Assembly (NCBI RefSeq): GCF_000786105.1
Contig: NZ_JTEV01000006.1
Coordinates: 80,410 to 144,409, forward strand
Origin: Bdellovibrio sp. ArHS
Lineage (GTDB): Bacteria > Bdellovibrionota > Bdellovibrionia > Bdellovibrionales > Bdellovibrionaceae
Reading direction: 5' to 3'
DNA: 64,000 nucleotides
Shown: one piece after another, positions 1 through 64,000 of the stretch
How positions within the stretch are numbered: position 1 is the first letter of the stretch
How the letters are laid out: each line of letters starts with the position of its first letter
Program-made: the position numbers and the translations under genes
The notes under the pieces: generated by a model
What the model was told of the DNA's origin: nothing
What the model saw: the letters and a program-made list of their open reading frames with translations, nothing else
The model's database searches: none

Positions 1-290
1 TCAGCCAGGGTGACGGTCGCACTGAAAAGGACGGTCTGTCCCTTCATGGCCTTGGGATCGACCACTTCCGCATCTTCAATTCGCTTGGTCAGAAAGTGAA
101 CCCGCTTGTCGATTTCTCGCAAACGACGCTTTCCGTATTGATAGTCTGCGTTCTCTGAACGATCACCATTACTGGCCGCCCAGGCGACCACCTCCACAAG
201 TTTTGGTCTTTCCACGTGCATCAACTCGTGATACTCGGCTTTGAGTTTTGCTAGACCTTCGGGGGTGATGTAGTTCTTATTGTTATCCAT
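1..290 (-). CDS. greB: Transcription elongation factor GreB (5' part)
   Basis: The reverse strand from the ATG at 290 encodes about 96 residues that run off the left edge of the window. The visible part is the N-terminal coiled-coil domain of a GreA/GreB factor: it reads YITPEGLAKL, then ASNGDRSENADYQYGKRRL and FLTKRIEDAEVVDP. The R-S-E-N-A-D-Y-x-Y-G-K-R-R-L-R-E block is typical of GreB rather than GreA. GreB binds the secondary channel of RNA polymerase and stimulates cleavage of backtracked transcripts. The C-terminal FKBP-like domain lies outside the window. It is divergent from the gene at 438; the 147 bp between them should hold both promoters. Confidence 0.93.
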   Translation of the reverse strand, partial: MDNNKNYITPEGLAKLKAEYHELMHVERPKLVEVVAWAASNGDRSENADYQYGKRRLREIDKRVHFLTKRIEDAEVVDPKAMKGQTVLFSATVTLA

Positions 291-437
291 AGGCAAGACT
301 CTAGACCATTCGCTAGAAAGTCTCCAGTCCGTTTTTCCCCACCTCATAAATATTTTTTAACGACAAGGGCCGGTCCTAGACTTAAGCGCTATTAAACATC
401 CAGAGAAATTCTCCGAAAAACTATTGAGGAGGATCGC

Positions 438-2249
438 ATGAAAAAACAGTGGAAACGGCTGCTTGTCGCAGCACTCAGTTCATCATCAGTTTTCGCTGTG
501 ACCTGGTACTGGTATCAGACGACTGAAAATCGCAACTCCTCTTATGGTAATGAAAAACCGTTAGCTTACGTTGGTAAAGTCGTCGAAGACATTCAACGGC
601 GTCCCGCTTCTCGTCTTCTTTGGCAGCTCGTAAATACCGGAGAACCTCTTTACAATGGCGAAGCCATTCGGACCAGCGAGCGTGGTGAAGTGCGCATTCA
701 GTTTGTGGATTCGGATCGCTATTTGGATCTGGAACCCGAGTCTTTGATCGTCATTAAAAAATCAGAAGGCGAAATCGCCCTGGATTTAATGGAAGGTAGT
801 CTTTTCGTCAATGCCAAGGCCGGAGGTGCGGAAGCAAATGCACCTGGTCTCGTTCTTAATTCTGCCAATGGTAAAGTCGACCTCTCGCAAGCTTCCGCCT
901 CATTATCGAAGGGGCGTGGCAATGCCGTCGATGTCCAAGTCTTAGAGGGTAAAGCCTCACTTAAAGGCAACGATGGGCAAAGCAAAGATTTAAGTTCGAC
1001 GACAATCATTAAAGTTCTAACGCCCCTGCCGCAAAAACCGATTGCCATGGATGCTGAGTCGCCAGAGCCGGTGCCCTTCCAATGGACAGGATTTCCCTCA
1101 GGAACGCAAGTTTCGTTGTGGGTAGGCTCTAGCAGAAAACAACTGAAAGAGCTGATGAAAGCTCCCTTGAATGAAAACCAAATTCTCGCTTCACTTCCCT
1201 TTGGACGTCACTACTGGAAACTTGTGGGGACTTCTTCCCTGGGGAATGTGATTGCGGAAAGCCCCATTTATAAAACCGAGATTTTGGCGCGATATGCCCC
1301 CACGGTCGTCTTCCCCACAGCCGATGCGGATATCCCTGCGGCGAAAACACCGTATGACATGACTTTTAAGTGGCAAAAAGGCGACGACACACGCCAAATG
1401 ACTTTGGAAGTTTGGTCCGATGCGAATTTGCAAAAAAAGATTGCGACTCAATCTTTCGCAAACGAAGAAAGTTACACACTGCCGTCTTTAAAAGCCGGTA
1501 CCTATTATTGGCGCCTGAGTTCTTACTACATTGAGTCCGACAAACCCGTCTTAGGAAAAGTTCAAAAATTCACAGTGAAGCCGGCAGAGCAAGTGCAGGC
1601 CAAAGTGGAACGGGCTCCTTTGATTCCGGTCAACGTCGACTTCACCATGCCGGAAAATCAATGGACACAGTATTACGTGGAAAAACCGCAAGTGGGTTTG
1701 ACTTGGAAAGCGGATAAGACCGAGGACGTCGCCCTTTATCGCGTCAAGCTCTTGGAAGAAAATGCCGACCCGAACTCGGCCACCAGCTTGGAAGTGAAAG
1801 ACACGAAGTTTTCAGCCCCTGTCGCGAAGCCGGGCCGCTACATTGCCTCGATCGAAGCGGTGAACAAAGAAGGTCAAATTCTTGGCACTAAATTATCCCA
1901 GCCTTTGACGGTGGCGCCACTGCCATTGCTGCAAGCGCCGCTTTTCGTTCCCACCGAGGGTCTGCTGCAGGCTTCTCTTGATGGCCGCACACAATTAGAG
2001 TGGACGAAATTGGATGGCGCCAAAGAATATTGGCTCACCATCCGCAAGGATGGCAAAGAGCTGAAACGCTCGAAGTACACAAACAATATGACAGCATTAA
2101 AAAATCTTCTTCCTGGAGAATACGAAATCGAACTGTCGGCTATGGACAACTATGGCCGAAGCAGTGAGGTCGCTCCGGCAAGAAAGCTTCTGGTGCCAGA
2201 TAAATCCAATCTGCGCGCGCCGACGTTGAAAAAGATCAAGGTGAATTGA
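438..2249 (+). CDS. FecR-domain envelope protein with FN3-like repeats
   Basis: A 603-residue protein with an N-terminal membrane anchor (about residues 8-24) and the rest probably periplasmic. Residues about 40-190 have the FecR-domain pattern (VGKVVEDIQRRP, NGEAIRTSERGEVRIQFVDSD, LDLMEGSLFVNAK). Four beta-rich segments of FN3/Ig-like type follow, at about 205-285, 295-385, 410-500 and 515-595, each with a W near the start and a GxYxWxL or GxYxxxL strand. The start is supported by a strong AGGAGG ribosome site. It is the first gene of an operon with the barrel protein at 2249 (one-base overlap) and the adenylate cyclase at 3878. FecR domains pass envelope signals inward, but no sigma factor gene is seen nearby. 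The exact role is not known. Confidence 0.8.
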   Translation: MKKQWKRLLVAALSSSSVFAVTWYWYQTTENRNSSYGNEKPLAYVGKVVEDIQRRPASRLLWQLVNTGEPLYNGEAIRTSERGEVRIQFVDSDRYLDLEPESLIVIKKSEGEIALDLMEGSLFVNAKAGGAEANAPGLVLNSANGKVDLSQASASLSKGRGNAVDVQVLEGKASLKGNDGQSKDLSSTTIIKVLTPLPQKPIAMDAESPEPVPFQWTGFPSGTQVSLWVGSSRKQLKELMKAPLNENQILASLPFGRHYWKLVGTSSLGNVIAESPIYKTEILARYAPTVVFPTADADIPAAKTPYDMTFKWQKGDDTRQMTLEVWSDANLQKKIATQSFANEESYTLPSLKAGTYYWRLSSYYIESDKPVLGKVQKFTVKPAEQVQAKVERAPLIPVNVDFTMPENQWTQYYVEKPQVGLTWKADKTEDVALYRVKLLEENADPNSATSLEVKDTKFSAPVAKPGRYIASIEAVNKEGQILGTKLSQPLTVAPLPLLQAPLFVPTEGLLQASLDGRTQLEWTKLDGAKEYWLTIRKDGKELKRSKYTNNMTALKNLLPGEYEIELSAMDNYGRSSEVAPARKLLVPDKSNLRAPTLKKIKVN

Positions 2250-3862
2250 TGCGTTTGCTGATGGCCTTTGTAATTCTGATTTTCACATTCTGGACCGGCT
2301 CGGTCTGGGCGGCGCCCTATCGCCGTTTGGTGAACTTCGAGTGGGACGCCATCGAGGGCGCAAAAAGCTATGACATCGAATTACGCCAGGTCAAAGAAGA
2401 TCCGAAGAATGCCAAAACCTTTACTTTCAAAGTGAAAGAGGCGGCCTGGAATGGGCGCTTGACCCCTGGAAAATATCTCATGAAATTGCGTGCCCGCGAT
2501 TACCGTGGCGTCCCTGGTGACTGGTCACCCGAAAGTGATTTCAACGTGGGCCTAGAGGCCGCCGTTCTGAAATTCCCCGCCCCGCGCGCAAAAATCGCCA
2601 GCAAAGAAGACGACAGTGTGAAAATGGAATTCACCTGGAAGCCTGTCGGCGGCGCGGATATGTATCAATTTGTTCTGACTTCTGAGGACGGAAAAACCCA
2701 AATCAGTGAAGTCGTTCGCGACACCAAAATGAAAGCGTCCCTGCCGGTTGCCAGCAATTATACCTGGAAGGTTTTAGCAGCAACCGAAGAGGGCATTCGC
2801 AGTGACGCCACCTCTGTCGGACAATTTTCCGTCTTAGGAAAGGCATTGGAAAATCCCAGAATTGAAAAACCGGAAAGTGAATTTGTTCGTGAGGTCAAGT
2901 GGACTCGCCCGAAGCATGTCACTTCTTTTGATGTTTTCGTTTTAAAGTTGAATGAAAAAGATAAAAAATGGGAAAAGTATAAAGTCGTCGAGAACACTCA
3001 AGACGAATCTTTGCCTTTTGATGAAACCTGGCCGGGCGGCCGCTATCAGGTTGTGGTTCGCGGTAAATCCAACTTGCGCCCCAGCTCGCAACTGGCCAAA
3101 CAAAGTTTCGCCGTACGCCACGGAGACCGCTCCCCCGCGGCGGAATACACCGCGCTGGTGCGCAAATCCATCGACCGTGTGACGGGATGGTATGCCGTGG
3201 CCAGCTATCTTATTACGGAAATGCAGTTCAGCGGAAAAAATCCAGAAAAGAATTCCGCAGTGGCCTACAGTGCTTTGGGGGGAACGGGCCGATTGGGACT
3301 GGGTTGGTTTGGCGATCGCACACCATGGGGCTTTTTGGCCATCTTGGATATGAGCGGCTTCACTTTCAACGGTAAAACTCAAACTTTCGCCTCTGCCGAA
3401 GCCAATGCTGTTTATCGCAAAAATCTGGGTGATCGCGGGGAAGTCCGTTTCCAAGTAGGACCTTACTATAAAGAACTTCCTGAAACCGTTGGTGACCCCT
3501 TCTCGGGAAATTCAGAAGATTTGAAAATCACTTCAGCAGGTCCACATTTTGGCGCTGAATACTGGTATTCTTTAACGCCGAAACTGGGCATTCAGATCAA
3601 CGCGCACATGTATGTGTCTCTTCTAAAAATCAGCACGCCCAATGGCGCTCCATTGACCCCGTCGATGTCGACGCAATATGGATTTTTGGGAAGCTACCGC
3701 TTCACCCCGACTTTCACCGGTTTGGTCGGATACGCCCGCCGGGAAGATAAAATGAGCTACAAAGCGATTCCGGCATCAGACAATTTCGCCGTAGACGGAG
3801 ATACCAATGAATCAACCATCGTCGGAAACTATCTAAATATTTTCGCGGAGTGGGCTTTCTAA
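2249..3862 (+). CDS. Secreted FN3-like protein with C-terminal outer-membrane barrel
   Basis: A 537-residue protein. The ATG at 2249 overlaps the stop of the previous gene in a TGATG arrangement, which suggests coupled translation; a TTG one codon earlier is less likely. Residues 1-21 are a signal peptide ending VWA. Three FN3-like units follow (about 25-110, 120-205, 215-290). The last 240 residues alternate aromatic and small residues and end in phenylalanine (AEWAF), as outer-membrane beta-barrels do. The likely picture is a periplasmic domain set attached to a barrel in the outer membrane. No family name is recognised. Its place between a FecR protein and an adenylate cyclase suggests that the three act together. 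Confidence 0.72.
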   Translation: MRLLMAFVILIFTFWTGSVWAAPYRRLVNFEWDAIEGAKSYDIELRQVKEDPKNAKTFTFKVKEAAWNGRLTPGKYLMKLRARDYRGVPGDWSPESDFNVGLEAAVLKFPAPRAKIASKEDDSVKMEFTWKPVGGADMYQFVLTSEDGKTQISEVVRDTKMKASLPVASNYTWKVLAATEEGIRSDATSVGQFSVLGKALENPRIEKPESEFVREVKWTRPKHVTSFDVFVLKLNEKDKKWEKYKVVENTQDESLPFDETWPGGRYQVVVRGKSNLRPSSQLAKQSFAVRHGDRSPAAEYTALVRKSIDRVTGWYAVASYLITEMQFSGKNPEKNSAVAYSALGGTGRLGLGWFGDRTPWGFLAILDMSGFTFNGKTQTFASAEANAVYRKNLGDRGEVRFQVGPYYKELPETVGDPFSGNSEDLKITSAGPHFGAEYWYSLTPKLGIQINAHMYVSLLKISTPNGAPLTPSMSTQYGFLGSYRFTPTFTGLVGYARREDKMSYKAIPASDNFAVDGDTNESTIVGNYLNIFAEWAF

Positions 3863-3877
3863 GCTCTGGGAGATGAT

Positions 3878-5704
3878 ATGAGAATACCTATTTCGACAAA
3901 ACTCATTACGGTGACAATCCTGATCCTGGTCGCGGCGACAGGAACGATCACCTGGATCTCTTCGGACTACTTCGAGAAAAAGGCTTCCGAGCAGGTCGAT
4001 ATCGCGAACTTAGAGTCCGCAGCGGCCAAAGCCAAGGAAGTGGAAAACATCGTCAGTTCGTTGGTCGACAAAACCCGTGTCACGGCCTCGGTTTTGATGA
4101 AAGACACCTCTGATCAAAATGCCGCCAGCAATGATTTTGAATTCAACTTCACTAAAGATAAAAACTTTGTCTCTTTAGAAATTCTGAAACTTGATGGAAC
4201 TGCGGTACAAACCGTGGTTCGCAGAGTGAAAGAAGATGTTCTACGCCCCTATAATTTGGGCAGCAACTACATCATCAATGTTCGCTCCTGGCAGAAATTC
4301 CCGATCCGCAATGTTGCCCAAGGGAATGTCGAACTTAAAAACGCCTCTTATCCGAAAGCCCCCGCGATGATCACGATCGGTATTCCCTTGATTCGTGATG
4401 CCCAAGGAAAAATCACTCACGTGGCTTTGGCGGACATCACGCTGGCTCCTTTGGAAAAGCCCTTCACCGACCCTTCTGAAAGAACTCAGTATCTGGTGGA
4501 TCGTTATGGCGAACTCTTGGCGCACAAAGATGAACAAAAAGCCATGGCGCGGTTGAATGTCAGCAACAATCCTTTTGTAAAAAAGGCTCTTGCGCAAAAA
4601 TCACCTCAATACCAGACAAAATTTATCGATCCTGATTTCGAAAAGAACTATTTCGGCGCCTCGGTGAAAACTTCTTTCGGCGCCACAGTGATTTCACAGA
4701 CCTCCGAAGAAACAATTCTGGAAGTGTCGCGCGAAGTACGACGCCGAGCGATTTTCGTGGCGGGTTCGGCGATATCCATGGCGATTTTCTTTATCTTCTT
4801 GTTCTCTATGACCCTCACCTCGCCCATCGAAAAACTGGCGGATATGATCAATCTGGTTTCTAAGGGTAACTTCGATGTGAAAGCCCGCACTCAGGTGAAG
4901 TCCCACGATGAAGTGGGTGATTTGGCCGAAGCCTTTGATCACATGACCGAAGGTCTTAAAGAACGCGACAAAGTGAAAAGTCTTTTCTCGAAGTTCCACG
5001 GCTCTTCCGTCGCGGAGGATTTGATCGGTAAAGACATTGGTGTCGGTGGACAATCCAAAGACGTGGTCGTCTTCTTCTCGGACATTCGTGGTTTTACCGC
5101 CTTCTCGGAAAAGCGCTCGCCAGAAGAAGTTGTGGAAATGCTGAATGAATACTTCGGAGTGATGGTGAAGATCATCAACTCACACGGCGGTGTCGTCGAT
5201 AAATTTATCGGAGACGCGATCATGGCCGTGTGGGGGGCTCCGAAAAGTTCGGACCGGGACGCTCACAAAGCGGTTCGCGCCTGTCTGGAAATGCGTCGTG
5301 CCCTTGAAATTCTGAATGAGACACGCATTGGCCGAGGCCAGCCTCCGATCAACATCGGAATGGGGCTGCATGCCGGACTGGCAATTTCAGGAACCATCGG
5401 TTCTGACGAGCGTATGGAGTATACCGTTATCGGCAATACCGTGAACACGGCCTCTCGTATCGAAGCTTCAACCAAAGCCTTCGGTGCGGATCTGTTGATC
5501 TCAGATACCGTGATAGAAAAAATTGGCGAAGATTTTAAAACCGAACTGGCTGGTGCCGCCGAGGTTAAAGGTCGCTCTGAAGCTCTTAAGATGTTCAAGG
5601 TTCGCGGCTACCGCGCCGAAGACGGCACTCTCGTTGAAGTGAAAACACCGTATTCGGATTACGAAGCCGAGGCGGCCGACAAAGTTAAAGTCAAGGCCGC
5701 TTAA
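3878..5704 (+). CDS. Membrane class III adenylate cyclase with extracytoplasmic sensor and HAMP
   Basis: A 608-residue sensor cyclase. A first membrane helix lies at about 9-27, then an extracytoplasmic region of about 260 residues of Cache type, a second helix near 290-313, a HAMP linker to about 367 and a class III catalytic domain at about 390-575. Catalytic residues are present: metal-binding Asp402 (FFSDIRGF) and Asp446 (KFIGDAIM), adenine-selecting Lys442 and Thr516, and transition-state Asn523 and Arg527 (VNTASR). The Lys/Thr pair points to ATP rather than GTP, so the product should be cAMP. The ribosome site GGAGATGAT lies just before the ATG, 15 bp after the barrel gene. The signal is probably envelope-derived; the ligand cannot be read from sequence. 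Confidence 0.92.
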   Translation: MRIPISTKLITVTILILVAATGTITWISSDYFEKKASEQVDIANLESAAAKAKEVENIVSSLVDKTRVTASVLMKDTSDQNAASNDFEFNFTKDKNFVSLEILKLDGTAVQTVVRRVKEDVLRPYNLGSNYIINVRSWQKFPIRNVAQGNVELKNASYPKAPAMITIGIPLIRDAQGKITHVALADITLAPLEKPFTDPSERTQYLVDRYGELLAHKDEQKAMARLNVSNNPFVKKALAQKSPQYQTKFIDPDFEKNYFGASVKTSFGATVISQTSEETILEVSREVRRRAIFVAGSAISMAIFFIFLFSMTLTSPIEKLADMINLVSKGNFDVKARTQVKSHDEVGDLAEAFDHMTEGLKERDKVKSLFSKFHGSSVAEDLIGKDIGVGGQSKDVVVFFSDIRGFTAFSEKRSPEEVVEMLNEYFGVMVKIINSHGGVVDKFIGDAIMAVWGAPKSSDRDAHKAVRACLEMRRALEILNETRIGRGQPPINIGMGLHAGLAISGTIGSDERMEYTVIGNTVNTASRIEASTKAFGADLLISDTVIEKIGEDFKTELAGAAEVKGRSEALKMFKVRGYRAEDGTLVEVKTPYSDYEAEAADKVKVKAA

Positions 5705-6966
5705 AGCTTCACACTCAGGCCGTCTTTCAAAGCCAATCCCTGCGCTCGCAACGCGGGGATCAAACCCATCAAAGTTCCACCGACAAAAGTGATCAGAATA
5801 TAAAGCAGTTCCATGCTGGTGAGCCAAGGCCCCACCAGATAAAGACCAAACTCCCCTTCGATCCACGGGCGCAGCACTGCCAATAAAGTCCAAGAAAAAA
5901 GTGTTCCCAAGACAATACCAACCACCGTAAGCAAAGCTGATTCAAATACCAACAACCCCACGATTTGCGAGGACTTTGCCCCGACCGCACGCAGGATCGC
6001 CATTTCCCGGCGACGCTCATTTAAGGTTGTCGTTAAGGCAATCAGCATCGAAACAAGCCCAACAAGAACCACCATCCAAGAGATAATTCTTAAAACGCCT
6101 TCGACATAAGAAAGACCATTCCACAATTCACTTAAGGCGACCCCCGGAATGACTGCCAGTAAAGGTTCTTCTTTGTAGTTATTGATTTCTCGCTGCAGCT
6201 TCAAAGTTTCAATGCGTGACTTTGCGCCCACGAAAAAAGCTGTCAACGTATGAACTTTCAAACTTTCTTTATGCAACTGCTCGCGAGGAATCGCTTTTTC
6301 CGCCGTCGGAGCCGCCCCATCCGCCCAATCAATATGCAGGGCTTCCATGCCTTCCAAAGACATGTAAACAGCGCGATCCAAAGGGGTTCCGGTCGCTTCC
6401 ATAATTCCCGTCACCACAAAGGGTTTGTCGGCATGATTCTGAATGCCCTCCCCTTTAGTGACTCCGTGAGCGACCACAATACGATCCCCTAAGCGGTACT
6501 TCAATTTACGCGCAACATCCGCACCGATGACTACATCCCACAAGTCTTTAAAGACGGCCCCTTGGGCAAGTTGTACTTTTTGATTGCCGCGAAAATGATA
6601 GTGATTAAAAAAATCTTCCGTCGTGCCGACGACGCGGAAACCGCGATGACCATCGCCCAACGAGTACGGAATCGTCCATTCGATCGCAGGGTGCTTTTTA
6701 AGATCCTGATAAGTTTCGTAGGAAATATTGTGAGTGGCGTTTCCCATGTTGAAAACCGTATACAGAATCAACTGCAAAGAACCACTGCGGGCGCCCACGA
6801 TCAAATCTGTCTTACTGATCGTCTGAGTGAAACCTTCTTCAGCGGCCCGCTTTGCTCTTTCCACGGACAAAAGAAGCATCACACTTAAGGCAATTGAAAG
6901 CACGGTCAAGGTCGTTGCAAAAGCGCGATTCTTTAAAGATTTAATAGCAAGTTTAAGAAAGACCAT
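5701..6966 (-). CDS. ABC transporter permease, FtsX/MacB type
   Basis: A 421-residue inner-membrane protein with one N-terminal helix (about 15-33), a large periplasmic domain and three C-terminal helices, the FtsX-type topology. The cytoplasmic loop ERRREMAILRAVGAKSSQI is a hallmark of this family. It is the last gene of a four-gene operon and overlaps the ATPase gene by one base (ATGA-type). In zinc-responsive operons of other proteobacteria (PA4063-PA4066 in Pseudomonas aeruginosa) the same four families occur together, so a role in zinc-related envelope maintenance is inferred. Its 3' end overlaps the cyclase gene tail by four bases in convergent orientation. Confidence 0.9.
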   Translation of the reverse strand: MVFLKLAIKSLKNRAFATTLTVLSIALSVMLLLSVERAKRAAEEGFTQTISKTDLIVGARSGSLQLILYTVFNMGNATHNISYETYQDLKKHPAIEWTIPYSLGDGHRGFRVVGTTEDFFNHYHFRGNQKVQLAQGAVFKDLWDVVIGADVARKLKYRLGDRIVVAHGVTKGEGIQNHADKPFVVTGIMEATGTPLDRAVYMSLEGMEALHIDWADGAAPTAEKAIPREQLHKESLKVHTLTAFFVGAKSRIETLKLQREINNYKEEPLLAVIPGVALSELWNGLSYVEGVLRIISWMVVLVGLVSMLIALTTTLNERRREMAILRAVGAKSSQIVGLLVFESALLTVVGIVLGTLFSWTLLAVLRPWIEGEFGLYLVGPWLTSMELLYILITFVGGTLMGLIPALRAQGLALKDGLSVKL

Positions 6967-7658
6967 TATCCAACCCTATTGATGGAGTCTAACGAGATGC
7001 TGCGACTAAAAAGTTTTTCCATGGTGCGATCATGCGAAACAAAGACAACAGTGGTTCCATAGAGATCCGCCAATTCAAACATCAGCTTCAGAAACTTTTC
7101 ACGATGATCTGTATCCAGGGCCGAAGTGGGCTCGTCGGCTAAAATCAAGTCGGGCTTTCCCAGCAAAGCCCGCGCCACCGCGACCCGCTGCTGTTGTCCC
7201 ACACTCAGCTGAGACACTTTTTTACCCAGAAGATCACCAATTCCCAGATTGCCACACAACGCGCGGATCACCATCTCGGTGTCAACACTTCCCAGACGCG
7301 CTTTCCGCGCCGGGCTAAGGTGTAACGGCAATTCGATATTTTCCTGAACACTCAAGTACGGAATCAAATTGAAGTTTTGAAAGACATACCCCATGTGCTC
7401 CGCGCGAAAAGCATCGCGGTCGGCATCGGTCATCTTTCCGAAATCAAACCCCAAAATTTTCAGACTTCCCTGCGTCGGCTTTAAAACACCCGAAAACAAC
7501 TCTAACAACGTGGTCTTACCAGTGCCACTGGGACCATAAAGAAAAAGCTCTTCCCCGCGCAAGACCGAAAACTCGGGAATCTTCAATGTCGGTTGCGATT
7601 GGCCCGGATAGGTGTATTGCAGATCACGCACCTCAATCAGGATGTTACTTGAGCTCAA
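6966..7658 (-). CDS. ABC transporter ATP-binding protein, LolD/MacB type
   Basis: ATPase partner of the permease at 5701. It has Walker A GPSGTGKTT, a Q-loop (YVFQNFNLI), signature LSVGQQQR, Walker B LILADEPTSAL and the H-loop VFVSHD. I place the start at the TTG at 7658, which has GGAG seven bases upstream (GGAGACAGCG-TTG) and overlaps the end of the DUF2796 gene by 14 bases. An in-frame ATG at 7703 would add an unlikely basic extension. Because FtsX/MacB-type transporters work on envelope proteins or lipids rather than importing solutes, direct zinc import is not certain. Confidence 0.9.
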   Translation of the reverse strand: MSSSNILIEVRDLQYTYPGQSQPTLKIPEFSVLRGEELFLYGPSGTGKTTLLELFSGVLKPTQGSLKILGFDFGKMTDADRDAFRAEHMGYVFQNFNLIPYLSVQENIELPLHLSPARKARLGSVDTEMVIRALCGNLGIGDLLGKKVSQLSVGQQQRVAVARALLGKPDLILADEPTSALDTDHREKFLKLMFELADLYGTTVVFVSHDRTMEKLFSRSISLDSINRVG

Positions 7659-8127
7659 CGCTGTCTCCGTTCTTCTGTACCTGCAGTGACTTTTGCACGC
7701 CATCCGCCAGCACATCCACTTGAACCTTCTTCAAACGGGAAAACTGTTTGGTAAAATTAAAGGTGATAGTACTTCCGGCCACGGGAGTCGCACAAGTTAC
7801 ATTGAATTCAGCTTCAATTTCGGCGTGAGAATCCTGTTGGTTCACTTCAAATATGTCTTTTTTAATTGCACATTTCAAAGCGGGATCTAAAACAATCATT
7901 TCAGCGATTTTTTCTTCCAATTTGGCCAAAGCCTTTTCTTTTTTCTGTTTGTCGGCTTTGGTTTTCGCCTGGTGTTCAAACCCCATGATGGCTTCCGCAG
8001 GAACATGAAGTTCAATTTTTCCGTTCTTTCCATCAAAAGCCACACTGACTTTTCCCGCACCGTGAACGTGGGCCCCATGTTCGCGGGCTGCAAAAAGCAT
8101 TGTCGAAAGCAGAAGAATCTTAATCAT
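7645..8127 (-). CDS. DUF2796/ZrgA-like periplasmic metal-binding protein
   Basis: A 160-residue secreted protein with a short signal peptide (about 1-13) followed by REHGAHVHGAGKVSVAF, the histidine-rich start of the DUF2796 family. The central part has a lysine-rich helix (residues about 55-80) and the sequence ends with paired beta strands. Family members bind zinc and belong to the Zur regulon in several proteobacteria. Two cysteines (in LKCAIKK and VTCATP) probably form a disulfide, as is usual in the family. It is the second gene of the operon, downstream of the DUF3299 gene and overlapping the ATPase gene. The assignment rests on motif and neighbourhood. Confidence 0.82.
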   Translation of the reverse strand: MIKILLLSTMLFAAREHGAHVHGAGKVSVAFDGKNGKIELHVPAEAIMGFEHQAKTKADKQKKEKALAKLEEKIAEMIVLDPALKCAIKKDIFEVNQQDSHAEIEAEFNVTCATPVAGSTITFNFTKQFSRLKKVQVDVLADGVQKSLQVQKNGDSVELK

Positions 8128-8146
8128 ACGAACTCCTTCGAGAAAA

Positions 8147-8596
8147 TTATTTGTAGGGTTCTACGGCATCGCCGATAAGTTCAAACGACGCGTCTCCGTA
8201 CATGGATTTCTTGGTGACCAGGTTCAAAGTACCATAGACCCAGATCGGACCGACGGCCACTTCTGTGCCTTTCTTCATTTTCACGTAGACCATTTGATTC
8301 GGCGGTGGTGGTGGCACGTGAATGCACGCCTGGGGACTGGGGACTAACAAAAACTCCACGACGTCACGTTGCTCATCTTCCAAGGGGACCATGAAGCCCG
8401 GAATCTTGACACCCTTTCCGTGCAGAGCTTGAAGTTCTGATGACGACTTTCCGGTTATGTAGTCCATTTCACCTAAAAGGCGCCAATCAACCTCAACACC
8501 GGTTAAAGCGGCGCTGCGACTGAACATCGTTTGATAGACCACCGCGCCGATAACGACGACTAAAACGGCCACTCCTGCAAATACCCATTTTTTCAT
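8147..8596 (-). CDS. DUF3299 family membrane-anchored protein
   Basis: I start this gene at the ATG at 8596 (MKKWVFAGVAVL), which has AGGA six bases upstream; the open frame extends to 8698 but that part looks non-coding. The 149-residue protein has an uncleaved or signal helix at about 4-22, then the DUF3299 core: VDWRLLGEMDY, GKGVKIPGFMVPLE, PSPQACIHVPPPPPNQMVYV and a YGTLNL strand. DUF3299 proteins are small periplasmic proteins that occur with DUF2796 and an ABC pair in zinc-limitation operons. It is the first gene of this operon and divergent from hisS. No clear Zur box is visible between them. Confidence 0.82.
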   Translation of the reverse strand: MKKWVFAGVAVLVVVIGAVVYQTMFSRSAALTGVEVDWRLLGEMDYITGKSSSELQALHGKGVKIPGFMVPLEDEQRDVVEFLLVPSPQACIHVPPPPPNQMVYVKMKKGTEVAVGPIWVYGTLNLVTKKSMYGDASFELIGDAVEPYK

Positions 8597-8721
8597 TTTC
8601 TGTCCTGATTCCATGTCATTTTCTATTAAAAACGCGGACCTACCTAAATGCAATAGCTTTGCGCACTGCCCGGCGCTCTGATATAACCTAGAGGTCATTC
8701 CGTTAGTATTGAGGACGTAAT

Positions 8722-9969
8722 ATGAGCAATAAAATTCAGCGAGTTCGCGGCACCCGAGATCTGCTTCCCGAGGACAGTCTTCTTTTCCGTTTTGTCGAAG
8801 AATCTGCCTATGAAAAGGCTCTTTTGTACGGATATGGAGAGATTGAAACCCCCATTTTCGAATTTTCTGACGTTTTTCATCGCACTCTGGGCGAAACCTC
8901 TGATGTCGTGAATAAAGAGACTTATGATTTTACCGACCGTGGAGGAGAAAGCCTCACATTAAGACCTGAGGGGACTGCGGGCGTGGCGCGGGCTTTTATC
9001 TCTGAAGGAATGATGCAGAACCTGCCCTTGAAGTTTTATTATTCGGGTCCCATGTTCCGTTATGAGCGCCCCCAAAAAGGACGCTACCGTCAATTTTATC
9101 AATTGGGCGCAGAGTGTTTAGGTTATGACAGTCCCCTGGCCGATGTTGAATGCATCGCCATGGCTTGGGACATCTTAAAAAAAATTGGAATCTCTACCGA
9201 GTGCACTTTGGAAATCAACACTCTTGGCGACAGCGAAAGCCGAGCCGCTTATCGCGAAGCACTGGTGAAGTATTTCACCGCGCATCAGGATCAGCTTTCC
9301 GCCGACAGCAAAATGCGTTTAGAGAAAAACCCTTTGCGGATTTTGGATTCCAAGGATGAGGGCGATAAAAAGCTCAATGCCCTGGCGCCGAAATTGGAAC
9401 AATATCTTAATGAAACTTCCCAACATTTTTTCAAAAAAGTTTTAGCGGGAATTGAGAAGCTGGGAATTCCCTACAACGTAAATTCCCACCTGGTTCGTGG
9501 CCTGGATTATTACTGCCATACTGTGTTTGAGTTCACGACAACGAAATTGGGAGCCCAAGGCACCGTGCTTGCTGGCGGACGCTATGACGGCCTGATTGAA
9601 ACAATGGGGGGCCCTAAAACTCCCGGCGTGGGATGGGCTGCCGGCATTGATCGCTTGGCCGATCTGACTCCGAAAGAACTTGCGACCAAAAAAGAAGTCA
9701 TCATTGCCGTCGTCGGAGCTGACGATCTGGGCGAAGAAGAAAGCGTAAAAGTGGCGCACGAGATTCGTTCGCGCGGATTTAAAACTGAAAACTTCCTTTC
9801 CGGAAAAATGCAAAAGAAGATGCAAAAGGCCAACAAGATCGGCGCGCATTACGCTTTGATTTTAGGCGGTAACGAAGTGACAAACAAAACCGTAACGGTG
9901 AAAAACTTCGCAACCGGAGAACAAAAAGAAATCTCTCGCGCCGATCTGGCGACCTTTGATTTCAAATAG
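8722..9969 (+). CDS. hisS: Histidyl-tRNA synthetase
   Basis: A class II synthetase of 415 residues, the usual size for bacterial HisRS. It opens with the motif around [13 protein letters not shown], has motif 2 ([21 protein letters not shown]), the histidine-binding segments [15 protein letters not shown] and [15 protein letters not shown], and a C-terminal anticodon-binding domain (about 320-415). It charges tRNA-His with histidine in the cytoplasm. GAGGA lies nine bases before the ATG. A terminator follows at 10007. It is transcribed divergently from the DUF3299 operon. Confidence 0.97.
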
Positions 9970-10006
9970 AGGTCCTGTCAAAGACTTCGACTAAAGACTG
10001 AGCTTC

Positions 10007-10042
10007 AACGGCGGAAATATTCTTTCCGCCGTTTTCTTTTTT
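10007..10042 (+). terminator. Terminator after hisS
   Basis: Perfect 11-bp stem AACGGCGGAAA / TTTCCGCCGTT with a five-base loop, followed by a T-rich run, 37 bp after the hisS stop. Confidence 0.85.
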
Positions 10043-10203
10043 ATTTCTCGCAGAAATTATCGACAAATCTCCAGTATATGACCTCGCATTCGTATTTGCG
10101 CTGTTCATTTCTTTAGGGAAATTGCGTCCCTGCTACTTAACATTGTGACGAAGTCGCACCGTCTATCGCGGATGCGGATCTAAAAACCTCTGGAGAAAAA
10201 GAA

Positions 10204-12063
10204 ATGAAAAATTTTTTAAAACCTGTCGGCGGAATAATTGCGCTGACACTCACTCTGCACGTTTCTCCCTCCACCGTTCTGGCACAAAATCCGGGATTTC
10301 GCCCGGGCCTGAAAGAAATGACTCAGGAAGAGCAGCAAAAACTTCAACGCCGGAAAATTAAAAAAGTTCGCCCCAACCGTCTAGGGTTGGAACGCGTTAA
10401 TAAAGAAAGACAACGTCGCGGGCAAGCTCCTTTGCAAGTGCCGACCAACCAACCTGAAGTTGATATTGAGGACTCTCTTCAAGCTGCCGCACCTTCTCCC
10501 TCTATTGAAAGTGCAGCAAACTCTCTTCTGGGGGCCGCTCCTGCTCAAGTGGATAACTCGGCTTTGCCTTCTTTCCCACCCATTGTCAGCCAGGGAACTT
10601 TGGGTTCCTGCGTGGCCTTTGCGACCACTTACTATCTCATGAGTCATGAGGTCTGCTTGACGCTGGGCTGTGACAATAAAACTCAAAGTGCGCGTCTTTA
10701 TTCGCCAAAGTGGACTTACAATATGATCAATGGCGGAGTCGATAATGGCTCATCCTTGTCTGATGCTTTCGCCGTTATGGAAAAACATGGCGCCGCAACT
10801 TTGACCGAGTTTCCCTATGACAGCGACTATCGTGCGTGGAGCATGAACTCGGAACATTGGAAGCGTGCGATCAACTCTCGGATGAAACCCTTTAGCTATG
10901 CGCGCATCAATACTGATGCCGACATGGCCACAGTGAAACAAATCCTGGCCAACGGCCATGTCGTTTCGTTCGGAACTTACATTAACAGCTGGGTGTATCG
11001 AACGGTGCAAGCCAATCCGCAAGCCGCCGCAAATCCATTTGTGGGACAAGCGATTGCCACTCATATTAACGGCACCGTTTCGGGCCATGCCATGGTCATC
11101 GTCGGTTACGATGATACGATCTGGACAGACATCAATGGGAATGGCGTTGTCGAAGCCGCCGAGCTGGGTGCATTTAAAATCGCCAACTCGTTCGGAGCTT
11201 CTTGGAAAAACCAAGGTTATATCTGGGCCTCTTACGATGCCTTCCGCGCCACCTCCACAGTTCCCGGCTTTGCGCCGACGGGCAGAATCCAGCTTACCCA
11301 AAGCGGTCTCGTGTTTTATTCCACTTACACGTCTTATACTCCGCGCTTGCTAGCTGAAGTAAAGATGTCGCATGCGATGCGCACACAGATGGCGTTGCAA
11401 TTTGGCTCTTCGGCAAACACAGCCAGCAGTCCTTCGGCTTCGTGGGCGCCTTTTGCCTTTGCAAGTCGTGGCGGTAACTACGCCTTTGATGGAACGACGG
11501 CTGAAAAAATGGGAAGTTTCTATTTTGATATATCCTCTTTAGCGGCGACCGACATCAATACGCAAAAGTTCTACCTAACGATGAAGGATTCCACGGCAGG
11601 AAGTGCGTTGACAACTTCGGCCTTCAACATTGTCAATCCAAGTGTGGGGAATACTTTGTTATCAGCGGCCAACGTCCCTTTAACGGTGGATGCAAACTCG
11701 AACACCTTGGTGGCGGGAACAACGCCGGAACCAACCCCGACGCCGACGCCAACCCCGACTCCAACACCTGTTGTTGATACGATTGCGCCCTCTGTTCCTA
11801 CAAACCTGACGCTGTCTTTGACGACATCCAACCGCAACAGATCGGCCCGCTTCAACTTGGGATGGGCGGCTTCTACGGACAACGTCAAAGTCGTGAAATA
11901 CTTCGTCTATCGTAACGGGGTGAAAATCGCTGAAACGACATCCCTGAGCTACAGTGATGGCAATATCAAAAAGAATACTTACTACAACTATCAGTTCACG
12001 GCCGTTGATGCCGCCGGCAACCAGTCGGCAAAATCCGGCACTGTCGTTGCTTTGTGGCGCTAA
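10204..12063 (+). CDS. Secreted papain-like (C1A) cysteine protease with FN3 domain
   Basis: A 619-residue exported protein: signal peptide (about 1-27), a basic pro-region to about 120, a C1-family peptidase core and a C-terminal FN3 domain. The catalytic set is visible: the oxyanion Gln in SQGTLGSC, Cys136, His295 (SGHAMVIVGYD) and Asn328 (NSFGASWKNQGY, the equivalent of NSWG). A Thr-Pro linker (about 510-526) joins the core to the FN3 domain (530-619). The basic 28-95 region may act as an inhibitory propeptide. The protein is probably secreted and digests proteins, plausibly prey proteins; substrate unknown. GGAGAAAAAGAA precedes the ATG and a terminator follows. Confidence 0.88.
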   Translation: MKNFLKPVGGIIALTLTLHVSPSTVLAQNPGFRPGLKEMTQEEQQKLQRRKIKKVRPNRLGLERVNKERQRRGQAPLQVPTNQPEVDIEDSLQAAAPSPSIESAANSLLGAAPAQVDNSALPSFPPIVSQGTLGSCVAFATTYYLMSHEVCLTLGCDNKTQSARLYSPKWTYNMINGGVDNGSSLSDAFAVMEKHGAATLTEFPYDSDYRAWSMNSEHWKRAINSRMKPFSYARINTDADMATVKQILANGHVVSFGTYINSWVYRTVQANPQAAANPFVGQAIATHINGTVSGHAMVIVGYDDTIWTDINGNGVVEAAELGAFKIANSFGASWKNQGYIWASYDAFRATSTVPGFAPTGRIQLTQSGLVFYSTYTSYTPRLLAEVKMSHAMRTQMALQFGSSANTASSPSASWAPFAFASRGGNYAFDGTTAEKMGSFYFDISSLAATDINTQKFYLTMKDSTAGSALTTSAFNIVNPSVGNTLLSAANVPLTVDANSNTLVAGTTPEPTPTPTPTPTPTPVVDTIAPSVPTNLTLSLTTSNRNRSARFNLGWAASTDNVKVVKYFVYRNGVKIAETTSLSYSDGNIKKNTYYNYQFTAVDAAGNQSAKSGTVVALWR

Positions 12064-12071
12064 AAACAGAA

Positions 12072-12106
12072 AACTCCCCGAGGACTATCCTCCGGGGAGT
12101 TTTTTA
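12072..12106 (+). terminator. Terminator after the C1A protease gene
   Basis: Stem ACTCCCC(G)AGGA / TCCT(CC)GGGGAGT with a short loop and a TTTTTT run, 8 bp after the stop codon. Confidence 0.85.
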
Positions 12107-12201
12107 TATCAAGCCAACGCACTTGCTTGCCGTCACCGTGGCGGTCGATGGGAATCGATGGCCACGATAACGATGTCGATAAAAATCTTCTTTTAAAAAC
12201 T

Positions 12202-13260
12202 CTACTTACGATTCAACTTGATCGATTGTCCACGACCCCAGCCTGGAATCGTTAAGGAACTTGCACGAGTCCATACGAACATCATCACAAAGCCCAAGAT
12301 CAACATACCAATGCTCAAAAGCTGACCACGAGTCAAACCCAGCCATTGAAAACCGATATGCGCATCGGGCATCCGGAATTGTTCATCGGCAATACGCACA
12401 ATTGCATAAAAAATAATAAAGCAGGCCGCGATGAACCCCGGCTTGCGTGGTTTTCTCCAAAGCAGGAAAAGCAATACGAAAAGCAATAAGCCTTCGCCAA
12501 AAGCCGCAAACAATTGGGAGGGATAACGAGGTGTCAACAAAGGCGCAATGGCCTCTTTCGCGGCCTCATTGCCATTTTGGATGGCGTCGATCGCCTTCGT
12601 CATCAAGGAATACACCTGTTCACGGGCCGTGCCATCGAAACGATATTTTTCGACGAGCTCCAACCATTGATCCCGAGCGACACCGATTTTCTCCATAACA
12701 GGAGTGAGTTCACCCAGCTTCGCAAAGTTCTGATTAGGCCACGTGTAAATATCCTGCGGGAATTTCACCGCTAATGGGTAGGAAGGATCACACTCTCGCC
12801 CCACCAACTCGCCATTGATAAAGTTCGCGATACGACCGAAGAAAACGCCCAGAGGCCCAGTGACAGACACAAGATCAAAAAGATAAAGAGTATTCACACC
12901 ATATTTTCGCGCATACAACATACAGGCGATGACGATTCCGATGATCCCACCGTGACTGGCCATGCCACCTTCGTTGACGGCAAGGACTCCCCAGAAAGGA
13001 AATTCGGGCTTGAACTTCCACAGCAGATCGATGCCGTAAAAGAACACGTATCCCAGGCGCCCGCCCACCAAAGTTCCAATCGCCGCGTAGGTGATAAAAT
13101 CACCCACCATGTTTGGTGCCAGCCCCGAACGCTGTCTTTGCGCCAACCAACGAATCAACAAGTAAGCACAAATGAATCCCATCATGTAGGAAAGACCGTA
13201 CCAACGGATGCCAAAATCACCGGAAATTCTTAACGCAAACGGGTCGAAATCATGAACCAC
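12202..13260 (-). CDS. lgt: Prolipoprotein diacylglyceryl transferase
   Basis: Lgt moves diacylglycerol from phosphatidylglycerol to the lipobox cysteine of prolipoproteins in the inner membrane. The 352-residue protein keeps the family signatures: GIRWYGLSYMMGF, NEGGMASHGGIIG with the essential His, GRIANFINGELVGR with the essential Arg, and ADEQFRMPD near the C-terminus. About seven membrane helices are seen. It is some 60 residues longer than E. coli Lgt because of an insertion between the NGELVGRE region and PRYPSQLF, which is hydrophilic and partly helical (about residues 165-230). This enzyme would process the many lipoproteins of the 20-47 kb island. Confidence 0.96.
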   Translation of the reverse strand: MVHDFDPFALRISGDFGIRWYGLSYMMGFICAYLLIRWLAQRQRSGLAPNMVGDFITYAAIGTLVGGRLGYVFFYGIDLLWKFKPEFPFWGVLAVNEGGMASHGGIIGIVIACMLYARKYGVNTLYLFDLVSVTGPLGVFFGRIANFINGELVGRECDPSYPLAVKFPQDIYTWPNQNFAKLGELTPVMEKIGVARDQWLELVEKYRFDGTAREQVYSLMTKAIDAIQNGNEAAKEAIAPLLTPRYPSQLFAAFGEGLLLFVLLFLLWRKPRKPGFIAACFIIFYAIVRIADEQFRMPDAHIGFQWLGLTRGQLLSIGMLILGFVMMFVWTRASSLTIPGWGRGQSIKLNRK

Positions 13261-13343
13261 AACGTATCCTTTTCTGAGACGTTAAAAATGTATCAACGTG
13301 GGAATATTTAGACGTTAGCTTATAAAAGCGGGAAAATAAGGGT

Positions 13344-14102
13344 ATGTCTAGGTTTTCATCTTTGCTTCTACTGTGCATTATCGCCTTTTCAGGCATCTCC
13401 GAGGCGCAATCCAGATCTCGCTGGGGAAGTGGTATCGACTTCACACAACGAGCCGCGAATCGCGAAAAAAGCCGCTGGTCCCTGACCGAATGGTTGGAAA
13501 TGAAGCAACGCAATCGCATGATGGATATGTGGCTTTCCATGAACTCGCCCTCGCCTTATGAGTTTATGCTGGGAGGTTCCTACAACTCGTTCAAAACCGA
13601 AGTTTTGGACTCGGGCGTAGAAAATTCCTACACATCCTTTGCCGGAGAGGCCTCGGCTTACGCTCAGTTTGTGGGTTTGACAGCGGAATATGAAAACAAC
13701 ACCGAAGAAGACTTCCATGACCTTGCGGGGATGCTGAACATCCGTCTGCTCGGCAACTCCATTCAAAACACCTCATTCACGATTCACTATGGTCAGCGGA
13801 CTCGCGAAAGTAATACCCACGGCCGTCTTTCCCAACAGTTTGGCCAGGCGTCTCTTCAGGTTTATTTAACAAAGTATTTTGGAATCGATGGAAAGTATCG
13901 TTATTTCCTTCCCACTTCCACGGATGAATTAGGAGATGTGGGCGGAAGCTACACCGAGGCCGGGCTTTTTATAGACTTTAAAGCCGTGCGCATTTTCGGT
14001 GCCTGGTATAAGGAGAACCAGAAAACAAAAATCCCTGCGGCGGCGGATGACACGGTCACCGATCGCCAAGGGATTAGGTCAGGATTAAAAATCTACTTCT
14101 AG
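13344..14102 (+). CDS. Predicted outer-membrane beta-barrel protein
   Basis: A 252-residue exported protein of no recognised family. A signal peptide (about 1-21, ending SEAQS) is followed by alternating polar/aromatic strands (MLGGSYNSFKTEV, SYTSFAGEASAYAQF, TSFTIHYGQRT and others). The last residue is phenylalanine (SGLKIYF), the usual C-terminal signal for barrel insertion by the BAM complex. The strand count suggests a small barrel. It is divergent from lgt and ends at a strong terminator. Function unknown. Confidence 0.72.
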   Translation: MSRFSSLLLLCIIAFSGISEAQSRSRWGSGIDFTQRAANREKSRWSLTEWLEMKQRNRMMDMWLSMNSPSPYEFMLGGSYNSFKTEVLDSGVENSYTSFAGEASAYAQFVGLTAEYENNTEEDFHDLAGMLNIRLLGNSIQNTSFTIHYGQRTRESNTHGRLSQQFGQASLQVYLTKYFGIDGKYRYFLPTSTDELGDVGGSYTEAGLFIDFKAVRIFGAWYKENQKTKIPAAADDTVTDRQGIRSGLKIYF

Positions 14103-14118
14103 ATGCTGCAAAAACAAA

Positions 14119-14143
14119 AGGGCCCCTTAAGGGCCCTTTTTAT
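14119..14143 (+). terminator. Terminator after the barrel gene at 13344
   Basis: Stem AAAGGGCCC / GGGCCCTTT with a five-base loop and a following T run. Confidence 0.85.
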
Positions 14144-14238
14144 TTCCGCGAACGGATTTCAATTTGCATCAGGAAACTCAAGAGCTCCTTATCCGCAACG
14201 AAGAAGAGCGCTGACGCCCGCCTTCATCATGAAAACAA

Positions 14239-14982
14239 CTACTCCATGTGAACGAGTTTATTTTCGCCGCTAACGAAATAAGTCTCAGTAGACTGTTCGT
14301 GAGCCATTGGCGAAGTCACTTTCCATTCCATGTTCATTTGCATTCCCGCAACAGGATCACGCTTTGAACCTGTGTTGAATACAGAAGGGATCACAGCTGT
14401 TGCATCCAATTGGAAGCCCCAACCAACAGATACGTTCGCAGGTTGGAAAGTCGCGTTAGTGATGTATTTACCGATACCGTCAGCAGAACCGCCGGCAGTG
14501 TAAGTCACACGGTAAGTGAAGTCGACAACCGTCATACCGAAACCGTTTTCGTATTGAACGTTGTAAACTTTAGATTGAGGCATGTTCCAGCCAGAAAGAT
14601 CAGACCAGCAAGTCAAACCTTTAGGAAGAGCGTTCGCAGTATCCAAGTTGATGTTCACAACAGGACGGCCCGCATTGATCACGTTGAAGATTTTTTTACC
14701 GATGTTGATGATTTGATCTACGATCAATTCAACAGCGTCTAGAGGATTCACAGAACCCAATGTTTTGTCGCCAGTGAATTTAGGCGCCAAAGGCATTTGT
14801 GAAGAGTTGCAATCTGCATTCAAACCATTCGCGTTTTTAGCGAACAATTCAACTTGTTGAGCATATTGCTCTGTCACGTCAGTTACTTTTACTTTTTTGA
14901 TTTCGAAATACGCGTTGTCTGCTGCGAAAGCAGAAGTAGCCATCCCCAAAGTCAATGCCATTGCTACTAGAGAACGAATCAT
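14239..14982 (-). CDS. Secreted protein of unknown function
   Basis: A 247-residue protein with a clear signal peptide (MIRSLVAMALTLGMATSAFA, about 1-20). The mature part has two cysteines (NADCNSS and LTCWSD) and many beta-strand-like stretches; a hydrophobic helix lies at about 82-100 (DAVELIVDQIINIGKKIFNV). No family is recognised. The ribosome site is AAGGGGG rather than GGAGG. It appears to stand alone: a 346-bp stretch without genes separates it from the methyltransferase gene upstream. Codon use looks AT-shifted compared with neighbours, suggesting high expression or different origin; this is only an impression. Confidence 0.65.
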   Translation of the reverse strand: MIRSLVAMALTLGMATSAFAADNAYFEIKKVKVTDVTEQYAQQVELFAKNANGLNADCNSSQMPLAPKFTGDKTLGSVNPLDAVELIVDQIINIGKKIFNVINAGRPVVNINLDTANALPKGLTCWSDLSGWNMPQSKVYNVQYENGFGMTVVDFTYRVTYTAGGSADGIGKYITNATFQPANVSVGWGFQLDATAVIPSVFNTGSKRDPVAGMQMNMEWKVTSPMAHEQSTETYFVSGENKLVHME

Positions 14983-15328
14983 TATGGACCCCCTTAAATT
15001 GTTGCGAGGGTTCTATCAAGGTGAATACGAGCTTTCAAATGAAAAAGAAGCGTGCCAAAGAAATTGGTATGCATTGCGTTACCACTCTTCTGTCAGCAGA
15101 AACATTGGAAATATTCAGAATTTTAAGTTTGAAGAACTGGATTCGCCATTGTCGACGGTCTTCTTGGTATAGGTTGCGAGATCGTAATTAAGCTAGGCCC
15201 CGATAGGCAAGCCCTCCCCTACCAGAAATCAAAACTATCAGGACGAAAAACAGATTCTTCACCGAACCTCTATCGGAAGAGTTCTGCGAAGAATAAAGTT
15301 ACATCCTTCGCATCCCCGACAAGACCTG
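14983..15328. other. Intergenic stretch without a recognised gene
   Basis: This 346-bp stretch lies between the start of the secreted-protein gene and the end of the methyltransferase gene. It must hold the promoter of the gene at 14982 on the reverse strand. Short open frames are present but none has a good ribosome site or recognisable product. I see no clear RNA gene or hairpin terminator in it. Confidence 0.5.
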
Positions 15329-16516
15329 CTATTTACGCTGCAGAAGCGCGGCATAGAAGCCATCATAGCCTTCAACCTCTGGACGCAGATGCATTTGTTT
15401 AATCAAGGTCCAGTTGTCGCCATGTTCTGCAAGGAATCTCTCGACCTGCTTCTCATTTTCACTCGGCAGCAGACTGCAGGTTGCGTACACCAGCTTACCA
15501 CCTTTTTTAGTCATGGGAGCGTAGCTCGTCAGAATTTCATATTGCAGAACGTGCAGACGATCGATTTCCTCATCTGAAAGTTTCCACTTTGTATCAGGGT
15601 TGCGGCGCAAAACTCCGATGCCTGAACAAGGAACATCCAACAACACTCGATCCGCCGAATCATACATGCGCTTAATGACTTTCGTGGTATCAATCAAGCG
15701 GGTTTCAATCACGTCCACACCATCACGGCGGGCCCGCACTTTAAGCTCTTGCAATTTCCACTCGTGAATATCCAAAGAAATGATCTTACCTTTGTTCTGC
15801 ATCAGCGAAGCCATGTGCAGACTTTTACCTCCGGCCCCGGCACAGGCATCGACCACACGGTGACCCGGTTGCACATCCAATAAAGGAGCAATCATTTGCG
15901 AAGCGGCGTCTTGCACTTCAAACAAGCCATCTTTAAAAGGTTGCGTGATAAAAACATTCTTCCGTTCCGTCAACTTCAAGGCGTGAGGTAGATCCGCCGA
16001 GACCTTCGTGGCAGAAATGCCCGCTTCGGTCAAAGTTTTCAAAAGCGCATCTGGTGTCGTCTTCAAAGTGTTGGTACGAAGAAAAACCTCTGCCGGCTGA
16101 TTCAAAGCGCGCACAGTCTCTTTGTATTCCGGTCCCAACTCTTTTTCCAAACGGGCGGCCATCCAATCAGGAATGGACTGCGCGATCGCGAAGGAGGGAA
16201 TGTCCTTCAGTCGCGCCTGCACCTGCTTCACATCCACATCAGCGACTTCGTCCCAGTCAGGAAGTTCGTTCCCCTGGCGAATCCAATACGCGGCCCAGAT
16301 TTTCCAGAAATCATTGTCATCGACCAGGTACGCCAGTAGACGTTCCCAACGAACGATTTCGTAAATACTTTCGGCGAAAAAGCGACGATCGCGAGAGCCC
16401 CATTGTTTTTGGGCTTTCAGATTGCGCTGAATTACTTTGTCAGCGTACTGTCCTTGTTCAAAGACTTCATCAAGGGCATCGATAATGGTTCCAACTAAGT
16501 GCTTATGAATTTTCAA
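15329..16516 (-). CDS. RsmB/NOP2-type rRNA cytosine-C5 methyltransferase
   Basis: A 395-residue SAM-dependent RNA m5C methyltransferase. The SAM motif is VVDACAGAGGKSLHMA, and both active cysteines are visible: the PCS motif in LDVPCSGIGVLRRNPD and the TCS motif in YATCSLLPSENE. The N-terminal 140 residues replace the NusB-like domain of E. coli RsmB and look helical. The family modifies 16S rRNA, RsmB at C967, but the exact target here is not certain. The gene overlaps the downstream end of the gene at 16513 by four bases, so the two are probably co-transcribed. Confidence 0.92.
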   Translation of the reverse strand: MKIHKHLVGTIIDALDEVFEQGQYADKVIQRNLKAQKQWGSRDRRFFAESIYEIVRWERLLAYLVDDNDFWKIWAAYWIRQGNELPDWDEVADVDVKQVQARLKDIPSFAIAQSIPDWMAARLEKELGPEYKETVRALNQPAEVFLRTNTLKTTPDALLKTLTEAGISATKVSADLPHALKLTERKNVFITQPFKDGLFEVQDAASQMIAPLLDVQPGHRVVDACAGAGGKSLHMASLMQNKGKIISLDIHEWKLQELKVRARRDGVDVIETRLIDTTKVIKRMYDSADRVLLDVPCSGIGVLRRNPDTKWKLSDEEIDRLHVLQYEILTSYAPMTKKGGKLVYATCSLLPSENEKQVERFLAEHGDNWTLIKQMHLRPEVEGYDGFYAALLQRK

Positions 16517-17142
16517 AACGTAAATACCAATCCGCCAGCAAGGAAAGTTCCGTTAAACTGGCCTGAAGAGAGCAAAAGAATGTGGTTTTTTAATCCAGCT
16601 TCGACAAAGAAGCCAGTGTTTTCAAAAATATCGAAGAAACGGGCCCCGGCCACCAGTTGATAATCGAGAGAAAGGGCCGATTTGCTGGAAGCTTGTTTGA
16701 AAAAAACTCCCAGCCCGATCCCCGCCCCGAAATAAAGGGGGAAACGCGAAGAAGCATCAGGAAAAGTTAAAAGAGGCAAAAAGGATAATTTCGAAGGCTT
16801 TTCCCCACCCACGTCAAATTCGGTGTAGTCCAGGCGCAAGTTCAAATCCATCGAGTTCTGCCATTCGCCGACGCGGTAAGTGACTCCTAAATTCATTTTG
16901 CCGATGTCATCTTCCTGCCCGAATTTTCCCCAATCATACGACTGAGAACTCATGTAGCGCCCGACATGCAAAGCCAGATAATGATCCTGGGGACCGCCCC
17001 CGTAGCCACCATAATTCTGTGCGGGATCGCGCTTTTGGAAGTACTTCGCGGCAGCCTCCCTGCCAACGACCGGCTGAGAATCTTGTCCTAGAGCGACAGC
17101 GCCCATGAACAAGGGCAAAATCATGATGAGAAAAGTCTTCAC
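16513..17142 (-). CDS. Predicted outer-membrane beta-barrel protein
   Basis: I choose the GTG at 17142 (VKTFLIMILPLFMG) as start because GAGG lies at the right distance; an ATG at 17178 has no ribosome site and would spoil the signal peptide. About 209 residues: signal peptide to around 19-20 (ALGQDS), then beta strands such as GKMNLGVTYRVGEW, SMDLNLRLDYTEF and PLYFGAGIGLGVFF, ending in phenylalanine (GGLVFTF). This is the pattern of a small outer-membrane barrel. It precedes the rRNA methyltransferase gene with a four-base overlap. Function unknown. Confidence 0.7.
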   Translation of the reverse strand: MKTFLIMILPLFMGAVALGQDSQPVVGREAAAKYFQKRDPAQNYGGYGGGPQDHYLALHVGRYMSSQSYDWGKFGQEDDIGKMNLGVTYRVGEWQNSMDLNLRLDYTEFDVGGEKPSKLSFLPLLTFPDASSRFPLYFGAGIGLGVFFKQASSKSALSLDYQLVAGARFFDIFENTGFFVEAGLKNHILLLSSGQFNGTFLAGGLVFTF

Positions 17143-17306
17143 ACGCACCTCACTTCTGAGCTTCAGTGTAGCGAACATTTACCAGTGGTGTTAAGTGGAT
17201 GACGCATCAAGACATGCAAGACTGGCCCAAGCGCAGTGAATTGGTGATTGACTCTCTAGCGGCGTCTCCCTAATCTCCAGGCGAGTTTAAGGCGGGACCA
17301 AAGACT

Positions 17307-17891
17307 ATGAAATGCCCCTTCTGTGGACATGCTGATGACAGAGTACTAGACACGCGAGTGCAAAAAGATGGCAGCATCCGCCGCCGTCGTGAATGCCTTG
17401 AGTGTAAGGCTCGTTTTTCAACCGTAGAAACTATCATGCTTGCCTTTCCGTTCATCATCAAAAAGGACGGACGCCGTGAACCCTATAGCAAAGAGAAAAT
17501 CCTAAAAGGTCTTCAAGCGGCCTGCCAAAAACGCCCTGTGGGCTTGGCGCAGATTGATGCAGTGGTGGAAAGAATCTCTGCTTGGGTGGTGAATCGTGGG
17601 GAATCAGAAATCTCTTCACGCTTAATTGGCAAAAAGGTCATGGCCGAACTTAAGCAACTCGATGACGTGGCTTACATCCGCTTCGCGAGTGTGTACCGAA
17701 CTTTCAAAGACGTTCAAGAATTTGTCGAGACTTTGGAAGATGCTGAACTACTTGATTTTGTCGATGCAAATAATCCACAATTAAGTCTGACAGCGATGAA
17801 CTTTGTAGAAAACGAAAAGAAGCCGAATAATGAAACTGACAGCAAGACGACAAGCCCGCGAACTCGCACTCCAAATCCTCTTTCAAACTGA
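17307..17891 (+). CDS. nrdR: Transcriptional repressor NrdR
   Basis: NrdR represses ribonucleotide reductase genes in response to ATP/dATP. The N-terminal zinc ribbon (Cys3, Cys6, Cys30, Cys33; basic RRRRE between) is followed by the ATP-cone (about 49-140, starting FIIKKDGRREPYSKEKI). The protein has 194 residues against a usual ~150-160; the extra C-terminal ~40 residues are polar and rich in Asn, Thr and Pro. This tail is encoded where nusB begins: the two genes overlap by 62 bases in different frames. No NrdR box is recognised near it. Confidence 0.95.
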   Translation: MKCPFCGHADDRVLDTRVQKDGSIRRRRECLECKARFSTVETIMLAFPFIIKKDGRREPYSKEKILKGLQAACQKRPVGLAQIDAVVERISAWVVNRGESEISSRLIGKKVMAELKQLDDVAYIRFASVYRTFKDVQEFVETLEDAELLDFVDANNPQLSLTAMNFVENEKKPNNETDSKTTSPRTRTPNPLSN

Positions 17892-18237
17892 GTTCGCACC
17901 TCAGATCAGCTACCAAACATTTCTTGATGTTTTCGAACAGTCCGTGGATCCGGAAGTGATTTCTTACGCCGATCTCTTGGTGACAGGTGTTCAATCTCAC
18001 AAAGCGGCGATCGACTCTAAACTTCAAGCCTCCAGCGCCCACTGGAAAGTGGAGCGCATGGCGACGATTGATCGCAATATCCTGCGCGTCGCGGTTTACG
18101 AAATGAAGTTCGCTGCAGATCCCATCAAAGAAAATATCGCCATCAATGAAGCCGTTGAGATCGCCAAAAAATTTGGCACCACTGAATCCGCAAGCTTCGT
18201 CAATGGCTTGCTTGATCAAGTGAGTAAGGCCCACTAA
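17830..18237 (+). CDS. nusB: Transcription antitermination factor NusB
   Basis: A 135-residue all-helical protein with the NusB signatures RRQARELALQILFQTEF at the start and IDRNILRVAVYEM, AINEAVEIAKKFG and FVNGLLDQV in the second half. NusB works with NusE (S10) in rRNA antitermination. The length is typical. The start lies inside nrdR, 62 bases before that gene ends, in another frame. The next gene starts at its stop codon (TAATG). Confidence 0.95.
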   Translation: MKLTARRQARELALQILFQTEFAPQISYQTFLDVFEQSVDPEVISYADLLVTGVQSHKAAIDSKLQASSAHWKVERMATIDRNILRVAVYEMKFAADPIKENIAINEAVEIAKKFGTTESASFVNGLLDQVSKAH

Positions 18238-18683
18238 TGGCATTGAGCGTGCTTTCCCAGGCCAGTGCCTTCAATCCCGGCGCCGAGCTGTGGATCGTGC
18301 CTGATCTGGAAAAGTCACAGTGGACGGCTCGCTTGGATTGGTATTTGAATTTCCAAGTTTCTAAGGCCTCTCGGCACGTGTCTCCAGCACTCCCCTCTTA
18401 TCTTCAAGAAGTTTTAACCGAGACCGAACTTCCGCAATTTGCGGTAAAGACCACACAACCTTTGATGATTTCTTCAGAAGAGCTTTTACCCAACAAATGG
18501 GTTGTGATCATTCCTTGGCAAGATGATTTAAATACCTGGATCACTCAAGGCTTTGAAATTTGGCATAAATTGAAAGAGCCTTCTTTGCGTCTTTTTCTTC
18601 CTCCTGGACAAAGTGCTGGGAGAGTTCAACAAGAATGGCAAACCCATCACAGCTTCGAAGATTTCACGGTCGTGCTTGATTAA
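18237..18683 (+). CDS. Protein of unknown function downstream of nusB
   Basis: A 148-residue soluble protein with no signal peptide or membrane segment. It is rich in tryptophan (about seven) and has a hydrophobic strand KWVVIIPWQDD. Its ATG overlaps the nusB stop codon, so it is probably translationally coupled to nusB. No family recognised. Confidence 0.7.
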   Translation: MALSVLSQASAFNPGAELWIVPDLEKSQWTARLDWYLNFQVSKASRHVSPALPSYLQEVLTETELPQFAVKTTQPLMISSEELLPNKWVVIIPWQDDLNTWITQGFEIWHKLKEPSLRLFLPPGQSAGRVQQEWQTHHSFEDFTVVLD

Positions 18684-18724
18684 CGCCCTTTTCTTTCTCA
18701 CAATGAAAGTGAGGAGCGTTATTC

Positions 18725-19282
18725 ATGGAAAAACTATCTCAAACACTGGTTTCAAAAATTTCAAAAGTGCAAAGACGTCTAGAATCTTTTCTAGATAACG
18801 ATTTTGAAAACAAAGTGGAAGAATCCGAAAAGAACGACGCTGCTTTTGAGGCTTCGCGCGATCTGTCTTTGGTGCGCGGAATTTCGCAAGGTCTTCCGGA
18901 AGATCACATCGATCGCGCCATCGTGGTTTTTTCGCGTCTGGCGATGCTCTTTGAGGCGGGCGTTCTCTTGGAAAATCACGACGGACAATGGAAGGCGCAG
19001 GCTTCCTTTTGCAAAGGCACCACTCAACTTCTAAAAAATAACGGCAAAGCCATTGTGAAAATTCCGGCAATGACGATGCTGTCAGTCTTAAAAACCGACG
19101 CGCGGGCCATGCTCGAAAAACTGCAGTTGCAGCATTTGGATCACGAAAACAAAACAACCTGCCTGCTGATCAAGGCTAGTCCTGATTTTGCTTTCATTCT
19201 TTTTTCAACGTTTGCGGATCTGTGGTTGAAAGAGCATATCGAAAACGTACGCCGCGCCTTGATTAATGGGTTTGCCGATTAA
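18725..19282 (+). CDS. Cytoplasmic protein of unknown function
   Basis: A 185-residue protein with no export signal. The first ~60 residues are helical and charged (QTLVSKISKVQRRLESFLDNDFE), with a coiled-coil look; the rest has a mixed alpha/beta pattern. GAGGAG lies eight to ten bases before the ATG. It overlaps the following PPDK-regulator gene by one base. No family recognised; the conserved-looking layout suggests a co-transcribed nusB-to-regulator unit. Confidence 0.7.
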   Translation: MEKLSQTLVSKISKVQRRLESFLDNDFENKVEESEKNDAAFEASRDLSLVRGISQGLPEDHIDRAIVVFSRLAMLFEAGVLLENHDGQWKAQASFCKGTTQLLKNNGKAIVKIPAMTMLSVLKTDARAMLEKLQLQHLDHENKTTCLLIKASPDFAFILFSTFADLWLKEHIENVRRALINGFAD

Positions 19283-20130
19283 TGAGCGATAGCGAAAACA
19301 AAACCTACACGATTTATATTCTTTCTGACTCTACGGGGGAAACCGCTGCCACGATGATTCGTGCGGCTTTGGTGCAATACTCGTCCAAAGACATCAACAT
19401 CATTCGTTGTAAAAACGTGCGCACGGAAACTCAAGCCGAAGCTATAATCGAAGAATGTTTTGAGCGTCGCGGGATGCTGGTGTACACGATGGCGAGCCAA
19501 CTACTGCGAAACAAAATTCGCGAGATGGCGTCAGGAAAAGGCCTTCCCTATTTTGATTTATTAGGTCCGCTTTTAGGCACCTTGGACACCTTCTTCGGAG
19601 AACACTCCGAGTCCCATGTCGGAGCTTTGCGCGCGGTCGATGAACGCTATTTCAAACGCATCGAAGCGATCGAATACACCGTGAAACATGATGACGGAAA
19701 GACCTTTGCAGAATTAGATAAAGCCGACATCGTGCTGGTCGGAATTTCCCGCACCAGTAAGACACCGCTTTCTATCTTTTTGAGCCACAAGGGCTGGAAA
19801 GTTGCCAACGTGCCTTTAGTGTTAGATACGCCCCTGCCCGAAGAGCTGTTCAAAATTGATCAGCGTCGTATTGTGGGTTTGATCATCGATATGGACTCGC
19901 TCCAAAGAATCCGAAAAAGTCGGTTGGAAAAGTTCGGGCAGGATCCTGGTGGCGAATACGCTTCGATGGCCCATATCGCCAAGGAAATTGAGTACGCCGA
20001 AAAGATCTTTAAGCAGAACCGTCGCTGGCCGGTGTTTAATGTGACCGAACGCGCTTTAGAAGAAAACGCGTCGGAAATAGTTCGTATTATTGCCGCCCGC
20101 TTGGGCCTTCCTGATAGCGTGATATTTTAA
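19282..20130 (+). CDS. PPDK/PEP synthase regulatory protein (bifunctional kinase/pyrophosphorylase, DUF299)
   Basis: A 282-residue protein of the DUF299 family. The start YTIYILSDSTGETAATM and the P-loop-like VGISRTSKTPLSIFL are diagnostic, as is the tail FNVTERALEENASEIVRII. Members phosphorylate a threonine of pyruvate, phosphate dikinase or PEP synthase with ADP to switch it off, and reverse this with phosphate. Which of the two enzymes is the target cannot be told here. Its 3' end overlaps the lipoprotein gene on the other strand by four bases. Confidence 0.93.
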   Translation: MSDSENKTYTIYILSDSTGETAATMIRAALVQYSSKDINIIRCKNVRTETQAEAIIEECFERRGMLVYTMASQLLRNKIREMASGKGLPYFDLLGPLLGTLDTFFGEHSESHVGALRAVDERYFKRIEAIEYTVKHDDGKTFAELDKADIVLVGISRTSKTPLSIFLSHKGWKVANVPLVLDTPLPEELFKIDQRRIVGLIIDMDSLQRIRKSRLEKFGQDPGGEYASMAHIAKEIEYAEKIFKQNRRWPVFNVTERALEENASEIVRIIAARLGLPDSVIF

Positions 20131-21140
20131 TCAAACAAAGTCCCGCGTTTTTCAAGATAAAGCGATTTTGCCAAGGATAGGCCGGTTTCCAAAGCCTGCA
20201 AATTTATATAATAGTAGCCGTCTGCCGATGACGGAAGTACGCAGGTATTCGGCGATGCAACGCCTAAACTCAGAGTTCCCGCCCCCTGCACAGCGCAACG
20301 TGCCCCGGTCGGCGACATGTCTCCGGGAACGGCACTGAAGGACATGCGCACAGTTCGGGCAATACTGCCACCGTACATATTGCGCAAAGAGAAAGTTTGT
20401 GTGGCTCCAGAGCTCGTGCTCTTGAGGCGATAGCGAATACTGATTATCGTCCCCGGCTCTAAGGCGATATTCACACTTTTTCCGCTTACCGTCGCTCTGT
20501 ACACGCCGCTTTCTTGGCAGGAACCCCCATTAGATAAAACAGATTTATTAATACATCCCGGAACGGCTGTCACAGAACTCAGTCCACCATTCTCTTTCGC
20601 GGTCTGATCGGTTACGATAATCATAGGATTTGCATGAATATTAGGACTCCACAGCCCCTGGCTGGCGGGAGTGCTTGCCGATGGTTGAGTCACCACTGGT
20701 GGCTGAGTCACAACGGGCGGACTGCTTGTTGGCGGAACGGCCTGCACTCCGCACGTAATGTTTTTGACGGCGGCGGGCCCAAAGCCATGAAGTTTATAAA
20801 CAGTTTGCCCTGAGGCAACGACACTGCATGCTGTTTTACTTTGAGCAAAAAGCCCATCGCAGTAGGCTTTGGCCTCTTCAAACTCATTAGCACATGAATT
20901 TAAATCAACCTGTGTCGCAGAAGGAGAAGAAGGCGTATTCACAATCTGCGGAACAGGGTCTTGGAAGGTGGGGGTCACATACTGAGGGCGACCTTGATCA
21001 TTGGTCGTTCCCGTTTCAAGATTTGATGAGTTATTGAAAGTACCACTAAGGTTATCTGACTGAAAATTACCCGGAGCACAATTTTGAAACCCCGCAATAA
21101 GGATACAAAGAATTCCCATTTTGATAATCGTTCTTCTCAT
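20127..21140 (-). CDS. QNC-type lipoprotein with Cys-rich module
   Basis: I start at the ATG at 21140, which has GGGGGA in the ribosome-site position. The lipobox is IAGFQNC (Cys at about 21), followed by A-P-G-N-F. A low-complexity Ser/Thr/Pro/Asn spacer leads to a Cys-rich unit at about residues 81-130 (C…C…C…C, with SGQTVYKLHG and NITC) that resembles the repeats of the lipoprotein at 34746. A second low-complexity linker (PPVVTQPPVVTQP) leads to a beta-rich C-terminal domain of about 170 residues with four Cys. Shared features with the lipoproteins at 27087, 34746 and 37711 define a family. It is divergent from a TIGR02147-type regulator, with an operator-like palindrome between. Function unknown. 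Confidence 0.78.
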   Translation of the reverse strand: MRRTIIKMGILCILIAGFQNCAPGNFQSDNLSGTFNNSSNLETGTTNDQGRPQYVTPTFQDPVPQIVNTPSSPSATQVDLNSCANEFEEAKAYCDGLFAQSKTACSVVASGQTVYKLHGFGPAAVKNITCGVQAVPPTSSPPVVTQPPVVTQPSASTPASQGLWSPNIHANPMIIVTDQTAKENGGLSSVTAVPGCINKSVLSNGGSCQESGVYRATVSGKSVNIALEPGTIISIRYRLKSTSSGATQTFSLRNMYGGSIARTVRMSFSAVPGDMSPTGARCAVQGAGTLSLGVASPNTCVLPSSADGYYYINLQALETGLSLAKSLYLEKRGTLFD

Positions 21141-21206
21141 CAAATCCCCCATTGAATTTACTATTTCGGCAGGTCTTTGAGCGGGTTTGAACTTTCACGC
21201 GAGCAA

Positions 21207-21232
21207 AGTGTGTTCTCAAAAAAAAACACACT
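21207..21232. promoter_or_regulatory. Operator-like palindrome 1 (lipoprotein/regulator divergent region)
   Basis: Perfect 8-bp arms AGTGTGTT and AACACACT ten bases apart; it contains TGTGT-N12-ACACA at 21209-21230. It is 79 bp from the lipoprotein start and 105 bp from the regulator start. Confidence 0.7.
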
Positions 21233-21324
21233 GATGCAATATGCCCCCGCCTCTTTAAATTGACTCCCTAGAGAATTTAGCATTTTTTGAAGCCCCACTT
21301 TGAATTCTCAACTATGGAGACTAG

Positions 21325-22101
21325 ATGGAAAATTGGTCAGAAATTTTCAAATACGACATCAAGCAGGTCTTACAAAGAGTCCTCCAAGAAAAACAGGAAA
21401 CGCACCCGTCCTTTTCGCAGAGAGATCTTGCCGCGCAACTGGGTATGGCGCCCTCCACGCTGAATGAAATCTTAAAAGGGAAAAGAGCTTTATCGAAAAA
21501 AACACTGGGCAAAATCAAAGATCTTTTCCATGAAGATACTCATTTTCAGGAAGTCCTCAGGTCTCATGATAAAGAAAAATTCAAACTCTTCTTTGCAGAA
21601 AATCGTCAACTGACTGAGATTTCTAATAAGTGGTATTTTGAAGCTCTCTTAGAACTGATTAGCACTGATGATTTCCGCGAGGACTCTGCGTGGATGGCCG
21701 CACGTCTTGGCATCTCGGAAAAAGAAGTTCAGGCCGCCATTGATAACCTTTTAGCTATCGGAGAAATTCGGTACAACAAATTTGGCCGACTGTCCGTTGC
21801 CTTCGATAATACCTTAAACATCAGCGAAGGTGATTTAAGAAAAGCGACCTTGAAAAAAGGACGAAGTCATATTTCCAAACTAGAATCCACCGTCGAGGAA
21901 CTTTCGTTCGAAGAAAGATTTTTCAGCTCGATGGTGATTGCGATGTGTCCGAGTGACTTCGAATATCTTCGAACAAAAATGGTGGATTTCATCAAAGAAC
22001 AGCAACAATTTTTAAGTCGAGATGGCACTAAAAAAACGGAAGTTTATCAGCTTACAATGGGAATGGTGCCACTAACCCGAAAGGTGGATGGCAGTGCATA
22101 G
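21325..22101 (+). CDS. TIGR02147/DUF4423-type DNA-binding regulator
   Basis: A 258-residue regulator. Residues about 28-65 form a lambda-repressor-type helix-turn-helix (SQRDLAAQLGMAPSTLNEILKGKRALSKKTLGKI). The rest matches the TIGR02147/DUF4423 family, known mainly from Fibrobacter and Bdellovibrio: KWYFEALLELIS, WMAARLGISEKEVQAAIDNLLAIGEI (a second winged-helix-like part) and a C-terminal domain ending TEVYQLTMGMVPLT. GGAGACTAG precedes the ATG. It shares an intergenic space and a palindrome with the QNC lipoprotein gene, so self-regulation and control of the neighbouring island are inferred. A related gene is at 41748. Confidence 0.85.
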   Translation: MENWSEIFKYDIKQVLQRVLQEKQETHPSFSQRDLAAQLGMAPSTLNEILKGKRALSKKTLGKIKDLFHEDTHFQEVLRSHDKEKFKLFFAENRQLTEISNKWYFEALLELISTDDFREDSAWMAARLGISEKEVQAAIDNLLAIGEIRYNKFGRLSVAFDNTLNISEGDLRKATLKKGRSHISKLESTVEELSFEERFFSSMVIAMCPSDFEYLRTKMVDFIKEQQQFLSRDGTKKTEVYQLTMGMVPLTRKVDGSA

Positions 22102-22124
22102 GCACTGCCAGATTCTTGGAATCT

Positions 22125-22556
22125 TTATTGACGTTCTAAATCCACGCAATTAATTTGCGCGTCTTTTTTCCAACCGAACATTTTTTTAACATGTCCTTCC
22201 AAGCGCACGGACTTTAGTTCCTCACCGATAAATTCAATGTCAGCGCGACCTCGTGTGGTTGCTCGATCATTCTTATGAGCACTGCACGACAACATAATCA
22301 ATTCACCCGCACTTCCCGCATAAGAGTGAACCTGTAATGCCTGGTCTGCGCAGTAAGCAAAGCTGCCTTTTGTGCGATCATGAGTCACTCCGATGATTTC
22401 CTGATCTCCATCTGCCGATATATAAAGCACCATGCCGTTGCGGCGATTTTCCACTTCGATCTGGCATCCCTCACTATTCGCATAGGTGATTGTTTCGGCA
22501 GACGCGAAGGAGGAAGCAAACACCGACAACGCTAACGTCAAAAATACTTTCTTCAT
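22125..22556 (-). CDS. Small secreted protein of unknown function
   Basis: Start chosen at the ATG at 22556 (AAGGAG six bases upstream); the frame runs open further but the added part has no signal character. 143 residues: signal peptide about 1-20 (ALSVFASSFASA), then a beta-rich domain with four cysteines (GCQIEV, AYCADQ, LSCSAH, NCVDL), likely two disulfides. No family recognised. It lies between the regulator (convergent) and the giant lipoprotein gene, with no operator-like palindrome of its own. Confidence 0.7.
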   Translation of the reverse strand: MKKVFLTLALSVFASSFASAETITYANSEGCQIEVENRRNGMVLYISADGDQEIIGVTHDRTKGSFAYCADQALQVHSYAGSAGELIMLSCSAHKNDRATTRGRADIEFIGEELKSVRLEGHVKKMFGWKKDAQINCVDLERQ

Positions 22557-22695
22557 AAGAACTCCTTGCCATAGAGGCAATATCTTCGTGACGCGTTGTA
22601 GCATTAAATGTGAGAAAAAATCAACCAAAAACAGGATCGAGGATTTCAAACTGTGTTTTTCATCCTAACCACATCAATACGGTTAGGAAATCGAA

Positions 22696-25410
22696 TCAGG
22701 GCAAACCGTATTTCGCCTTCAGCAAGCTCTCGATTTCTTGGCGTTCTTCCGAGGTTAGATCGCGATTAAAGACCATGATCTCGGCGATATCCCCGAAGAA
22801 GTCTTTACCTATATTCAACCCGTGAGCGATCGCTGCGTTGGCGGTATCCACGGCGGGTGAATTGGTGACGCTTAAAACGCCATTAATATATAGCGCCTGG
22901 CTCGTACCGTTGTATATCGAAGAAATCAAAAGGGGGCTGTCCGACGAGGCCGCCGCAGAGATCGACGACGAATTCTGATAGTTCATCGTTATAAAACTTT
23001 GATCCGTGGTTCGGAAGCAAAGACTGTAAAGTTTCGTATTTTGATAGCTCGTTCCATATCCGACAATGTGCTGGGTTTTAGCGATGGAAGAATTTCCATT
23101 GGCAATCACCGCAATGATCGAGCGCGGATTATTTTGCAGTGGCGGCATCACGGCAGACCCCATCCACTCGGTCCCAGTAAAACGAACGACCGGCTGACCA
23201 TTCAGAATGTTTGTTTTCAGTGTCGGTGCCTTACTTAAAATTTGTGAAAAGTCGAACCCTTCGCCGAGCATATTTTCCCAGCGGGTCACCTTACTATCAT
23301 TCGCCAAAGAATCTAAAAGGCTGTCGGCTTTAAACCAGGCCATCGGCAGCGCGTGTGGTACGACCGAGATACTTTGAGTCGCGACACCGCCCAATGAGTC
23401 TGTCACTTGAATCGTCGCGGTTCCGGCAGAAGAAGACGCAGTGTAAACTCCCGTCCCGGCGTTGACACTGCCGCCGCCAGAGACAAGGCTGTACTGATAC
23501 GGAGGGCTGCCTCCGGCCGCTTTAAAGGAATATTGGCCTGAGGTGTTCACGACTTTACCACGATTCACACCCGGAACTGCACTCAGTTTCAAAGGACCAG
23601 AATGGCAAGTGGCCGATGCGTCTAAAGTGATCTTGTATTTGTTCGCCAGATAACATTCCAGCTGCTTTTGCTGAGTCAGGTTCAGAACATCAGAAAACGC
23701 CAAGACTTCCGCGATGTCCCCTTTAAAATACCCATCGGCAGCACGCAGACGACCGATTTGTATTTTTGTGGACGCCGCCGTAGTCAACGTCACGCCTTTT
23801 TCTTCCAAAAGCTTTCCATTCAGATAGAGACGGTCCGTCGTTCCATCATATTGCTGCACCAAAATCATCGCTTCACTAGAACCGAAAATCGAAGATGACA
23901 TCGAACCGTTACTATTGAGACTTGGATATGTGTAACTCGCGTCGCTGCTGGAATGATAGTAACTTCCCATGCCGGCGCCTCGGTTGGTATGCTCTGCCTT
24001 GTTGGCAAAAGCTAGACCGTAATAGTTTAAAAAACTTGAAGTATTGCCATAGCCGGCAATCACTTGCCGATCACCAAGAGAAATATCGCCATTCGCAATC
24101 ACGGTCACGGTCGTCCGAGCTGCGGCGCCACTTACTGGAGACGTCGCTGTTTCCAAGAATTGTGTTGAGCCATTAAAACGCACGACAGATCGGCCGTTTA
24201 AAACTCCGGTTTTAAATACAGGACGTGTGGCGACAGTCCCATTGGTCGCATGATTCCCCGTCCCTGAAAAGTCACTCCAGGTTTGAACGGCCGTTTCATC
24301 CGTCAACGACAAGGTTCCCGCATTCAACCACAATTTTAAAGTCCCCCACTGGGTCGGCGAAAAAACGGTGAGCGTGGATTCTTGGGTGCTTCCCCCAACA
24401 TCGGTCACTCGAATTTGTACTTCCCCGGAATAAGTTCCTGCGACAAACACGCCGGTTGCAGGGTCCATCGTGCCTGCGGCGGGATCCCCTATCAATGAAA
24501 ACACATAAGGTGGACTGGCGCCGGTGGCCGTGAATGTCGTCTGCTCCCCTGGCGCGAGGGTGATTTGAGCCGGGAACAAAAGCAGAGGTTCAGGAAAGTC
24601 ATTGTCTGTGATGACGACAGTATGAACAAGTTCTCCTTCCAAACTTGCCAAAGAAGAACCGACATTCTGCAAAGTGATCACAAGACTTTCAGTCCCCTCA
24701 ATGTCCACGTCATCATGGATAGTAAAAGGAAGATCCACATAAGTGGAGCCGGCCGGGATTTGCACCGAGCCCGAACTAAGATCATGATCGGTCAAAGAAG
24801 TGCTCGTACCACCCACCGAAAAGGAAATGGCTAAGGCATCAGCTAGCACACCTGACATAGAAATACGGACGGACCCCGTGCTGTAGCCCTCGCTGACGCT
24901 TTGAGAGGCGACACTAAAAGAAACTTTAGGCTTTACTTCATCTTCCAAAAGATCAAAGGGAAAAGATTTTCCGCTGCCACTTCCTTCAAAAGTTAATTGC
25001 GGTAGCGAGGATGACAGCTTAATAGAGAAAATGTGATCCCCTTTAAAGACTAAATCGTTGATCGGCTTCAAATTGAAGGTCCCTGAACTGCCATTTTTGG
25101 CGATGGTAAAGCTGCCCGACGTCTTTTGAAAAAAATCGACGGCGCTTGGTTCTTGAATTTCCCAGGATACAAGGGTCTCCACCGGTACCGGATGATTTAG
25201 TATAAGGACTATCGTGCTATCAGTATTTTCATTGATTTGGAATGGCGGAAGAGTCGCCGTGATTTTTTCGTCTTCCGGAGCTGGTTCCACAGACGGAGTA
25301 GAAGGCGCCTTCTCAACCGCCGAGATTCCCATTTCTGAAGAAATCACACAGCCAGAAAGCCCCCACAGAGCAAACGATACCAGTGCTGTACAGAATAGTG
25401 TTCGAAGCAC
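22696..25410 (-). CDS. Giant lipoprotein with Calx-beta, Ig-like and two LamG/ConA-like domains
   Basis: A 904-residue lipoprotein (lipobox LSGC, Cys about 21), probably on the outer membrane. From N to C: Calx-beta-like domains at about 50-155 and 160-275, an Ig-like unit (about 285-350, ending VTDVGGSTQESTLTV), a LamG/concanavalin-like domain (about 355-590; LKLWLNAGTLS, TWSDFSGTGNHA, VVRFNGSTQFLE), a second Ig-like unit (GGSPPYQYSLVSGGGSV), and a second LamG-like domain to the end (AWFKADSLLDS…). LamG-type folds bind glycans or proteins, so adhesion or ligand binding is likely. The start is a GTG with GGGAGA upstream. The Ig-like units resemble those of the protein at 44645. Confidence 0.82.
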   Translation of the reverse strand: MLRTLFCTALVSFALWGLSGCVISSEMGISAVEKAPSTPSVEPAPEDEKITATLPPFQINENTDSTIVLILNHPVPVETLVSWEIQEPSAVDFFQKTSGSFTIAKNGSSGTFNLKPINDLVFKGDHIFSIKLSSSLPQLTFEGSGSGKSFPFDLLEDEVKPKVSFSVASQSVSEGYSTGSVRISMSGVLADALAISFSVGGTSTSLTDHDLSSGSVQIPAGSTYVDLPFTIHDDVDIEGTESLVITLQNVGSSLASLEGELVHTVVITDNDFPEPLLLFPAQITLAPGEQTTFTATGASPPYVFSLIGDPAAGTMDPATGVFVAGTYSGEVQIRVTDVGGSTQESTLTVFSPTQWGTLKLWLNAGTLSLTDETAVQTWSDFSGTGNHATNGTVATRPVFKTGVLNGRSVVRFNGSTQFLETATSPVSGAAARTTVTVIANGDISLGDRQVIAGYGNTSSFLNYYGLAFANKAEHTNRGAGMGSYYHSSSDASYTYPSLNSNGSMSSSIFGSSEAMILVQQYDGTTDRLYLNGKLLEEKGVTLTTAASTKIQIGRLRAADGYFKGDIAEVLAFSDVLNLTQQKQLECYLANKYKITLDASATCHSGPLKLSAVPGVNRGKVVNTSGQYSFKAAGGSPPYQYSLVSGGGSVNAGTGVYTASSSAGTATIQVTDSLGGVATQSISVVPHALPMAWFKADSLLDSLANDSKVTRWENMLGEGFDFSQILSKAPTLKTNILNGQPVVRFTGTEWMGSAVMPPLQNNPRSIIAVIANGNSSIAKTQHIVGYGTSYQNTKLYSLCFRTTDQSFITMNYQNSSSISAAASSDSPLLISSIYNGTSQALYINGVLSVTNSPAVDTANAAIAHGLNIGKDFFGDIAEIMVFNRDLTSEERQEIESLLKAKYGLP

Positions 25411-25509
25411 CTATCTTCTCCCATTAAAACATTCCATCAAGAACCTTTAACAACTCTTCGGTTCGGGTCAGATTTTTTTTTACTGAAAATAGAAGTGCTC
25501 ACGACATAC

Positions 25510-25531
25510 TGTGTTTTTTAAAAAAAACACA
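25510..25531. promoter_or_regulatory. Operator-like palindrome 2
   Basis: Perfect 10-bp arms TGTGTTTTTT / AAAAAACACA separated by two bases (22 bp in all). It lies between the divergent giant lipoprotein gene (start 25410) and the small secreted gene (start 25663). This is the most symmetrical copy. Confidence 0.75.
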
Positions 25532-25559
25532 CCACCCTGGTTACAAAACTAATATTCGT

Positions 25560-25580
25560 GTTGTGCAAAGAACGCACAAC
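25560..25580. promoter_or_regulatory. Second, different palindrome in the same intergenic region
   Basis: Arms GTTGTGC / GCACAAC (7 bp, perfect) with seven bases between. The sequence differs from the TGTGT-type operator, so it could be the site of another regulator or a chance repeat. It lies 83 bp before the gene at 25663. Confidence 0.35.
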
Positions 25581-25662
25581 CCTGTAAATGTCGCCGCAGA
25601 AAAACTTCTCAATTTAAGAGCCATCGAATCTCAGCTACATTCCTCGGTTGTAAAGGAAATAT

Positions 25663-26157
25663 ATGAATAATTATTTTTTTGTATCACTCTTGATGTGGAT
25701 TCCGTTGTTTTCCCCTGCCATGACGACCGAAACCGTTTGCACGCCACAGGGTCCGACCACGATTGAGGCGGGCCCATCCACAGGAAGTATTTCCCAAATA
25801 CATTCCCTGAAGATTTCATTCTCAGAGGCCTTGCCGTCCCCCCAAATTTTTATGAGCGTGGAAGGTCTTGATAGTCTGGGCAAAAAGGTCAGCGGTATCG
25901 AAGCCTATGAGTTGAAGGATATGAAGTCGGGAACTCTTTTAGAGCTTCAAGGAAGCCCCTCCAATATTTTTGAATTTGACGCGATCTTTTTGGAACTAGG
26001 AGCTCCCGAAGTAGAAACCGCAGGCCCCATTCCTACTGGAACTTTTGCCCTGAAAGCCTCGATGGCTTTTATAGACTCGAATGTCTTTTATTTAAATCCG
26101 TATCCGATGGCGCTCTCTCGAGTCAATTTCGACTGCCAGCAGACGGTCCGTTACTAA
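25663..26157 (+). CDS. Small secreted protein of unknown function
   Basis: 164 residues: signal peptide about 1-19 (LLMWIPLFSPAM), then a beta-rich domain with two cysteines (TVCTPQG near the start and NFDCQQTVRY at the end), probably one disulfide closing the domain. The ribosome site is weak (AAGGAAAT). It is divergent from the giant lipoprotein gene across palindrome 2 and overlaps the pilin-like gene by four bases in convergent orientation. No family recognised. Confidence 0.65.
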   Translation: MNNYFFVSLLMWIPLFSPAMTTETVCTPQGPTTIEAGPSTGSISQIHSLKISFSEALPSPQIFMSVEGLDSLGKKVSGIEAYELKDMKSGTLLELQGSPSNIFEFDAIFLELGAPEVETAGPIPTGTFALKASMAFIDSNVFYLNPYPMALSRVNFDCQQTVRY

Positions 26158-27029
26158 TTGCACTCACAGCCATTTTGACCGGCCTCAAGACAGAAATTCT
26201 TTTTCACGAAGTAACAGCTATAGGTCTTTTCTGCGCCCGCACTGGCTTCGCCTAGGCGGGTTCTTTTGAAGCCTTTGCGGCAACAAGGAACCGCCTCCCC
26301 GTGGCAATAAGCGGGGCTGCGCGCAGCCACATTCGTTTTAATGCTGACGTCTTCATCGGGGTACTGACACTTCTGCTGCGCTGGCATCCAGACAACCGTG
26401 CCACTTAAATCACCAGGAAAAAAACATCGCCGTTGGGAGTTCATGCCGCCCCAAAGATTGAGCATGCTTCCTCCCTGCATCACACAGGTGTAGTCAACGG
26501 AACTTTCTCCGCCGCAGCTTTTTACTTTATTCGTGCCAGGCTCTACTTCTAAAATAAGTGGAATCACGATGGGTTTGAAAGAGCTGGGCCCCAACATCGT
26601 CGCACTGGCAGTCACTTCGGCGTGAATCAAAAGCTTTGTTAAAATATAGTTTTCTAACATTGCCTGGCGACCTTCGAATGAAATTTTTTTGATCGTGTAT
26701 CCATCTTCACTAAAGCCCGTTTGCAGCCACGTTTTGAGACCGTCCGCCGGGTCCTTAATAATCACGCCAGTGACATTGGGAGCCGCGTCTGTCGGAACGA
26801 CTTGTCCCACCAAGGCCCGCGTACAATTTTCGGAAGAAGAAAACTGCAGATTGATAAGCGTATCTAAACGTATCAGCGAAGACTTTATGGAAAGGGCCTT
26901 TTGGCCTTTGAAACCGTCACCTAATGCCGTGGCAATTCCCAAAGCCAACATCGTCGTTAAACCCAAGGCAATTAGAACTTGTATGAGGCTGCTCCCGCGA
27001 CGCCCTCTATCTTTCGATCTCACATTCAT
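26154..27029 (-). CDS. Prepilin-like protein with Gln at position +5 and Cys-rich C-terminus
   Basis: A 291-residue type IV pilin-like protein. The leader MNVRSKDRGRRG ends in Gly12 and the mature protein starts SSLIQVLIALG, followed by a hydrophobic helix to about residue 34. Glu at +5, which is nearly invariant in major pilins, is Gln here. Non-Glu5 minor pseudopilins (such as GspK of type II secretion) sit at the filament tip, so a tip role is inferred. The last ~125 residues hold about 11 cysteines, including a CC pair. It is the second gene of an operon behind the QNC lipoprotein gene (57 bp apart). Confidence 0.82.
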   Translation of the reverse strand: MNVRSKDRGRRGSSLIQVLIALGLTTMLALGIATALGDGFKGQKALSIKSSLIRLDTLINLQFSSSENCTRALVGQVVPTDAAPNVTGVIIKDPADGLKTWLQTGFSEDGYTIKKISFEGRQAMLENYILTKLLIHAEVTASATMLGPSSFKPIVIPLILEVEPGTNKVKSCGGESSVDYTCVMQGGSMLNLWGGMNSQRRCFFPGDLSGTVVWMPAQQKCQYPDEDVSIKTNVAARSPAYCHGEAVPCCRKGFKRTRLGEASAGAEKTYSCYFVKKNFCLEAGQNGCECN

Positions 27030-27086
27030 GATGGCTCTTTCCAGATGCGAAGAAAAGTGCGGGATGACTCCCGCACTTCCATAAGA

Positions 27087-28358
27087 TTATTGTACACACA
27101 CAGTTGAATATTTAATGGTTCCATCGGGAAGCATCGCATCCGACATAACCAACTTTTTAGAGCCGTTACGACATTGCGGAATATTTTTTGAATCGCAATA
27201 CCCGTAATTTTCGACATCGAAGTATCCCGCTTGCGCGACCAGTGGCTCTGACGCTGTTCTGCAGGTGTTCACTCCTGCCGCTGATCCTTCGCTGTAAATG
27301 CTCGCGACAATGCGAGTTCCAGCCGAAGAATTTTTCACGCAGGCTGTTTGATACTTGATACTGTTCCCGTTGTTAGATTGAGTTGCACTCAAAATAACCT
27401 TCTTGGCATCTCCAGCACACTGAGGAATACCTTTCAGGTCACAATAAGCCACACCCTCTTCATCAAAATATCCTTGCGCTAAGGCCAAGGGATCATTCGG
27501 ATAGATGCACGTGTTCTTTTCACTTGGATATTCCGTCTCGCTGTACATCGTAGACACGATTTGCGACTTAGTGCTTCCATTAACTACACACGCCGTGTGA
27601 TATTTCACAGTTCGGGTGTTTGGAATCTGCACTGCCGACATAATGACTTTGTGAGAACCCTTTGCACACATGGGGATTTGGTCTCTATCGCAGTAAGAAT
27701 ACCCTCCTAAATCAAAATATCCCGTGGCTTTCAATTCCGCATTTTGAGCTGTCGCACATACATTCACTCCGTCAGTTGAGGCACTATAGGCCGTTGAAAC
27801 GATTTGAAATCCCTGCTCTGCACTGTCTTTCACACAGACTGTGTGATAGACAATTTTTTTAGAAGGAGCACCGTTAGAAACAGTGTTCATTTCCGTCTGA
27901 GTCCACACGACTTTTTGGGAACCATTTCGACATTGAGGAATATTGTTCTGATCACAATAAGAATAGTTACCCAGATCCCAATAACCCACCTTCGCCGCAG
28001 CGGGATTGGCGGCTGTCGCACACTGATTTAGACCTGTCTTCAGGTCGTTCTCACTATAGATTGTCGCGACGATAGCGCTGTTGAGTAGTGTTGAAGGATT
28101 GGCAGGATTAGCAACGGGCTCATTGCCCTGATTTTGCGAAGGGGGCGAACCACTCCCACCCTGATTCATATCCCCACGATCGGATCCTTCCCCATAAAAT
28201 ATGGGAATGCCAGATGCCTGACCATTGGAAGACAGAGATGCTTCATTCATGGCTCCAAACTGTTGTGGAGCACAGTTTTGAAAAGCCAGTATAATCACGA
28301 CGCCGCTTCCTAATGCGGCAAAGCTCCACTGCACTTTTCTTTTTGAGATAAAGTTCAT
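27087..28358 (-). CDS. QNC-type lipoprotein with four tandem Cys4 repeats
   Basis: A 423-residue lipoprotein. The lipobox is ILAFQNC with Cys29 followed by A-P-Q-Q-F. A Gly/Ser/Asn/Pro-rich spacer (30-93) leads to four repeats of 73-84 residues at about 95-178, 186-258, 267-341 and 350-423. Each repeat has the pattern IV.[ST].YSE…C…GY[FW]D…YCD…IP.C..[GD]..KV…KY.T.CV, with four conserved Cys. The ribosome site is AGGGGGAAGT. It is the first gene of the operon with the pilin-like protein and diverges from the Ser/Thr kinase across palindrome 3. I do not recognise the repeat family. Confidence 0.82.
   Translation of the reverse strand: MNFISKRKVQWSFAALGSGVVIILAFQNCAPQQFGAMNEASLSSNGQASGIPIFYGEGSDRGDMNQGGSGSPPSQNQGNEPVANPANPSTLLNSAIVATIYSENDLKTGLNQCATAANPAAAKVGYWDLGNYSYCDQNNIPQCRNGSQKVVWTQTEMNTVSNGAPSKKIVYHTVCVKDSAEQGFQIVSTAYSASTDGVNVCATAQNAELKATGYFDLGGYSYCDRDQIPMCAKGSHKVIMSAVQIPNTRTVKYHTACVVNGSTKSQIVSTMYSETEYPSEKNTCIYPNDPLALAQGYFDEEGVAYCDLKGIPQCAGDAKKVILSATQSNNGNSIKYQTACVKNSSAGTRIVASIYSEGSAAGVNTCRTASEPLVAQAGYFDVENYGYCDSKNIPQCRNGSKKLVMSDAMLPDGTIKYSTVCVQ
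27090..28076 (-). repeat. Four tandem repeats of about 220-250 bp (protein level)
   Basis: These encode the four Cys4 units of the lipoprotein above. They match well as protein but are divergent as DNA, so the duplication is old and the cysteine pattern has been kept by selection. Confidence 0.75.
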
Positions 28359-28436
28359 ACTTCCCCCTATAGACAGGTCTCATCGTCTGCACTAGACGTT
28401 TTCTAGAGGTTGTATGGCTACCCAAGTATTACAAAC

Positions 28437-28458
28437 TGTGTTTTTTTATAAGTACACA
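28437..28458. promoter_or_regulatory. Operator-like palindrome 3
   Basis: TGTGT-N12-ACACA, 22 bp, extended by AAC before and CTT after. It lies 90 bp before the QNC lipoprotein start (28358) and about 47 bp before the kinase start (28495). Confidence 0.65.
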
Positions 28459-28494
28459 CTTCAATTCGACCGACAGTTAATAAAAGGAACCAAA

Positions 28495-29892
28495 ATGGAG
28501 CAAATCGGCCGTTTTCAAATTCTAAGATCGTTGGCTTCTGGTGGCATGGCGGATATTTTTCTTGCACGAAAAATTGGCGATCCTTCTTCACAACTCTTCG
28601 TCATTAAAAGAATTGGCGCACAAGCCGACGACAAATGGTTTTATTCAAAACTTTTTTTAAGAGAAGCGAAACTATCTATTTCCTTGAATCATCCAAACCT
28701 GGTGCAAACCCTGGAAATGGGCACTCATGAAGGAAATTTGTATCTTGTTCAAGAATATATCGAAGGCGTGAATCTTAAAGAAATTATGAGCGTTGTCACC
28801 CTGCTGGGACGCTTTTTTCCCACAAGTATGGTTTATTATATCATGGCGAAAGTCTCTCTGGGGCTTTCTTACATGCATGGGCATATTTCTTTGCAAAGCC
28901 ATCAGCAGATTTGTCTTCATCGCGATCTGAGTCCTCACAACATCATGCTCAGTCGCGGTGGTGAGGTCAAAATTATCGACTTCGGTGTGTCTAAGTCTTC
29001 AGATAGTGAGTCTTTGACACAAGCGGGAACCATCAAAGGTAAATACACCTACATGAGTCCCGAGCAATTGTGCGGGGAAAACGTCACGCCCGCCTCTGAT
29101 ATCTTTGCCCTGGGGATTATTTATTACGAGCTTTTGACAGGAAAACGTTTTTTCTCAACCTCGACTGAGTTAGAAACCATCCAAGCTCTTTCACAGTGGT
29201 CTCTTGAAGAGGTACAAAAACGAATTCTCGATGTGGGCACTGAAGATGCTCGGATCTTGCAATCGATGTTGGATCCCGATCCACAACGCCGAGTTTCTGC
29301 CTTGCAACTGGCGGCGGTTTTTGAAACGTCTCTGAAAAGTCTGGATGCGCATTATGGGGTCGATCAGTTTGCAGCAACGCTTCGCGAGTATATTGGTGAA
29401 AGCGCCTCTGGACTCAACCTCAGCAAAGGAAATCAGTCCACAGAAAGTCTGACAGCACAATCCGAGATCAGTGAAAAAAAGCCATCCATGCAACAGCACA
29501 TCACTCTTTACGAAGTCTTGACGGAAAAACCAAGGACTTCGTCATTGAATCGATCACTGTTGACTCTGTCTTTCGCAGTTCTTTTCGGAGGATATCTTTT
29601 CTGGAAAGTCGACGACGATACTTCAAAAAAACGAGTCCCCGCTTCGCTGGCGCCAGTAAAAAAAGAGCCCCGTTCTTTGCTTTTGAAATTTGACCAGTTT
29701 AAAAACAACAAGTCGCTGGAAGTGTCACTTAATGGCGCTCGCGTCTTAAAGAAGGATATTCTAGCGGGAATTAAGGTTTTTGATGGGGACCAGGTTGCGA
29801 TCCGATTTTACTCTTTAAACGACCGAAGATGGAAAAGCTCAGTAGCGACGATTAACACGTCAAGTTCCCCGATCTTTTCAGAAGCTGAGTAG
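28495..29892 (+). CDS. Hanks-type Ser/Thr protein kinase, membrane-anchored
   Basis: Start at the ATG at 28495 (AAAGGAACCAAA before it); the frame runs open upstream through the palindrome. 465 residues: kinase domain at about 5-275 with LASGGMADIFLA, Lys38, catalytic Asp144 in HRDLSPHNIM, Asp162 of DFG, GTIKGKYTYMSPEQ and DIFALGIIYYELLTG. A linker leads to one membrane helix (about 350-368) and an extracytoplasmic tail of about 95 residues. The layout (cytoplasmic kinase, single helix, outside domain) suits sensing across the inner membrane. It diverges from the lipoprotein-pilin operon and shares the palindrome with it, so it may be part of the same system. Substrates unknown. Confidence 0.92.
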   Translation: MEQIGRFQILRSLASGGMADIFLARKIGDPSSQLFVIKRIGAQADDKWFYSKLFLREAKLSISLNHPNLVQTLEMGTHEGNLYLVQEYIEGVNLKEIMSVVTLLGRFFPTSMVYYIMAKVSLGLSYMHGHISLQSHQQICLHRDLSPHNIMLSRGGEVKIIDFGVSKSSDSESLTQAGTIKGKYTYMSPEQLCGENVTPASDIFALGIIYYELLTGKRFFSTSTELETIQALSQWSLEEVQKRILDVGTEDARILQSMLDPDPQRRVSALQLAAVFETSLKSLDAHYGVDQFAATLREYIGESASGLNLSKGNQSTESLTAQSEISEKKPSMQQHITLYEVLTEKPRTSSLNRSLLTLSFAVLFGGYLFWKVDDDTSKKRVPASLAPVKKEPRSLLLKFDQFKNNKSLEVSLNGARVLKKDILAGIKVFDGDQVAIRFYSLNDRRWKSSVATINTSSSPIFSEAE

Positions 29893-29938
29893 CAAGAAAA
29901 AGGGGCCGCGGGAGGGGAAATGCGACCCACTCTATTAA

Positions 29939-30316
29939 TTAATCTTGAATCGTACACTTAATCGGCGATCTGAGGTCACCGTTGATAAATTCTCCGACCA
30001 GAACCGGATATAGACGACCATCGACGTCTTCGTGCCACTCGAGCGCAGAAGCAAATGCCAGAGTGTATTCACGTCCCGTCGCCAAAAGGCGATAGGTCAC
30101 TTCCGACGAAGATTGTTCTATAATTTCGATAGGATTGCTGCGGCTGGAAATATATTTAGGTGCCTTGGATTTCATTTTAACCAAAGCAAAGTTACCCAGG
30201 CCTGGAGACACGCAAAGAAGCGTTTTCGCCTCGGATAGATCTTTTTGTTCAGAGCTTGCCGCCAGCGCCTGAAGGCCGCTGCATACCACAAGAAGAGAGA
30301 TAAGCATTTTTTTCAT
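29939..30316 (-). CDS. Small secreted protein of unknown function
   Basis: 125 residues: signal peptide about 1-19 (LLVVCSGLQALA), then a beta-rich domain with two cysteines (LLCVSPG and IKCTIQD at the very end), as in the small protein at 25663. GGGAG precedes the ATG. A degenerate TGTG…CAC palindrome lies about 100 bp upstream. No family recognised. Confidence 0.65.
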   Translation of the reverse strand: MKKMLISLLVVCSGLQALAASSEQKDLSEAKTLLCVSPGLGNFALVKMKSKAPKYISSRSNPIEIIEQSSSEVTYRLLATGREYTLAFASALEWHEDVDGRLYPVLVGEFINGDLRSPIKCTIQD

Positions 30317-30453
30317 AGGAAGACTCCCGTTTACGATTTGCCCTAATCTCGCATAAAAGAGCCTGCCTCGCCAGATCTGAGATCACACCGGGAATCTTAT
30401 TTAGGATTGACTGTGTTTATGACAAAGACACGGCCGTAAAAGCTTTTACGGGA

Positions 30454-30729
30454 TTATTTATGAGTACAACAAACCTGAAGCACATCCTTTTTTGGGTCCA
30501 TAGGGAAAACAGTAAAGGGACGATTCAGATCGCAGCTTTCTTTCAAGAAGTCCGCAACACTGAAGTTAAAAATTTGACCCGATCCATCTTCGAAGGAAGA
30601 TTTGCAAAAAAACTCTCCACTGTCGCGTACGAAAGCTATATCACGATCTTTTTTCGCAGTGGGTTTGGCCTCTTTGGCGTGGGTCGATGTTGACATAAGA
30701 ATAACAAGACTTAGAATTGCTGTTTTCAT
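30454..30729 (-). CDS. Small secreted protein of unknown function
   Basis: 91 residues from the ATG at 30729, which has GAGG six bases upstream (a GTG at 30741 lies before that site). Signal peptide about 1-18 (LVILMSTSTHA), then a lysine-rich segment and a short domain with four cysteines (FFCKSS, ESCDLN and VCCTHK at the end). Palindrome 4 lies about 75 bp upstream. No family recognised. Confidence 0.6.
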   Translation of the reverse strand: MKTAILSLVILMSTSTHAKEAKPTAKKDRDIAFVRDSGEFFCKSSFEDGSGQIFNFSVADFLKESCDLNRPFTVFPMDPKKDVLQVCCTHK

Positions 30730-30805
30730 TGCATACCTCACTTTGTCTTCTCATCGACAGCATCTTCATTTTATAAAGAAAATTTGAGGAGTTGCGGGAA
30801 CAATC

Positions 30806-30827
30806 TGTGTTTCATGATCGAAACACA
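30806..30827. promoter_or_regulatory. Operator-like palindrome 4
   Basis: Arms TGTGTTTC / GAAACACA (perfect; nine bp with the flanking C and G), 22 bp in all. It lies upstream of the small secreted-protein gene at 30729 and just past the stop of the giant lipoprotein gene. Confidence 0.72.
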
Positions 30828-30844
30828 GGATGCTTTATCGTCTA

Positions 30845-33800
30845 TTAATATCCTGGGCCTGACCATCCCCAGAAGTGATACTGACTGGCCCCTTTGACCG
30901 CCACAAATCCTGAGTCGGTGCTATAGATTTTTTGAACTCCGGAAGCCAGTCCCGGCGAGTTCCCTTGCGTGTAATCTTCTACCTGGCCCCAGGTGACGAC
31001 TGAGCCGTCGGATTTTAAAGCTGCGAATCCCCTCTTGCTAGTCGCAATGTCGATCACTCCCGAAGTCAAGGAACCACCACGCGCCCCATAGGTCACCGAA
31101 GTATGATCTCCTCCTGTCGCCGGTTTTCCCCATGTGACGACTGAGCCATCTTCCTTTAACGCAGCAAAGGCCCCGTCACCATTCGGGAAAAGCTTCACCA
31201 CTCCAGAGGTCAGCGTTCCTCCCTTATTCGCGTAGCCTGATTTCAAATGATCACCCCCAGCACTGTCACTTCCCCAAGTGACAACGGATCCGTCGGACTT
31301 CAAAGCCGCAAAGGCGCCGTTACCAACATTATCAGAACCATCCAATTCCGAGTTTTCGTAAATATGGACAACCCCCGAAGTTAAAACGCCACCCTTTGCC
31401 CCAAAGAAAGTGGGATGAGTGTGATTTCCACCCAATGAGTTTATTCCCCAAGTCACCACAGAGCCATCCGCCTTCAAGGCGGCAAAGGCACCTGCTTTGT
31501 TGGCAAATATTTTTATGACTCCACTATCTAGGGTGCCGCCGTTGGCGCCGTAGCCGTGAACCACATCAGTGTGATCACCGCCATAACTAGCGGTTCCCCA
31601 GGTCACAACAGAGCCATCGGATTTCAATGCCGCAAACGCGGCATAGGTGGCAACGATCTGCTTCACTCCACCTGTGAGTGCTCCTCCCTTGGTACCATGG
31701 GTCGCATTTGTGTGATCTCCTCCAGACCACAGATCTCCCCAAGTGACAACCGAGCCGTCGGACTTCAGTGCAGCAAAGCCGCCCAATTTATTAGAAAAAA
31801 TTTTAACGACGCCTGAGGACAGGCTTCCACCCTTTGCCCCGTAGGTTGCATGGGTATGATTTCCCCCGCGAGTTGGGGCCCCCCAGGTGACCACGGAGCC
31901 ATCTGTTTTGATGGCTGCAAATGCTTCTTCACCACTGTAGATGGCTTTGACCCCACTTGTGACGGTTCCACCTTTCACGCCAAAAGTTGCATGCAGATGA
32001 TCCCCCCCAGTATCTATTAATCCCCAAGTCAGAACAGAACCGCCAAGCTGTAGCGCAGCGAAAGAAGTCGCATTGTTAAATATTTTGCTTGCACTTAAAG
32101 CTCCTCCTGACGGAGCCACTTCACATCTATATACTGAGTCATCTTGGCCTTGTGAACCGTCGGCCTGCCAACGAATAATGGCGTTCGTTTCGGTTATGGC
32201 AGCCCCACACTTTTTCGCACCGTAAACTCGTATCACTTGAGTACTTGGATTTTTAAGTGCAGGGTCTAAGTAGGCAAATGAACTTCCCGATCCGGGGTCC
32301 TCCCAAATATCTACGTAACCGTCAGGACGAAGAAACGCATGCCCCCAAATTCCATCACCCATTTTTGCGATACTTCGCGAGTCATAGGTCCACGTCACCT
32401 CGGCCGCATTTCCTGCAGCATCCTGAAGCTGAACTTTCAAGGGTAAATATCCCGAGTAAATGAATTGTGCTTCCCAACGTCCTCCCTGGCATTGTACTGG
32501 GGCTACGGGTTGAACATAACTTCCGACAAAGGTGATTGTCCTGCCCTCTTCGGAACATCCGCCTTCGATAACCAACCGACTATTGAGATCATCGTCTTGC
32601 TCGCCCGAAGATTTAGAAAAAATACTTAACTTGGGCGGCGTGGAATCCTCGGTGAATGCTCCCGCATACACACAGTTGGACTTATTTCCCGCGGCATCTA
32701 CAATTTGCACATACAAGTGGGTTGTCGTGTTGGCGGGAACAATTGTTCCTTTAGAGAAATCTCCAGAAGAGTCAACAACGCCTGAAGTGAGCTCTGCCGT
32801 ACAAATAGCATTCGAATATACTTTAAAATTAGCCAATGCTTCCGCATTTCCGCTGACCACCGGGTTTCCTTTGGCTGGCGAAGTCGGAGTTACCGACATA
32901 TTCTGTGGATCGCCCGGGGGAACATTGTCGAAGACAACACTTAAGATGTTCGAGTCTGAATTGAAATTCCCATAGTCGTCTTGAGCTTTCCCGGACGATA
33001 ACTGCAACTGCACGTTACCGACGGCCGAGGGAACGACATTGAAAGTAATTTCTTTTTTATCTAACGAGGGCGTCCACATTTCAATAGTGGCATTCGTCAC
33101 TTCAAGATCTTCTTTCACAATATCGGTTGTACGCGACATTTTAAGAGAGACCGGAAAAGCCCCAGCAACGTGGGTTCCCGTTACCTCGGTTTCTAAAGTC
33201 GCAGATACTGATCCCGCCAGATAGTCCACCGTTAGCCAGTTGGAGGCGGTATTGTAGTTACTAAATTCGTCTTGTGCCTGATCTTCGGCGTAGTAGACTT
33301 TCACAGGGATACCACTGCTGATAGGGTTGATTGTGAATCTGTATTCATCGTCAGATCCACTCAAAAAAAGTCGCGTCCCATTGGCGACGTGAACATCTGC
33401 GCTGACAAAGCCAGTCACTTTCTTGGAAAACTTGATGGTGACGTCGAACATTCCATTCGTTTTGTCGCCGGCGTCCGTCGTAATTGTCACCGAGGGCTTT
33501 TCAGAATCATACTCGCGGAACAATTGATTCCCAGAGACGTTGAAATTTCCGGCTTCGTCCAATACTTTACCGGCATCCACTTTGATACTCACCGATCCTT
33601 TTAAGACAGGCGTGATACTTACATTGTATTTGCCTGCGCCTAAGTCCACAAGCCCGCCCACAACACCATTTTCAACAGAAAAATCCGATGCGAGAAGCTC
33701 TTGAATAGGCTCCCCGAAATCGACCGTCACAGCAATGGGGGATGCATTTGTCTTCGCTGAAACCAAGGAGGTGATCGTCGGCGCAGGCGCTGTTCGATCC

Positions 33801-34459
33801 AAAAGAACAGACTTGTTCACACAGTTGGAAGTATTGCCAGCTCGATCTCGAATTAACACCGAAAGATTTTTATTTCCATCAGTAACATCCGAAAGCGCGA
33901 ATGAACTAAGACTCTGAAAAGACTTCCACGGACCGGTCCCACCACAGCCTGCGCCCTCAGAAAAAAGAACCTCATGAATATCGGTCGCGCTGGAAATGAT
34001 TTGGACCGTCGGTTCTGTGATATTAATTTTCGCTTTGCCGCCGGCAACAACAACATTGTCAATGACCGGAGCTTGTGTGTCCTTGGTCACTGGAATAACC
34101 ACGCGATCACCCGTTTTTGGGTGTTCAAGGTCGGTAATCACCTCAATGGTTCCGTCAGGTGTCATTGGGTCAATGGAGACTTCAACCTGCCACTTTCCAT
34201 CTTTACACTGCACGGTTTTTTTGGGCGGAGGATTCAAAATTTCAAAGGATTCCAGTCCCTCTTTGCAGGAACCATCGACCGTGACCGTATTTGGATTTTG
34301 AATATTGATGACGGGCTCTGAAGTCCAGCTAATCGGCAACTTATTAAGACTCTCAGAACTTACAAGAGTCGCATCCAATGAACATCCTACCAACGGCAAT
34401 GCGGCCACCGTTTTTAATAAGATACCCATCGATTTTAATAAATTGAATACCCCGCGCAA
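30845..34459 (-). CDS. Giant lipoprotein with Ig-like domains and RCC1-like repeats
   Basis: A 1204-residue lipoprotein, lipobox LPLVGC (Cys about 26). The TTG at 34459 has AGGGAG upstream and is preferred to the ATG at 34429, which has none. Residues about 40-700 hold Ig-like modules of the bacterial adhesin type (segments such as TVDFGEPIQELLASDFSVENG and KFSKKVTGFVSADVHVANG). Residues about 790-1190 hold eight RCC1-like repeats of about 45-58 residues with the core FAALKSDGSVVTWG and GGDH…GAKGGSLTSGV, plus a degenerate last unit. RCC1-like repeats form propellers that bind proteins. It diverges from the QNC lipoprotein at 34746 across palindrome 5. Surface adhesin is the likely role. Confidence 0.82.
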   Translation of the reverse strand: MRGVFNLLKSMGILLKTVAALPLVGCSLDATLVSSESLNKLPISWTSEPVINIQNPNTVTVDGSCKEGLESFEILNPPPKKTVQCKDGKWQVEVSIDPMTPDGTIEVITDLEHPKTGDRVVIPVTKDTQAPVIDNVVVAGGKAKINITEPTVQIISSATDIHEVLFSEGAGCGGTGPWKSFQSLSSFALSDVTDGNKNLSVLIRDRAGNTSNCVNKSVLLDRTAPAPTITSLVSAKTNASPIAVTVDFGEPIQELLASDFSVENGVVGGLVDLGAGKYNVSITPVLKGSVSIKVDAGKVLDEAGNFNVSGNQLFREYDSEKPSVTITTDAGDKTNGMFDVTIKFSKKVTGFVSADVHVANGTRLFLSGSDDEYRFTINPISSGIPVKVYYAEDQAQDEFSNYNTASNWLTVDYLAGSVSATLETEVTGTHVAGAFPVSLKMSRTTDIVKEDLEVTNATIEMWTPSLDKKEITFNVVPSAVGNVQLQLSSGKAQDDYGNFNSDSNILSVVFDNVPPGDPQNMSVTPTSPAKGNPVVSGNAEALANFKVYSNAICTAELTSGVVDSSGDFSKGTIVPANTTTHLYVQIVDAAGNKSNCVYAGAFTEDSTPPKLSIFSKSSGEQDDDLNSRLVIEGGCSEEGRTITFVGSYVQPVAPVQCQGGRWEAQFIYSGYLPLKVQLQDAAGNAAEVTWTYDSRSIAKMGDGIWGHAFLRPDGYVDIWEDPGSGSSFAYLDPALKNPSTQVIRVYGAKKCGAAITETNAIIRWQADGSQGQDDSVYRCEVAPSGGALSASKIFNNATSFAALQLGGSVLTWGLIDTGGDHLHATFGVKGGTVTSGVKAIYSGEEAFAAIKTDGSVVTWGAPTRGGNHTHATYGAKGGSLSSGVVKIFSNKLGGFAALKSDGSVVTWGDLWSGGDHTNATHGTKGGALTGGVKQIVATYAAFAALKSDGSVVTWGTASYGGDHTDVVHGYGANGGTLDSGVIKIFANKAGAFAALKADGSVVTWGINSLGGNHTHPTFFGAKGGVLTSGVVHIYENSELDGSDNVGNGAFAALKSDGSVVTWGSDSAGGDHLKSGYANKGGTLTSGVVKLFPNGDGAFAALKEDGSVVTWGKPATGGDHTSVTYGARGGSLTSGVIDIATSKRGFAALKSDGSVVTWGQVEDYTQGNSPGLASGVQKIYSTDSGFVAVKGASQYHFWGWSGPGY
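30900..32085 (-). repeat. Tandem RCC1-like repeats (about 150 bp each)
   Basis: Eight full copies and one degenerate copy of a ~150-bp unit encode the RCC1-like part of the lipoprotein. Adjacent copies share stretches such as AAAGCCGCAAAGGCGCC and GTGACAACGGAGCC variants on the plus strand, so slippage or recombination that changes the copy number is possible. Confidence 0.75.
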
Positions 34460-34570
34460 ATACTACTCCCTTCGCATTTATGGAAGCGACCCTTCCTATT
34501 GGAACCACTCATGCTTATCGGGGGCCCGCTAAAGGATCTCGAGATCAATTGTCTTTTCGGTGGCCTTTTC

Positions 34571-34591
34571 TGTGTTTTTCGCGAAAACACA
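34571..34591. promoter_or_regulatory. Operator-like palindrome 5
   Basis: Perfect 8-bp arms TGTGTTTT / AAAACACA with five bases between (21 bp, one base shorter than most copies), flanked by C and G. It lies between the divergent giant lipoprotein (34459) and QNC lipoprotein (34746) genes. Confidence 0.72.
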
Positions 34592-34745
34592 GATTTATTC
34601 ACATATTTAGAAAATCTTGAGTTCGATGCCAGCGACAATCTCTATGTTTTTTCTTTAAGACACATTATCGCTGAAAGACCATCTTCAGACTCATGAGGTG
34701 CTCTCCGAAAAGCCAGACTCGGACCTGATCCGAGGGGGGAAAAGT

Positions 34746-35369
34746 ATGAAAGAAGGATTTAAATGGGCTCTTACTGCAGTCTCAGTATCTGTTTTAATTT
34801 TGTTTTATCAAAACTGTAGCAATCCAGGATTTGAAACCCTCAGCCAGTCTTCACTGTCTATGAGCGGTGACTCCTTGATCGCACGCTCCTCAAAAAATGA
34901 TGAAGCGCTCGCGTCTGCAAACTCTGCTGCTTCTGCCGCGAAGTTGAATTGTCCTTCTTTGGCCTACAATATTGCTGTCTGCCAAAAGGTTCAGCAAGAG
35001 GTCGGAGATACGTGCCGCATTGTCAGCAACTCGGGTGTGATTCTTCACGTCCTTCAGGGAAGCACAACCATGACTGATATCACAATTAACTGTACAGCTG
35101 TGAATTCTCCTACAACGACAGTGGAAGTCACACCCGCCCCGGGACAGTCTGGCGTCGGATCCACGGTGATTTCAGATCCCGGCTCAACGGGTAAACCAAA
35201 AAAACTTGTGTGCCCTTCACTGACTTTGATGATGGAAAAGTGTGCCATCGTCGTGAGAGACGTCGGTGATACTTGCCGAATCTCCAGTACGGAAGGAGCT
35301 CTACTGTATACACTTCAAGGCCACAACGGGCAAACCACGGATATCTGGACACCTTGCCATCTAGAGTAA
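34746..35369 (+). CDS. QNC-type lipoprotein with two Cys4 repeats
   Basis: 207 residues from the ATG at 34746 (GAGGGGGGAAAAGT upstream). The lipobox is LFYQNC (Cys about 24), followed by S-N-P-G-F. A spacer leads to two repeats of about 50 residues, at about 78-130 and 155-206, each with four Cys: C.SL…C..V…VGDTCRI.S..G..L..LQG…TDI…C. The unit resembles the single Cys module of the lipoprotein at 20127. A terminator-like hairpin follows. Family not recognised; surface or periplasmic binding role only guessed. Confidence 0.78.
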   Translation: MKEGFKWALTAVSVSVLILFYQNCSNPGFETLSQSSLSMSGDSLIARSSKNDEALASANSAASAAKLNCPSLAYNIAVCQKVQQEVGDTCRIVSNSGVILHVLQGSTTMTDITINCTAVNSPTTTVEVTPAPGQSGVGSTVISDPGSTGKPKKLVCPSLTLMMEKCAIVVRDVGDTCRISSTEGALLYTLQGHNGQTTDIWTPCHLE

Positions 35370-35383
35370 AGAAACTGGATTGA

Positions 35384-35413
35384 TTGGAAGGCGTAGCTCT
35401 AAGCGCCTTCCAG
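35384..35413 (+). terminator. Stem-loop between the two lipoprotein genes
   Basis: Stem GGAAGGCG / CGCCTTCC, extended by two to three weaker pairs, with a ten-base loop. The following T run is short, so it may be a weak terminator or an RNA-stability hairpin. Confidence 0.5.
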
Positions 35414-35456
35414 TTATTCGACTAAAACAACCAAAGCTTATAAACGGGAGTTCTTC

Positions 35457-37385
35457 ATGCGTCGTCTCAATTTAGGGTCCCACATCGTCCCCGCTCTCGT
35501 TGCGGGCTCCTTTATTTTTCTTCTTACTAGTTGTTTGAATGGCAAATCGGACAAGAAGTCGCAGAAGACTGAAGAGGCCTTCAGATATTCTAAAGTCGAA
35601 ATGTCTTCCTATTCGGTTAGCCCTTCGAGTGTTGAGATATTGCAAGACCCCAGACTGACTTTGGGAGTCGCGCATGGTTTTGCAAACACCCTCTCAGAAT
35701 TTCGCAATTCTGAATGTTCAAGAGCCTGGGATATTAAATTGCCTTCGTTGATGCAAGCCCCTTGGTTGTTCTGGGAGATTGCCGAAAAAACTTATTTCTG
35801 CGACAACGCTTCGTCTCCGCAGATTCGAGGTCGCGAAATTTCCTATGCCTCTGCGGATCTCTCTAAACGCTTTATCATTCCGAATGACTCGAGCGAGGGG
35901 GCCTTCCGGATGATTTACGACACTTCGAAAGAATGGCGCAAGGGTTGCAACCTATCAAAACCCGATGGAAATCTGCTGCCGCGCTACCCGCATCCTGCCA
36001 CCCAATGGCCTCACTTTTTAATCGGCCAACTTTTTGAAGACCCCCGTCAGCCTCAAAAAAATCTTTGGCTGAATGCCGGGAAAAAATACACTCTTCGCGC
36101 TTCCGTCCGTTTAAATGAAAGCCAAAGAATGATGGTTGAAAACTGCCCACAAGGCAGTTGGCCAACACCTGGAAATGGCGACGAAACCCATCAGATTTTT
36201 TACATCGCTCTTATTCTAAAACATAAAAACCATCCTCGTCACATTGGGACTAAGATCAATGTCAACCAGATCTATGCCCTCGCACCTGTGTTTTACTCTC
36301 CCGATGGCACCAACCACTTAGACGTAGGTTCCTGGGTCGATTCGGATCAATTTGGCAACGCCGTTCATTTTGCCCCAGGCTATCCTCAGCTTCGACGAGG
36401 TTCCTGGGTCGACGTGCAAATAGATGCGGATGCAATGACCCAAAGCGCCTTGAATGCCATTCAAGAAAAATATGGCGAGACTTTAAGACCCGATGATTAT
36501 CACGTCCTCGGAGTTTTAATTGGATGGGAGATCTGGGGCGGCTTTAAAAATGATATCGAAGTTAAAAATCTGTCGTTTCAAGCCACCGACAGCCCCCCGC
36601 CTCCTCCTCCGTCTTCGGATCCTTCATATGGAACAATCTTAGGACATATCGACGGTCTGAGCTCTTCTGGTTCGAACTATACGGTGAATGGTTGGGCTTG
36701 CGGCAAATCCGCTGCGACTTCGATCCCGGTTCATCTCTATTTAGGCGGCCAGGCCGGCACCGCGCAATCTATTTATGCCGGAGCTTATCAAGCTAATCTC
36801 TCCAGCGAATCTGCGATCTCGTCTTTATGTGGAACTCAAGGCATCCCTCATCGTTTCGCAATTCCGGTGAGCAAAGCCCTCGCTGAACAACATGCGACGA
36901 AACCGCTTTTTGTCCATGGCATATCGCCCTCGGGTCGACCGAATGCGATGATTGGGAACTCGGGGAATGTATTATTGCCCCCGCGCGCAGAAATTCCTCC
37001 ACCGCACGCGCCGACGCCTGATGAAGACAGCGGAATCATTCGAGGCTTTATCGATGGCATTGAACACTCCGGCACCCAACGTGCTCTAGTAGGTTGGGCC
37101 TGCGGAACGAAAATTTCAACACCGATTCAAATTCATCTTTATGTGGGATCTTCGGCGGGTACTCCCGGAGCAACTCTGATCGGTGGTTACACCGCCAATC
37201 AACCTAGCGAACCTGCGGTGGCCCAAGCTTGCGCTTCCGCTGGTAACGCTCATCGTTTTAAAATTCCTTTGAGCGCAGAATTATCACAGCGACATGCTGG
37301 CAAACGAATTTACATACATGGCATTTCTCCGACGGGAAAAAGCAACGACTTGCTAGGAACCTCGAAAGAGCTTTTCGTTCCCTAA
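35457..37385 (+). CDS. Lipoprotein with two C-terminal GWAC repeat domains
   Basis: 642 residues, lipobox FLLTSC (Cys about 22). A ~290-residue central part (about 90-375) is beta-rich with a jelly-roll look (LNAGKKYTLRASVRL, SWVDVQIDAD), then a Pro linker (PPPPPPSSDPS). Two homologous domains of about 115 residues follow (about 395-515 and 525-640), each with G.IDG…GWACG…HLY.G…C…HRF.IP…H…HGISP.G..N. Each has two Cys. I cannot name this domain family. GGGAG precedes the ATG. Possibly glycan binding; not proven. Confidence 0.72.
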   Translation: MRRLNLGSHIVPALVAGSFIFLLTSCLNGKSDKKSQKTEEAFRYSKVEMSSYSVSPSSVEILQDPRLTLGVAHGFANTLSEFRNSECSRAWDIKLPSLMQAPWLFWEIAEKTYFCDNASSPQIRGREISYASADLSKRFIIPNDSSEGAFRMIYDTSKEWRKGCNLSKPDGNLLPRYPHPATQWPHFLIGQLFEDPRQPQKNLWLNAGKKYTLRASVRLNESQRMMVENCPQGSWPTPGNGDETHQIFYIALILKHKNHPRHIGTKINVNQIYALAPVFYSPDGTNHLDVGSWVDSDQFGNAVHFAPGYPQLRRGSWVDVQIDADAMTQSALNAIQEKYGETLRPDDYHVLGVLIGWEIWGGFKNDIEVKNLSFQATDSPPPPPPSSDPSYGTILGHIDGLSSSGSNYTVNGWACGKSAATSIPVHLYLGGQAGTAQSIYAGAYQANLSSESAISSLCGTQGIPHRFAIPVSKALAEQHATKPLFVHGISPSGRPNAMIGNSGNVLLPPRAEIPPPHAPTPDEDSGIIRGFIDGIEHSGTQRALVGWACGTKISTPIQIHLYVGSSAGTPGATLIGGYTANQPSEPAVAQACASAGNAHRFKIPLSAELSQRHAGKRIYIHGISPTGKSNDLLGTSKELFVP

Positions 37386-37710
37386 TTTAAAACGACTGGA
37401 TCCTCTCACTTAAACAACGCCTGGCTTTGCGCCAGGCGACGCTCACAATAGGTCCCGGCCTTCACTGTCAGACTGTCAAAAGTCGTTCGCCGCCAGGACA
37501 AAATCGACAAAAAAGACCTACGTTAAATATTCACTTCGTTGGAATCCAAAGGCGAAAATCTTCCCACAAGAAAACTGACCAGAAAACTCCTTGGGCCTTG
37601 TCGAAGCATGGAATTTAGTGAGGTGGTTGAGGCGAGCGTCCCTGCTGAGCGCAGCATTGGACTAAGACGTGCTGCTATCAGAAGACTGTCTTCCGATAGC
37701 AGCGGATTGG
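37386..37710. other. Intergenic stretch between convergent lipoprotein genes
   Basis: This 325-bp stretch holds two hairpins and no convincing gene. The first is GCCTGGC / GCCAGGC at 37419-37437, shortly after the gene at 35457. The second, much stronger one is at 37671-37703. Short open frames here have no ribosome site. Confidence 0.6.
37671..37703. terminator. Strong hairpin after the QNC lipoprotein gene
   Basis: Arms GCTGCTATC-A-GAAGAC and GTCTTC-C-GATAGCAGC: 15 of 16 positions pair, with almost no loop. It lies 8 bp past the stop of the reverse-strand lipoprotein gene. It lacks a T run on either side, so Rho-independent termination is doubtful. Confidence 0.55.
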
Positions 37711-38847
37711 TTACGAACACTGACACGTAAATACGGTCCCACGATCATTCGTGGCTTTGGCTCCCTTATTCGCCGTACTACAAGAGGCCGTGGGTGAGGA
37801 CTCTGGACCAGCTACAATTCCTGACCAAGAACATCGCGTTCCTGTCGATCCTCCGTAATTTTTTGACCCGATCGCACAATCACCATAGCCAGGGCGTTTG
37901 ACCACGATATTCGCGGACTGAAACACTTTACCTGTCGCCGGATCACGCACAACGGTGCGATAAGTTCCCGGGACGATCACGGGGTTTCCGCTCAAGTTAA
38001 AAACGGCTGTCGGATGTGTGAATGTTCGTGTCGCTGAATTGTAAGACCACTCAGGAAACAGATATCTAAACTTAGACGCGGAATCACACTTGAAGCTCTC
38101 TCCATAGCGAGGGTGTCCAGGTGGCATATCCAACGTATACTCAGAACAAACCTGAACATCCATAGGCGCGTTTTGGACCGTTTGGTTGATGATCGCCGCT
38201 CCGGCCAAAGAGCAGTCCACACGAGCGGCTTCGGTTGAAGCTCCATTCACAACAATACCAGATTGACAATGCCCGAATCCGGTTCGTTTCACCAGAATTT
38301 CTCCTGAACGAAAAATTTCTCCAGTATGATCGCGAACCACAAGCCAATAGCTGCCGGGAACAATGGTATCATCATCGTTCACCTTATAAGGTGTTCGTGT
38401 GGACCACTGCCTTAATGAGGCGTCATAACTCCACTGATCCAAATTTGGTGCCGCAAACTTTTCAGGTCGATCACAAAAACTTTGTTCATTATATCGAGGA
38501 TGCCCTGCCGGCATATCCAAGATATATTCCGCACACACTGAGATCGACGAAGGAGCATTTTTAATCACCTGATGGATTTCGGAGCCCGCTTTAGAGCAGT
38601 CCTCTTTAGCTACGGCCGTCGAAGACGCTACCACTTGAATTTTATTTGTTAAGCTAGGTTCAGAATAATACCCTCCGGAGGAGTATCCTGGCACCGAAAC
38701 TCCCCCTCCACGAGCAAAATTCGACGATGATGCGGATAAGGCAGCGCCTTCCGTATCAAAACCTTGCGAAGAACAGTTTTGAAAAGCCACGACTATTCCT
38801 GAGACCGCGACGACAGCCACGGTGCCCTTTACAAGACGACTCGACAT
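37711..38847 (-). CDS. QNC-type lipoprotein with two Cys4 repeats of another type
   Basis: 378 residues; lipobox VVAFQNC (Cys about 25) then S-S-Q-G-F. After a Ser/Gly spacer come two repeats of about 125 residues (about 78-200 and 208-330): DCS.AG…NAP…VC.EY.LDMP.GHPRY…CD…WSY…IVPG.Y..VVRD..G..F.S..I.VKR.G.G.C, four Cys each. A short tail has four more Cys. Ribosome site AGGGGGATGTA. It lies directly downstream of the pilin-like gene at 38970, and palindrome 6 lies in the 122-bp gap between them. Function unknown. Confidence 0.8.
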   Translation of the reverse strand: MSSRLVKGTVAVVAVSGIVVAFQNCSSQGFDTEGAALSASSSNFARGGGVSVPGYSSGGYYSEPSLTNKIQVVASSTAVAKEDCSKAGSEIHQVIKNAPSSISVCAEYILDMPAGHPRYNEQSFCDRPEKFAAPNLDQWSYDASLRQWSTRTPYKVNDDDTIVPGSYWLVVRDHTGEIFRSGEILVKRTGFGHCQSGIVVNGASTEAARVDCSLAGAAIINQTVQNAPMDVQVCSEYTLDMPPGHPRYGESFKCDSASKFRYLFPEWSYNSATRTFTHPTAVFNLSGNPVIVPGTYRTVVRDPATGKVFQSANIVVKRPGYGDCAIGSKNYGGSTGTRCSWSGIVAGPESSPTASCSTANKGAKATNDRGTVFTCQCS

Positions 38848-38917
38848 TACATCCCCCTACTTACTTGCATTTTATCGGCTCGACCTTCGCCCGCCAGAAG
38901 AGACCGGCAGATGAATC

Positions 38918-38940
38918 CGTGTATTTCGGAACAAAACACA
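38918..38940. promoter_or_regulatory. Operator-like palindrome 6 (imperfect)
   Basis: GTGT-N13-ACAC with T-rich and A-rich inner arms; spacing is one base longer than in most copies. It lies about 80 bp upstream of the QNC lipoprotein start, which suggests that this gene has its own promoter. Confidence 0.5.
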
Positions 38941-38969
38941 ATTTCACTCTTTTTCTTGATTTCACTGTC

Positions 38970-39938
38970 TCAATAGCGAACATACCATCGCGTCGGAACA
39001 GCAATACCTGGGCAGCCATTGGTGTTGGGCTGATTGACAGGACTACAATATATACTTCCATCTGTTCCAAATCGTGCCGAAGCAGCGCCAATAAACGGAT
39101 TCATTTCACCGGCAAATCGAACCGGGCTTAGACAGTAAATAGTTTTGGTAATACCTGATCGATACGCCTGCTGACACAATTCATTTCTATCCGAGGCCGT
39201 CACTCCAGGTCCGGTCACTTTTACGTCAGCACCTTCGCCAATAGCCTTTTCAAATTCTTCAAACTTTCCAAAAACAGTTCCGCCGGATTCCGAATTTTCA
39301 TAGATCAGATGCCAGCGTCCGTCTTGAAAACAAGCGGCCTTTGATGGCCATCCTTTCGCGGCAAAATCCACACAGGTCGGCGAGTAGACACCCTGAGCTG
39401 TGCCTTGGGTCGGTTCACTTAAACGGCTGCAACTGACAATCTTTCCTGATTCATCCGTCGCCAAATGCAAAGGGACTGTGCGATTCATATTAATGCTCAG
39501 ACCCGACTTTCCTTTTACACCAAGATCAATGGAACCTAAATAGCGATTGGCCCCGAGCGCGCTATCAACTTTGAAAGCAATACTTTCTACGCTCAGAATA
39601 TTCTGATAAGGTTTGCCAACTTTGATGATCTCTTTAGACCCCAGAGCCCCACTGGCACTGACATCTTTGAAAACGACGTTGTTTTCGATGACCGCCGGCA
39701 GTGAGCCCGGCACCTGTTTCCCGGCAAAGTGTAAATTGCAGTAAGTCGGATCGCCAAGCATTCCGGAAATCTGAACAGCCAAATCCTCAGCGGCATAAAA
39801 GCTTCGCGAATGTGACATGCTGTCAATTCCGCTGGAGACGGCCGTCGCGATGCCGGCGACCAACATAGATGAAATACCGACAGCCAGCATAGTTTGCACT
39901 AGTGTGAAGCCTTTGTTATTTATCTTCGCCATCGCCAT
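38970..39938 (-). CDS. Prepilin-like protein with Gln at position +5
   Basis: Start at the ATG at 39938 (AAGGAG six bases upstream). 322 residues. The leader ends at Gly10 and the mature part starts FTLVQTMLAVG, with a hydrophobic helix to about residue 35. As in the protein at 26154, Glu5 is replaced by Gln. The globular part is large for a pilin and has about eight Cys, mostly in the last 120 residues. Large non-Glu5 pseudopilins are tip proteins in type II secretion and type IV pili, so a tip role is inferred. It precedes the QNC lipoprotein gene on the same strand. Confidence 0.82.
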   Translation of the reverse strand: MAMAKINNKGFTLVQTMLAVGISSMLVAGIATAVSSGIDSMSHSRSFYAAEDLAVQISGMLGDPTYCNLHFAGKQVPGSLPAVIENNVVFKDVSASGALGSKEIIKVGKPYQNILSVESIAFKVDSALGANRYLGSIDLGVKGKSGLSINMNRTVPLHLATDESGKIVSCSRLSEPTQGTAQGVYSPTCVDFAAKGWPSKAACFQDGRWHLIYENSESGGTVFGKFEEFEKAIGEGADVKVTGPGVTASDRNELCQQAYRSGITKTIYCLSPVRFAGEMNPFIGAASARFGTDGSIYCSPVNQPNTNGCPGIAVPTRWYVRY

Positions 39939-40015
39939 CTTTATCTCCTTGAGCAACATCTAAAGAATCTACTCGGCACAAAAATGAGGCCTCTAGATTG
40001 CCTATTCTTCATTTT

Positions 40016-40038
40016 CGTGTTTTCAAAAGATACACACT
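40016..40038. promoter_or_regulatory. Operator-like palindrome 7 (imperfect)
   Basis: CGTGTTTT…ACACACT; GTGT and ACAC are 11 or 13 bases apart depending on which ACAC is used. It lies about 88 bp upstream of the pilin-like gene start at 39938. Confidence 0.5.
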
Positions 40039-40175
40039 CAAAGAAGTCGGAGCTGACTCAAAACAGAACAATCAGCTGCAAAGGTTCGAAAAAGTTATGT
40101 GCTAATAAACGGACGAGGGGCCACTAAACAAGGCAGGGGAAAACATGCCGCAGTTCCCCCCTTTAATTGAACTAG

Positions 40176-40556
40176 CTACTTTTGCACATTATAGTAAGGA
40201 ATTTCAATAATAGATCTAAAGCCATTTTTTGTTGTCATTGAAAGAACAATCTTCCTTAAAGACTCGATCATCTTTCCTTGCTTGCCCAATAAATGCCCCA
40301 AACTTTTTTGCGAACAGTTCACCTTAAAGATGGTTGTCTTTTCCCCATGTACTATTTCAACACCAAAGCCGGAAGTGTCGGGCAATATTCTTGTGAGAAT
40401 ATCTTCTAGAATCGTCTTAACTTCTTTAGAGTATTCTGTTCTGCATATGCGATTTGTTGAGGCCGTTTCATTGAAATCTTCCATCTGAGTCTCTTTCGAA
40501 CTCCAAGAACTCGCGTCCTTCTTTTTTACTATTCGGATTACCGGTATGGCAGACAT
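40176..40556 (-). CDS. KH-domain RNA-binding protein (KhpA-like core with N-terminal extension)
   Basis: 126 residues. The C-terminal ~80 residues have the single KH-domain pattern of KhpA-type proteins, with the RNA-binding GxxG loop in LGHLLGKQGKMIESLRKIV and a following beta strand. The N-terminal ~45 residues are polar and not conserved-looking. KhpA-type proteins bind RNA broadly and are normally housekeeping genes beside rpsP; here the gene stands alone in the accessory island with palindrome 8 upstream. A strong GGGGAGGGG ribosome site precedes the ATG. Post-transcriptional control of the island is possible but only inferred. Confidence 0.78.
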   Translation of the reverse strand: MSAIPVIRIVKKKDASSWSSKETQMEDFNETASTNRICRTEYSKEVKTILEDILTRILPDTSGFGVEIVHGEKTTIFKVNCSQKSLGHLLGKQGKMIESLRKIVLSMTTKNGFRSIIEIPYYNVQK

Positions 40557-40650
40557 TGCCCCTCCCCTTCATTGACAACTTACACACAAGTAATGTTATC
40601 GGGAGATTTGAGGGTCTCGATAGATTTTTGGCGTCACCTAGATCTTGTTT

Positions 40651-40672
40651 CGTGTTTAAAGTAAAAAACACA
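40651..40672. promoter_or_regulatory. Operator-like palindrome 8
   Basis: CGTGTTT…AAACACA, GTGT-N12-ACAC type, 22 bp; outer GTTT/AAAC extends the symmetry with one offset. It lies about 105 bp upstream of the KH-domain gene. Confidence 0.6.
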
Positions 40673-40781
40673 AACAAGCGACGTCCTTCATAAGACGCCG
40701 CCATCGACACGATCCACTCCGAAACTTATTCACAAATTCAAAAAAATCCTTCATGGTTTGTGAACCCGCCCTTCTATCCCC

Positions 40782-41585
40782 TTAGGGGGTCGGACATTTG
40801 TTGATCAATCGGGATGTAATTCCCTTTCTTTTCAATAAAGCTTTTGCCGCCGTCGCTACATGTGAATTTGATTTATTCAGTCGTTCAAAAACACAAGACA
40901 TCATCAAACCACCGTAGTCCTGTCTGGGGACCTGCTCTAGAGTAGCCTCGAATATCACCAACCATTTTTCAGACAAGATATTCCCGTGTGGCAAAGAACC
41001 AGCCATCCAGGATAGAGCATCCACTGACGAGTTCTGAAAATATCGCCCCAACGAACTCGACAAAAAGATTTTCCATCCGTCCGTTCGAGATAAAAATAGC
41101 TGCTCTTGGTCGGCCACTTTAAACAAATTTATTAAAGACCGTCGGCGAACGGCATTAGCCAAATTGACTAAATATTCAGAAGTCTCATAGTTCCCATCCA
41201 GAATACCCATGATCGGAAGGTATTCATGGATAACAATCTGTCGAAGAGAAATTGATCCTGAGTAGGTTCGCCATAACGACTCATTGATTTCAACCAGGGG
41301 TGGATTTCTTGAAGGATGATTGATTGCAATCACTTCGAATCCATTCCATAAAAGCTTTTCCCGCAATACAACCTCAGTATTCGAACCGGCGCTCTGCCAC
41401 TGTGTTTTAAAGTTTTCATTCGGCGAAAACAGAAATGATGGGACCACATCAAAATCTCGATTCAGCTCTTCACGCAAGCTATGAAACTCTTGCAGAACAA
41501 CGTTTCCTCCGTGTGTTTCATGTCCTGCGAATGACGATTCATAAAAAAACAGAACACTCGCGATCAAAAATATTTTTTTTCTCAT
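40782..41585 (-). CDS. Secreted protein of unknown function
   Basis: 267 residues: signal peptide about 1-20 (SVLFFYESSFA), mature start GHETHGGNVV. A segment IVIHEYLPIMGILDGNYE carries an HE pair like the first half of a zinc-protease motif but lacks the second His, so enzymatic activity is not claimed. The C-terminal half is helical with two Cys (MSCVFE, NKCPTP). GAGGAG precedes the ATG. No family named; similar HE-x5-G segments occur, as far as I recall, in other secreted Bdellovibrio proteins. No TGTGT-type palindrome is seen in its upstream region. Confidence 0.68.
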   Translation of the reverse strand: MRKKIFLIASVLFFYESSFAGHETHGGNVVLQEFHSLREELNRDFDVVPSFLFSPNENFKTQWQSAGSNTEVVLREKLLWNGFEVIAINHPSRNPPLVEINESLWRTYSGSISLRQIVIHEYLPIMGILDGNYETSEYLVNLANAVRRRSLINLFKVADQEQLFLSRTDGWKIFLSSSLGRYFQNSSVDALSWMAGSLPHGNILSEKWLVIFEATLEQVPRQDYGGLMMSCVFERLNKSNSHVATAAKALLKRKGITSRLINKCPTP

Positions 41586-41747
41586 TCACAAACTCCTCGT
41601 GAAAAAGAGTCTATAGGCTGACGAAATAAAAAAACAATATGAATAATCCAAGGTCCGGAATGCAGCATTCAAGCTTGGAAAAATGACTCAAACAATGTCT
41701 ACTGAAAATAGTTGATCTTTAAAAACTATATTGATGCCGGAATTTTT

Positions 41748-42560
41748 ATGAAAAATGTTAATAGCTGTGTAGAGAATCCCAACGACAACTTTGTAGAGAA
41801 ACTAAAGGAAATTTTCTCCCGTCGCTCAGAAAAGAACTCTAAATACTCTCTTCGCGCATTCGCGCGAGATCTTCAAATAGAACCCAGTCTTCTTTCCAAA
41901 ATCATGCGCGGTCTGTACCCTCTCACGGAAGCAATGCTGCAAAGAATCGCGCGACGCTTGGGCTTGTCCGAAGAAGAGATCGCGAACCTCGTTCAAGAAT
42001 TTCGCTTACAAAATAAAGCTCTTGAAGAAGGGAAGGCTGAAAAAGCCAACACTTTTTTTCCAATAGCTATCGACCATCTTAAGTATATTTCCGAAAGCTA
42101 TCACATTGATTTATTGGCGCTGATCGAAACGGTCGATTTTAAAAATGATATTGGTTGGATTGCAAATAGACTGGATCTATCAGAAGAAAAAGTGAAAGAT
42201 GCATTCGACAGACTTGTTCGCCTCGGATATATCGTCCTGAACGAACAAAAGGTCACTTTGGGTAAACCACAATATTCCACGTTGGGGTTCCCTTCCACAA
42301 GTGACTCATTAAAACAGATGCAAGCGACTTCTTTAGAACAGGCTATAAAGGCATTATTCAAAGTTCCTCTAAACGAACGCAGTCAGTCCACGCTCACTTT
42401 TGCGGTGGACATGAAATTGATTCCAAAAATCATCGACGAAATAAATAGCTTCCGCCGAAAAATTAACAAATTAGCTTCCGTCGAGGGAAAACGCCCCACT
42501 GAAGTCTATCACCTTTCTTTATCGCTTTATCCGGTAACCACTAGAAATAATCGTCGATAA
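41748..42560 (+). CDS. TIGR02147/DUF4423-type DNA-binding regulator, second copy
   Basis: 270 residues from the ATG at 41748 (weak CCGGAA ribosome site; a TTG at 41712 is the alternative). N-terminal helix-turn-helix (YSLRAFARDLQIEPSLLSKIMRG…TEAMLQRIARRLGL) and the family core (DLLALIETVDFKNDIGWIANRLDLSEEKVKDAFDRLVRLGYI) align with the regulator at 21325, and both end with a TEVYxLSLxLYPVT-type segment. The two regulators bracket the lipoprotein-pilin island. Target sites unknown; the shared palindromes are candidates. Confidence 0.83.
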   Translation: MKNVNSCVENPNDNFVEKLKEIFSRRSEKNSKYSLRAFARDLQIEPSLLSKIMRGLYPLTEAMLQRIARRLGLSEEEIANLVQEFRLQNKALEEGKAEKANTFFPIAIDHLKYISESYHIDLLALIETVDFKNDIGWIANRLDLSEEKVKDAFDRLVRLGYIVLNEQKVTLGKPQYSTLGFPSTSDSLKQMQATSLEQAIKALFKVPLNERSQSTLTFAVDMKLIPKIIDEINSFRRKINKLASVEGKRPTEVYHLSLSLYPVTTRNNRR

Positions 42561-42749
42561 AACGATCAGCATACAATTCGAGAAATTTATATTGGGGTCG
42601 GCTGAGGTTCTGGCGACGGGGATCTAAGTACGCCATCTGCCTAGGAGCGAACAAAAGCCCCTCTATCTCGGGCCTATTTTGTCTTCAGCCATCAAGATTC
42701 GACAGCAAAAATCCGAAGTTCTGAACATATTCTGGTACTGGAGGGCCCG

Positions 42750-44222
42750 TTGCTCAAACTTTTTTGGAAGAATCGCAGCATCCATTCGAAACTCATCATT
42801 CTCTGTCTATTCTCCATCCTTCCCTATTGGCTGTTCATGAGCCTGTACCTAATGCCTTTGATTTTTCAAAATAAGATGCAGGACAGAAAGAATAGCCTCA
42901 CAAAGGTCATCGACATCGTCACCTCAGAGCTTCAAGTCATTCAGAAAAAAGAAAAAACAGGACTGCTTTCAACTGAGCAAGCCCAGAATGCTTTCAAAGA
43001 ACTTGTTCAAGCCCACCGCTATGCTGACAAAGAATATATCTGGATTCATGATCTTTCAGGCACCATGCAGTTACATCCAATAAATACAAAACTTAACGGC
43101 ACTTCGATTCTTGCGATGAAGGACCCCAATGGAAATCCTCTTTTCCAAAAAATGAACGAGATCGTCAAGAAAGATCAGGCCGGATTTCATGAATACTTAT
43201 GGCCCAAGCCCGGTGAGGAACAGCCCCAGCCCAAGCTCAGCTACGTCAAGCTGGACCCTCACTGGAATTGGGTTCTGGGGACGGGAGTGTATATTGATGA
43301 TATCAATAAAGAACTGAACTCTTTGAAAAAAAATGTCGGCCTTGTCTACACAATCATCTCGGTTTTTTCGTTGGGGCTCTTTTATCTACTTTCATCAAAC
43401 CTAGTCCGCAAAATCGACCAACTGAGTATCGACGTCGCTGCGACCAGCATTCAAATCGAGGGAATCAGCCAGTCCATTTCTAAATCTGGAAAAGAAGTGA
43501 ATCTGAACACTGAGAAATCAAACGAAAATATTCAATCCAGTTTGGCATCGCTCAAAATTTTGCAGGAGATCTCTGAAAACAACCGGGCGCAATCTCACAA
43601 TGTGGTCCATCTTTCCAAAGAATCTGAAATGGCCGCTAAGTCAGGCTACGACAAACTTCAGGAACTCAATCAGGCAGTAAAAGATCTTTCGCAAACCAAC
43701 GAAAAGGTGATCGATTCCATGGCTGTTATCGACGACATTGCATTCCAGACTAACTTACTGGCACTTAACGCGTCTGTCGAAGCCGCTCGCGCCGGTGAAG
43801 CAGGGCGCGGTTTCGCGGTCGTCGCCGACGCTGTCAGATCACTTGCCTTGAAGTCTGCAGAAGCCGCAAAGGATGTCAGAACGGTGACGGAAGAGTCCAA
43901 GATTAAAACAGAAAAAAGCGTCCTTCTAGCTGAACAAGGCATGAGCGATCTAAAATCCATTTCAGATTCTTTTGTTCGCGTCGTCGAAATTAATCAAAAA
44001 ATCGCCTTGGCTTCGGATCAGCAAAACGAAGGTGTCGGCCGGATTGAAAATGACATTCAAAACGTCTCCGCAACCATGGTCGACTTCGCCAAAAGCGCCC
44101 AGGAAACATCTGTGAATTCCTACGAGCTGTCGGCGTATTCAAAGGCCGTAATCAAACAGATAAATAAAATGACTGTGCAACTTATTGGCAAACTCCCAGA
44201 AAGAGACCTCAAGCATGACTAG
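42750..44222 (+). CDS. Methyl-accepting chemotaxis protein, single-Cache sensor
   Basis: 490 residues from a TTG start with GGAGG five bases upstream. Membrane helix about 15-35, a periplasmic single-Cache domain (about 40-195; [34 protein letters not shown]), a second helix about 198-215, no clear HAMP, and the signalling domain with the conserved hairpin tip ([40 protein letters not shown]). It senses small molecules and feeds the CheA/CheW array. It is followed by an overlapping bacteriohemerythrin gene, so an oxygen link is likely. Confidence 0.93.
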
Positions 44223-44613
44223 AAATTTCAACTTCCAGTGGGACGACTCTTTGGTTATTGGTGTCGATACGATGGATCAGGATCATCAGAAGCTGATTCA
44301 GCTAATGAATGAGGTCTATCGTCTTTTCAAGAAAAATGCAGCCCATTCTGATATTGAAAAATCCATGGACCAATTAGGTGATTTCGTGGTCGAGCATTTT
44401 CAAAGAGAAGAAAGGTACTTCGATTCTCTGCCTGACTACGAAGACGGTCTTATTCACAAAGCCATCCACAAAAAATTGCTGGCACGATATTCTTCATTTC
44501 TTGAGGAATTCAAAAAGGGAAAAGAGATCAAAGAGGATTTTTTCTATTTCCTCAAAGCCTGGCTAGTGGCGCACATCGAAGGCGTTGACGCCAAATACGC
44601 CGAACACCCCTGA
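44215..44613 (+). CDS. Bacteriohemerythrin
   Basis: 132 residues from the ATG at 44215, which overlaps the end of the chemoreceptor gene by eight bases. The hemerythrin ligands are visible: [44 protein letters not shown] and [12 protein letters not shown], which supply the five His and two acidic ligands of the di-iron site. Such proteins bind oxygen and can store it or deliver it to a sensor. Overlap with the chemoreceptor gene suggests a shared role in aerotaxis or oxygen sensing. Confidence 0.92.
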
Positions 44614-44644
44614 GCGAAGTCTCGATTGCGTGAATAACTAAAAA

Positions 44645-47371
44645 TTAAAAGTCGTAATAGATAACAACACGGCCGGGGATTCCCGCCGTTCCTCTGAACC
44701 CGCCGACACCCGCAGTTCCTCGATCTGCGTCGGCCATATTGCCGGGATTCCGTCCTGAACCTGGCAAGGTTGATCCATTTTGAACTCCGGCGATGTAGGA
44801 GGATCCCCCGCCTCCGCCAGAGCCAATGGAACCACCTCCGCCACCGTAATATCCTCCACCGCCACCAGCAATACCTGTGTCGCCCATGGCTCCGTTGGCC
44901 CCTTGAGCAAAGGCCCCGGAAGGACTCGTGCCGAAATCTGCGCTCGATGCTCCCGCACCACCTGACGATTGACTTCCTCCCTTAGCCACATTGACGAAGG
45001 CCTCCATACCTCTTCCGCTGACTCCCGTTGTTCCGCCGCCGGGCCCGCCGTTATCCCCGCCCACCGCATTTTCAGAACCGACAGATCCGCCGCCACCGCC
45101 GCCAGCAACTAAAACACGCGACAATAAGGTCTGATCTCCGAGTCTAATGTCAGAGGCTCCGCCACCACTTCCGCCATATCCGCCTCCAGATAAATCATAA
45201 ACTCCTCCGAAGCCGCCCCCGTTCCAAGCGCTGCCACCTGGGGCCGCTGATCCACCAACAAAAACGTAGAGTGTTTGACCAGAATACACATTCAACTCGC
45301 CGGTCGCGTACCCGCCTCCTCCGGCATTCCCCCCAAGGCTCATTCCGTACATATCTCCACCACCGGTGCCGCCGGCGCCCCACGCTTTGATGGTCACTTT
45401 CGTGCAGCCGGTGGGTTGAGTGAAGGTTTGCACGGCTCCGGTGTAATTGAAGACGACTTTTCCCGGAACGCAGTCGACGATGGATAAATTTGCTTCGCTG
45501 GTGTTGCCTAAAACATCAGTGACATTGACAACGGCCGCCCCGGTAACAGCAGGCGCCGTATACAGGCCGGTGACGGAGGCCATACTTCCGGCACCACTGA
45601 TTAGAGAATAAATGTAGGGTGCGACCCCGCCTGTTGCTGAAAAAGATTTTGTCGTGTTGATATTCACGGAGCTTGATGAAGGTGAAATCGCCAACGCCGC
45701 GTTCACAGTGACCGAGGTTGTCGCGACGTTCAGCAAAGCATCTGTTACTTTGATCACAACGACCCCCGCACTACTCGGAGTATAAAGACCCGTGCTGCTA
45801 TTTACTGTGCCAGCACCGGATTGAATCGCATAGACATAGGGGGCGAGCCCCCCACTTGCAGTGACTGTTAATGAGTTGGTGGTCGCAATAAGATTGCGAT
45901 CTGCATTTAAAGAAAGTGGCGCCACTAACGATACAGACGACGAACTTGTATTTCCCAAGGCGTCCGTCACCGTCACGTGACCACTGCCAATCGAAGATCC
46001 GGCAGTGAGTGTCCCGTCGCTTGCGACCGTTCCTTGATCTGAAGAATACGTATAAGGAGGTACACCACCACTGGCGGAAAATTGAAAGCTTGTCTGTGTT
46101 ACCAAAGTTTTCGACGCGGGTGAAAGACTGAGCGCGGGATTGACAGTGACGATGGCCATTGCGGTGTTGCCTAATGCATCCGTGACTGTCACCGTGTCTG
46201 TGCCACTCGTCGCAGGTGCCTCGTAATTTCCATGATTATCGATACTTCCCAAAATCGCATTATAAGAATAAGAAGCGACACCTCCAACGCCAGAGAACGT
46301 CCTGCTATTGCCAACCGCCAAAGAAGTCGACGCGGGAGTGATTTGCAAAGAGGGATTGACTGTCAACTGCGCTTCACTAGTGTTCCCTGCCGCATCTGCC
46401 ACCTGCACAAGTAAAGTCCCGACACCTGTAGCCGTCACCGTTGTTTGATCTGCCGCTGAACTTAAAACTCCCGAACCACTTGAAATTGAAAAAACATAAG
46501 GTGCAGGCCCTCCCGAAGCGGAGAGAGTGAATTGGTTGCCCACAGCGATGGTCGCTAAAAGAGGATTGATCATCACCCCTTGCTGAACTTGCACCGTCGC
46601 TTCAGCTGTGTTGCCGAGAGCGTCCGTAACAAGAATCATGGTAATGGTCGCACTGGCTGGCGCCTGATAGGCCCCCGTGACAACACCCAATGTTCCATCG
46701 CCAATCAACATAGAGTAGGAGTAAGGAGGAACTCCATCGACCCCTTGAAACTGCGTGTGTGCCAAAGTCCACATTGTTTCAGACATGGGACTGATTTTCA
46801 GAGGAGAATTCACGGTGATATCCTGAAGCACCGTCGTCCCCGCCGCATCCGTCACGGCAATTGTGCTGATGCCCGTGTAACCTTGGGGACTATAAAGTCC
46901 CGTCGTCGGATCGATGCTGCCGCCTCCGGATAAAACTGTGAACTTAGGATGACCAATGCCGCCTGTCGCGGTGAAGGTATGATTGTTATTGGCCGCAATC
47001 ACCACACTGCCTGAAGTGATTTGCAAAGGAGGCTTTACGACAATTTCAATGACGATGGCCTGTCCACTGCTATCGGAAATTTGGATGAGCGTTGTGCCCG
47101 GATTTGTGGGCGCGGTGAATTCTCCCGTTTGCGGATCAATGCTGCCTTCGCCAGAAAGAATCGTGTACACGTAATGTCCCTTACCGCCTTCGGGATGCAG
47201 ACTGATACGATCTCCGATCACTACTTCGGGAGTCGTTTGCTCCAACGCCACCTTAAAAGCTGGAAGCGTCGAGATAAAGTCGGCAGACATCTGCCCACAG
47301 CCCCACAAACCTATTGCGAGTATCGCAATGAGACAGCCTTTAAGAAAGGAAGAACCTCCAGAACGTTGCAC
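44645..47371 (-). CDS. Giant lipoprotein with Ig-like repeats and glycine-rich C-terminus
   Basis: About 908 residues from the GTG at 47371 (GGAGG four bases upstream); a TTG at 47386 is the alternative and the start is uncertain. Lipobox IGLWGC. About eight or nine Ig-like units of 70-80 residues (to about residue 640), each like FSASGGVAPYIYS…GSG…TGLYTAP…VTDALGNT. Then a Gly-rich domain of about 270 residues (TVTIKAWGAGGTGGG type, many GGG runs) of the kind found at the ends of surface proteins. Probably an adhesin or surface scaffold. The upstream region has only a half-like copy of the palindrome. The Ig-like unit matches those in the lipoprotein at 22696. Confidence 0.8.
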   Translation of the reverse strand: MQRSGGSSFLKGCLIAILAIGLWGCGQMSADFISTLPAFKVALEQTTPEVVIGDRISLHPEGGKGHYVYTILSGEGSIDPQTGEFTAPTNPGTTLIQISDSSGQAIVIEIVVKPPLQITSGSVVIAANNNHTFTATGGIGHPKFTVLSGGGSIDPTTGLYSPQGYTGISTIAVTDAAGTTVLQDITVNSPLKISPMSETMWTLAHTQFQGVDGVPPYSYSMLIGDGTLGVVTGAYQAPASATITMILVTDALGNTAEATVQVQQGVMINPLLATIAVGNQFTLSASGGPAPYVFSISSGSGVLSSAADQTTVTATGVGTLLVQVADAAGNTSEAQLTVNPSLQITPASTSLAVGNSRTFSGVGGVASYSYNAILGSIDNHGNYEAPATSGTDTVTVTDALGNTAMAIVTVNPALSLSPASKTLVTQTSFQFSASGGVPPYTYSSDQGTVASDGTLTAGSSIGSGHVTVTDALGNTSSSSVSLVAPLSLNADRNLIATTNSLTVTASGGLAPYVYAIQSGAGTVNSSTGLYTPSSAGVVVIKVTDALLNVATTSVTVNAALAISPSSSSVNINTTKSFSATGGVAPYIYSLISGAGSMASVTGLYTAPAVTGAAVVNVTDVLGNTSEANLSIVDCVPGKVVFNYTGAVQTFTQPTGCTKVTIKAWGAGGTGGGDMYGMSLGGNAGGGGYATGELNVYSGQTLYVFVGGSAAPGGSAWNGGGFGGVYDLSGGGYGGSGGGASDIRLGDQTLLSRVLVAGGGGGGSVGSENAVGGDNGGPGGGTTGVSGRGMEAFVNVAKGGSQSSGGAGASSADFGTSPSGAFAQGANGAMGDTGIAGGGGGYYGGGGGSIGSGGGGGSSYIAGVQNGSTLPGSGRNPGNMADADRGTAGVGGFRGTAGIPGRVVIYYDF
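45470..47236 (-). repeat. Tandem Ig-like repeats (protein level)
   Basis: About eight units of 210-240 bp encode the Ig-like domains. Recurrent phrases on the protein level are GGVxPYxYS, TGLYxxP and VTDALGNT. Copies are diverged as DNA. Confidence 0.7.
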
Positions 47372-47578
47372 ATGTCCTCCGAGCAAATAATATGAATTTG
47401 TTTAACAAACGGCACAGATCCGTGGAGTCTGAAGACAGCACCTCGAGGAAAATTCTGAAATCGAATGCATTGCGATTGGAGGGAAGATTCTGTTTCCGCT
47501 GTCATGATCGGCTAAAGCCCGGAAACACAGTCTCAGAACGAAAAACTTGAGTCTGAAAACCACGTGATTTTAGCAATC

Positions 47579-47619
47579 AAAAAAGGAAGAGTTTGAACAA
47601 CTCTTCCTTTTTTTCTTTT
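47579..47619. terminator. Bidirectional terminator after the dCache chemoreceptor gene
   Basis: Perfect 13-bp stem AAAAGGAAGAGTT / AACTCTTCCTTTT with a five-base loop; T runs on both strands. It ends the gene at 47634 on the reverse strand. Confidence 0.85.
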
Positions 47620-47633
47620 AGATTTAGTTTAGC

Positions 47634-49523
47634 TTAAGCGGCTTTTTCTGCCGATGTCTCTTCTTCCTTTGGCGTCAGCGTGTGCACCGTCGCCAACTCG
47701 CCCTGAGTGCCGTAAACAACCAGCTTCAGCTCGTCCACGACCGCTTTCATGATTTGCGCTTGAGAGTTAATTTCATCAGCGGTTCCCGCGATCTCTTCAG
47801 AAGACGCCGCATTCGATTGTACGGACTGATCCAACTGATTCATCGCTTTGCTGATTTGTGTAATTCCTGTCGACTGCTCTTCACTCGCCGCAGAAATCTC
47901 GTTGTTCAAGTCAGAAACCTTCTTCACAGACTGCACAATATTTTTAAGCATTTCACCGGATTTAGCGGATTTTACAGTTCCGCGCTCAATCTTATCTACG
48001 GACTCTTTAATAAGACCAGTGATATCTTTCGCTGCAGAAGCCGATCTTTGCGCTAAAGAACGTACGGCTTCCGCGACAACCGCGAACCCTTTACCATGCT
48101 CACCCGCACGAGCCGCTTCCACAGAGGCATTTAACGCCAGAAGATTTGTTTGGAATGCGATATCATCAATCACGTTGATAATCTCTTCGATTTGTTTTGA
48201 TGATTCAGAAATTTCTTTCATTGAAACAAGAAGTTCTTCCATCTCTTTTTCACCTTGAACAGCGAACTCAGAGGAAGCTGACGAAAGCGACGCCGCCTGT
48301 TTTGCATTGTCAGAGTTCATCTTCACCATCGAAGTCATCTCTTCAAGGGCCGCCACGGTTTCTTCCAAAGAAGCCGCAGACTCACTTGAAGACTGAGAAA
48401 GAGATTGACCAGCGATAGACAACTGTTGAATCGCGCTGGAAACCTGATCGCCAGAATTCTGAAGCTTTCCAGACAAGTCGCTGACTTTTTTAGAGATAAA
48501 TTGAGCGACGATAACCACTGCCGCCAGCAAGAACAACAGGCCGGTAAAAGCAATTAGAACCTGAGTCCACACCATTGATTTTGCCGCCGCTAAAACAGTG
48601 CTTGTTGGCGTTCTGACAATCAAAGCCCAAGGCTCTTCTGTATGGCCCACATTCATAGGAGAAACCACATAGAGATATTCTTGAGAGTCTTTTGGATCAA
48701 CGCCTGTTAGCACGACCTCTTTGCCGTCTTTAATCGCCTCTTTAAATTTTTCCTCTTCGAAAGGATAAATTGCCGGCTTGGTGATTAATTTATCATCGGG
48801 ATGTGAAACGTAATTGCCATGAGCCGTTACCAAGAACGCCTCAGACGTAGGGAATGGCTTGATCAGAGCCGTTTTCTTTTGCAACTCTTTCAAAGGAAGA
48901 TCCACGCCGGCCGCGCCCACGAATTTTCCATCGATAACAATAGGCACCACCGCTGATGTCATTAAGACCTGTACGCCGTCGATAGGATACAGATAAGGCT
49001 CGATCATGGTTTCTTTTTGACGGGCCTTAGGCACAAGATAATAGTCCCCCTCACCGGCATTGGCATATCCCACCAAAGGAGTTAGCGTTGCTTTTCCACC
49101 TTCCCAATTCAAATAAGGAACGAAACGACCAGTTCCGTCATGTCCTTTTGCATTTGTGAATTCGGAATCGCGACTATCCCAGGCATTGGGTTCCCATCCC
49201 GTCCATGCACCGATGAGAAACTTATTTCTTTCAAGAACCTCTTTCAAAGAGGCCGTCACCGGCTCACGCTGAATGTATCCATTCTTTTTATAGGATTCGA
49301 AGAAGTGAGCCATGACTCGGGCGACATCCAATCCACGTTCGACTTCAAGACGCATTTCCGTCGCATAGGCGCGAGCTGTTTCAACTGTTTTTTCAGTCGC
49401 TGCCTGTTCGGCCGTTTCATGACCGTTTTTTGCCATAAGGAAAGTCATTGCCCCTAATACAAATAGCGCAATAAGAATAATAGGAACAGCTAACTTAACC
49501 CGAATTGAATAGTGTTTATTCAT
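47634..49523 (-). CDS. Methyl-accepting chemotaxis protein, double-Cache sensor
   Basis: 629 residues. Helix about 9-28, periplasmic dCache_1 domain (about 33-315; [56 protein letters not shown]), second helix about 322-345 and a signalling domain with a conserved tip ([43 protein letters not shown]). A sigma-28 type promoter lies at 49566-49592 on the same strand, and GGAGAAGAAGG precedes the ATG. It is expected to be expressed with flagella and to signal to CheA. dCache_1 sensors mostly bind amino acids or other small molecules; the ligand here is unknown. Confidence 0.95.
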
Positions 49524-49565
49524 TTTACAAATCCTTCTTCTCCAAAAAATCCTGAAGCACAGAAT

Positions 49566-49592
49566 TTATCGGAAAAGAGGCGGTAAAAATTA
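49566..49592 (-). promoter_or_regulatory. Sigma-28 (FliA)-type promoter of the dCache chemoreceptor gene
   Basis: On the reverse strand: TAATTTTT, 11 bases, TCCGATAA. The -10 part matches GCCGATAA at seven of eight positions and the spacing is exactly the FliA spacing. The gene starts about 43 bp downstream. Confidence 0.75.
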
Positions 49593-49633
49593 AGGGCTCC
49601 TAGGGTATTTCATACGGAAGACCAGCCTAGAAC

Positions 49634-50539
49634 CTAGCCTTTTTCTTGTTGAGACATTGTCTGGTAAAATACCTCGACCAAAGCCTTGTTCTCGGAGTTC
49701 TTTTTATAATAGAACATGAGGTCAATCTCGTAATGAAGGTCTTTGACGTAAACTCGGTTGAGCCTTCCTGAGCGCACCTGCTTCTTGATCGAGTGGGCTG
49801 GCAAAAACCCCCAACCCAGTCCCGCTTCGATAACTCGTTTCAAAGTTCCGACGTTGGCTGACTCAAAAATCGACGAAATATTCAGTCCCGCCCCGTGCAT
49901 TTTGGCTTGGACCGCGTGGTTAAAGCCAGGAAACTCTTCGGTGAAGTTCACAAGTGGAAATGCACCGATATCTTTGAAACTGATTTGTTGGGGCATTTTT
50001 TCGTCTTTACTTGAACCCACCAACCACATCTCTTCTTTGGCCACGAATTTTTGCTCACTGTTTTCTAGTTCCGCATTAAACTCGGTCTTCACGTCAGGCA
50101 GAATCAAGATGTCGTACTGCCCCTTCTTGTAGCTTTTAATCAGCTCTTCACCGCGATCGTAGTCCACCTTCAACATCAAGTCTGGATTGTGCCGCATCAG
50201 ACGTCCGACAATAGGGCTCATCAAGTGCAAACCCAGCGAGTTCAGTGTTCCAATACGCAACTGCCCCTTCATGTGCGCGCCGATCGACTTGATGGCAATT
50301 TCAGCTTGTTGAGTCAGATTGATAATCTTCTTGGCATACTCATAAAGAACTTCACCCTGCGGAGTCGCTTTGATCTGCCGAACTCCGCGCACTAAAAGCT
50401 CCACGCCTAGATCTTCCTCTAGATTGCGAATCTGCTGCGAAACTGCGGGCTGAGTCAGATAAAGCTTGTCCGCCGCGGCTGTCATGCTTCCTTCACTGAT
50501 CACCGTAACAAACGTGGTTAGCTGATAAAGGTTCTTCAC
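49634..50539 (-). CDS. LysR-family transcriptional regulator
   Basis: 301 residues, the normal LysR size. The helix-turn-helix is at about 16-45 (GSMTAAADKLYLTQPAVSQQIRNLEEDLGVELLVR), followed by a linker helix and a substrate-binding type effector domain (about 90-295; LRIGTLNSLGLHLMSPIVGRL). It is divergent from the gene at 50647, which is a natural first target to test, but no palindromic T-N11-A site was identified with confidence. The effector is unknown. Confidence 0.93.
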   Translation of the reverse strand: MKNLYQLTTFVTVISEGSMTAAADKLYLTQPAVSQQIRNLEEDLGVELLVRGVRQIKATPQGEVLYEYAKKIINLTQQAEIAIKSIGAHMKGQLRIGTLNSLGLHLMSPIVGRLMRHNPDLMLKVDYDRGEELIKSYKKGQYDILILPDVKTEFNAELENSEQKFVAKEEMWLVGSSKDEKMPQQISFKDIGAFPLVNFTEEFPGFNHAVQAKMHGAGLNISSIFESANVGTLKRVIEAGLGWGFLPAHSIKKQVRSGRLNRVYVKDLHYEIDLMFYYKKNSENKALVEVFYQTMSQQEKG

Positions 50540-50646
50540 AGGATTTTTCTCCTTTGCGCTTTGATCCGAAGGAATTTTGCTATTATACTTAATGCAACCT
50601 TACTCCGCCAAAAGCAGAGTGCAAGCATAACCAACCCGAGGTCAGC

Positions 50647-51366
50647 ATGAAGTACAGCTTGTTCACATCACTCGCCGTTATTCTACTCAGTTTTAGCGCC
50701 CATGCAAAAGTCTTTCGTAATGCCTACATCGCATTTGAAATGCCTGAAACCTGGAAATGTAACTTGGAGCAAACAGAGTGGGTCTGCCGTAGCGAGCAAA
50801 CGAAGGAATCCAAAGAAGCCATCATCATCCTGACCGCGAAGGAAGTGGGGCCCACGGATACATTTGCCTTGTATGAGTCTCACTTGAACACGCCTATTAC
50901 GGTCAATCTTCGTGGCGGTGGCTCGGCCGAATCTAAAATTGTGTACAAAGCAAAGAGTGTGCAAATCAATGATCAAACATGGATCGACTCTCTTCACCTG
51001 GCTTCGGAAGTTCCGAATTACTTCACTCGTTACTTGGCCACGATCAAAGATAAGATCGCCATCTTGGTAACCTTCAGTGCGCACAAGCAGTATTATACGA
51101 AATACAGCCAAGACTTCTTCAAGGCAGTGATGAGTCTGCGAGTGATCGCTTCAAAAAATCTTTTGGCTAAACCCGACCTTGGTCCTATTCGCCCCGGCTC
51201 GGAAACTTTGGGAGCACCGATTAGTTCGGCAATGCCGGCTGATATGATTCAAGGCGATGGCACAGAATCCAAGGGCAGCAATAAAGCGATGCTTTTGGGC
51301 GGGGCTTTGTTGCTGGCGGCTTTGGGGGCTTTGATTTATCTAAGAGCAAAAAAGAGGAAAAAATAA
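50647..51366 (+). CDS. Secreted/membrane-anchored protein of unknown function
   Basis: 239 residues: signal peptide about 1-20 (AVILLSFSAHA), a soluble domain (about 21-170; AFEMPETWKCNLEQTEWVC, which starts like the PsbP/DcrB-type fold), a polar linker and a C-terminal membrane helix (about 213-232) with a basic tail (RAKKRKK). So it is probably held in the inner membrane facing the periplasm. It is divergent from the LysR gene. An insertion sequence begins four bases after its stop codon. Confidence 0.72.
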   Translation: MKYSLFTSLAVILLSFSAHAKVFRNAYIAFEMPETWKCNLEQTEWVCRSEQTKESKEAIIILTAKEVGPTDTFALYESHLNTPITVNLRGGGSAESKIVYKAKSVQINDQTWIDSLHLASEVPNYFTRYLATIKDKIAILVTFSAHKQYYTKYSQDFFKAVMSLRVIASKNLLAKPDLGPIRPGSETLGAPISSAMPADMIQGDGTESKGSNKAMLLGGALLLAALGALIYLRAKKRKK

Positions 51367-51370
51367 AAAG

Positions 51371-51392
51371 CTGGTCCCTTTCGCTGTTGATG
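51371..51392 (+). repeat. Left terminal inverted repeat of the IS
   Basis: CTGGTCCCTT-TCG-CTGTTGATG on the plus strand; pairs with 52361-52382. Four bases after the stop of the gene at 50647. Confidence 0.85.
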
Positions 51393-51394
51393 AT

Positions 51395-51429
51395 AAGCCC
51401 TTTTTTTTCACAAAGGGCTTTTTTTTATT
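51395..51429. terminator. Terminator-like hairpin inside the left IS end
   Basis: Stem AAGCCCTTT / AAAGGGCTT, eight-base loop, then a long T run. It would stop transcripts entering from the gene at 50647, and possibly end transposase transcripts too. Confidence 0.75.
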
Positions 51430-51440
51430 TCCTTGCCCTT

Positions 51441-52331
51441 CTATTTCGCTGGGTTGTGAATCAAAAATAAATTGTGATAAAGAACGTACATGGCGAGATG
51501 AAGCTCCAACCTTTCAGGCTTTTTCGTCGTATTCCACGTCCTTCGAAAAAGTCGGCTGATGTTGGCTCGCAACATTGCGTAGGAATGATTAAGACTAAAC
51601 AGAGGATCAAAACCCCCACCTTTAAGCTCCCCCTGCCCGACGACGCAGCCCCTTTGACCCTTGAAAGTGGTGTGACGGCATCGCGGGAAAAATCTTTTAA
51701 CATCCTTCGGATAGTGAGGGTTTTCATCGGACTTAATTGTCGCGAGTGGATGGATATGGGGCTTAAGCTCATGAAAGAGTTCTCGTCTTCTTTTTCCTCT
51801 TTCGTCCTTTCGTCTTCCGTATTTCTTTAGAGACCTTTGCACAAGAAGGCCTTTAGCGGGCATTCTGGCGACTTTAAAGCCTAAAATGCGTCGGGTCTCA
51901 GACTCGATCACAGCGACTACCGAGAGCGGTTTTAGCTTCGTGTGCTCAAAGGTTTCAAGGTCATCGAATTCCACTTCGAGGCTCGCGGCATGGCCCTGGC
52001 GTTCAAGCTCCAGGAAGTGCTTTGATGCTAATCCCATAAAAATAAACTTCCGAAAGACGGTCTTACGATTGATCTTTAACAAAAAGGCGGCTCTGCGAAG
52101 AGAAGTTCCGCTGACCATGAGTTCATAGAACCTCACATTGAGGTGGCGTTTCTTTTGCCGAAAGCACGGACTAAAGGTCGCGAGAGAAAAAAGCTTCTGG
52201 CAGGGTTTGCAACGAAAGCGTTGGTGACGGGAGTTGTCTGATTTCCGTAAAAAAGATCCGTAGGAAACGATGATATCCCGGGATTCGGCGGAGGAGTTGG
52301 TTTGCTGGCAATAGGGGCAATGAATGGGCAT
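51441..52331 (-). CDS. DDE-type transposase (IS1/IS1595-like)
   Basis: 296 residues, apparently intact. N-terminal zinc ribbon (CPYC at 5-8 and CKPC near 41-44), a helix-turn-helix (GTSLRRAAFLLKINRKTVFRKF), then the catalytic part with acidic candidates in SLEVEFDDLETFEH and IKSDENPHYP and the C-terminal block NHSYAMLRANISRLFRRTW. The family name rests on this pattern and is moderately sure. There is no normal ribosome site: a 13-bp hairpin ends two bases before the ATG. Expression is therefore probably low. Confidence 0.8.
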   Translation of the reverse strand: MPIHCPYCQQTNSSAESRDIIVSYGSFLRKSDNSRHQRFRCKPCQKLFSLATFSPCFRQKKRHLNVRFYELMVSGTSLRRAAFLLKINRKTVFRKFIFMGLASKHFLELERQGHAASLEVEFDDLETFEHTKLKPLSVVAVIESETRRILGFKVARMPAKGLLVQRSLKKYGRRKDERGKRRRELFHELKPHIHPLATIKSDENPHYPKDVKRFFPRCRHTTFKGQRGCVVGQGELKGGGFDPLFSLNHSYAMLRANISRLFRRTWNTTKKPERLELHLAMYVLYHNLFLIHNPAK

Positions 52332-52332
52332 A

Positions 52333-52363
52333 ATGGCAAAGAGTTGGGCAAACTCTTTGCCAT
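52333..52363. other. Hairpin covering the region before the transposase start
   Basis: Perfect 13-bp arms ATGGCAAAGAGTT / AACTCTTTGCCAT with a five-base loop. On the reverse strand it ends one base before the transposase ATG. In a read-through transcript from the M16 gene it would hide the start region, as known for IS10 and IS50. Confidence 0.7.
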
Positions 52364-52382
52364 CAACAGTTTAAGGGACCAG
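52361..52382 (-). repeat. Right terminal inverted repeat of the IS
   Basis: CTGGTCCCTT-AAA-CTGTTGATG on the reverse strand. Its first 12 bases are read as Leu-Val-Pro-stop at the end of the M16 gene. Confidence 0.85.
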
Positions 52383-53792
52383 TTTTTGGATTTCGGGTTT
52401 GTATTTTTCGAATTGCGAAATAATCTTCTCATCCCCATAAACCAAAACCTTAAATCCCCCCGCCCCCAAAGCCCTCTGTATCGCCGCATTGGAATCGCTC
52501 ACCTTGATTTTACCAACATTCTTATTGAAGTCCGTCAGGTAATCCACCGGGATTCCGTAAAAGTCCAAAGACAGAAGATTATAAGCCAGACGATCAGCCG
52601 TTTCGATAGCTCTTGGGAACTGACCAATCAATTGGTTACGGGCTGCCGCAACCTCGGGTTCTTGCGCTCCTCCAGTCACATAATCACTGACAACTTTCAA
52701 AGTTTCTTCCAGCGTCTTCCCCGCCGTTTCATTTTTCGTGAAGGTTGAAATCTCAAAACTGCCGCGATCTTTTCGCACGTCAAAGAACGAATAGATGGAA
52801 TACGTCAATCCCAGATCATCGCGCACTTTCTGATTCAAGCGGCTGGCAAAACCTCCGCCCAAAGATTCATTGCTTAAACGCAAGCGCAAGTAGTCTTCAT
52901 TTTTACGGTCGATTCCCAGTTGCGCCACGCGGATCTGCGTCTGCTGCAAGCCCTTCTTGACGATCAACTTCACTTTCAGACCCTCAATGGCCGGCGCAGC
53001 CTCTGTCGCCACCTCAGGGATGGTTCGCTTCGTCCACTTTGCAAAAACATCTTGCACGGCTTTTTCAAAATCTGCGTTGAAGCTTCCCACAACAGCCAAT
53101 GAGGCATTATTAGGACGATAGAACGTCAGATAGTGTTTGATAATATCTTGCTTAGTGATACCGCGAAGAGCCTCAGGAGTTCCATTGACGTCGCGCGAAT
53201 ACGGATGATTTCCGTAAAGGAACTGATCCATCTTGTCATCCGCGAAGGCCGAAGGGTTGTCGATTTTCTTTTGCAGATTCGCCAGCATTTGTGAACGAAT
53301 GCGGTTGATTTCAGCGTCTTTAAAAGCCGGATTCATCGCCACGTCAGCGAAGAGCTCTAGCAAAGTGCCCGAACTCGTGATCAAAGAGTCCGAATAAAGT
53401 GTCGTGACATCATATCCTGGTGACACGTCCATGCCTGCACCTAATTGACCGAAGTCATCAGCAATTTTCAGGGCATCACGCGTCTGGGTTCCCTGTTCAA
53501 GCATATAAGCCGTCAAAGCATTCAACCCCGCTTTGGATGCGGTTTCCTGCATATTTCCGGTTTTCAACAGCAAGGTAAAACTGACTCGCGGCAAAGAGGC
53601 GTCATGGATATAAATAATCTTAAGACCGTTTTCCAGCGTCACTTCTTTATAAGGTTGTAGCTTGAAAGAGCCATTGCCTTTTTGCACGTAACCTGTGCCG
53701 GGCTTAGGACCCTCTTTTTTTGCAGACGTCGAGCATGCTAGCAGCGCGGAACAAATCAGAGGAAGAGTGATAACTAATGAGATGCGTTTCAT
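52371..53792 (-). CDS. M16-family peptidase-like lipoprotein, non-catalytic subunit, 3' end altered by IS
   Basis: 473 residues, lipobox SALLAC (Cys about 20). The two M16 folds are seen (VTLENGLKIIYIHDASLPRVSFTLLLKTGN; MLEQGT; YRPNNASLAVVGSF; RLSNESLGGGFASRLNQKVRDDLGLTYSIYSFF). The zinc motif HxxEH of active M16 enzymes is replaced (AGLNALTAYMLEQGT), so it is the inactive partner. The last codons CTG GTC CCT TAA lie in the insertion sequence's terminal repeat, so the original C-terminus was replaced. It starts two bases after the active subunit gene. The R/Y…G-rich loop that binds substrate is kept. Confidence 0.88.
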   Translation of the reverse strand: MKRISLVITLPLICSALLACSTSAKKEGPKPGTGYVQKGNGSFKLQPYKEVTLENGLKIIYIHDASLPRVSFTLLLKTGNMQETASKAGLNALTAYMLEQGTQTRDALKIADDFGQLGAGMDVSPGYDVTTLYSDSLITSSGTLLELFADVAMNPAFKDAEINRIRSQMLANLQKKIDNPSAFADDKMDQFLYGNHPYSRDVNGTPEALRGITKQDIIKHYLTFYRPNNASLAVVGSFNADFEKAVQDVFAKWTKRTIPEVATEAAPAIEGLKVKLIVKKGLQQTQIRVAQLGIDRKNEDYLRLRLSNESLGGGFASRLNQKVRDDLGLTYSIYSFFDVRKDRGSFEISTFTKNETAGKTLEETLKVVSDYVTGGAQEPEVAAARNQLIGQFPRAIETADRLAYNLLSLDFYGIPVDYLTDFNKNVGKIKVSDSNAAIQRALGAGGFKVLVYGDEKIISQFEKYKPEIQKLVP

Positions 53793-53794
53793 AC

Positions 53795-55192
53795 TTATTC
53801 CTTTTTCGCCTTAGGTTCTAAAGTGATGATCGAGCGCTGAGTTTGTTGTGTGTACTTCGTCGCGGCTTTCTGAATATCTTCCGCCGTGACGGCCTGGTAC
53901 TTTTCCAGATCAGTGAAAAGACTTTCATAAGAACCAGTCACGATTTCATTCACCGCTAAAGAACGCGCTTTGCCGTCCATGGTTTTTAGCCCATCAACAA
54001 GATCCTTCATGACCTGCGTTTTAGCTTTTTCAAGTTCCTTGTCACTGACCTTTTGATTGCGAAGTTTCCAAATTTCATTGTACACGGTGTCCAAGGCTTC
54101 TTGCGTGCCCTGACCCGGTTTTAAGCTGACGCCGAAACCCATAATACCGGCGTCTTTCATCGCGTAGTTATAAGCATATGCTGAAGTCGCGATTTGTTTT
54201 TGATAAACTAGGCGCTTATGCAAGCGGCTGGAAGTACCATATCCTAAAATATTTGCCGCCAAATCCAAAGCGTACATATCAGGTTCGCCCTGCCGTGGAC
54301 TGCGGAAAGCCACAACAAAAGAGCTGTTCTGAACATCTTTTTTGAGGGTGGCGTTTTGCTGAACTTTCTGCGGCGGTTCTTCTATTTTTTTTGCTTCAGG
54401 TAAAGGCTTCTTGGGCAACTTGCCGTAATACTTTTCAATCAGACTTTTAACTTTGGAGGTTTTGAAGTCGCCGACGATAACCAACACGGCGTTATTGGGA
54501 ACGTAATAAGTATTATAGAAAAAACGAAGCTTTTCCGAATCGTATGCGGCAATGTCTTTCATGTAGCCAATCACCGGCCACTTGTAGGGATGCACTTTAA
54601 AAAGAGTTCCCATCATGAGTTCCCGCAAAAGACCCATGGGATTGTTGTCTACTCGCCAACGGCGTTCTTCCGCCACCACTTCTTTTTCACTCTTTAAGTC
54701 TTCCGGATTGATAAGAAGCGAACTCATGCGGTCTACTTCCATATCCATGACCAGTTCTAACTTGGAGCTTGGCAGATTTTCGTAAAAACCTGTGTAGTCA
54801 TTTGTCGTAAAGGCATTATTTGTAATACCATTTTCATGAAAAATTCGATCGAAAGATTTGCCGTCGTATTTTTTTGCGCCCTTAAACATCATGTGCTCAA
54901 GCATATGCGCAGCCCCCGTAACACCGGGGTACTCGTCGCGGGAGCCGACTCTATACCAAGTATGGTAGCTCACCATCGGAACTGCATGATCCTCTAAGAG
55001 CAGGACGGTCAGTCCATTTTCCAAAACAAATTTCGTTACGGGCAAAGAAATCTTCAGATCATTTTGTGTCGCCCAACCTTTGATGGCTCCCAAAGGTTCT
55101 TTGATTTCCGGCTTTTGATTTGGCATTGGGTCCACAGCAAAGACTGTGGATGACATAAGAAGTCCCAAGAGCAAGGTCGAAAAACGTGTCAT
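53795..55192 (-). CDS. M16B zinc metallopeptidase, catalytic subunit
   Basis: 465 residues with signal peptide about 1-19 (LLMSSTVFA). The inverted zinc motif is intact: AAHMLEHMMFKGA, with the distal glutamate in EKEVVAEERRWRVD about 75 residues later. The second half has SRLHKRLVYQKQIATSAYAY and the usual fold. It works in the periplasm on oligopeptides, probably as a heterodimer with the non-catalytic lipoprotein encoded immediately downstream. The pair is typical of many bacteria. Confidence 0.94.
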   Translation of the reverse strand: MTRFSTLLLGLLMSSTVFAVDPMPNQKPEIKEPLGAIKGWATQNDLKISLPVTKFVLENGLTVLLLEDHAVPMVSYHTWYRVGSRDEYPGVTGAAHMLEHMMFKGAKKYDGKSFDRIFHENGITNNAFTTNDYTGFYENLPSSKLELVMDMEVDRMSSLLINPEDLKSEKEVVAEERRWRVDNNPMGLLRELMMGTLFKVHPYKWPVIGYMKDIAAYDSEKLRFFYNTYYVPNNAVLVIVGDFKTSKVKSLIEKYYGKLPKKPLPEAKKIEEPPQKVQQNATLKKDVQNSSFVVAFRSPRQGEPDMYALDLAANILGYGTSSRLHKRLVYQKQIATSAYAYNYAMKDAGIMGFGVSLKPGQGTQEALDTVYNEIWKLRNQKVSDKELEKAKTQVMKDLVDGLKTMDGKARSLAVNEIVTGSYESLFTDLEKYQAVTAEDIQKAATKYTQQTQRSIITLEPKAKKE

Positions 55193-55317
55193 AGCTGCTT
55201 CTTTCGTTGAAAGTACAATAAACCCTAGTGTGAAACTGGAGGACTGTTAATTCAACGATCTTTCAGGACTTTTAAGACTTTGTTCCGGGCTTGCGCCCGG
55301 TCGAAGAAAGCTGTGCT

Positions 55318-55827
55318 TTACTGCACAACGAAATCAGAAAAAAAGACGTCTTTGACAACACCCCGATGAAGGATGCCATTCACTTCGCCAGCAATTTTGT
55401 CTTTTAAGAAAAGTTTGCCTTGGATACTATCAAGATCACTGAAGGAGTTATCGTTCAGTAAGCGAACAATTCGGTCACGAGCCTTGGCACGATTTTCCGG
55501 CTCCATCACCTCTTCAAAACCTTCTTTACCCAACATTTGCAGATTTATTTCCAAACGGATTGTGCGCTTCGGTTCTCCGCCCAAATTGACGGTGAACTTG
55601 TCCATCGTATAGACCAAAGGCGTCGTATCTTCTGCATCCTGAGTGGAGGCCAGATCCCTTTCGGCCTGCTCCTCTGAAATCGAAGGACTTTCCCACCCTA
55701 TAGTCGAGGCATATACCATGTAGGCACCCCCGCCCATCACCCCAAGGTTTATGACGGCGAACACTATCTGTAGTAGTTTACCGACATTCTTCTTGGGAGC
55801 CGCAGCTTGTTCTTGTGCTTCTGCCAT
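55318..55827 (-). CDS. fliL: Flagellar basal-body protein FliL
   Basis: 169 residues: short cytoplasmic start, one membrane helix (about 20-40) and a periplasmic FliL domain (YTMDKFTVNLGGEPKRTIRLEINLQM, RDRIVRLLNDNSFSDLDSIQGK, FFSDFVVQ). FliL surrounds the stator units at the basal body and supports torque. A sigma-28-like promoter lies just upstream on the same strand. The gene is alone; fliM/fliN are not in this window. Confidence 0.95.
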   Translation of the reverse strand: MAEAQEQAAAPKKNVGKLLQIVFAVINLGVMGGGAYMVYASTIGWESPSISEEQAERDLASTQDAEDTTPLVYTMDKFTVNLGGEPKRTIRLEINLQMLGKEGFEEVMEPENRAKARDRIVRLLNDNSFSDLDSIQGKLFLKDKIAGEVNGILHRGVVKDVFFSDFVVQ

Positions 55828-55857
55828 TTAATAACCTCGTGGATAATGACATTTGGT

Positions 55858-55884
55858 TTATCGGTGAAACAGGCCAAGGTCTTA
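55858..55884 (-). promoter_or_regulatory. Sigma-28 (FliA)-like promoter of fliL
   Basis: On the reverse strand: TAAGACCT, 11 bases, ACCGATAA; the -10 part matches seven of eight positions, the -35 part about four of eight. It lies 31 bp before the start codon. Confidence 0.6.
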
Positions 55885-55995
55885 ACGAGCAGGACCTCAA
55901 TTCTTGTAAGAAAATTTCAGGGAAAACGTCCAAGCTTTAGACATATGTGGACCTACACTTGACAAGAATACGTCTAGTTCATTCATAATGAAACT

Positions 55996-56997
55996 ATGAG
56001 ACTTTTTCTCGCGGGATGCGCTTTATCTTTTTTCAGCCTACCAGTAGTGGCGGGTCAACCTGTCGCGCCGTCTTCTCAAAACGAGGCGGATCTTTTCCCC
56101 GCATCTTTACTGCAAATTTCAGAGACGGAAGCCTTCTCTCGCTACGTTTTTCTTGTTGATAAGGAAAAGCGCAAGCTTTCGGTCTTCGAACGTAATGGTG
56201 AAGATATTAAAAAAGTCGATGAGTACCCTGCTGACATTGGCAAAATGGGCGGAAACAAAACCAAGCGCGATGATCATAAAACTCCAGAGGGTATTTACTT
56301 CCTGGAAAAGCGCCTGACTCAGCCAGCGATTCCTTTCAGTCTGTATGGTGGTTTGGCTTTTACGACGAACTATCCAAATCTTTTCGATCAACGACAAAAT
56401 AAAACTGGCTCTGGCATTTGGCTGCACGCGATCCCCGATTCGGTGCCTTTAACTCGCGGCTCACGAGGCTGCGTGGTGGTCCGAAATGAAGTCATCAAAA
56501 AACTCGCGGACTATGTCAAACTTCGCGAAACGCCGATTTTGATTTTCGATCACGTGAACTACCTCAGCAAAAGCGAGCATGAAAAACGCCGCTCTGAGCT
56601 GAGTTCCTTTGTTGAACAGTGGCGCAAGTCCTGGGAAGAACAGGATATTGAAAAGTACATGAGCTTTTATGATAAGGACTTTAAAGCTCCCGGCTTTAAC
56701 TTTGATTCCTGGAAAAATCACAAATCCAATTTGAAATCCAAATACGAGTATATCAAGGTTCACCTTTCGCAACCTTACATCGTTCAACACAATGATCAGC
56801 TTCTGGTAAAAACCTTACAAAGATATGAATCAGATAAACACGTCGATTATGGCGTAAAGACTATTTACGCACTAAAATCAGGTGACTCATACAAAATCAT
56901 TCGTGAAGAGTGGGCGCCTTTCAGCCAAGAAAAAGTGGCGGCCGCTATCGCTCGTGACAACTCGATGACTGCGCAGGCGAATCAGGTTCAGCAGTAA
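55996..56997 (+). CDS. YkuD L,D-transpeptidase-fold protein with NTF2-like domain (Bd1075-like)
   Basis: 333 residues. Signal peptide about 1-20, a YkuD catalytic domain (about 45-190) with His144 and the nucleophile Cys159 in the S-R-G-C-V-V-V motif, and a C-terminal NTF2-like domain (about 200-315; VEQWRKSWEEQDIEKYMSFYDKDFKAP). This architecture matches B. bacteriovorus Bd1075, reported to act as an LD-carboxypeptidase on peptidoglycan and to produce the curved cell shape. By inference this protein trims tetrapeptides on one side of the wall. Upstream ribosome site is weak. Confidence 0.85.
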   Translation: MRLFLAGCALSFFSLPVVAGQPVAPSSQNEADLFPASLLQISETEAFSRYVFLVDKEKRKLSVFERNGEDIKKVDEYPADIGKMGGNKTKRDDHKTPEGIYFLEKRLTQPAIPFSLYGGLAFTTNYPNLFDQRQNKTGSGIWLHAIPDSVPLTRGSRGCVVVRNEVIKKLADYVKLRETPILIFDHVNYLSKSEHEKRRSELSSFVEQWRKSWEEQDIEKYMSFYDKDFKAPGFNFDSWKNHKSNLKSKYEYIKVHLSQPYIVQHNDQLLVKTLQRYESDKHVDYGVKTIYALKSGDSYKIIREEWAPFSQEKVAAAIARDNSMTAQANQVQQ

Positions 56998-57002
56998 TTC
57001 CC

Positions 57003-57046
57003 AAAAAAGGCCCCGCAAATAATTTAGAATCTGCGGGACCGCTTTT
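57003..57046. terminator. Terminator between the curvature gene and the CoA-hydrolase gene
   Basis: Stem GG(C)CCCGCA / TGCGGG(A)CC with a 14-base loop, flanked by an A run before and a T run after, so it can serve both convergent genes. Confidence 0.75.
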
Positions 57047-57051
57047 AAAAA

Positions 57052-58323
57052 TCAATATCCTAAAACTTTTTTAGCCTGAATTTCCAGAGTTTCACGGAAC
57101 TCAGGTGCCGCAATAGCAATCAATGCCTGCGTGCGCTCTTTCAAGGTTTTACCATGCAAATACGCCACTCCATATTCTGTCACGATATAGTGCACATGAG
57201 CCCGCGTTGTAGTGACGCCAGCTCCTTCTTTTAAGAAGGCCGAAATCTTACTTTCTCCCTTAGCGGTTTTTGACGGCAAGGCGATGATCGGCTTCCCTCC
57301 AGGGGAAAGAGCGGCCCCTCGCATGAAATCCATCTGTCCACCAACGCCCGAATATATCCGAGCACCAATCGAGTCAGCACACACTTGGCCAGTCAAATCG
57401 ACTTCGATGGCGCTATTGATTGCAATGACCTTAGGGTTCTGACGAATAATATGCGTGTCATTGGTATACGTGGCATCCATCATGACGACCATGGGATTGT
57501 TATCAATAAAGTCATAGGTCTTACGTGAACCGATGGCAAAACTCGTAACGATCTTGTCACGCATCCGCTTTTTAAACTTATTCGTAATCGCTCCCGTTTT
57601 ATACAACTCCACCAGCCCATCTGAAAACATCTCAGTGTGCACACCAAGATCGCGGTGTCCGGTCAAGGCTTTCAATGTTGCATCCGGAATAGCTCCAATA
57701 CCCATCTGCAAGGTCGCACCGTCTTCGATCAGACTGGCAACATTGCGACCGATCTGCAACTCCGTCTCGGTTAATTCGGTCGCCTTCTTGATATAAAGCT
57801 CTTCGTTCACTTCCACCGCATAGTGAACCTTGGAAAATTCAAATTGCGAATCACCGAAAGTCCGCGGCATACGAGGATTCACTTGGGCAATCACCGTCTT
57901 GGCCGAACGAACCGCCGCAATGGAAACATCCACTGACGGTCCCAAACTGCACATCCCGTGTTGGTCTGGTGGCGAGACTTGAATAAGGGCCACGTCCAAC
58001 GGCACAGTCTGGTTATAAAACAACGTCGGAATTTCGCTTAGAAAAATAGGGACAAATGAAGGATTCAGGTTGCCACGAACCTTACGCAGATTGCCGCCAT
58101 TGAAAAAGCTATGAATCTCAAAACTTTTTTCATACTTAGGGTCCGCGTAAGAGCAATCCCCTTCCGTATGGATGGAGTATACTTTGACTCCCATAAGTTC
58201 TTCTGCTCGCAACGTCAGTTGTCGCACGAGCTGTTGCGGTGTTGCCGCAGCAGTATGGATAAATACATTATCATTGGACTTAACGATCTTAAGGGCTTCT
58301 TCAGCTGAAACAAATTGGGTCAT
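57052..58323 (-). CDS. Acetyl-CoA hydrolase/transferase family protein
   Basis: 423 residues from the ATG at 58323 (GGAGGAAGTAAAGG upstream); the longer frame to 58536 has no support. It has the family's CoA-transferase fold: VSPPDQHGMCSLGPSVDVSIAA, LQMGIGAIPDATL, the catalytic Glu region HTEMFSDGLVELY, GVGGQMDFMRGAALSPGGK and TEYGVAYLHGKTL. Related enzymes move CoA between acetate and other acids such as 4-hydroxybutyrate or succinate. The exact substrate is not certain. It is divergent from ompW. Confidence 0.92.
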   Translation of the reverse strand: MTQFVSAEEALKIVKSNDNVFIHTAAATPQQLVRQLTLRAEELMGVKVYSIHTEGDCSYADPKYEKSFEIHSFFNGGNLRKVRGNLNPSFVPIFLSEIPTLFYNQTVPLDVALIQVSPPDQHGMCSLGPSVDVSIAAVRSAKTVIAQVNPRMPRTFGDSQFEFSKVHYAVEVNEELYIKKATELTETELQIGRNVASLIEDGATLQMGIGAIPDATLKALTGHRDLGVHTEMFSDGLVELYKTGAITNKFKKRMRDKIVTSFAIGSRKTYDFIDNNPMVVMMDATYTNDTHIIRQNPKVIAINSAIEVDLTGQVCADSIGARIYSGVGGQMDFMRGAALSPGGKPIIALPSKTAKGESKISAFLKEGAGVTTTRAHVHYIVTEYGVAYLHGKTLKERTQALIAIAAPEFRETLEIQAKKVLGY

Positions 58324-58559
58324 GCCTTTACTTCCTCCACTTGTAGTGTCACATAAAAAAAGAGGAACGAATACCTTTTCGTATTCCCTTGTTTCAACTG
58401 CTAACTCGGGGTTGCAACGAATTGTTGCTTCAACCCAGGTGAGATTCTTTCTACTAACAGCGTTAAGGAGGCCCGAATTCCACTTGGGGTCGAATAACAA
58501 TTCTATCTGGCAGCAGTAAGATGCAATCACACACAACTTGTTGAACTAGGAGTTCTCAA

Positions 58560-59141
58560 ATGAAAACAAAAGTGTTTGCAGCAGTATTACTCAGTGTCTT
58601 CGCATTTTCATCCAGCGCTTTCGCCGAAAACTGGATGGCTCATATTCGCGGCGTTTACATCACACCAGATAACAGCTCTTCTCCCGTCAGTGGTGTTGAA
58701 GCTGACAAACAAACGATTCCCGAGCTTGATTTCAGTTACTTCGTCACGCCGGAATGGTCTGTAGAGTTGATTCTAGGAACGTCTCGCCACGAGGTTTCTT
58801 TGAATGGCACCGACCTAGGAAAAGTCAGTCTTCTTCCGCCAACAGTCACAGCTAAATATCACTATGACCTTGGCAACGGCTTCGTTCCTTATGCAGGTTT
58901 AGGTTTGAATCACACATTGTTCTATGATGTTGATTTGTCCAGCAACCTTTCCGTAAGTACAAACTCGACAGGATTGGCTTTGCAAGTAGGTGCCGACTAC
59001 AAAATTGGCGACAACCTTTACTTGAATTTGGATATCAAAAAAGTCTATATCAAAACTGACGTTGCTAGTAACGGAAACTATCTAACAACTTTAGACATCA
59101 ATCCAATGCTTTACGGATTGGGAGTGGGCATGAAGTTCTAA
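58560..59141 (+). CDS. OmpW-family outer-membrane protein
   Basis: 193 residues: signal peptide about 1-22 (FAFSSSAFAENW), then an eight-stranded barrel of the OmpW type (AHIRGVYITPDNSSS, TIPELDFSYFVTPEWSVELILGTSRH, TAKYHYDLGNGFVPYAGLGLNHTLFYD) ending in phenylalanine (GVGMKF). OmpW forms a small hydrophobic channel for small molecules. AGGAGTTCTCAA precedes the ATG; a strong terminator follows. Confidence 0.93.
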   Translation: MKTKVFAAVLLSVFAFSSSAFAENWMAHIRGVYITPDNSSSPVSGVEADKQTIPELDFSYFVTPEWSVELILGTSRHEVSLNGTDLGKVSLLPPTVTAKYHYDLGNGFVPYAGLGLNHTLFYDVDLSSNLSVSTNSTGLALQVGADYKIGDNLYLNLDIKKVYIKTDVASNGNYLTTLDINPMLYGLGVGMKF

Positions 59142-59170
59142 GACTTCAGAAGCGACGAAAAGCATTGGCA

Positions 59171-59208
59171 GGCCACTTGTCGACATCACAAGTGGCCTTC
59201 TTTTTTTG
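59171..59208 (+). terminator. Terminator after the OmpW gene
   Basis: Perfect 11-bp stem AGGCCACTTGT / ACAAGTGGCCT with a seven-base loop and a TTCTTTTTTT tail. Confidence 0.9.
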
Positions 59209-59346
59209 ACCTGTCGAACTTTTTCAAGTCCCTTGCCGCTCTTTGTTTCAATACAAGATGCGTCCCAAGATGAGACATCAGATTCAAATATATCTCATTT
59301 CATCGGGTACATCCCTTGCTCTTCAAGAGCCAAAAGGAGAGAACCC

Positions 59347-60141
59347 ATGTCATCTAAAATTATTTCGTTAACTGTAGCGGGCCTTATCGGCCTGCAAAGC
59401 GCAGCCATGGCCCAAGATCGCACCGCAGGCATTGGCGATGAACAAATCCGTATAGCTAAAGAAAACGTACGCGCCCTGAAAGCAGAGATCCAAAGCCTGG
59501 ATAAAGCTTTAGGTGACGCGCAAGTTGCCATCGAAAAACGCGAGTCACGCGGCACTTTCGCTAATGGCACTGCGGTGACCGGCGCAGCGATCGGTTTAGG
59601 TCTCTCTGCGATAGCTGCTCTCACAATAAAAAAAGGAACTGGCGGTCAAGCCTTGAATGGATATTTAACCGGCGCTCTTTCTGCCGTCATTTCTTTGTCG
59701 TCAGCGGGATTGGGCCTTATCGGTCAAGCTCGCAAAACGGATGTCGATACTAAAAGCTTGGAAGAGCAATTGAAGCTCGCGGAAACACAAGTGCAATCTG
59801 CGATCTCTGTCGCCGACAAACAGACATCTGCTGTGCTTAAGCAACTGAACTCCTCTTTGACAACAGTTCGTCAGTCCTTGAACGAATACACAATCAGCGA
59901 AGACTCCATTTCACAAAACAAATTGTTTTCTCAGATTGCGCAGGCCTCTGGTGTCGCCATCACTGTTTATGGCATGACTCAACGGGAATCCAAAGCCCTG
60001 CTGGTCGGCCCTCTGGTGATGAGTGCTGGAAACCTGGGGCAGGTCTTGGGAGGATTGTCTGATTCTGACGCAGAAAAAGTGATCGCGGAAATCAAAGCGA
60101 CACGCCTTTCATTGATGGCCGCCGCTGTGAACTTGGAATAA
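59347..60141 (+). CDS. Secreted protein of unknown function with hydrophobic central segment
   Basis: 264 residues from the ATG at 59347 (AGGAGAGAACCC upstream); the longer open frame is not supported. Signal peptide about 1-20 (LIGLQSAAMA), then a coiled-coil-like helix (about 30-65), two Gly/Ala-rich hydrophobic segments (about 72-125), a second helix (about 130-190) and a third hydrophobic part near 200-240. Hydrophobic helices after a signal peptide suggest membrane interaction. No family recognised. The next gene follows 8 bp later, so the two form an operon. Confidence 0.7.
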   Translation: MSSKIISLTVAGLIGLQSAAMAQDRTAGIGDEQIRIAKENVRALKAEIQSLDKALGDAQVAIEKRESRGTFANGTAVTGAAIGLGLSAIAALTIKKGTGGQALNGYLTGALSAVISLSSAGLGLIGQARKTDVDTKSLEEQLKLAETQVQSAISVADKQTSAVLKQLNSSLTTVRQSLNEYTISEDSISQNKLFSQIAQASGVAITVYGMTQRESKALLVGPLVMSAGNLGQVLGGLSDSDAEKVIAEIKATRLSLMAAAVNLE

Positions 60142-60148
60142 CCCAAAG

Positions 60149-61111
60149 ATGTCTTTAACGACTCGCTTTTTCTACCTAATGATTCTTTGCCTGAGCTGGG
60201 TGAACCTGGCTCAGGCAGCGCCTCGTTGCGAGTCTATTTTTCTTCCTACCGTCTTAGAGGTTCTTCAGAAAATCGACGCCACCCACAACAAGTTTCTACT
60301 TAAAGGTTCGAACTCTGTTGAAGAGATCGGAAAAGACTTTTCCTGGTTACGTCGTCGTAAACTTCGCAAGCTCATCAACGACACGGACTTACAAACATTC
60401 GTTTCGGATAAAGCGCTGGAAAGATACACTATTGAACTGGGGATGGTTCTTTTCGGAAAGAAAGAAGTCGTCGATCGCTGGCTTCGTCAAAATAAAGAGC
60501 AGCGTTTAGAGGACTCCACTGTAATTTTGATCAAAGAAAAACTTTTGCAGGAAGGTTTGCTAAAAACCTGGTTGGAAGTGCGTGATCCGCGGGATGCCGG
60601 TTGGACCCGCAAAAGTCTGGACCGACTGTGGACCCTGCTCCAACACCGTTCCTTGGAATGGCTGCGCATTCCATTGGCTTTGCCTTCAATGAAAAATGCG
60701 GAAGTCCCGCCGGAGCTGATGTACAAGATTATTCGCGACGGCTTTAAAACTCACGCCGAAGAGGCGCGGGTGGCCTTACGCAGTCAAAACCACATCGAGG
60801 CTTACAACACTTTTAAAAAAATCTATGGTCGCGTGATCTTCGGCGTTCTTTTCGCTTTGAATGTCCATAATGGCTACGAACAAATCCAGGACTATCATAA
60901 TCGCCACATTGAACAAACCATTCAACAGATTCAGGAAATCGCCAAACACGCAGAAAATGCCGTGACCCAAATCAAACGGGAACAGTTTGATCAGGCTTAC
61001 CGCAGTGCCGAAGCTGACTTTATCAAGAAGTGGGGCGAAGAACCCACCCCGGCTGAAAGGGAAATTTTGCGCAAGAAAATCGCGGATGCGCTGAACATGT
61101 CAGTCCCTTAA
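60149..61111 (+). CDS. Secreted helical protein of unknown function
   Basis: 320 residues: signal peptide about 1-23 (ILCLSWVNLAQA), then a mostly helical, charged protein with no other membrane segment except possibly a short hydrophobic stretch near 225-240 (GRVIFGVLFALNV). The last 80 residues form a long helix (EQIQDYHNRHIEQTIQQIQEIA). It has two Cys close to each other at the start (PRCES) or only one; no disulfide is obvious. Operon partner of the gene at 59347. Family not recognised. Confidence 0.7.
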   Translation: MSLTTRFFYLMILCLSWVNLAQAAPRCESIFLPTVLEVLQKIDATHNKFLLKGSNSVEEIGKDFSWLRRRKLRKLINDTDLQTFVSDKALERYTIELGMVLFGKKEVVDRWLRQNKEQRLEDSTVILIKEKLLQEGLLKTWLEVRDPRDAGWTRKSLDRLWTLLQHRSLEWLRIPLALPSMKNAEVPPELMYKIIRDGFKTHAEEARVALRSQNHIEAYNTFKKIYGRVIFGVLFALNVHNGYEQIQDYHNRHIEQTIQQIQEIAKHAENAVTQIKREQFDQAYRSAEADFIKKWGEEPTPAEREILRKKIADALNMSVP

Positions 61112-61112
61112 A

Positions 61113-61144
61113 ATAAAAAAGCCCCGCGATAGGCGAGGCTTTTC
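61113..61144. terminator. Terminator between convergent genes
   Basis: AAAAGCC(C)CGC / GCG(A)GGCTTTT with a short loop; A run before and T run after, so usable from both strands. Confidence 0.8.
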
Positions 61145-61166
61145 AGCGCTAAGATTTTTGACGATC

Positions 61167-61355
61167 TTAGTGAGATTCTTCTGCCGAAGAAGAATTTTTT
61201 CCGTCGATAGTGAATTTCTCGACATTGTGAGCAAGATCAGGAAGAGACTCCAAGTGCTTTTGCAATTCTTCTTTCGACATTTCTCCAACGTTCAAATTTC
61301 TTTCAGTCAATCGTTTGTCGAACTTCAAATTTTTATTAGCTTGAGCCAATGACAT
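61167..61355 (-). CDS. Small protein of unknown function (62 aa)
   Basis: The ATG at 61355 has AAGGGG six bases upstream; the frame extends to 61394 but without a site. 62 residues, charged, without signal peptide or Cys: start SLAQANKNLKFDKRL, then LNVGEMSKEELQKHLESLPD. The E/K-rich helix and a real ribosome site support it as a true gene, but with no homology evidence. It lies between the rhomboid gene (79 bp upstream) and a terminator, and could be the last gene of that operon. Confidence 0.6.
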   Translation of the reverse strand: MSLAQANKNLKFDKRLTERNLNVGEMSKEELQKHLESLPDLAHNVEKFTIDGKNSSSAEESH

Positions 61356-61433
61356 TGCGTACCCCTTTTTCTGCGAAACCCTTTTATAGCGCACTTCACC
61401 CGGCGAGTCCAGGCACCTGGAAGCTTTTTCCCG

Positions 61434-62180
61434 TTAATTCCAGTATTTGGGAGGCTTATCGTTCTTTTCGTTATCCACCACCAGGCGCAGATTGCGGCCT
61501 TTGGCTTTGGACTTCTTTTTCCATTCATTACGGTCAAACCACCCCTTAAACTTCAGGCAGATATAGCCGGAAACCAGCCCCCCTAAGTGAGCCAAATAGG
61601 CCACCTCGCCTCCACTGACACTGGAAGTCATCATGGAAGCCAACTGCACAAGTCCCATAAGAGCGACAAAATAACGAGTCTTCATTGGAAAGAGCATGAA
61701 GAAATAAACAATGCGCTCGCCGAAGATAATGCCTTGAGCAAGCAAAAGACCGAAAACGGCCCCAGAAGCGCCCACCACTGGAACAATCAACCCCGTCTGA
61801 GACCCGGTCACCAAAGCATAGGTCCACACACCCAAGCAGTACAAGATTGCGGCGCCGATACCCGAGGTGAAGTAATAGATCAGGAAGAATTTCGTTCCCC
61901 AACGCTGCTCAAGCTCCGCTCCGAAGAACCACAGCATCAGCATGTTGAAAAGAATATGGGTGACCTGCAAAGAATGCAGGAACATGTAAGTCCCTAATTG
62001 CCAGATCTGGAATTCAAAAAGAACTTTGCCCGGGAAAAGACCAAACAAAGATGTGAAGGGCACGCGTAAAAAGCCTTCCATAATAACTTGGAAGACAAAC
62101 CAGATAGCTACATTGATAATCAGCAACCACTTCACTGCGGGAGTGAGCGGAGCCGTTTGGAAGGTTACGCCTCTATTCAT
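61434..62180 (-). CDS. Rhomboid-family intramembrane serine protease
   Basis: 248 residues with six membrane helices. Catalytic Ser is in VVGASGAVFG (GASGA type), catalytic His in VAYLAHLGGLVSGY, and the HILFNMLMLWFFG segment is the conserved His/Asn helix region. Rhomboids cut membrane proteins within the bilayer. The C-terminal tail is basic and soluble (KKSKAKGRNLRLV). It overlaps the HIT gene by eight bases and is third in the SppA-HIT-rhomboid operon. The target is not known. Confidence 0.93.
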   Translation of the reverse strand: MNRGVTFQTAPLTPAVKWLLIINVAIWFVFQVIMEGFLRVPFTSLFGLFPGKVLFEFQIWQLGTYMFLHSLQVTHILFNMLMLWFFGAELEQRWGTKFFLIYYFTSGIGAAILYCLGVWTYALVTGSQTGLIVPVVGASGAVFGLLLAQGIIFGERIVYFFMLFPMKTRYFVALMGLVQLASMMTSSVSGGEVAYLAHLGGLVSGYICLKFKGWFDRNEWKKKSKAKGRNLRLVVDNEKNDKPPKYWN

Positions 62181-62772
62181 ATTTCCTTAAAATACCCGAA
62201 AGCTTATCGTAGGTCTGCTCAAGACTTTCAACCAAGACCTTGGTCTCAGCGATAAGAGGAAAGAAGTTCAGGTCTCCCGACCACCGCGGAATCAAATGAT
62301 AGTGAAGATGCTCGGGGATACCGGCTCCAGCGACAGCTCCATGATTCAATCCCAGATTGATTCCACCCGGCTGATAAGCATCATTCAGGGCCTTCATCGC
62401 TAAACGAATCGTGTCCTGCAGGTCGCGAAACTCCGCTTCAGCGAGCTGCAAAAGGTCTCCACAATGCCGACGTGGCAAAACCAAAAGATGACCACTGTTG
62501 TAGGGATACTTGTTAAGCACCACCATAGAATATTTGGTTTGGTAAACACAAAGCGTATCAAAAGAGCTTTCTTCTTTTGCAGCTTTACAAAAAACACAAC
62601 CTTCCGGCTTGATGAGTTTTCGCACATACTTCATGCGGTCCGGACGGAAAAGAACATCACGCTCTAAAGGCCAAATGTCTTTCCCGATTTGCAGCTTTCC
62701 AGAGGCGGCCTTCGCCGTTCGTTTGACAGCTTGCGCTTTTGCTGCGGTTTTCTTTTTTGCCTTCTTTGCCAC
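62173..62772 (-). CDS. HIT-family nucleotide hydrolase/transferase with basic N-terminal tail
   Basis: 199 residues. The first ~25 residues are a Lys/Ala-rich tail resembling histone H1 tails (KKAKKKTAAKAQAVKRTAKAA). The HIT domain follows (about 55-190), with a CVFC pair near its start and the HIT motif in PEHLHYHLIPRW (His-x-His-x-His-type). HIT proteins hydrolyse or transfer nucleotides, often ApnA. The substrate is unknown. The gene starts three bases after sppA ends and overlaps the rhomboid gene. Confidence 0.9.
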   Translation of the reverse strand: MAKKAKKKTAAKAQAVKRTAKAASGKLQIGKDIWPLERDVLFRPDRMKYVRKLIKPEGCVFCKAAKEESSFDTLCVYQTKYSMVVLNKYPYNSGHLLVLPRRHCGDLLQLAEAEFRDLQDTIRLAMKALNDAYQPGGINLGLNHGAVAGAGIPEHLHYHLIPRWSGDLNFFPLIAETKVLVESLEQTYDKLSGILRKYE

Positions 62773-62775
62773 GAA

Positions 62776-63744
62776 TTACTCCCAGTAACCCGGCATCAAA
62801 AGAAGGGGTTGGTTCAGATATTTGGCGCGCAGAATGTACTTCATCGCACCTTCCATATCAGGTCCGAAAGACTTGCCTTTAAGAAGATCCGCGTATTCGG
62901 AAAGACTGTTCAAATCGTCCTCCCCGTCCCCACCACTCAGATCAAAAATGCTGAGGCGCTTTTTGGGGATCTCGAAAATATTATAGTCTTTACCCAATTT
63001 CGCCGTTTCCGCGGCAAGCTTCACGGCATCTTCAAAAAAGCCTTCCTGATCGGCAAAGCCCATTTTCACCGCGGTAGCCCCAGTGAAAACCCGGCCATCC
63101 GCATACTCAGTCACGACGTCTTCTTTCAAGCCGCGTTCTTTCGCGACGGTGGACTTAAACTGACCGTAAACCTCATCAATCATATTCTGGAATAAGGCTT
63201 TTTCATCATCGCGCATAGCTCGGTATTCCGCGCCAGAGTCTTTGAATTTTCCGGAGGTGATGGAATAGCGGGAAATCTTCGCCCAATCATAAAGCTTTTC
63301 AATGTTTGCAAATTCCATGATCACGCCGATAGAACCAACAAGGGCCCCCGGAGCCACCACGATTTTGTCACAAGCCACAGCCGAATAGTAAGCACCACTT
63401 GCCATCACACCTGTAGACACGCAGATCACTGGCTTCTTAAGTTCTTCACGAACCCGTTTAATTTCCGCGTAGATCTCTTGCGAAGGTCCGACCGAACCCC
63501 CTGGAGAATTGATAGAGATCAAAATGGCTTTGACCTTGTCGTCGTCTTTGTATTTCTTCAGATTTTTAAGGAACTTTTTCCCATTCAAAATCACCCCGTT
63601 CATTTCAAGGTGGAGGATGGAATTTTGCGAGAGGACTTTTTTCTCAGACTCTCCGAAAGAGTCGATGCTCATTTTTAGTAGAGCTCCAATACCGACAAAA
63701 ACCAGAAAAATAATAACAAGCTTTTTAAAGAAACTGCCCTTCAT
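62776..63744 (-). CDS. sppA: Signal peptide peptidase SppA (S49 family)
   Basis: 322 residues with an N-terminal membrane helix (about 9-26). Motifs: INSPGGSVGPSQEIY, the catalytic Ser in VMASGAYYSAVACDKIVV, GALVGSIGV and the Lys region SGKFKDSGAEYRAM; C-terminal GRVFTGATAVKMGFAD. This is the short, single-domain form of SppA. It digests signal peptides and other membrane-bound peptides from the periplasmic side. First gene of the operon; rpsA and its terminator lie upstream. Confidence 0.94.
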   Translation of the reverse strand: MKGSFFKKLVIIFLVFVGIGALLKMSIDSFGESEKKVLSQNSILHLEMNGVILNGKKFLKNLKKYKDDDKVKAILISINSPGGSVGPSQEIYAEIKRVREELKKPVICVSTGVMASGAYYSAVACDKIVVAPGALVGSIGVIMEFANIEKLYDWAKISRYSITSGKFKDSGAEYRAMRDDEKALFQNMIDEVYGQFKSTVAKERGLKEDVVTEYADGRVFTGATAVKMGFADQEGFFEDAVKLAAETAKLGKDYNIFEIPKKRLSIFDLSGGDGEDDLNSLSEYADLLKGKSFGPDMEGAMKYILRAKYLNQPLLLMPGYWE

Positions 63745-63773
63745 GATGCGCTCCCGTTCCGACGTCCCGAAAA

Positions 63774-63806
63774 AGAAAGAGGGACCTGTTTAGGGTCCCT
63801 CTTTAT
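63774..63806 (-). terminator. Terminator after rpsA
   Basis: Perfect 11-bp stem AAAGAGGGACC / GGTCCCTCTTT with a seven-base loop and T-rich continuation on the reverse strand. Confidence 0.85.
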
Positions 63807-63843
63807 GACTTTTTAGTCAACGCCTCGGCGGTATGCGCCCAGA

Positions 63844-64000
63844 CTATTGCTTGTCAGTTTTTACGTTTTTCAACTGGTCAGCAAACAAGTCACCGAAAGT
63901 AGACTTGGATGTTGCAGTCGCTTTTTTAACGTAATCGTCAACGTCCGCTTTTGCTTCGCGAAGTTTAACAAGCTTAGCCGACAAACCGATCTTACGAGCG
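63844..64000 (-). CDS. rpsA: Ribosomal protein S1, C-terminal end (partial)
   Basis: The reverse strand encodes the last ~51 residues of a protein whose visible start, RKIGLSAKLVKLREAKADVDDY, matches the end of the last S1 domain and C-terminal tail of ribosomal protein S1. The stop is at 63844. The rest lies beyond the right edge. The assignment is from a short segment plus the position before sppA, so it is likely but not certain. Confidence 0.75.
   Translation of the reverse strand, partial: ARKIGLSAKLVKLREAKADVDDYVKKATATSKSTFGDLFADQLKNVKTDKQ

Follow-up and report, generated by a model that had tools for sequence, protein, structure and literature searches.

A short palindrome at the promoters of a secreted-protein island in Bdellovibrio sp. 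ArHS, candidate operator of an island-encoded TIGR02147 regulator

In Bdellovibrio sp. ArHS, each main promoter of one 20-kb island of secreted-protein genes carries a short palindrome that hardly occurs elsewhere in the genome. A regulator encoded in the island itself most likely binds there. The arrangement recurs in sister islands of related bacteria, where the palindromes differ. The explanation that we favour with good, though not high, confidence is that the dyad is the operator of P0001, a TIGR02147/DUF4423 regulator of 258 residues, which probably acts as an activator at sigma28-type promoters of the island. The analysis was based on a window of 64,000 nt (assembly GCF_000786105.1, contig NZ_JTEV01000006.1, positions 80,410-144,409), and all coordinates count from the window start (Table 1).

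Table 1. Dyad sites, -10-like elements, regulators and island genes in the window. "Target" denotes a prediction from the upstream dyad; secretion was judged from the N-terminus.
Feature	Position	Strand	Remarks
Dyad site 1	21209-21230	.	TGTGTTCTCAAAAAAAAACACA; N12; between divergent 20127-21140(-) and 21325(+)
Weaker dyad site	22652-22673	.	1 mismatch; upstream of 22125-22556(-)
Dyad site 2	25510-25531	.	TGTGTTTTTTAAAAAAAACACA; N12; between 22696-25410(-) and 25663(+)
Dyad site 3	28437-28458	.	N12; between 27087-28358(-) and kinase start 28495(+)
Additional dyad site	30412-30432	.	TGTGT-N11-ACACG; upstream of 29939-30316(-)
Dyad site 4	30806-30827	.	N12; upstream of 30454-30729(-)
Dyad site 5	34571-34591	.	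N11; between 30845-34459(-) and 34747(+)
Weaker second dyad site	34643-34664	.	1 mismatch; upstream of 34747(+)
Dyad site 6	38918-38940	.	N13; upstream of 37711-38847(-)
Dyad site 7	40016-40036	.	N11; upstream of 38970-39941(-)
Dyad site 8	40651-40672	.	N12; upstream of 40176-40556(-)
Weaker -10-like element	21163-21170	-	GCCGAAAT; 50 bp from dyad centre
Sigma28-like -10	34515-34522	-	CCCGATAA; 59.5 bp from dyad centre
Sigma28-like -10	38872-38879	-	GCCGATAA; 50.5 bp from dyad centre
Weaker -10-like element	39970-39977	-	GCCGAGTA; 49.5 bp from dyad centre
Sigma28-like -10	40596-40603	-	CCCGATAA; 59 bp from dyad centre
TIGR02147/DUF4423 regulator P0001	21325-22101	+	258 aa; proposed dyad binder
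Second TIGR02147 regulator	41712-42560	+	rival binder; no dyad upstream
QNC-lipobox lipoprotein	20127-21140	-	target
Small secreted protein	22125-22556	-	target via weaker site
904-aa lipoprotein	22696-25410	-	Laminin_G_3 domain; target
Secreted protein	25663-26157	+	target
Pseudopilin-like protein (putative)	26154-27029	-	57 bp behind 27087-28358, probably same operon
QNC-lipobox lipoprotein	27087-28358	-	target
Ser/Thr protein kinase	28495-29892	+	Pkinase 1.4e-42; target
Small secreted protein	29939-30316	-	target
Small secreted protein	30454-30729	-	target
1204-aa lipoprotein	30845-34459	-	Ig-like and RCC1 repeats; target
QNC-lipobox lipoprotein	34747-35369	+	target, two sites
642-aa lipoprotein	35457-37385	+	probably one operon with 34747-35369
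QNC-lipobox lipoprotein	37711-38847	-	target
Pseudopilin-like protein	38970-39941	-	prepilin-type match weak, below cut-off; target
KhpA/KhpB-type KH protein	40176-40556	-	KH_KhpA-B 1.4e-12; target

Sites were counted using a fixed definition, YGTGT-N11-13-ACACR; the half-site of the dyad reads YGTGTT(T). An initial annotation had listed eight copies of the palindrome, all of which are present in the sequence (N12 in sites 1-4 and 8, N11 in sites 5 and 7, N13 in site 6). Two of its extents required correction: the first copy, placed at 21207-21232, spans 21209-21230, and the copy placed at 40016-40038 ends at 40036 (N11, 21 bp). Its list was also incomplete, as a ninth site under the fixed definition lies at 30412-30432. 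All nine island sites fall within the 2,495 intergenic bases, where shuffled sequences gave a mean of 0.01 sites (maximum 1, 300 shuffles); over the entire 20-41 kb region, the shuffled mean was 0.15 (maximum 2, 300 shuffles). When one mismatch was allowed, the 22-mer matched eight times versus 1.15 expected, and none of 100 shuffles reached eight; the match at 24161 was dropped because it is inside the gene for the 904-aa protein. With the two weaker copies included, the dyad is carried by 14 of 14 primary promoters on our gene map of 20.1-40.7 kb. The distance from site edge to start codon, picked by eye from ribosome-binding sites, was 36-155 bp (median 94; 15 window site-gene pairs). The dyad length varies in the window (21, 22 and 23 bp), which is odd for a rigid dimer and counts against the favoured explanation.

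The palindrome is confined to the island. In the 3.54-Mb genome, exact TGTGTN12ACACA occurs four times and TGTGTTN10AACACA three times, all in the island; the latter occurs once in each of four of the 58 other genomes searched. The rest of the window contains a single fixed-definition match, at 11310 within ORF 10204-12063. The initial annotation had proposed one shared operator of an undescribed regulon, and had named chance-level counts in a genome-wide scan as evidence against it. Using GTGTN{11,15}ACACA, counts over the whole genome were indeed at chance level (32/37 versus 27/36 for the reversed pattern), ruling out a genome-wide regulon, yet 15 of the 69 matches listed lie in the island's 19.5 kb (0.55% of the genome). 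The chance-level counts thus point to a local, island-confined regulon; as they are what a private operator would be expected to give, we do not count them as a refutation. One shared operator is still the best reading, refined to an operator of the island.

P0001 is a member of the TIGR02147 (Fsuc_second) and DUF4423 (PF14394) families, scoring above both curated cut-offs (71.8 bits, cut-off 50, and 84 bits, cut-off 30, respectively). Its N-terminus matches the XRE-type helix-turn-helix (HTH) model HTH_3 at residues 31-64 (35.6 bits, cut-off 23), and a CRP-type HTH model gives a weak match that falls short of its cut-off. The predicted structure is of low quality (mean pLDDT 52.6), and comparison with solved structures yielded weak HTH-type matches only. 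The initial annotation had named TIGR02147-type regulators among the genes adjacent to the dyads; of the two such regulators, this holds for P0001 and not for the second, which has no site upstream. Proteins of the TIGR02147/DUF4423 type were found in 56 of the 59 genomes searched, and a single genome had as many as 30 matches. The closest homologues of P0001 in these genomes are five genes of G007 and G018, which belong to the same genus (33-42% identity), and the six proteins are monophyletic (support 1.0). A profile search of genome contigs using the six-protein alignment returned 67 remote HTH matches, mostly from Bacteroidota.

The five homologues are encoded in comparable islands, in which the promoters bear GTTCT-N9-AGAAC and the loci lack TGTGT dyads, such that regulator and dyad co-occur. 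Specifically, GTTCT-R-N7-Y-AGAAC was found 15 times in 106 kb of P0001-homologue loci, corresponding to 13 distinct places as the loci overlap. It was absent from 779 kb of other TIGR02147 loci, 399 kb of control loci and 221 kb of TIGR02147 loci of the ArHS genome. Genome-wide, G007 contains nine GTTCT dyads, all within two P0001-homologue islands, and G018 contains six, of which four are in its island; the remaining 57 genomes have 0-3 each, and the two matches in ArHS are both inside coding sequence. Five copies of a third dyad, GAGCGC-N9-GCGCTC, mark a 5.6-kb segment of G007 that holds TIGR02147, KH and fibre genes; the distance from dyad to regulator gene (L129) is 81 bp there. In a second species, G005, the dyad is found only once, and this copy precedes the regulator's 67.5%-identical orthologue by 80 bp. 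The G018 orthologue (69.6%) has no perfect copy, and an imperfect GAGCGC-N9-GCGTAC is located 68 bp upstream.

We also evaluated the family as a whole. An upstream dyad with a diverged spacer was shared by 17 of 76 TIGR02147 orthologue pairs versus 27 of 684 other pairs, the 17 not being independent as they stem from three orthologue groups and one G007 gene is counted twice (L123, L190). Perfect 6-bp dyads with a total length of 21 were found upstream of 15 of 56 TIGR02147 genes versus 9% of 300 control promoters, and those with a total length of 25 upstream of 18 of 56 versus 11%. Dyad lengths differ between TIGR02147 groups, and a single universal operator length was rejected. A multi-copy dyad beside every TIGR02147 gene was likewise rejected, most loci having none: a dyad recurred (at least two nearby) in three of 41 deduplicated promoters, the window's and two sharing one G018 promoter, the L129 regulator having been dropped for its G018 orthologue, which shows no recurrence. 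In a dyad count over 85 loci, G007 L033 (-5.8) was indistinct from controls (best -6.3), as was G018 L031, whose top dyad was not GTTCT; the high-scoring L178 (-8.5) proved to be a repeat within a coding region.

The dyads show a distance preference relative to a -10-like element. The attack-phase promoter of Bdellovibrio, recognized by FliA, is given as TTAAG-N16-CCGATA in the available text of PMC3627812. Of 39 site-gene pairs, 16 have a GCCGATAA-like (CCGATAA-like) element at 48-52 or 58-62 bp from the dyad centre and 23 have none at this distance; the count left out GTTCT dyads with N7/N8 spacing (except L035 1997) and most one-mismatch sites, and for several sites beyond the window, strand and gene were judged by eye. 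In 500 trials each, a shuffled null maximised over offsets had a mean of 4.2 (maximum 9) and a random-shift null a mean of 7.6 (maximum 13). In the GAGCGC island, the element occurs in one of six pairs only. The -35 is mostly degenerate, in contrast to the FliA promoters: TTAAG at N15-17, with at least four of five bases matching, was found in four of the 16 (null mean 1.0; four was reached in 1.2% of 1000 trials). A reverse scan, which started from CCGATAA elements and looked for dyads 50/60 bp away, gave no peak above the level of control loci or other TIGR02147 loci. TATAAT-like elements had no preferred distance; a few located 43 and 53 bp beyond the dyad edge are the exception and are taken to be the CCGATAA elements again. 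The spacings of approximately 50 and 60 bp suggest that attack-phase promoters are activated from about -66 or -76, positions for which the same text of PMC3627812 mentions no dyad.

Repression by P0001, with sites that block overlapping promoters or loop between one another, is rather unlikely. Many XRE-type regulators are repressors, a dyad lies within P0001's own promoter, and site 3 ends 36 bp before the kinase start codon. However, 11 of the 15 window distances from site to start codon are 68-99 bp, and the -10-like elements, where present, follow the dyad centre at 48-62 bp, putting the dyad upstream of the -35. It is improbable that the binder is the second TIGR02147 regulator or a heteromer of both. 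This regulator adjoins the island, and in one of the G007 islands as well as the G018 island its relatives have P0001-like neighbours, but its own promoter lacks the site and a different dyad, ATAGTT-N10-AACTAT, lies near its start. Moreover, GTTCT dyads also occur in the second G007 island (L034-L035), where the ORFs listed include no regulators other than P0001-like ones.

Use of the dyad by a regulator encoded elsewhere, or by a genome-wide factor, is very improbable: the assignment to P0001 is indirect, but the looser pattern is at chance genome-wide and the one outside TGTGT-type match inspected (C19:10251) is within a coding region. We favour P0001 because its own promoter has a site and because the other members of its clade are found in islands that repeat an analogous dyad. 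That the dyads are terminators, recombination or cassette-boundary sites, or a small mobile repeat is hardly credible. They are inverted repeats between genes of a variable region, but they are promoter-proximal. Four lie between divergent genes, where a terminator is needless, and the stems read as A+T-rich rather than as the G+C-rich stem and T-run at gene ends of an intrinsic terminator. No conserved flanks are apparent in the site sequences compared, and no recombinase family was found among the island proteins scanned.

Based on these data, we infer that P0001, presumably as a dimer, would bind one dyad, in some cases two, ahead of every primary transcription unit between 20.1 and 40.7 kb, including its own gene. 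It would probably activate from two positions that differ by one helical turn; the promoters concerned would have a degraded -35 and a -10 of the sigma28 (FliA) type. The lipoproteins, pseudopilins, kinase and KH protein may thus be expressed only when the attack-phase sigma factor and the private regulator are both present. This provides a predicted operator for a widespread regulator family for which a literature search on TIGR02147 and DUF4423 found no operator or target in print; the available text of one paper on DUF4423 counts Bd3700 as one of the proteins with raised levels during growth in prey. The prediction also links some family members to blocks of secreted or surface genes, with a weaker link to the attack-phase sigma factor. 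More tentatively, and with somewhat more doubt than belief, surface and prey-contact islands may be plug-in modules in predatory-type bacteria of this group, each with a TIGR02147 activator and a private, diverged operator, gating attack-phase sigma28 promoters without cross-talk. If so, a predator could select, island by island, the lipoproteins, pseudopilins or fibres that it displays, and this would explain how predators add many prey-contact gene sets and keep them apart.

The CRP/FNR operator is TGTGA-N6-TCACA. The dyad resembles it in the outer TGTG..CACA bases and in its presumed class I activation geometry, but all nine island sites are YGTGT, the spacer is 11-13 rather than 6, and the HTH of P0001 scores best as XRE-type HTH_3. 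The MAT fibre loci of Bdellovibrio (PMC10769870, in whose main text the words promoter and operon are absent from the portion available) differ in that no Peptidase_S74 domain was found in the window island proteins scanned; like those loci, the sister islands with analogous dyads hold Peptidase_S74 fibre genes.

All eight palindromes of the initial annotation exist, with minor corrections to their coordinates, and a ninth site and two one-mismatch copies belong to the set (see table). The half-site is YGTGT followed mostly by T; counts were based on the fixed definition YGTGT-N11-13-ACACR. The sites do lie between genes, as proposed at the outset: all nine fixed-definition sites of 20-41 kb fell within 2,495 intergenic bases, for which dinucleotide shuffling gave a mean of 0.01 sites and a maximum of 1 (300 shuffles). 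The same definition matched twice in 399 kb of control loci and once in each of two TIGR02147 sets: 799 kb surrounding such genes in other genomes, and 221 kb of own-genome loci. Neighboring units outside 20.1-40.7 kb lacked a fixed-definition site, among them 40782-41585 and the second TIGR02147 gene. Across the 47 contigs of the genome (3.54 Mb; completeness 95.9%), all four copies of the strict form, TGTGTN12ACACA, were in the island. A genome-wide scan using the looser GTGTN{11,15}ACACA yielded matches at chance level overall, yet 15 of the 69 listed were concentrated in the island. The dyad is a real, island-private predicted operator.

Within 20.1-40.7 kb, all 14 primary promoters carried a site when the gene map was read by eye and the two weaker copies were counted; four sites served divergent gene pairs. 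Genes 26154-27029 and 35457-37385, close behind the preceding genes, are probable downstream members of operons. The products, whose lipobox, pilin, and secretion labels were read by eye from N-termini, include QNC-lipobox lipoproteins, large lipoproteins carrying Laminin_G_3 or Ig/RCC1 repeats, pseudopilin-like and small secreted proteins, one Ser/Thr kinase, and one KH protein of the KhpA/B type. The conserved flanking genes, 19282-20130 and 47634-49523, are only 1.0-8.6 kb apart in the ten same-genus genomes examined, so the 27 kb between them here constitutes a variable region. In genomes G001 and G018, this gap holds a fiber-like and a TIGR02147-like gene (labeled from N-termini); in G007 it holds a TIGR02147 gene, and in G005 a KH gene. 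Thus, modules of this kind seem to have a hot spot at 20131-47633.

The binder is most likely the island's own TIGR02147 regulator, 21325-22101, a prediction that we consider quite probable. Its product scored above the curated cut-offs for TIGR02147 and DUF4423, and its own promoter contains the dyad. Its best homologs, five genes in G007 and G018 (33-42% identity), formed one clade with it (support 1.0). Solved structures gave no match beyond weak HTH hits, and an AlphaFold model built from a two-sequence alignment was poor overall, with better local confidence at residues 21-50 and 111-140. A literature search on TIGR02147 found nothing; one on DUF4423 found only a proteome paper, in which Bd3700 is named among proteins whose levels rose during growth inside prey. 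Searches combining Bdellovibrio with palindrome or regulon gave nothing relevant among the matches listed.

The TGTGT dyad was not found at the loci of the five homologs. Instead, these loci repeat GTTCT-R-N7-Y-AGAAC or close variants, preceding QNC lipoprotein, pseudopilin, kinase, fiber, KH, and TIGR02147 genes. This dyad occurred 15 times in 106 kb of these loci, representing 13 distinct places, and was absent from each of three comparison sets (779, 399, and 221 kb). Genome-wide, G007 has nine copies, all within two islands, and G018 has six, four of them in its own island; the other 57 of 59 genomes have 0-3 each.

Exact dyads were also counted over 85 loci. The top scores were those of L129, a locus of G007 (−11.4), L035 (−9.1), and the window island (−8.6); the best random control scored −6.3. 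L032 scored −6.7, a value that CAAAG also reached within the first 20 kb of the window, and L031 and L033 scored no better than the best control. The L178 score (−8.5) reflects a repeat inside a coding region. L129 contains five copies of a third dyad, GAGCGC-N9-GCGCTC, preceding TIGR02147, KH, Peptidase_S74 fiber, and secreted-protein genes. None of the five lies in a main gene; the copy at 11225 is within a 79-aa ORF taken to be spurious. Two other copies in G007 are at L198 and L199, where the search made found no TIGR02147 gene. Copies are scattered in other genomes: G029 has five, and G058 has nine versus seven for the reversed control. The single copy in G005 is 80 bp upstream of the ortholog of the L129 regulator (67.5% identical). 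The G018 ortholog (69.6%) lacks a perfect copy; GAGCGC-N9-GCGTAC lies 68 bp upstream, in a locus whose 20 kb contain three matches of that quality.

The window supplied 15 of the 39 site-gene pairs used to evaluate mode of action, and G007/G018 the other 24. An element matching GCCGATAA at ≥6 of 8 positions, 48-52 or 58-62 bp from the dyad center, occurred in 16 pairs (8/15 and 8/24, respectively). The two preferred distances of these CCGATAA-like elements were noticed before being tested, so the nulls were maximized over offsets: shuffling gave a mean of 4.2 and a maximum of 9, and random anchor shifts 7.6 and 13 (500 trials each). The most position-specific 4-mer found was CCGA at +51 (6 pairs). 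The B. bacteriovorus attack-phase FliA promoter has CCGATA as its −10, with TTAAG-N16-CCGATA in 92 of 140 mapped promoters (PMC3627812). Here, most −35 elements are degenerate. Two positions upstream of the −35 that differ by a single helical turn would suit a class I activator. The island regulator would then act as a class I activator at FliA-type promoters, with the dyad at −66/−76 if the usual −10-to-start distance applies. This is the leading proposal for this step, evenly poised and weaker than the binder's identity. Against it, 23 of the 39 pairs had no −10-like element at the preferred distances, the third-dyad island had one in only 1 of 6 pairs, and the reverse scan, from CCGATAA elements to dyads, gave no peak.

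An upstream dyad with changed spacer was common to 17 of 76 TIGR02147 ortholog pairs, versus 27 of 684 pairs of other genes. The 17 represent three groups and count one G007 gene twice; in 7 of the 27, the promoter also serves a TIGR02147 gene. At most TIGR02147 loci, no single dyad was spread over neighboring promoters. Since dyads are common to ortholog promoters and repeated in islands, TIGR02147 members appear to autoregulate via group-specific dyads, which in some islands extend over neighboring promoters. ATAGTT-N10-AACTAT is a candidate operator of the second TIGR02147 gene itself, whose true start may lie downstream of the predicted one.

Dyads and associated features in the window and in other loci
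Feature	Location	Remark
Ninth site	30412-30432	fixed definition
One-mismatch copies	22652; 34643	
ATAGTT-N10-AACTAT	41708-41729	overlaps predicted start of second TIGR02147 gene
GTGTCA-N5-TGACAC (group dyad 1)		TIGR02147 ortholog pairs
CGGGAC-N5-GTCCCG with GTCCCG-N11-CGGGAC (group dyad 2)		TIGR02147 ortholog pairs
GAGCGC-N9-GCGCTC (group dyad 3)		TIGR02147 ortholog pairs
CGGGAC/GTCCCG half-sites	L112, L114, L119, L133, L137 (~9.2-10.9 kb in each)	recur in promoter common to TIGR02147 gene and divergent neighbor, conserved across species
TGACAC/GTGTCA half-sites	L105:10840-10930; L107	recur upstream of TIGR02147 gene 61-65% related to G007 gene at the window's chromosomal position
GTTCT-N18-AGAAC	L031:12951; L033:10573	~73-78 bp upstream of regulator like 21325-22101; spacer twice the usual
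Shorter TIGR02147-like gene (160 aa)	L035:3109-3591	adjoins two full-length ones, G007 island

Follow-up and report, generated by a model that had tools for sequence, protein, structure and literature searches.

A four-cysteine domain common to a modular pilin-like protein and a neighbouring lipoprotein in Bdellovibrio sp. ArHS: a candidate two-gene surface module

Introduction

How predatory bacteria recognise and hold their prey is an open question, and predation needs pili. A locus in Bdellovibrio sp. ArHS, where a gene for a lipoprotein with cysteine-containing repeats is followed by a gene for a prepilin-like protein, raises this question in a concrete form: do the two proteins belong together and, if so, what could they do at the cell surface? 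The locus lies in a window of 64,000 nucleotides (the whole stretch of DNA that was analysed), which is C6:80410-144409 of a 3.54-Mb draft genome in 47 contigs. In a preliminary description the pair was read as a tip complex, in which a lipoprotein of a 'QNC' type accompanies a pilin marked as a tip subunit by a glutamine at position +5. We found that the two proteins are connected by a previously unnamed four-cysteine domain, Cys4, which is common to the pilin and the neighbouring lipoprotein.

Results

Layout of module A

The features of the locus (module A), in positions of the window, are:

26154-27029, minus strand: pilin A, a prepilin-like protein of 291 aa (sequence, AlphaFold)
26214-26381, minus strand: one diverged copy of Cys4 in the tail of pilin A (C221, C242, P248, C250, G253, C272)
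26511-26993, minus strand: conserved pilin module of pilin A (aa 13-173), with Cys69 and Cys172, both invariant in the family alignment
26979-26981, minus strand: Gln codon (CAA) of pilin A, aa 17, mature position +5, which is Glu in most pilins
26994-27029, minus strand: basic leader MNVRSKDRGRRG of pilin A, with a predicted prepilin-peptidase cut after Gly12
27054-27079, minus strand: intergenic hairpin with a stem of 11 pairs and the loop GTCA, then TCTTC; terminator- or attenuator-like
27087-28358, minus strand: lipoprotein A, 423 aa, with signal peptide, lipobox AFQN^C29, tether and four tandem Cys4 domains
27090-27314, minus strand: Cys4 repeat 4 of lipoprotein A (aa 349-423, HMM)
27324-27566, minus strand: Cys4 repeat 3 of lipoprotein A (aa 265-345, HMM)
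27573-27809, minus strand: Cys4 repeat 2 of lipoprotein A (aa 184-262, HMM), the repeat that was modelled alone
27819-28079, minus strand: Cys4 repeat 1 of lipoprotein A (aa 94-180, HMM)
28272-28283, minus strand: FQNC lipobox (TTTCAAAACTGT) of lipoprotein A, with Ala at +2
28414-29892, plus strand: Ser/Thr protein kinase gene, divergent from lipoprotein A, link unproven

Both genes of the pair lie on the minus strand, which had not been given before, with the lipoprotein A gene first and the pilin A gene exactly 57 bp downstream (gap 27030-27086), as had been described. The mature N-terminus S-S-L-I-Q and the richness in cysteine were likewise recovered (RRG/SSLIQ, Gln at +5, 12 Cys). Two features had escaped the preliminary description, namely the Cys4 copy at the C-terminus of the pilin and the intergenic hairpin. 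The anatomy as listed, read from the sequence and from predicted structures, is very probably correct.

The neighbours of pilin A are the lipoprotein, a small secreted protein and the kinase; there is one pilin gene at the locus, and we found neither a conserved minor pilin operon of the H-I-J-K type nor a three-gene KilLMN (TadEFG-like) cluster. A kinase or kinase-like gene adjoins a pilin-containing pair at two loci, that of the window (28414-29892) and one in genome G021, where a kinase-like gene directly follows a pair of pilins with Gln and Glu at +5 (L130:5057-6472).

Lipoprotein A

Lipoprotein A starts with a signal peptide that ends in a lipobox cysteine (VVIILAFQN^C29, within MNFISKRKVQWSFAALGSGVVIILAFQN^C29APQQF), as is characteristic of bacterial lipoproteins, and a low-complexity tether of about 65 aa separates the lipobox from the repeats. 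Under the usual Lol rule, Asp at +2 is the signal for retention in the inner membrane; since +2 is Ala, lipoprotein A lacks that signal. The four repeats noted previously were all placed, at 106-120 bits each, by an HMM that was built from those repeats together with repeats from genome G030. They measure about 80 aa each and have four invariant Cys and one invariant Pro. A single repeat modelled alone (pLDDT 96.3) is predicted to consist of four longer strands together with short ones and a short helix.

The notion of a special class of 'QNC lipoproteins' did not hold, because FQNC is a frequent lipobox in these Bdellovibrio-type genomes and the FQNC motifs showed no positional proximity to pilins in three complete relatives. 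The idea that FQNC lipoproteins go with pilins was ruled out by these positions and by a neighbour count.

Pilin A

Pilin A starts as a type IV prepilin does, with a short basic leader, Gly at -1 and a hydrophobic segment (MNVRSKDRGRRG/SSLIQVLIALGLTTMLALG; the cleavage region reads RRG/SSLIQVLIALG), and departs from most pilins in having Gln17 where they have Glu at +5. The protein gave no match to the Pfam N_methyl model at E 0.1. A prepilin peptidase gene is present in the genome (PF01478, E 8.7e-22). In the AlphaFold model, where pLDDT for residues 13-75 and 110-175 is mostly around 90 or higher, these residues form a long N-terminal helix and a sheet of four strands (helices 13-64, which is 52 residues long, and 66-73; strands 111-125, 128-139, 154-162 and 168-174), and this predicted helix with its beta-sheet head is as expected for a pilin. 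The C-terminal tail was not folded in the same model (pLDDT about 40).

Database comparisons returned little for either protein. Pfam, NCBIfam and PHROGs scans of lipoprotein A and pilin A gave no significant match, no S74 or fibre domain was found in pilin A, its sequence gave chance matches only against the PDB, and its fold gave no Foldseek match to the PDB at E 0.001 and a best VIA-align Z of 3.7, which is in the range of common arrangements.

A domain common to both proteins

An early HMM, made from the closely related lipoprotein repeats without the divergent ones of G030, detected pilin A weakly (E 0.11 among 704 ORFs). After the diverged repeats of the further G030 protein had been added, pilin A was found at E 2.6e-5 and outscored every ORF without Cys4. 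The pilin tail keeps all four cysteines of the domain, its invariant Pro and its near-invariant Gly, and none of 4985 shuffles of the tail with the cysteines fixed equalled the real Cys4 score. A loose motif of the Cys4 spacing occurred in 7 of 947 ORFs, being the six Cys4 proteins known from the search and pilin A. When lipoprotein repeats were compared with a mixed set of pilin tails by profile-profile comparison there was no match, probably because such tails are of several kinds.

The domain is rare. A Cys4 profile from which pilin A had been left out was searched in six frames against 143 Bdellovibrionia genomes and gave matches in two genomes only, this one and G030. In this genome the matches are the four repeats of lipoprotein A and the pilin A tail (E 9e-4 per genome) and no others. 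As the sole two Cys4 genes of the genome are neighbours, chance is unlikely, and their neighbourhood may be a trace of how the domain moved. A wider pattern scan of GTDB r220, with one genome per species, gave three Cys4 loci: the lipoprotein of G030; outside the Bdellovibrionia, a secreted protein with two repeats in a MAG labelled Patescibacteria (L153:4023-5141); and, also outside, a lipoprotein with four tandem repeats in a Sandaracinaceae MAG (L154:5502-8705). No pilin was found beside the Cys4 protein at any of these three loci, and no member of the pilin family was detected in G030. Cys4 was not found in viral contigs either.

Because Cys4 is present in lipoproteins and in a secreted protein without a pilin, it appears, from these sequence comparisons, to be a free-standing module that was grafted onto a pilin here. 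It had no Pfam match; against the PDB the profile gave no match by sequence and the model none by Foldseek at E 0.001, and the best VIA-align Z (4.2) was in the range of common arrangements, with no convincing match.

The modular pilin family and position +5

At E <= 1e-6, a family model built from an alignment of pilin modules (alignment A5) gave relatives in 105 of the 143 Bdellovibrionia genomes, as a rule several in each; pilin A itself scored E 3e-45 against this model, being one of the 15 sequences from which it was built. The relatives range from about 120 to over 700 aa, differ in their tails and mostly stand as single genes, of which a genome has many. Conserved are the first ~160 mature residues, with two invariant Cys, whereas the tails are exchangeable: Peptidase_S74, the chaperone domain of phage tailspikes, ends 5 of 48 members, others carry TIG, Hint or glycine-rich domains, and most tails are Cys-rich, unnamed and of several types. 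Pilin A combines such a pilin module with a C-terminal domain that is also found outside pili, the hallmark of a modular pilin. Alignment and predicted fold thus place it in a large family of putative modular minor pilins of the Bdellovibrionia, and the family alignment and tail survey support the reading of the C-terminal domain as the variable part.

Position +5 is Glu in 34, Gln in 9 and another residue in 7 of 50 family modules. On a family tree built leaving out this position we counted at least 11 changes between Glu and non-Glu and at least seven between Glu and Gln; since many deep branches are weakly supported and several Gln5 members were among the seeds of the family model, these counts indicate recurrence, not exact numbers. 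Among the closest relatives of pilin B, a second Gln5 pilin of the window, are some with Glu5 (L211, related along its full length at 36% over 323 aa; L129, at 44% across the module). Such recurrent switching makes Gln5 unreliable as a mark of tip-type pilins, so that this part of the earlier proposal fell; the idea of a separate Gln5 pilin class was also ruled out by the tree. Pilin A does share the lack of Glu5 with tip-capping subunits, yet its Gln5 is a recurrent state and not specific to a clade. In known tip complexes the capping subunit lacks Glu5 (PMC10191384), so by analogy a tip position of pilin A is allowed, and Gln5 alone does not place it there.

Several further observations were made in the family. 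In 14 of 48 members the pilin module is succeeded by a Cys-x(2-4)-Gly-Gly/Asn-x(n)-Cys motif, against 5 occurrences in 550 random stretches (examples in L047, L048, L121 and L207). Tandem modular pilins, with Glu5 and then Gln5, end in Peptidase_S74 at L031:8083-10052 (G000 C16:16082-18051) and also at L036 and L186; directly 3' of the L031 tandem lies a 1060-aa secreted protein (L031:10199-13381), of which a C-terminal stretch looks Hint-like by eye (CLSADTKITMADGTQKAI). At L134:1362-5610 (G000 C16:81361-85609) a 931-aa Gln5 pilin and two Glu5 pilins form a three-gene set that resembles the large-pilin tip sets of other predators.

A second pair and its recurrence

The window holds a second pilin-lipoprotein pair (module B, 37711-39959), so that two such pairs lie within 14 kb:

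37711-38847, minus strand: lipoprotein of module B, 378 aa, lipobox AFQN^C, two repeats of another Cys-containing domain
38970-39959, minus strand: pilin of module B (pilin B), 329 aa, G/FTLVQ (Gln at +5), C-terminal domain different from that of pilin A

Here the pilin gene comes first and the lipoprotein gene second. The preliminary description had suggested a search for the same pair in other genomes, and the outcome differed between the pairs. No second example of pair A was found in the genomes searched, which for the six-frame Cys4 search were the 143 Bdellovibrionia genomes, and the idea that pair A is conserved was rejected. Pair B recurs once, in a genome of another genus (G062) and in the same order, pilin and then lipoprotein, with 32% identity for the lipoprotein (E 7e-31) and 44% for the pilin module (E 2e-47), the G062 pilin having Glu5. 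Besides the pair, the genes common to the G062 locus and the window are DUF4423-type regulators only; in G062 the DUF4423-related ORFs lie directly 3' of the pair (L129:8398-9726). Most relatives of the module B lipoprotein stand without a pilin neighbour. Overall, pilin-lipoprotein adjacency was seen for 7 of 32 pilins, with pilin A itself not included, against 43 of 359 background ORFs (12%), which is not significant (Fisher p 0.16). The type of tail found in pilin B (window 38970-39959) is conserved across genomes while position +5 varies (Ser, Pro or Glu in L187, L188 and L211).

Expression and surroundings

The hairpin between the genes of pair A (GAAGTGCGGGA-GTCA-TCCCGCACTTT, then TCTTC) folds at an MFE of -23.3 kcal/mol in a stretch of 76 nt (z -2.55; 6 of 200 shuffles fold as well). 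It was not called in a consensus scan for terminators, and the consensus promoter and terminator scan around the pairs gave little above shuffled sequence. The hairpin may lower transcription into the pilin A gene, which would suit a low-copy subunit, or may uncouple the expression of the two genes; that the genes are made together despite this terminator-like element is possible.

The surrounding stretch, window 20127-47386, is rich in lipoprotein genes and includes LamG/Calx-beta domains (22696-25410), Ig and RCC1 repeats (30845-34459) and a glycine-rich ALK/LTK-type domain (44645-47386). HTH-DUF4423 regulators flank it (window 21325-22101 and 41712-42560).

Discussion

A proposed role for the pair

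The recurrence of the rare Cys4 domain of the lipoprotein in the adjacent pilin argues for a functional link between the two genes; of the earlier proposal, this link is what stands, and Gln5 as a tip mark is what does not. The shared domain points to one binding module presented both on a pilus subunit and at the cell surface, and lipoprotein A and pilin A in our view probably act together. Whether pair A is a two-gene surface module, in which a modular minor pilin with an adhesin-type domain is combined with a lipoprotein array of the same domain, we judge to be evenly balanced.

In the mechanism that we propose, pilin A would be cut by the prepilin peptidase and would enter a type IV filament in low copy, at the tip or along the filament, with Cys4 exposed; Gln5 would be tolerated in such a low-copy subunit. 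Lipoprotein A would reach the outer membrane and display a multivalent Cys4 array. Both proteins would bind ligands of one class, which would most plausibly sit on prey or some other surface, and a retracting pilus could therefore pass the ligand to the surface array. This adhesive mechanism, drawn by analogy, is plausible but falls just short of an even chance; its most specific form, in which a ligand caught by the filament is then held by the multivalent array of the cell by way of a new small fold, is speculative and rather unlikely. Against the mechanism count the divergence of the pilin Cys4 copy (E 0.11 with the first model), the tail that AlphaFold leaves unfolded, the Cys4 lipoproteins that elsewhere have no pilin neighbour, the lack of a detected pilin family member in G030, the hairpin that may uncouple the two genes and the non-significant adjacency of pilins and lipoproteins overall.

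The same adjacency of two genes with one rare domain would also fit a lipoprotein that is the direct partner or receptor of the pilin, docking or capping it at the outer membrane through Cys4-Cys4 association, and self-association often arises through homotypic repeats. However, Cys4 arrays occur without a pilin neighbour in G030, in the Sandaracinaceae MAG and in a third MAG, so Cys4 needs no pilin partner, and we consider docking improbable. A similar doubt, slightly less strong, attaches to the view that the domain is common to both genes only through local duplication or recombination, and that they are neighbours in a surface island with no joint action. The 20-47 kb stretch full of lipoprotein genes, the hairpin that separates the two genes, the non-significant adjacency of pilins and lipoproteins in general and the distance between FQNC motifs and pilins in the three relatives are all in line with this view, but it has to accommodate two pilin-lipoprotein pairs within 14 kb and the recurrence of pair B, in the same order, in another genus where beyond the pair only DUF4423-type regulators are common.

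Pilin A could also be a type II secretion pseudopilin or an assembly subunit of another filament and not a subunit of an adhesive pilus. Its class III leader and lack of Glu5 resemble the tip-capping subunits among T2SS and T4P minor pilins (PMC10191384). A canonical pseudopilin-like operon of four consecutive pilins is, however, present elsewhere in the genome (C21:19360-20936), and the family of pilin A has many members in a genome, mostly single genes with differing tails, which makes a pseudopilin role very unlikely.

Returning to the proposed surface module, a pilin family with one base and exchangeable ends, present in most Bdellovibrionia genomes, amounts to a natural store of recognition modules, and one unnamed fold common to a pilin and the adjacent lipoprotein gives a concrete, testable pair. 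Cys4 lends itself well to structural and ligand studies, since it is small, confidently predicted and without a Pfam or PDB relative in our searches.

Comparison with known systems

Fibres and lipid-anchored adhesins of Bdellovibrio offer partial parallels. The MAT fibres are trimeric beta-fibres, many of them with a terminal S74 chaperone domain (PMC10769870); like the modular pilins they combine one conserved N-terminal part with varied tips, and some of the pilins also end in S74. Module A contains neither a fibre domain nor S74, which in this family is found in paralogues only, including some of the same genome, and it was excluded as a MAT fibre on that ground. Pilins are not mentioned in the MAT-fibre paper, so a link between pilins and S74 is absent from it (PMC10769870). 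The lipobox MIDAS adhesin Bd0875 is displayed on the surface of Bdellovibrio while it invades, at the junction of predator and prey (PMC11003981). Lipoprotein A resembles it in its lipid anchor and, putatively, in the adhesive role that was shown for Bd0875, and differs in carrying Cys4 repeats, of which Bd0875, with its MIDAS/vWA domain, has none.

With minor pilins of the GspK/PilX type, which cap the tip, pilin A shares the lack of Glu at +5 and a large C-terminal domain; in contrast to them it lies outside an operon of the H-I-J-K type, and position 5 varies freely among its close relatives. The 'Tip' minor pilins of the Myxococcus Kil/Tad system serve contact-dependent killing (PMC12075869). 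They and the pilins described here are large minor pilins of predators whose C-terminal domains vary and which form several paralogous sets in a genome, and the predicted disulfides of the Kil tips are a likeness to our Cys-rich pilins (PMC12075869). Kil tips come as three-gene KilLMN sets, homologues of TadE/F/G, whereas module A consists of a single pilin gene and a lipoprotein gene; as it lacks the three-gene set, module A was excluded as a Kil tip proper.

Modular pilins with grafted adhesive domains have a precedent (PMC10191384) in the modular (bimodular) minor pilins PilB and PilC of Streptococcus sanguinis (PMC8179133, PMC9934059; reviewed in PMC10191384). As in pilin A, a pilin module carries a grafted C-terminal domain that is also known outside pili, and PilB and PilC are exposed, low-copy subunits, as we propose for pilin A. 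The differences are that the putative graft of pilin A is the unnamed Cys4 and that the gene next to it codes for a lipoprotein in which Cys4 occurs four times. By analogy, the modular pilins of S. sanguinis and the Kil tips of Myxococcus are the closest working analogues of the predicted module A.

Follow-up and report, generated by a model that had tools for sequence, protein, structure and literature searches.

The gene pair called module B, a pilin-like gene (pilin B) lying directly upstream of a lipoprotein gene (lipoprotein B), belongs to a genome-specific island of surface-protein genes, most of which share one palindromic DNA element, in the window analysed here (the whole stretch of 64,000 nucleotides from Bdellovibrio sp. 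ArHS). We hold with moderate confidence that module B is a cassette of a strain-specific, co-regulated surface island with a likely part in prey or surface recognition. The evidence, as read from the sequence, comprises the two genes, the swapping of heads on a common pilin stem, the recurrence of the pair outside the genus, and the island with its palindromes. A strain-specific surface block that shares one DNA element in most of its genes suggests a replaceable surface kit, perhaps aiding prey recognition, and the sharing of a putative operator across such an island is the new point of this analysis.

The island extends from a DUF299 gene to an MCP gene (Table 1) and is absent from five congeners, in which these two genes lie 0.9-2.5 kb apart as against 27.5 kb in the window. 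Module B and a second pair, module A, lie wholly within it, and its genes encode four QNC lipoproteins in all, one lipoprotein of the LamG/Calx-beta and one of the RCC1/Ig type, a glycine-rich/SprB protein and two regulators, each of which carries both an HTH and a DUF4423 domain. In the RCC1/Ig lipoprotein (30845-34459, -), RCC1-like repeats come after bacterial Ig-like domains, with seven-copy repeat DNA at 30987-31927. The glycine-rich/SprB protein, an exported protein of 913 aa with an ALK/LTK glycine-rich domain and a SprB repeat, is encoded next to the right end of the island (44645-47386, -). A KhpA/B-type KH-domain protein (40176-40556, -) with a palindrome of its own is unexpected company within this surface island. 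A classical tRNA-integrated element was rejected as an account of the island, there being no tRNA gene in the window, no integrase among the ORFs checked, and a GC content like that of the flanks, with no clear contrast.

Table 1. Features of the window (positions count from its first letter).
Feature	Position	Strand	Remarks
Genome-specific island	20131..47633		DUF299 gene to MCP gene
Palindrome	21209..21230		between QNC lipoprotein 20127-21152 (-) and DUF4423 regulator 21325 (+)
DUF4423 (TIGR02147-type) HTH regulator	21325..22101	+	candidate palindrome binder; 84 bits vs cut-off 30
Palindrome	22652..22673		upstream of 22125-22604 (-)
Palindrome, perfect	25510..25531		TGTGTTTTTTAAAAAAAACACA; between LamG lipoprotein (-) and 25663 (+)
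Module A Q5 pilin-like gene	26154..27029	-	
Module A QNC lipoprotein	27087..28358	-	Cys4 repeat of different family
Palindrome	28437..28458		upstream of module A lipoprotein (-) and protein-kinase gene (+)
Palindrome, weaker	30412..30432		upstream of 29939-30316 (-)
Palindrome	30806..30827		upstream of 30454-30729 (-)
Palindrome	34571..34591		between RCC1/Ig lipoprotein (-) and YQNC lipoprotein 34746 (+)
Palindrome, second, weaker	34645..34664		upstream of YQNC lipoprotein
Intrinsic terminator-like site	37418..37438	-	downstream of lipoprotein B
Module B QNC lipoprotein	37711..38847	-	two Cys4 repeats (predicted Ig-like) and C-terminal CxWSG...CxC segment
Lipoprotein B repeat 2 (Cys4)	37876..38256	-	
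Lipoprotein B repeat 1 (Cys4)	38266..38643	-	
FliA-type -10 box, exact match	38872..38879	-	GCCGATAA; 24 bp before lipoprotein B ATG
Palindrome	38920..38940		TGTGTTTTGTTCCGAAATACA; 72 bp upstream of lipoprotein B start, in intergenic gap
Module B pilin-like gene	38970..39938	-	modular pilin; mature start F-T-L-V-Q
Head domain X	38973..39383	-	~137 aa, Cys-containing
Pilin stem	39414..39938	-	leader, hydrophobic helix and beta-sheet module
Palindrome	40016..40036		TGTGTATCTTTTGAAAACACG; 77 bp upstream of pilin B start
Terminator-like site	40135..40162	-	between KH-domain gene and module B pilin
Palindrome	40651..40672		upstream of KH-domain gene 40176-40556 (-)
Second DUF4423 HTH regulator	41712..42560	+	no palindrome in front; 115.9 bits vs cut-off 30

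The first-pass annotation had described a Q5 pilin-like gene directly upstream of a QNC lipoprotein, and both genes are present as described. The ORF of pilin B spans 38970-39959 (-), and its translation start is likely the ATG at 39938, which is closely preceded by the ribosome-binding site AAGGAGA. Between the two genes lie 122 bp, in which a search for a terminator-like site found none. The leader of pilin B, MAMAKINNKG, is followed by FTLVQTMLAVG, and the short charged leader ending in G and the hydrophobic helix (MAMAKINNKG/FTLVQTMLAVGISSMLVAGIATAV) are those of a class III signal peptide. The Pfam N_methyl match is weak (13.6 bits, below the curated cut-off of 21.2), and a 40-position profile of pilin N-termini (A1) matches at 50 bits, a score that is partly obtained by construction, pilin B having been among the rows of the profile alignment. 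The Glu expected at position +5 of a type IV pilin is replaced by Q. Since E5 is required for normal pilin assembly, the stem of pilin B may therefore not enter a filament.

Multiple alignment delimits a stem of about 175 residues that is common to seven loci in six of 66 genomes, all seven scoring above 220 bits with the stem profile (A8) and the next best match 52 bits. Two mutually unrelated heads occur on this one stem: head X at five of the seven loci (the window, G034, G016, G062:C44 and G033) and head Y at the other two (G062:C19 and G061:C74). Head X is furthermore found without a stem, behind a Sec signal peptide and next to a QNC lipoprotein (G016:C130), so that pilin B consists of a pilin module and a separate, variable extra module. 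At that stemless locus (L295 1-998) the QNC lipoprotein that follows the secreted head itself begins a head X, and the contig ends there. Judged from these alignments, domain exchange acts at the level of the pilin head domains. The pilin fold of the stem is predicted from a structure model with a long helix (13-62) and a beta sheet (82-172), for which the best match, itself weak, was the XcpGHIJK pseudopilus (Z 5.8, 107 residues, 3.3 A), followed by weak matches to a Thermus competence pilin (Z 4.4) and to PilB, the modular minor pilin of S. sanguinis (Z 3.5); Foldseek alone, run on the same model, returned no pilin. Head X (residues 185-322) is modelled with low confidence (pLDDT mostly 30-80, falling under 50 over the second half); it lacks a Pfam match and a known fold, and searches of the sequences of solved structures with head X and with the lipoprotein repeat gave no match.

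The signal peptide of lipoprotein B ends in FQN-C, which differs from the classical lipobox [LVI][AST][GA]C; xQNC recurs after signal peptides across this bacterial group, and FQNC precedes the repeat in every homologue whose gene start was read. Lipidation at this site is predicted. The two repeats, of about 125 aa and four Cys each, are 46% identical, and no significant Pfam match was found for the protein. Homologues, in one other genus of the family and in a second family of the order, carry the repeat once per protein. Foldseek matched the low-confidence model (mean pLDDT 54) to tandem Ig/FnIII pairs, including those of SiiE and RbmA (E ~1e-4, prob 0.9-1.0), and the repeats are accordingly predicted, from a weak model, to be Ig-like.

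Module A shows the reversed gene order and the different Cys4 repeat that had been described, and the pairing is indeed seen twice. The two modules are nevertheless not duplicates, since their lipoproteins are unrelated (lipoprotein A was not among the matches when lipoprotein B was used in a family search, nor B when A was used) and their pilins are alike at the N-terminus only (26% over 87 aa, E 9e-4). Genome-wide counts, which rest on profile searches and on the stretches read, were obtained by running pilin N-terminus and QNC signal-peptide profiles on nine genomes of the genus. In the window's genome, three of the 11 QNC lipoproteins have a pilin-like gene no more than 2.5 kb away, where 0.25 would be expected (Poisson P 0.002), the third case being a convergent pair on contig C16 (L148 3921-5072/5116-6009). 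In the eight congeners, by contrast, the figure is 1/73 for 0.93 expected, and the enrichment is thus a feature of the window's genome; a genus-wide rule of pairing is rejected. The view that two pairs within 13 kb were unlikely by chance hence holds as over-representation in this genome, but it fails among congeners, and modules A and B are not independent events, as they share one island holding four of the genome's QNC lipoproteins. The repetition is explained by one putatively co-regulated island, not by two independent modules.

Nor does Q5 mark the pair: across eight genomes, 94 of the 131 pilin-like genes carry E at residue 5 and 33 carry Q, the latter being about a quarter of the total and including long orthologues with no QNC neighbour. 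In the family of the module B pilin, Q, S, P and E all occur at this residue. QNC neighbours accompany 3/33 Q5 genes as against 1/94 E5 genes, a borderline difference (P 0.054). Among the pilin-like genes of the genus are conserved sets of a Q5 protein of ~920-1000 aa with two small E5 pilins (L143 2497-6739; L142 2404-6610), orthologues of which occur in congeners (L236, L243, L247, L252, L264 and L268).

The expectation that further pilin/QNC neighbours would be found was borne out by the convergent pair on contig C16, by G062:C116 and G021:C1:2874770/2876001, by the secreted head X of G016:C130 and, above all, by G062:C19, a locus of another genus in which homologues of both module B partners are adjacent in unchanged order. 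Altogether, three of eight loci with stem B or head X adjoin a QNC lipoprotein, for 0.05 expected; with the window excluded, two of seven do, for 0.045 expected (P 0.001 under a simple Poisson model that assumes 3400 genes). A scan of genome contigs for relatives outside the family gave a single match, Bdellovibrio sp. MAG_58 (JABWCO010000007.1), which matches G016 and belongs to the window's genus. Co-variation of pilin head and lipoprotein repeat was not seen, one repeat type accompanying head X in the window and head Y in G062. The proposal of interchangeable specificity modules is thus upheld for the pilin heads and for whole island cassettes, but not for fixed combinations of pilin and repeat.

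Since the island collects exported proteins, many other lipoproteins among them, the module B genes could be neighbours for that reason, as functionally unrelated accessory surface genes that do not cooperate. This account, which we regard as possible though rather doubtful, agrees with the lack of enrichment in congeners, with the separate palindrome of each gene, which makes a single operon unnecessary, and with the fact that most homologues of either partner stand alone (pilins in G034, G016:C177, G061:C74 and G062:C44; lipoprotein B homologues in G061:C3, G061:C27 and G062:C7). It does not sit well with the preserved pair of G062:C19, with the return of head X beside a QNC lipoprotein in G016:C130, or with the observation that all three family-f1 genomes carrying the lipoprotein B repeat also carry the rare pilin stem.

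Minor pilins are known to be paired with exported partners, as in CofB/CofJ, TcpB/TcpF and the minor pilins with PilY1, and a closer form of cooperation would have pilin B and lipoprotein B form such a tip complex, the pilin carrying the lipoprotein to the tip or through the outer membrane. Module B resembles these pairs in that a pilin gene with a large head adjoins, from upstream, the gene of a second exported protein, an order kept in G062:C19, and the non-E5 residue of pilin B has its counterpart in tip subunits such as GspK; the partner, however, has a putative lipobox, unlike CofJ or PilY1, and is predicted to be a lipoprotein whose Ig-like repeats stand in tandem, machinery genes are absent beside module B, and adjacency is only occasional, the partner missing at most stem loci. 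We consider a tip complex unlikely.

The reading of module B as a cassette of a co-regulated island draws on the palindrome TGTGTTTT-N4-6-AAAACACA, of 20-22 bp. Each transcription unit between 20.1 and 40.7 kb has one about 40-155 bp ahead of its start, both module B genes having their own. A repeat search of the window gave five copies, from which a weight matrix was built. With this matrix, 11 sites reach at least 16 bits, all of them at 20.1-40.7 kb, and all 14 sites of at least 12 bits fall inside the island; the rest of the window, 36.5 kb, has no site of at least 16 bits, and Markov shuffles yield about one such site per 64 kb. Counted as TGTGTTTT-N6-AAAACACA with at most three mismatches, there are ten matches in the window for 0.53 expected. 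Among the sites outside the training of the matrix, six of eight are intergenic, as against 11% of intergenic sequence (P 4e-5). The island units at 40.8-47.6 kb have no palindrome in front, and one site of at least 16 bits occurs in ~244 kb elsewhere in the same genome. Elsewhere, in other loci that add up to ~1.7 Mb with overlaps counted, the matrix scores highest at two places, in G061:C27 and G030. The top-scoring site (G061:C27; L285 12123-12144) lies 97 bp upstream of a lipoprotein B homologue in another genus, and the surrounding 57 kb that were read yielded no DUF4423 gene. The G030 site (G030:C138; L300 2586-2609) has an 8-base spacer and falls within a coding gene; a lipoprotein A homologue follows 1.2 kb downstream of it. 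Upstream of the G062:C19 pair there is no palindrome of at least 15 bits.

These palindromes are predicted to be operators. A reading of them as CRP sites was rejected: such a site is TGTGA-N6-TCACA, and the spacing here (TGTG-N14-CACA, from 25510) is unsuited to it. A DUF4423 HTH gene diverges from a QNC lipoprotein gene across the first palindrome, and by its position this regulator is the most likely binder, which would place module B under its control; a general link between DUF4423 genes and QNC lipoproteins was rejected as weak, only five of 30 being within four genes. Binding by a silencer or stress repressor directed at AT-rich promoters of recent acquisition, in place of a dedicated regulon, would account for the AT-rich centres of the palindromes and for their confinement to the island, but it is quite improbable given the conserved arms TGTGTT/AACACA, the fixed length of 20-22 bp, the placement 40-155 bp before starts, the flank-like GC of the island and its palindrome-free units at 40.8-47.6 kb. 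We would tentatively go one step further than a co-regulated island and propose that it might be a dedicated, transferable recognition regulon, in which one DUF4423 regulator would govern a full set of non-homologous surface proteins by way of a private palindrome, pilin heads and lipoproteins passing between scaffolds and strains with the operator kept and the surface changed as a unit. That the operator is kept during exchange between strains is suggested by the presence of the same site before the lipoprotein B homologue of G061.

Under the model of a co-regulated surface cassette, operators before all units at 20.1-40.7 kb would be bound by the DUF4423 HTH protein whose gene adjoins the first of them, and module B would encode two exported surface proteins acting at the same time and place. 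The stem of pilin B, bearing an exchangeable Cys-containing head, could become part of a type IV filament or a pseudopilus or sit at its end as a cap, and lipoprotein B would be anchored in the outer envelope by its lipid, its two Ig-like domains stabilised by disulphides. The pilin head and lipoprotein B might then serve as adhesins, either as alternatives or in cooperation, and differences between strains would arise through the exchange of heads and of entire cassettes. Surface display and adhesion are presumed here, and a role in prey recognition we infer solely from family, location and organism. For the variation of prey recognition in Bdellovibrio-type predators, the known repertoire comprises, besides MAT fibres, a small number of adhesins. 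With one putative operator in common, a strain-specific surface block offers a defined, deletable unit with a candidate regulator, and a pilin family in which heads have been swapped and residue 5 altered offers a natural test of modular pilin display.

The timing of expression may be compared with that of known attack-phase genes. The box GCCGATAA is the -10 element of the FliA promoters that control most Bdellovibrio attack-phase genes (PMC3627812). The predicted promoters of module B resemble these in the exact box before lipoprotein B. Exact boxes occur in the 150 bp upstream of 8/143 pilin-like and QNC genes as against 7/1426 other genes (12-fold, P 1.5e-5), an enrichment drawn from the loci read, in which several pilin cases are mutually orthologous. 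They differ in that the -35 match of lipoprotein B is poor (TTCTG for TTAAG), that pilin B lacks a good FliA-type box and that the palindrome is a separate element. Because of the poor -35 match, attack-phase expression of lipoprotein B is a suggestion only. In several genomes, a FliA-type -10 box precedes a pilin gene of the L143/L142-type sets.

Among known surface proteins of these predators, lipoprotein B is comparable to the lipobox MIDAS adhesin Bd0875 of Bdellovibrio, a lipid-anchored surface adhesin with disulphides (PMC11003981), features that are predicted or presumed for lipoprotein B; unlike Bd0875, it shows no vWA/MIDAS domain in a Pfam search. The MAT fibres of Bdellovibrio are predator surface proteins that exist in many paralogous forms and are diversified through tip exchange (PMC10769870), and module B shares with them the exchange of tips on what is presumed to be a predator surface protein. 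The scaffold is a different one, with neither S74 domain nor trimeric beta-helix, a Pfam search of both module B proteins having given no S74 chaperone or beta-helical fibre match. MAT-like fibre genes adjoin other Q5 pilin/QNC loci of this genome, not module B; loci with large MAT-like genes are L148 3921-9777, L132 7084-11381 and L151 1771-7998. Lastly, modular (bimodular) type IV pilins such as PilB of Streptococcus sanguinis consist of a small pilin module and a bulky extra module (PMC8179133). Pilin B is set apart from these by a head that is not a vWA or other Pfam domain, by Q, S or P at residue 5 in several members of its family and by its lipoprotein neighbour. In its combination of a pilin module with an extra module that varies between homologues, and in its weak fold match to PilB, it fits the modular pilins described (PMC8179133).
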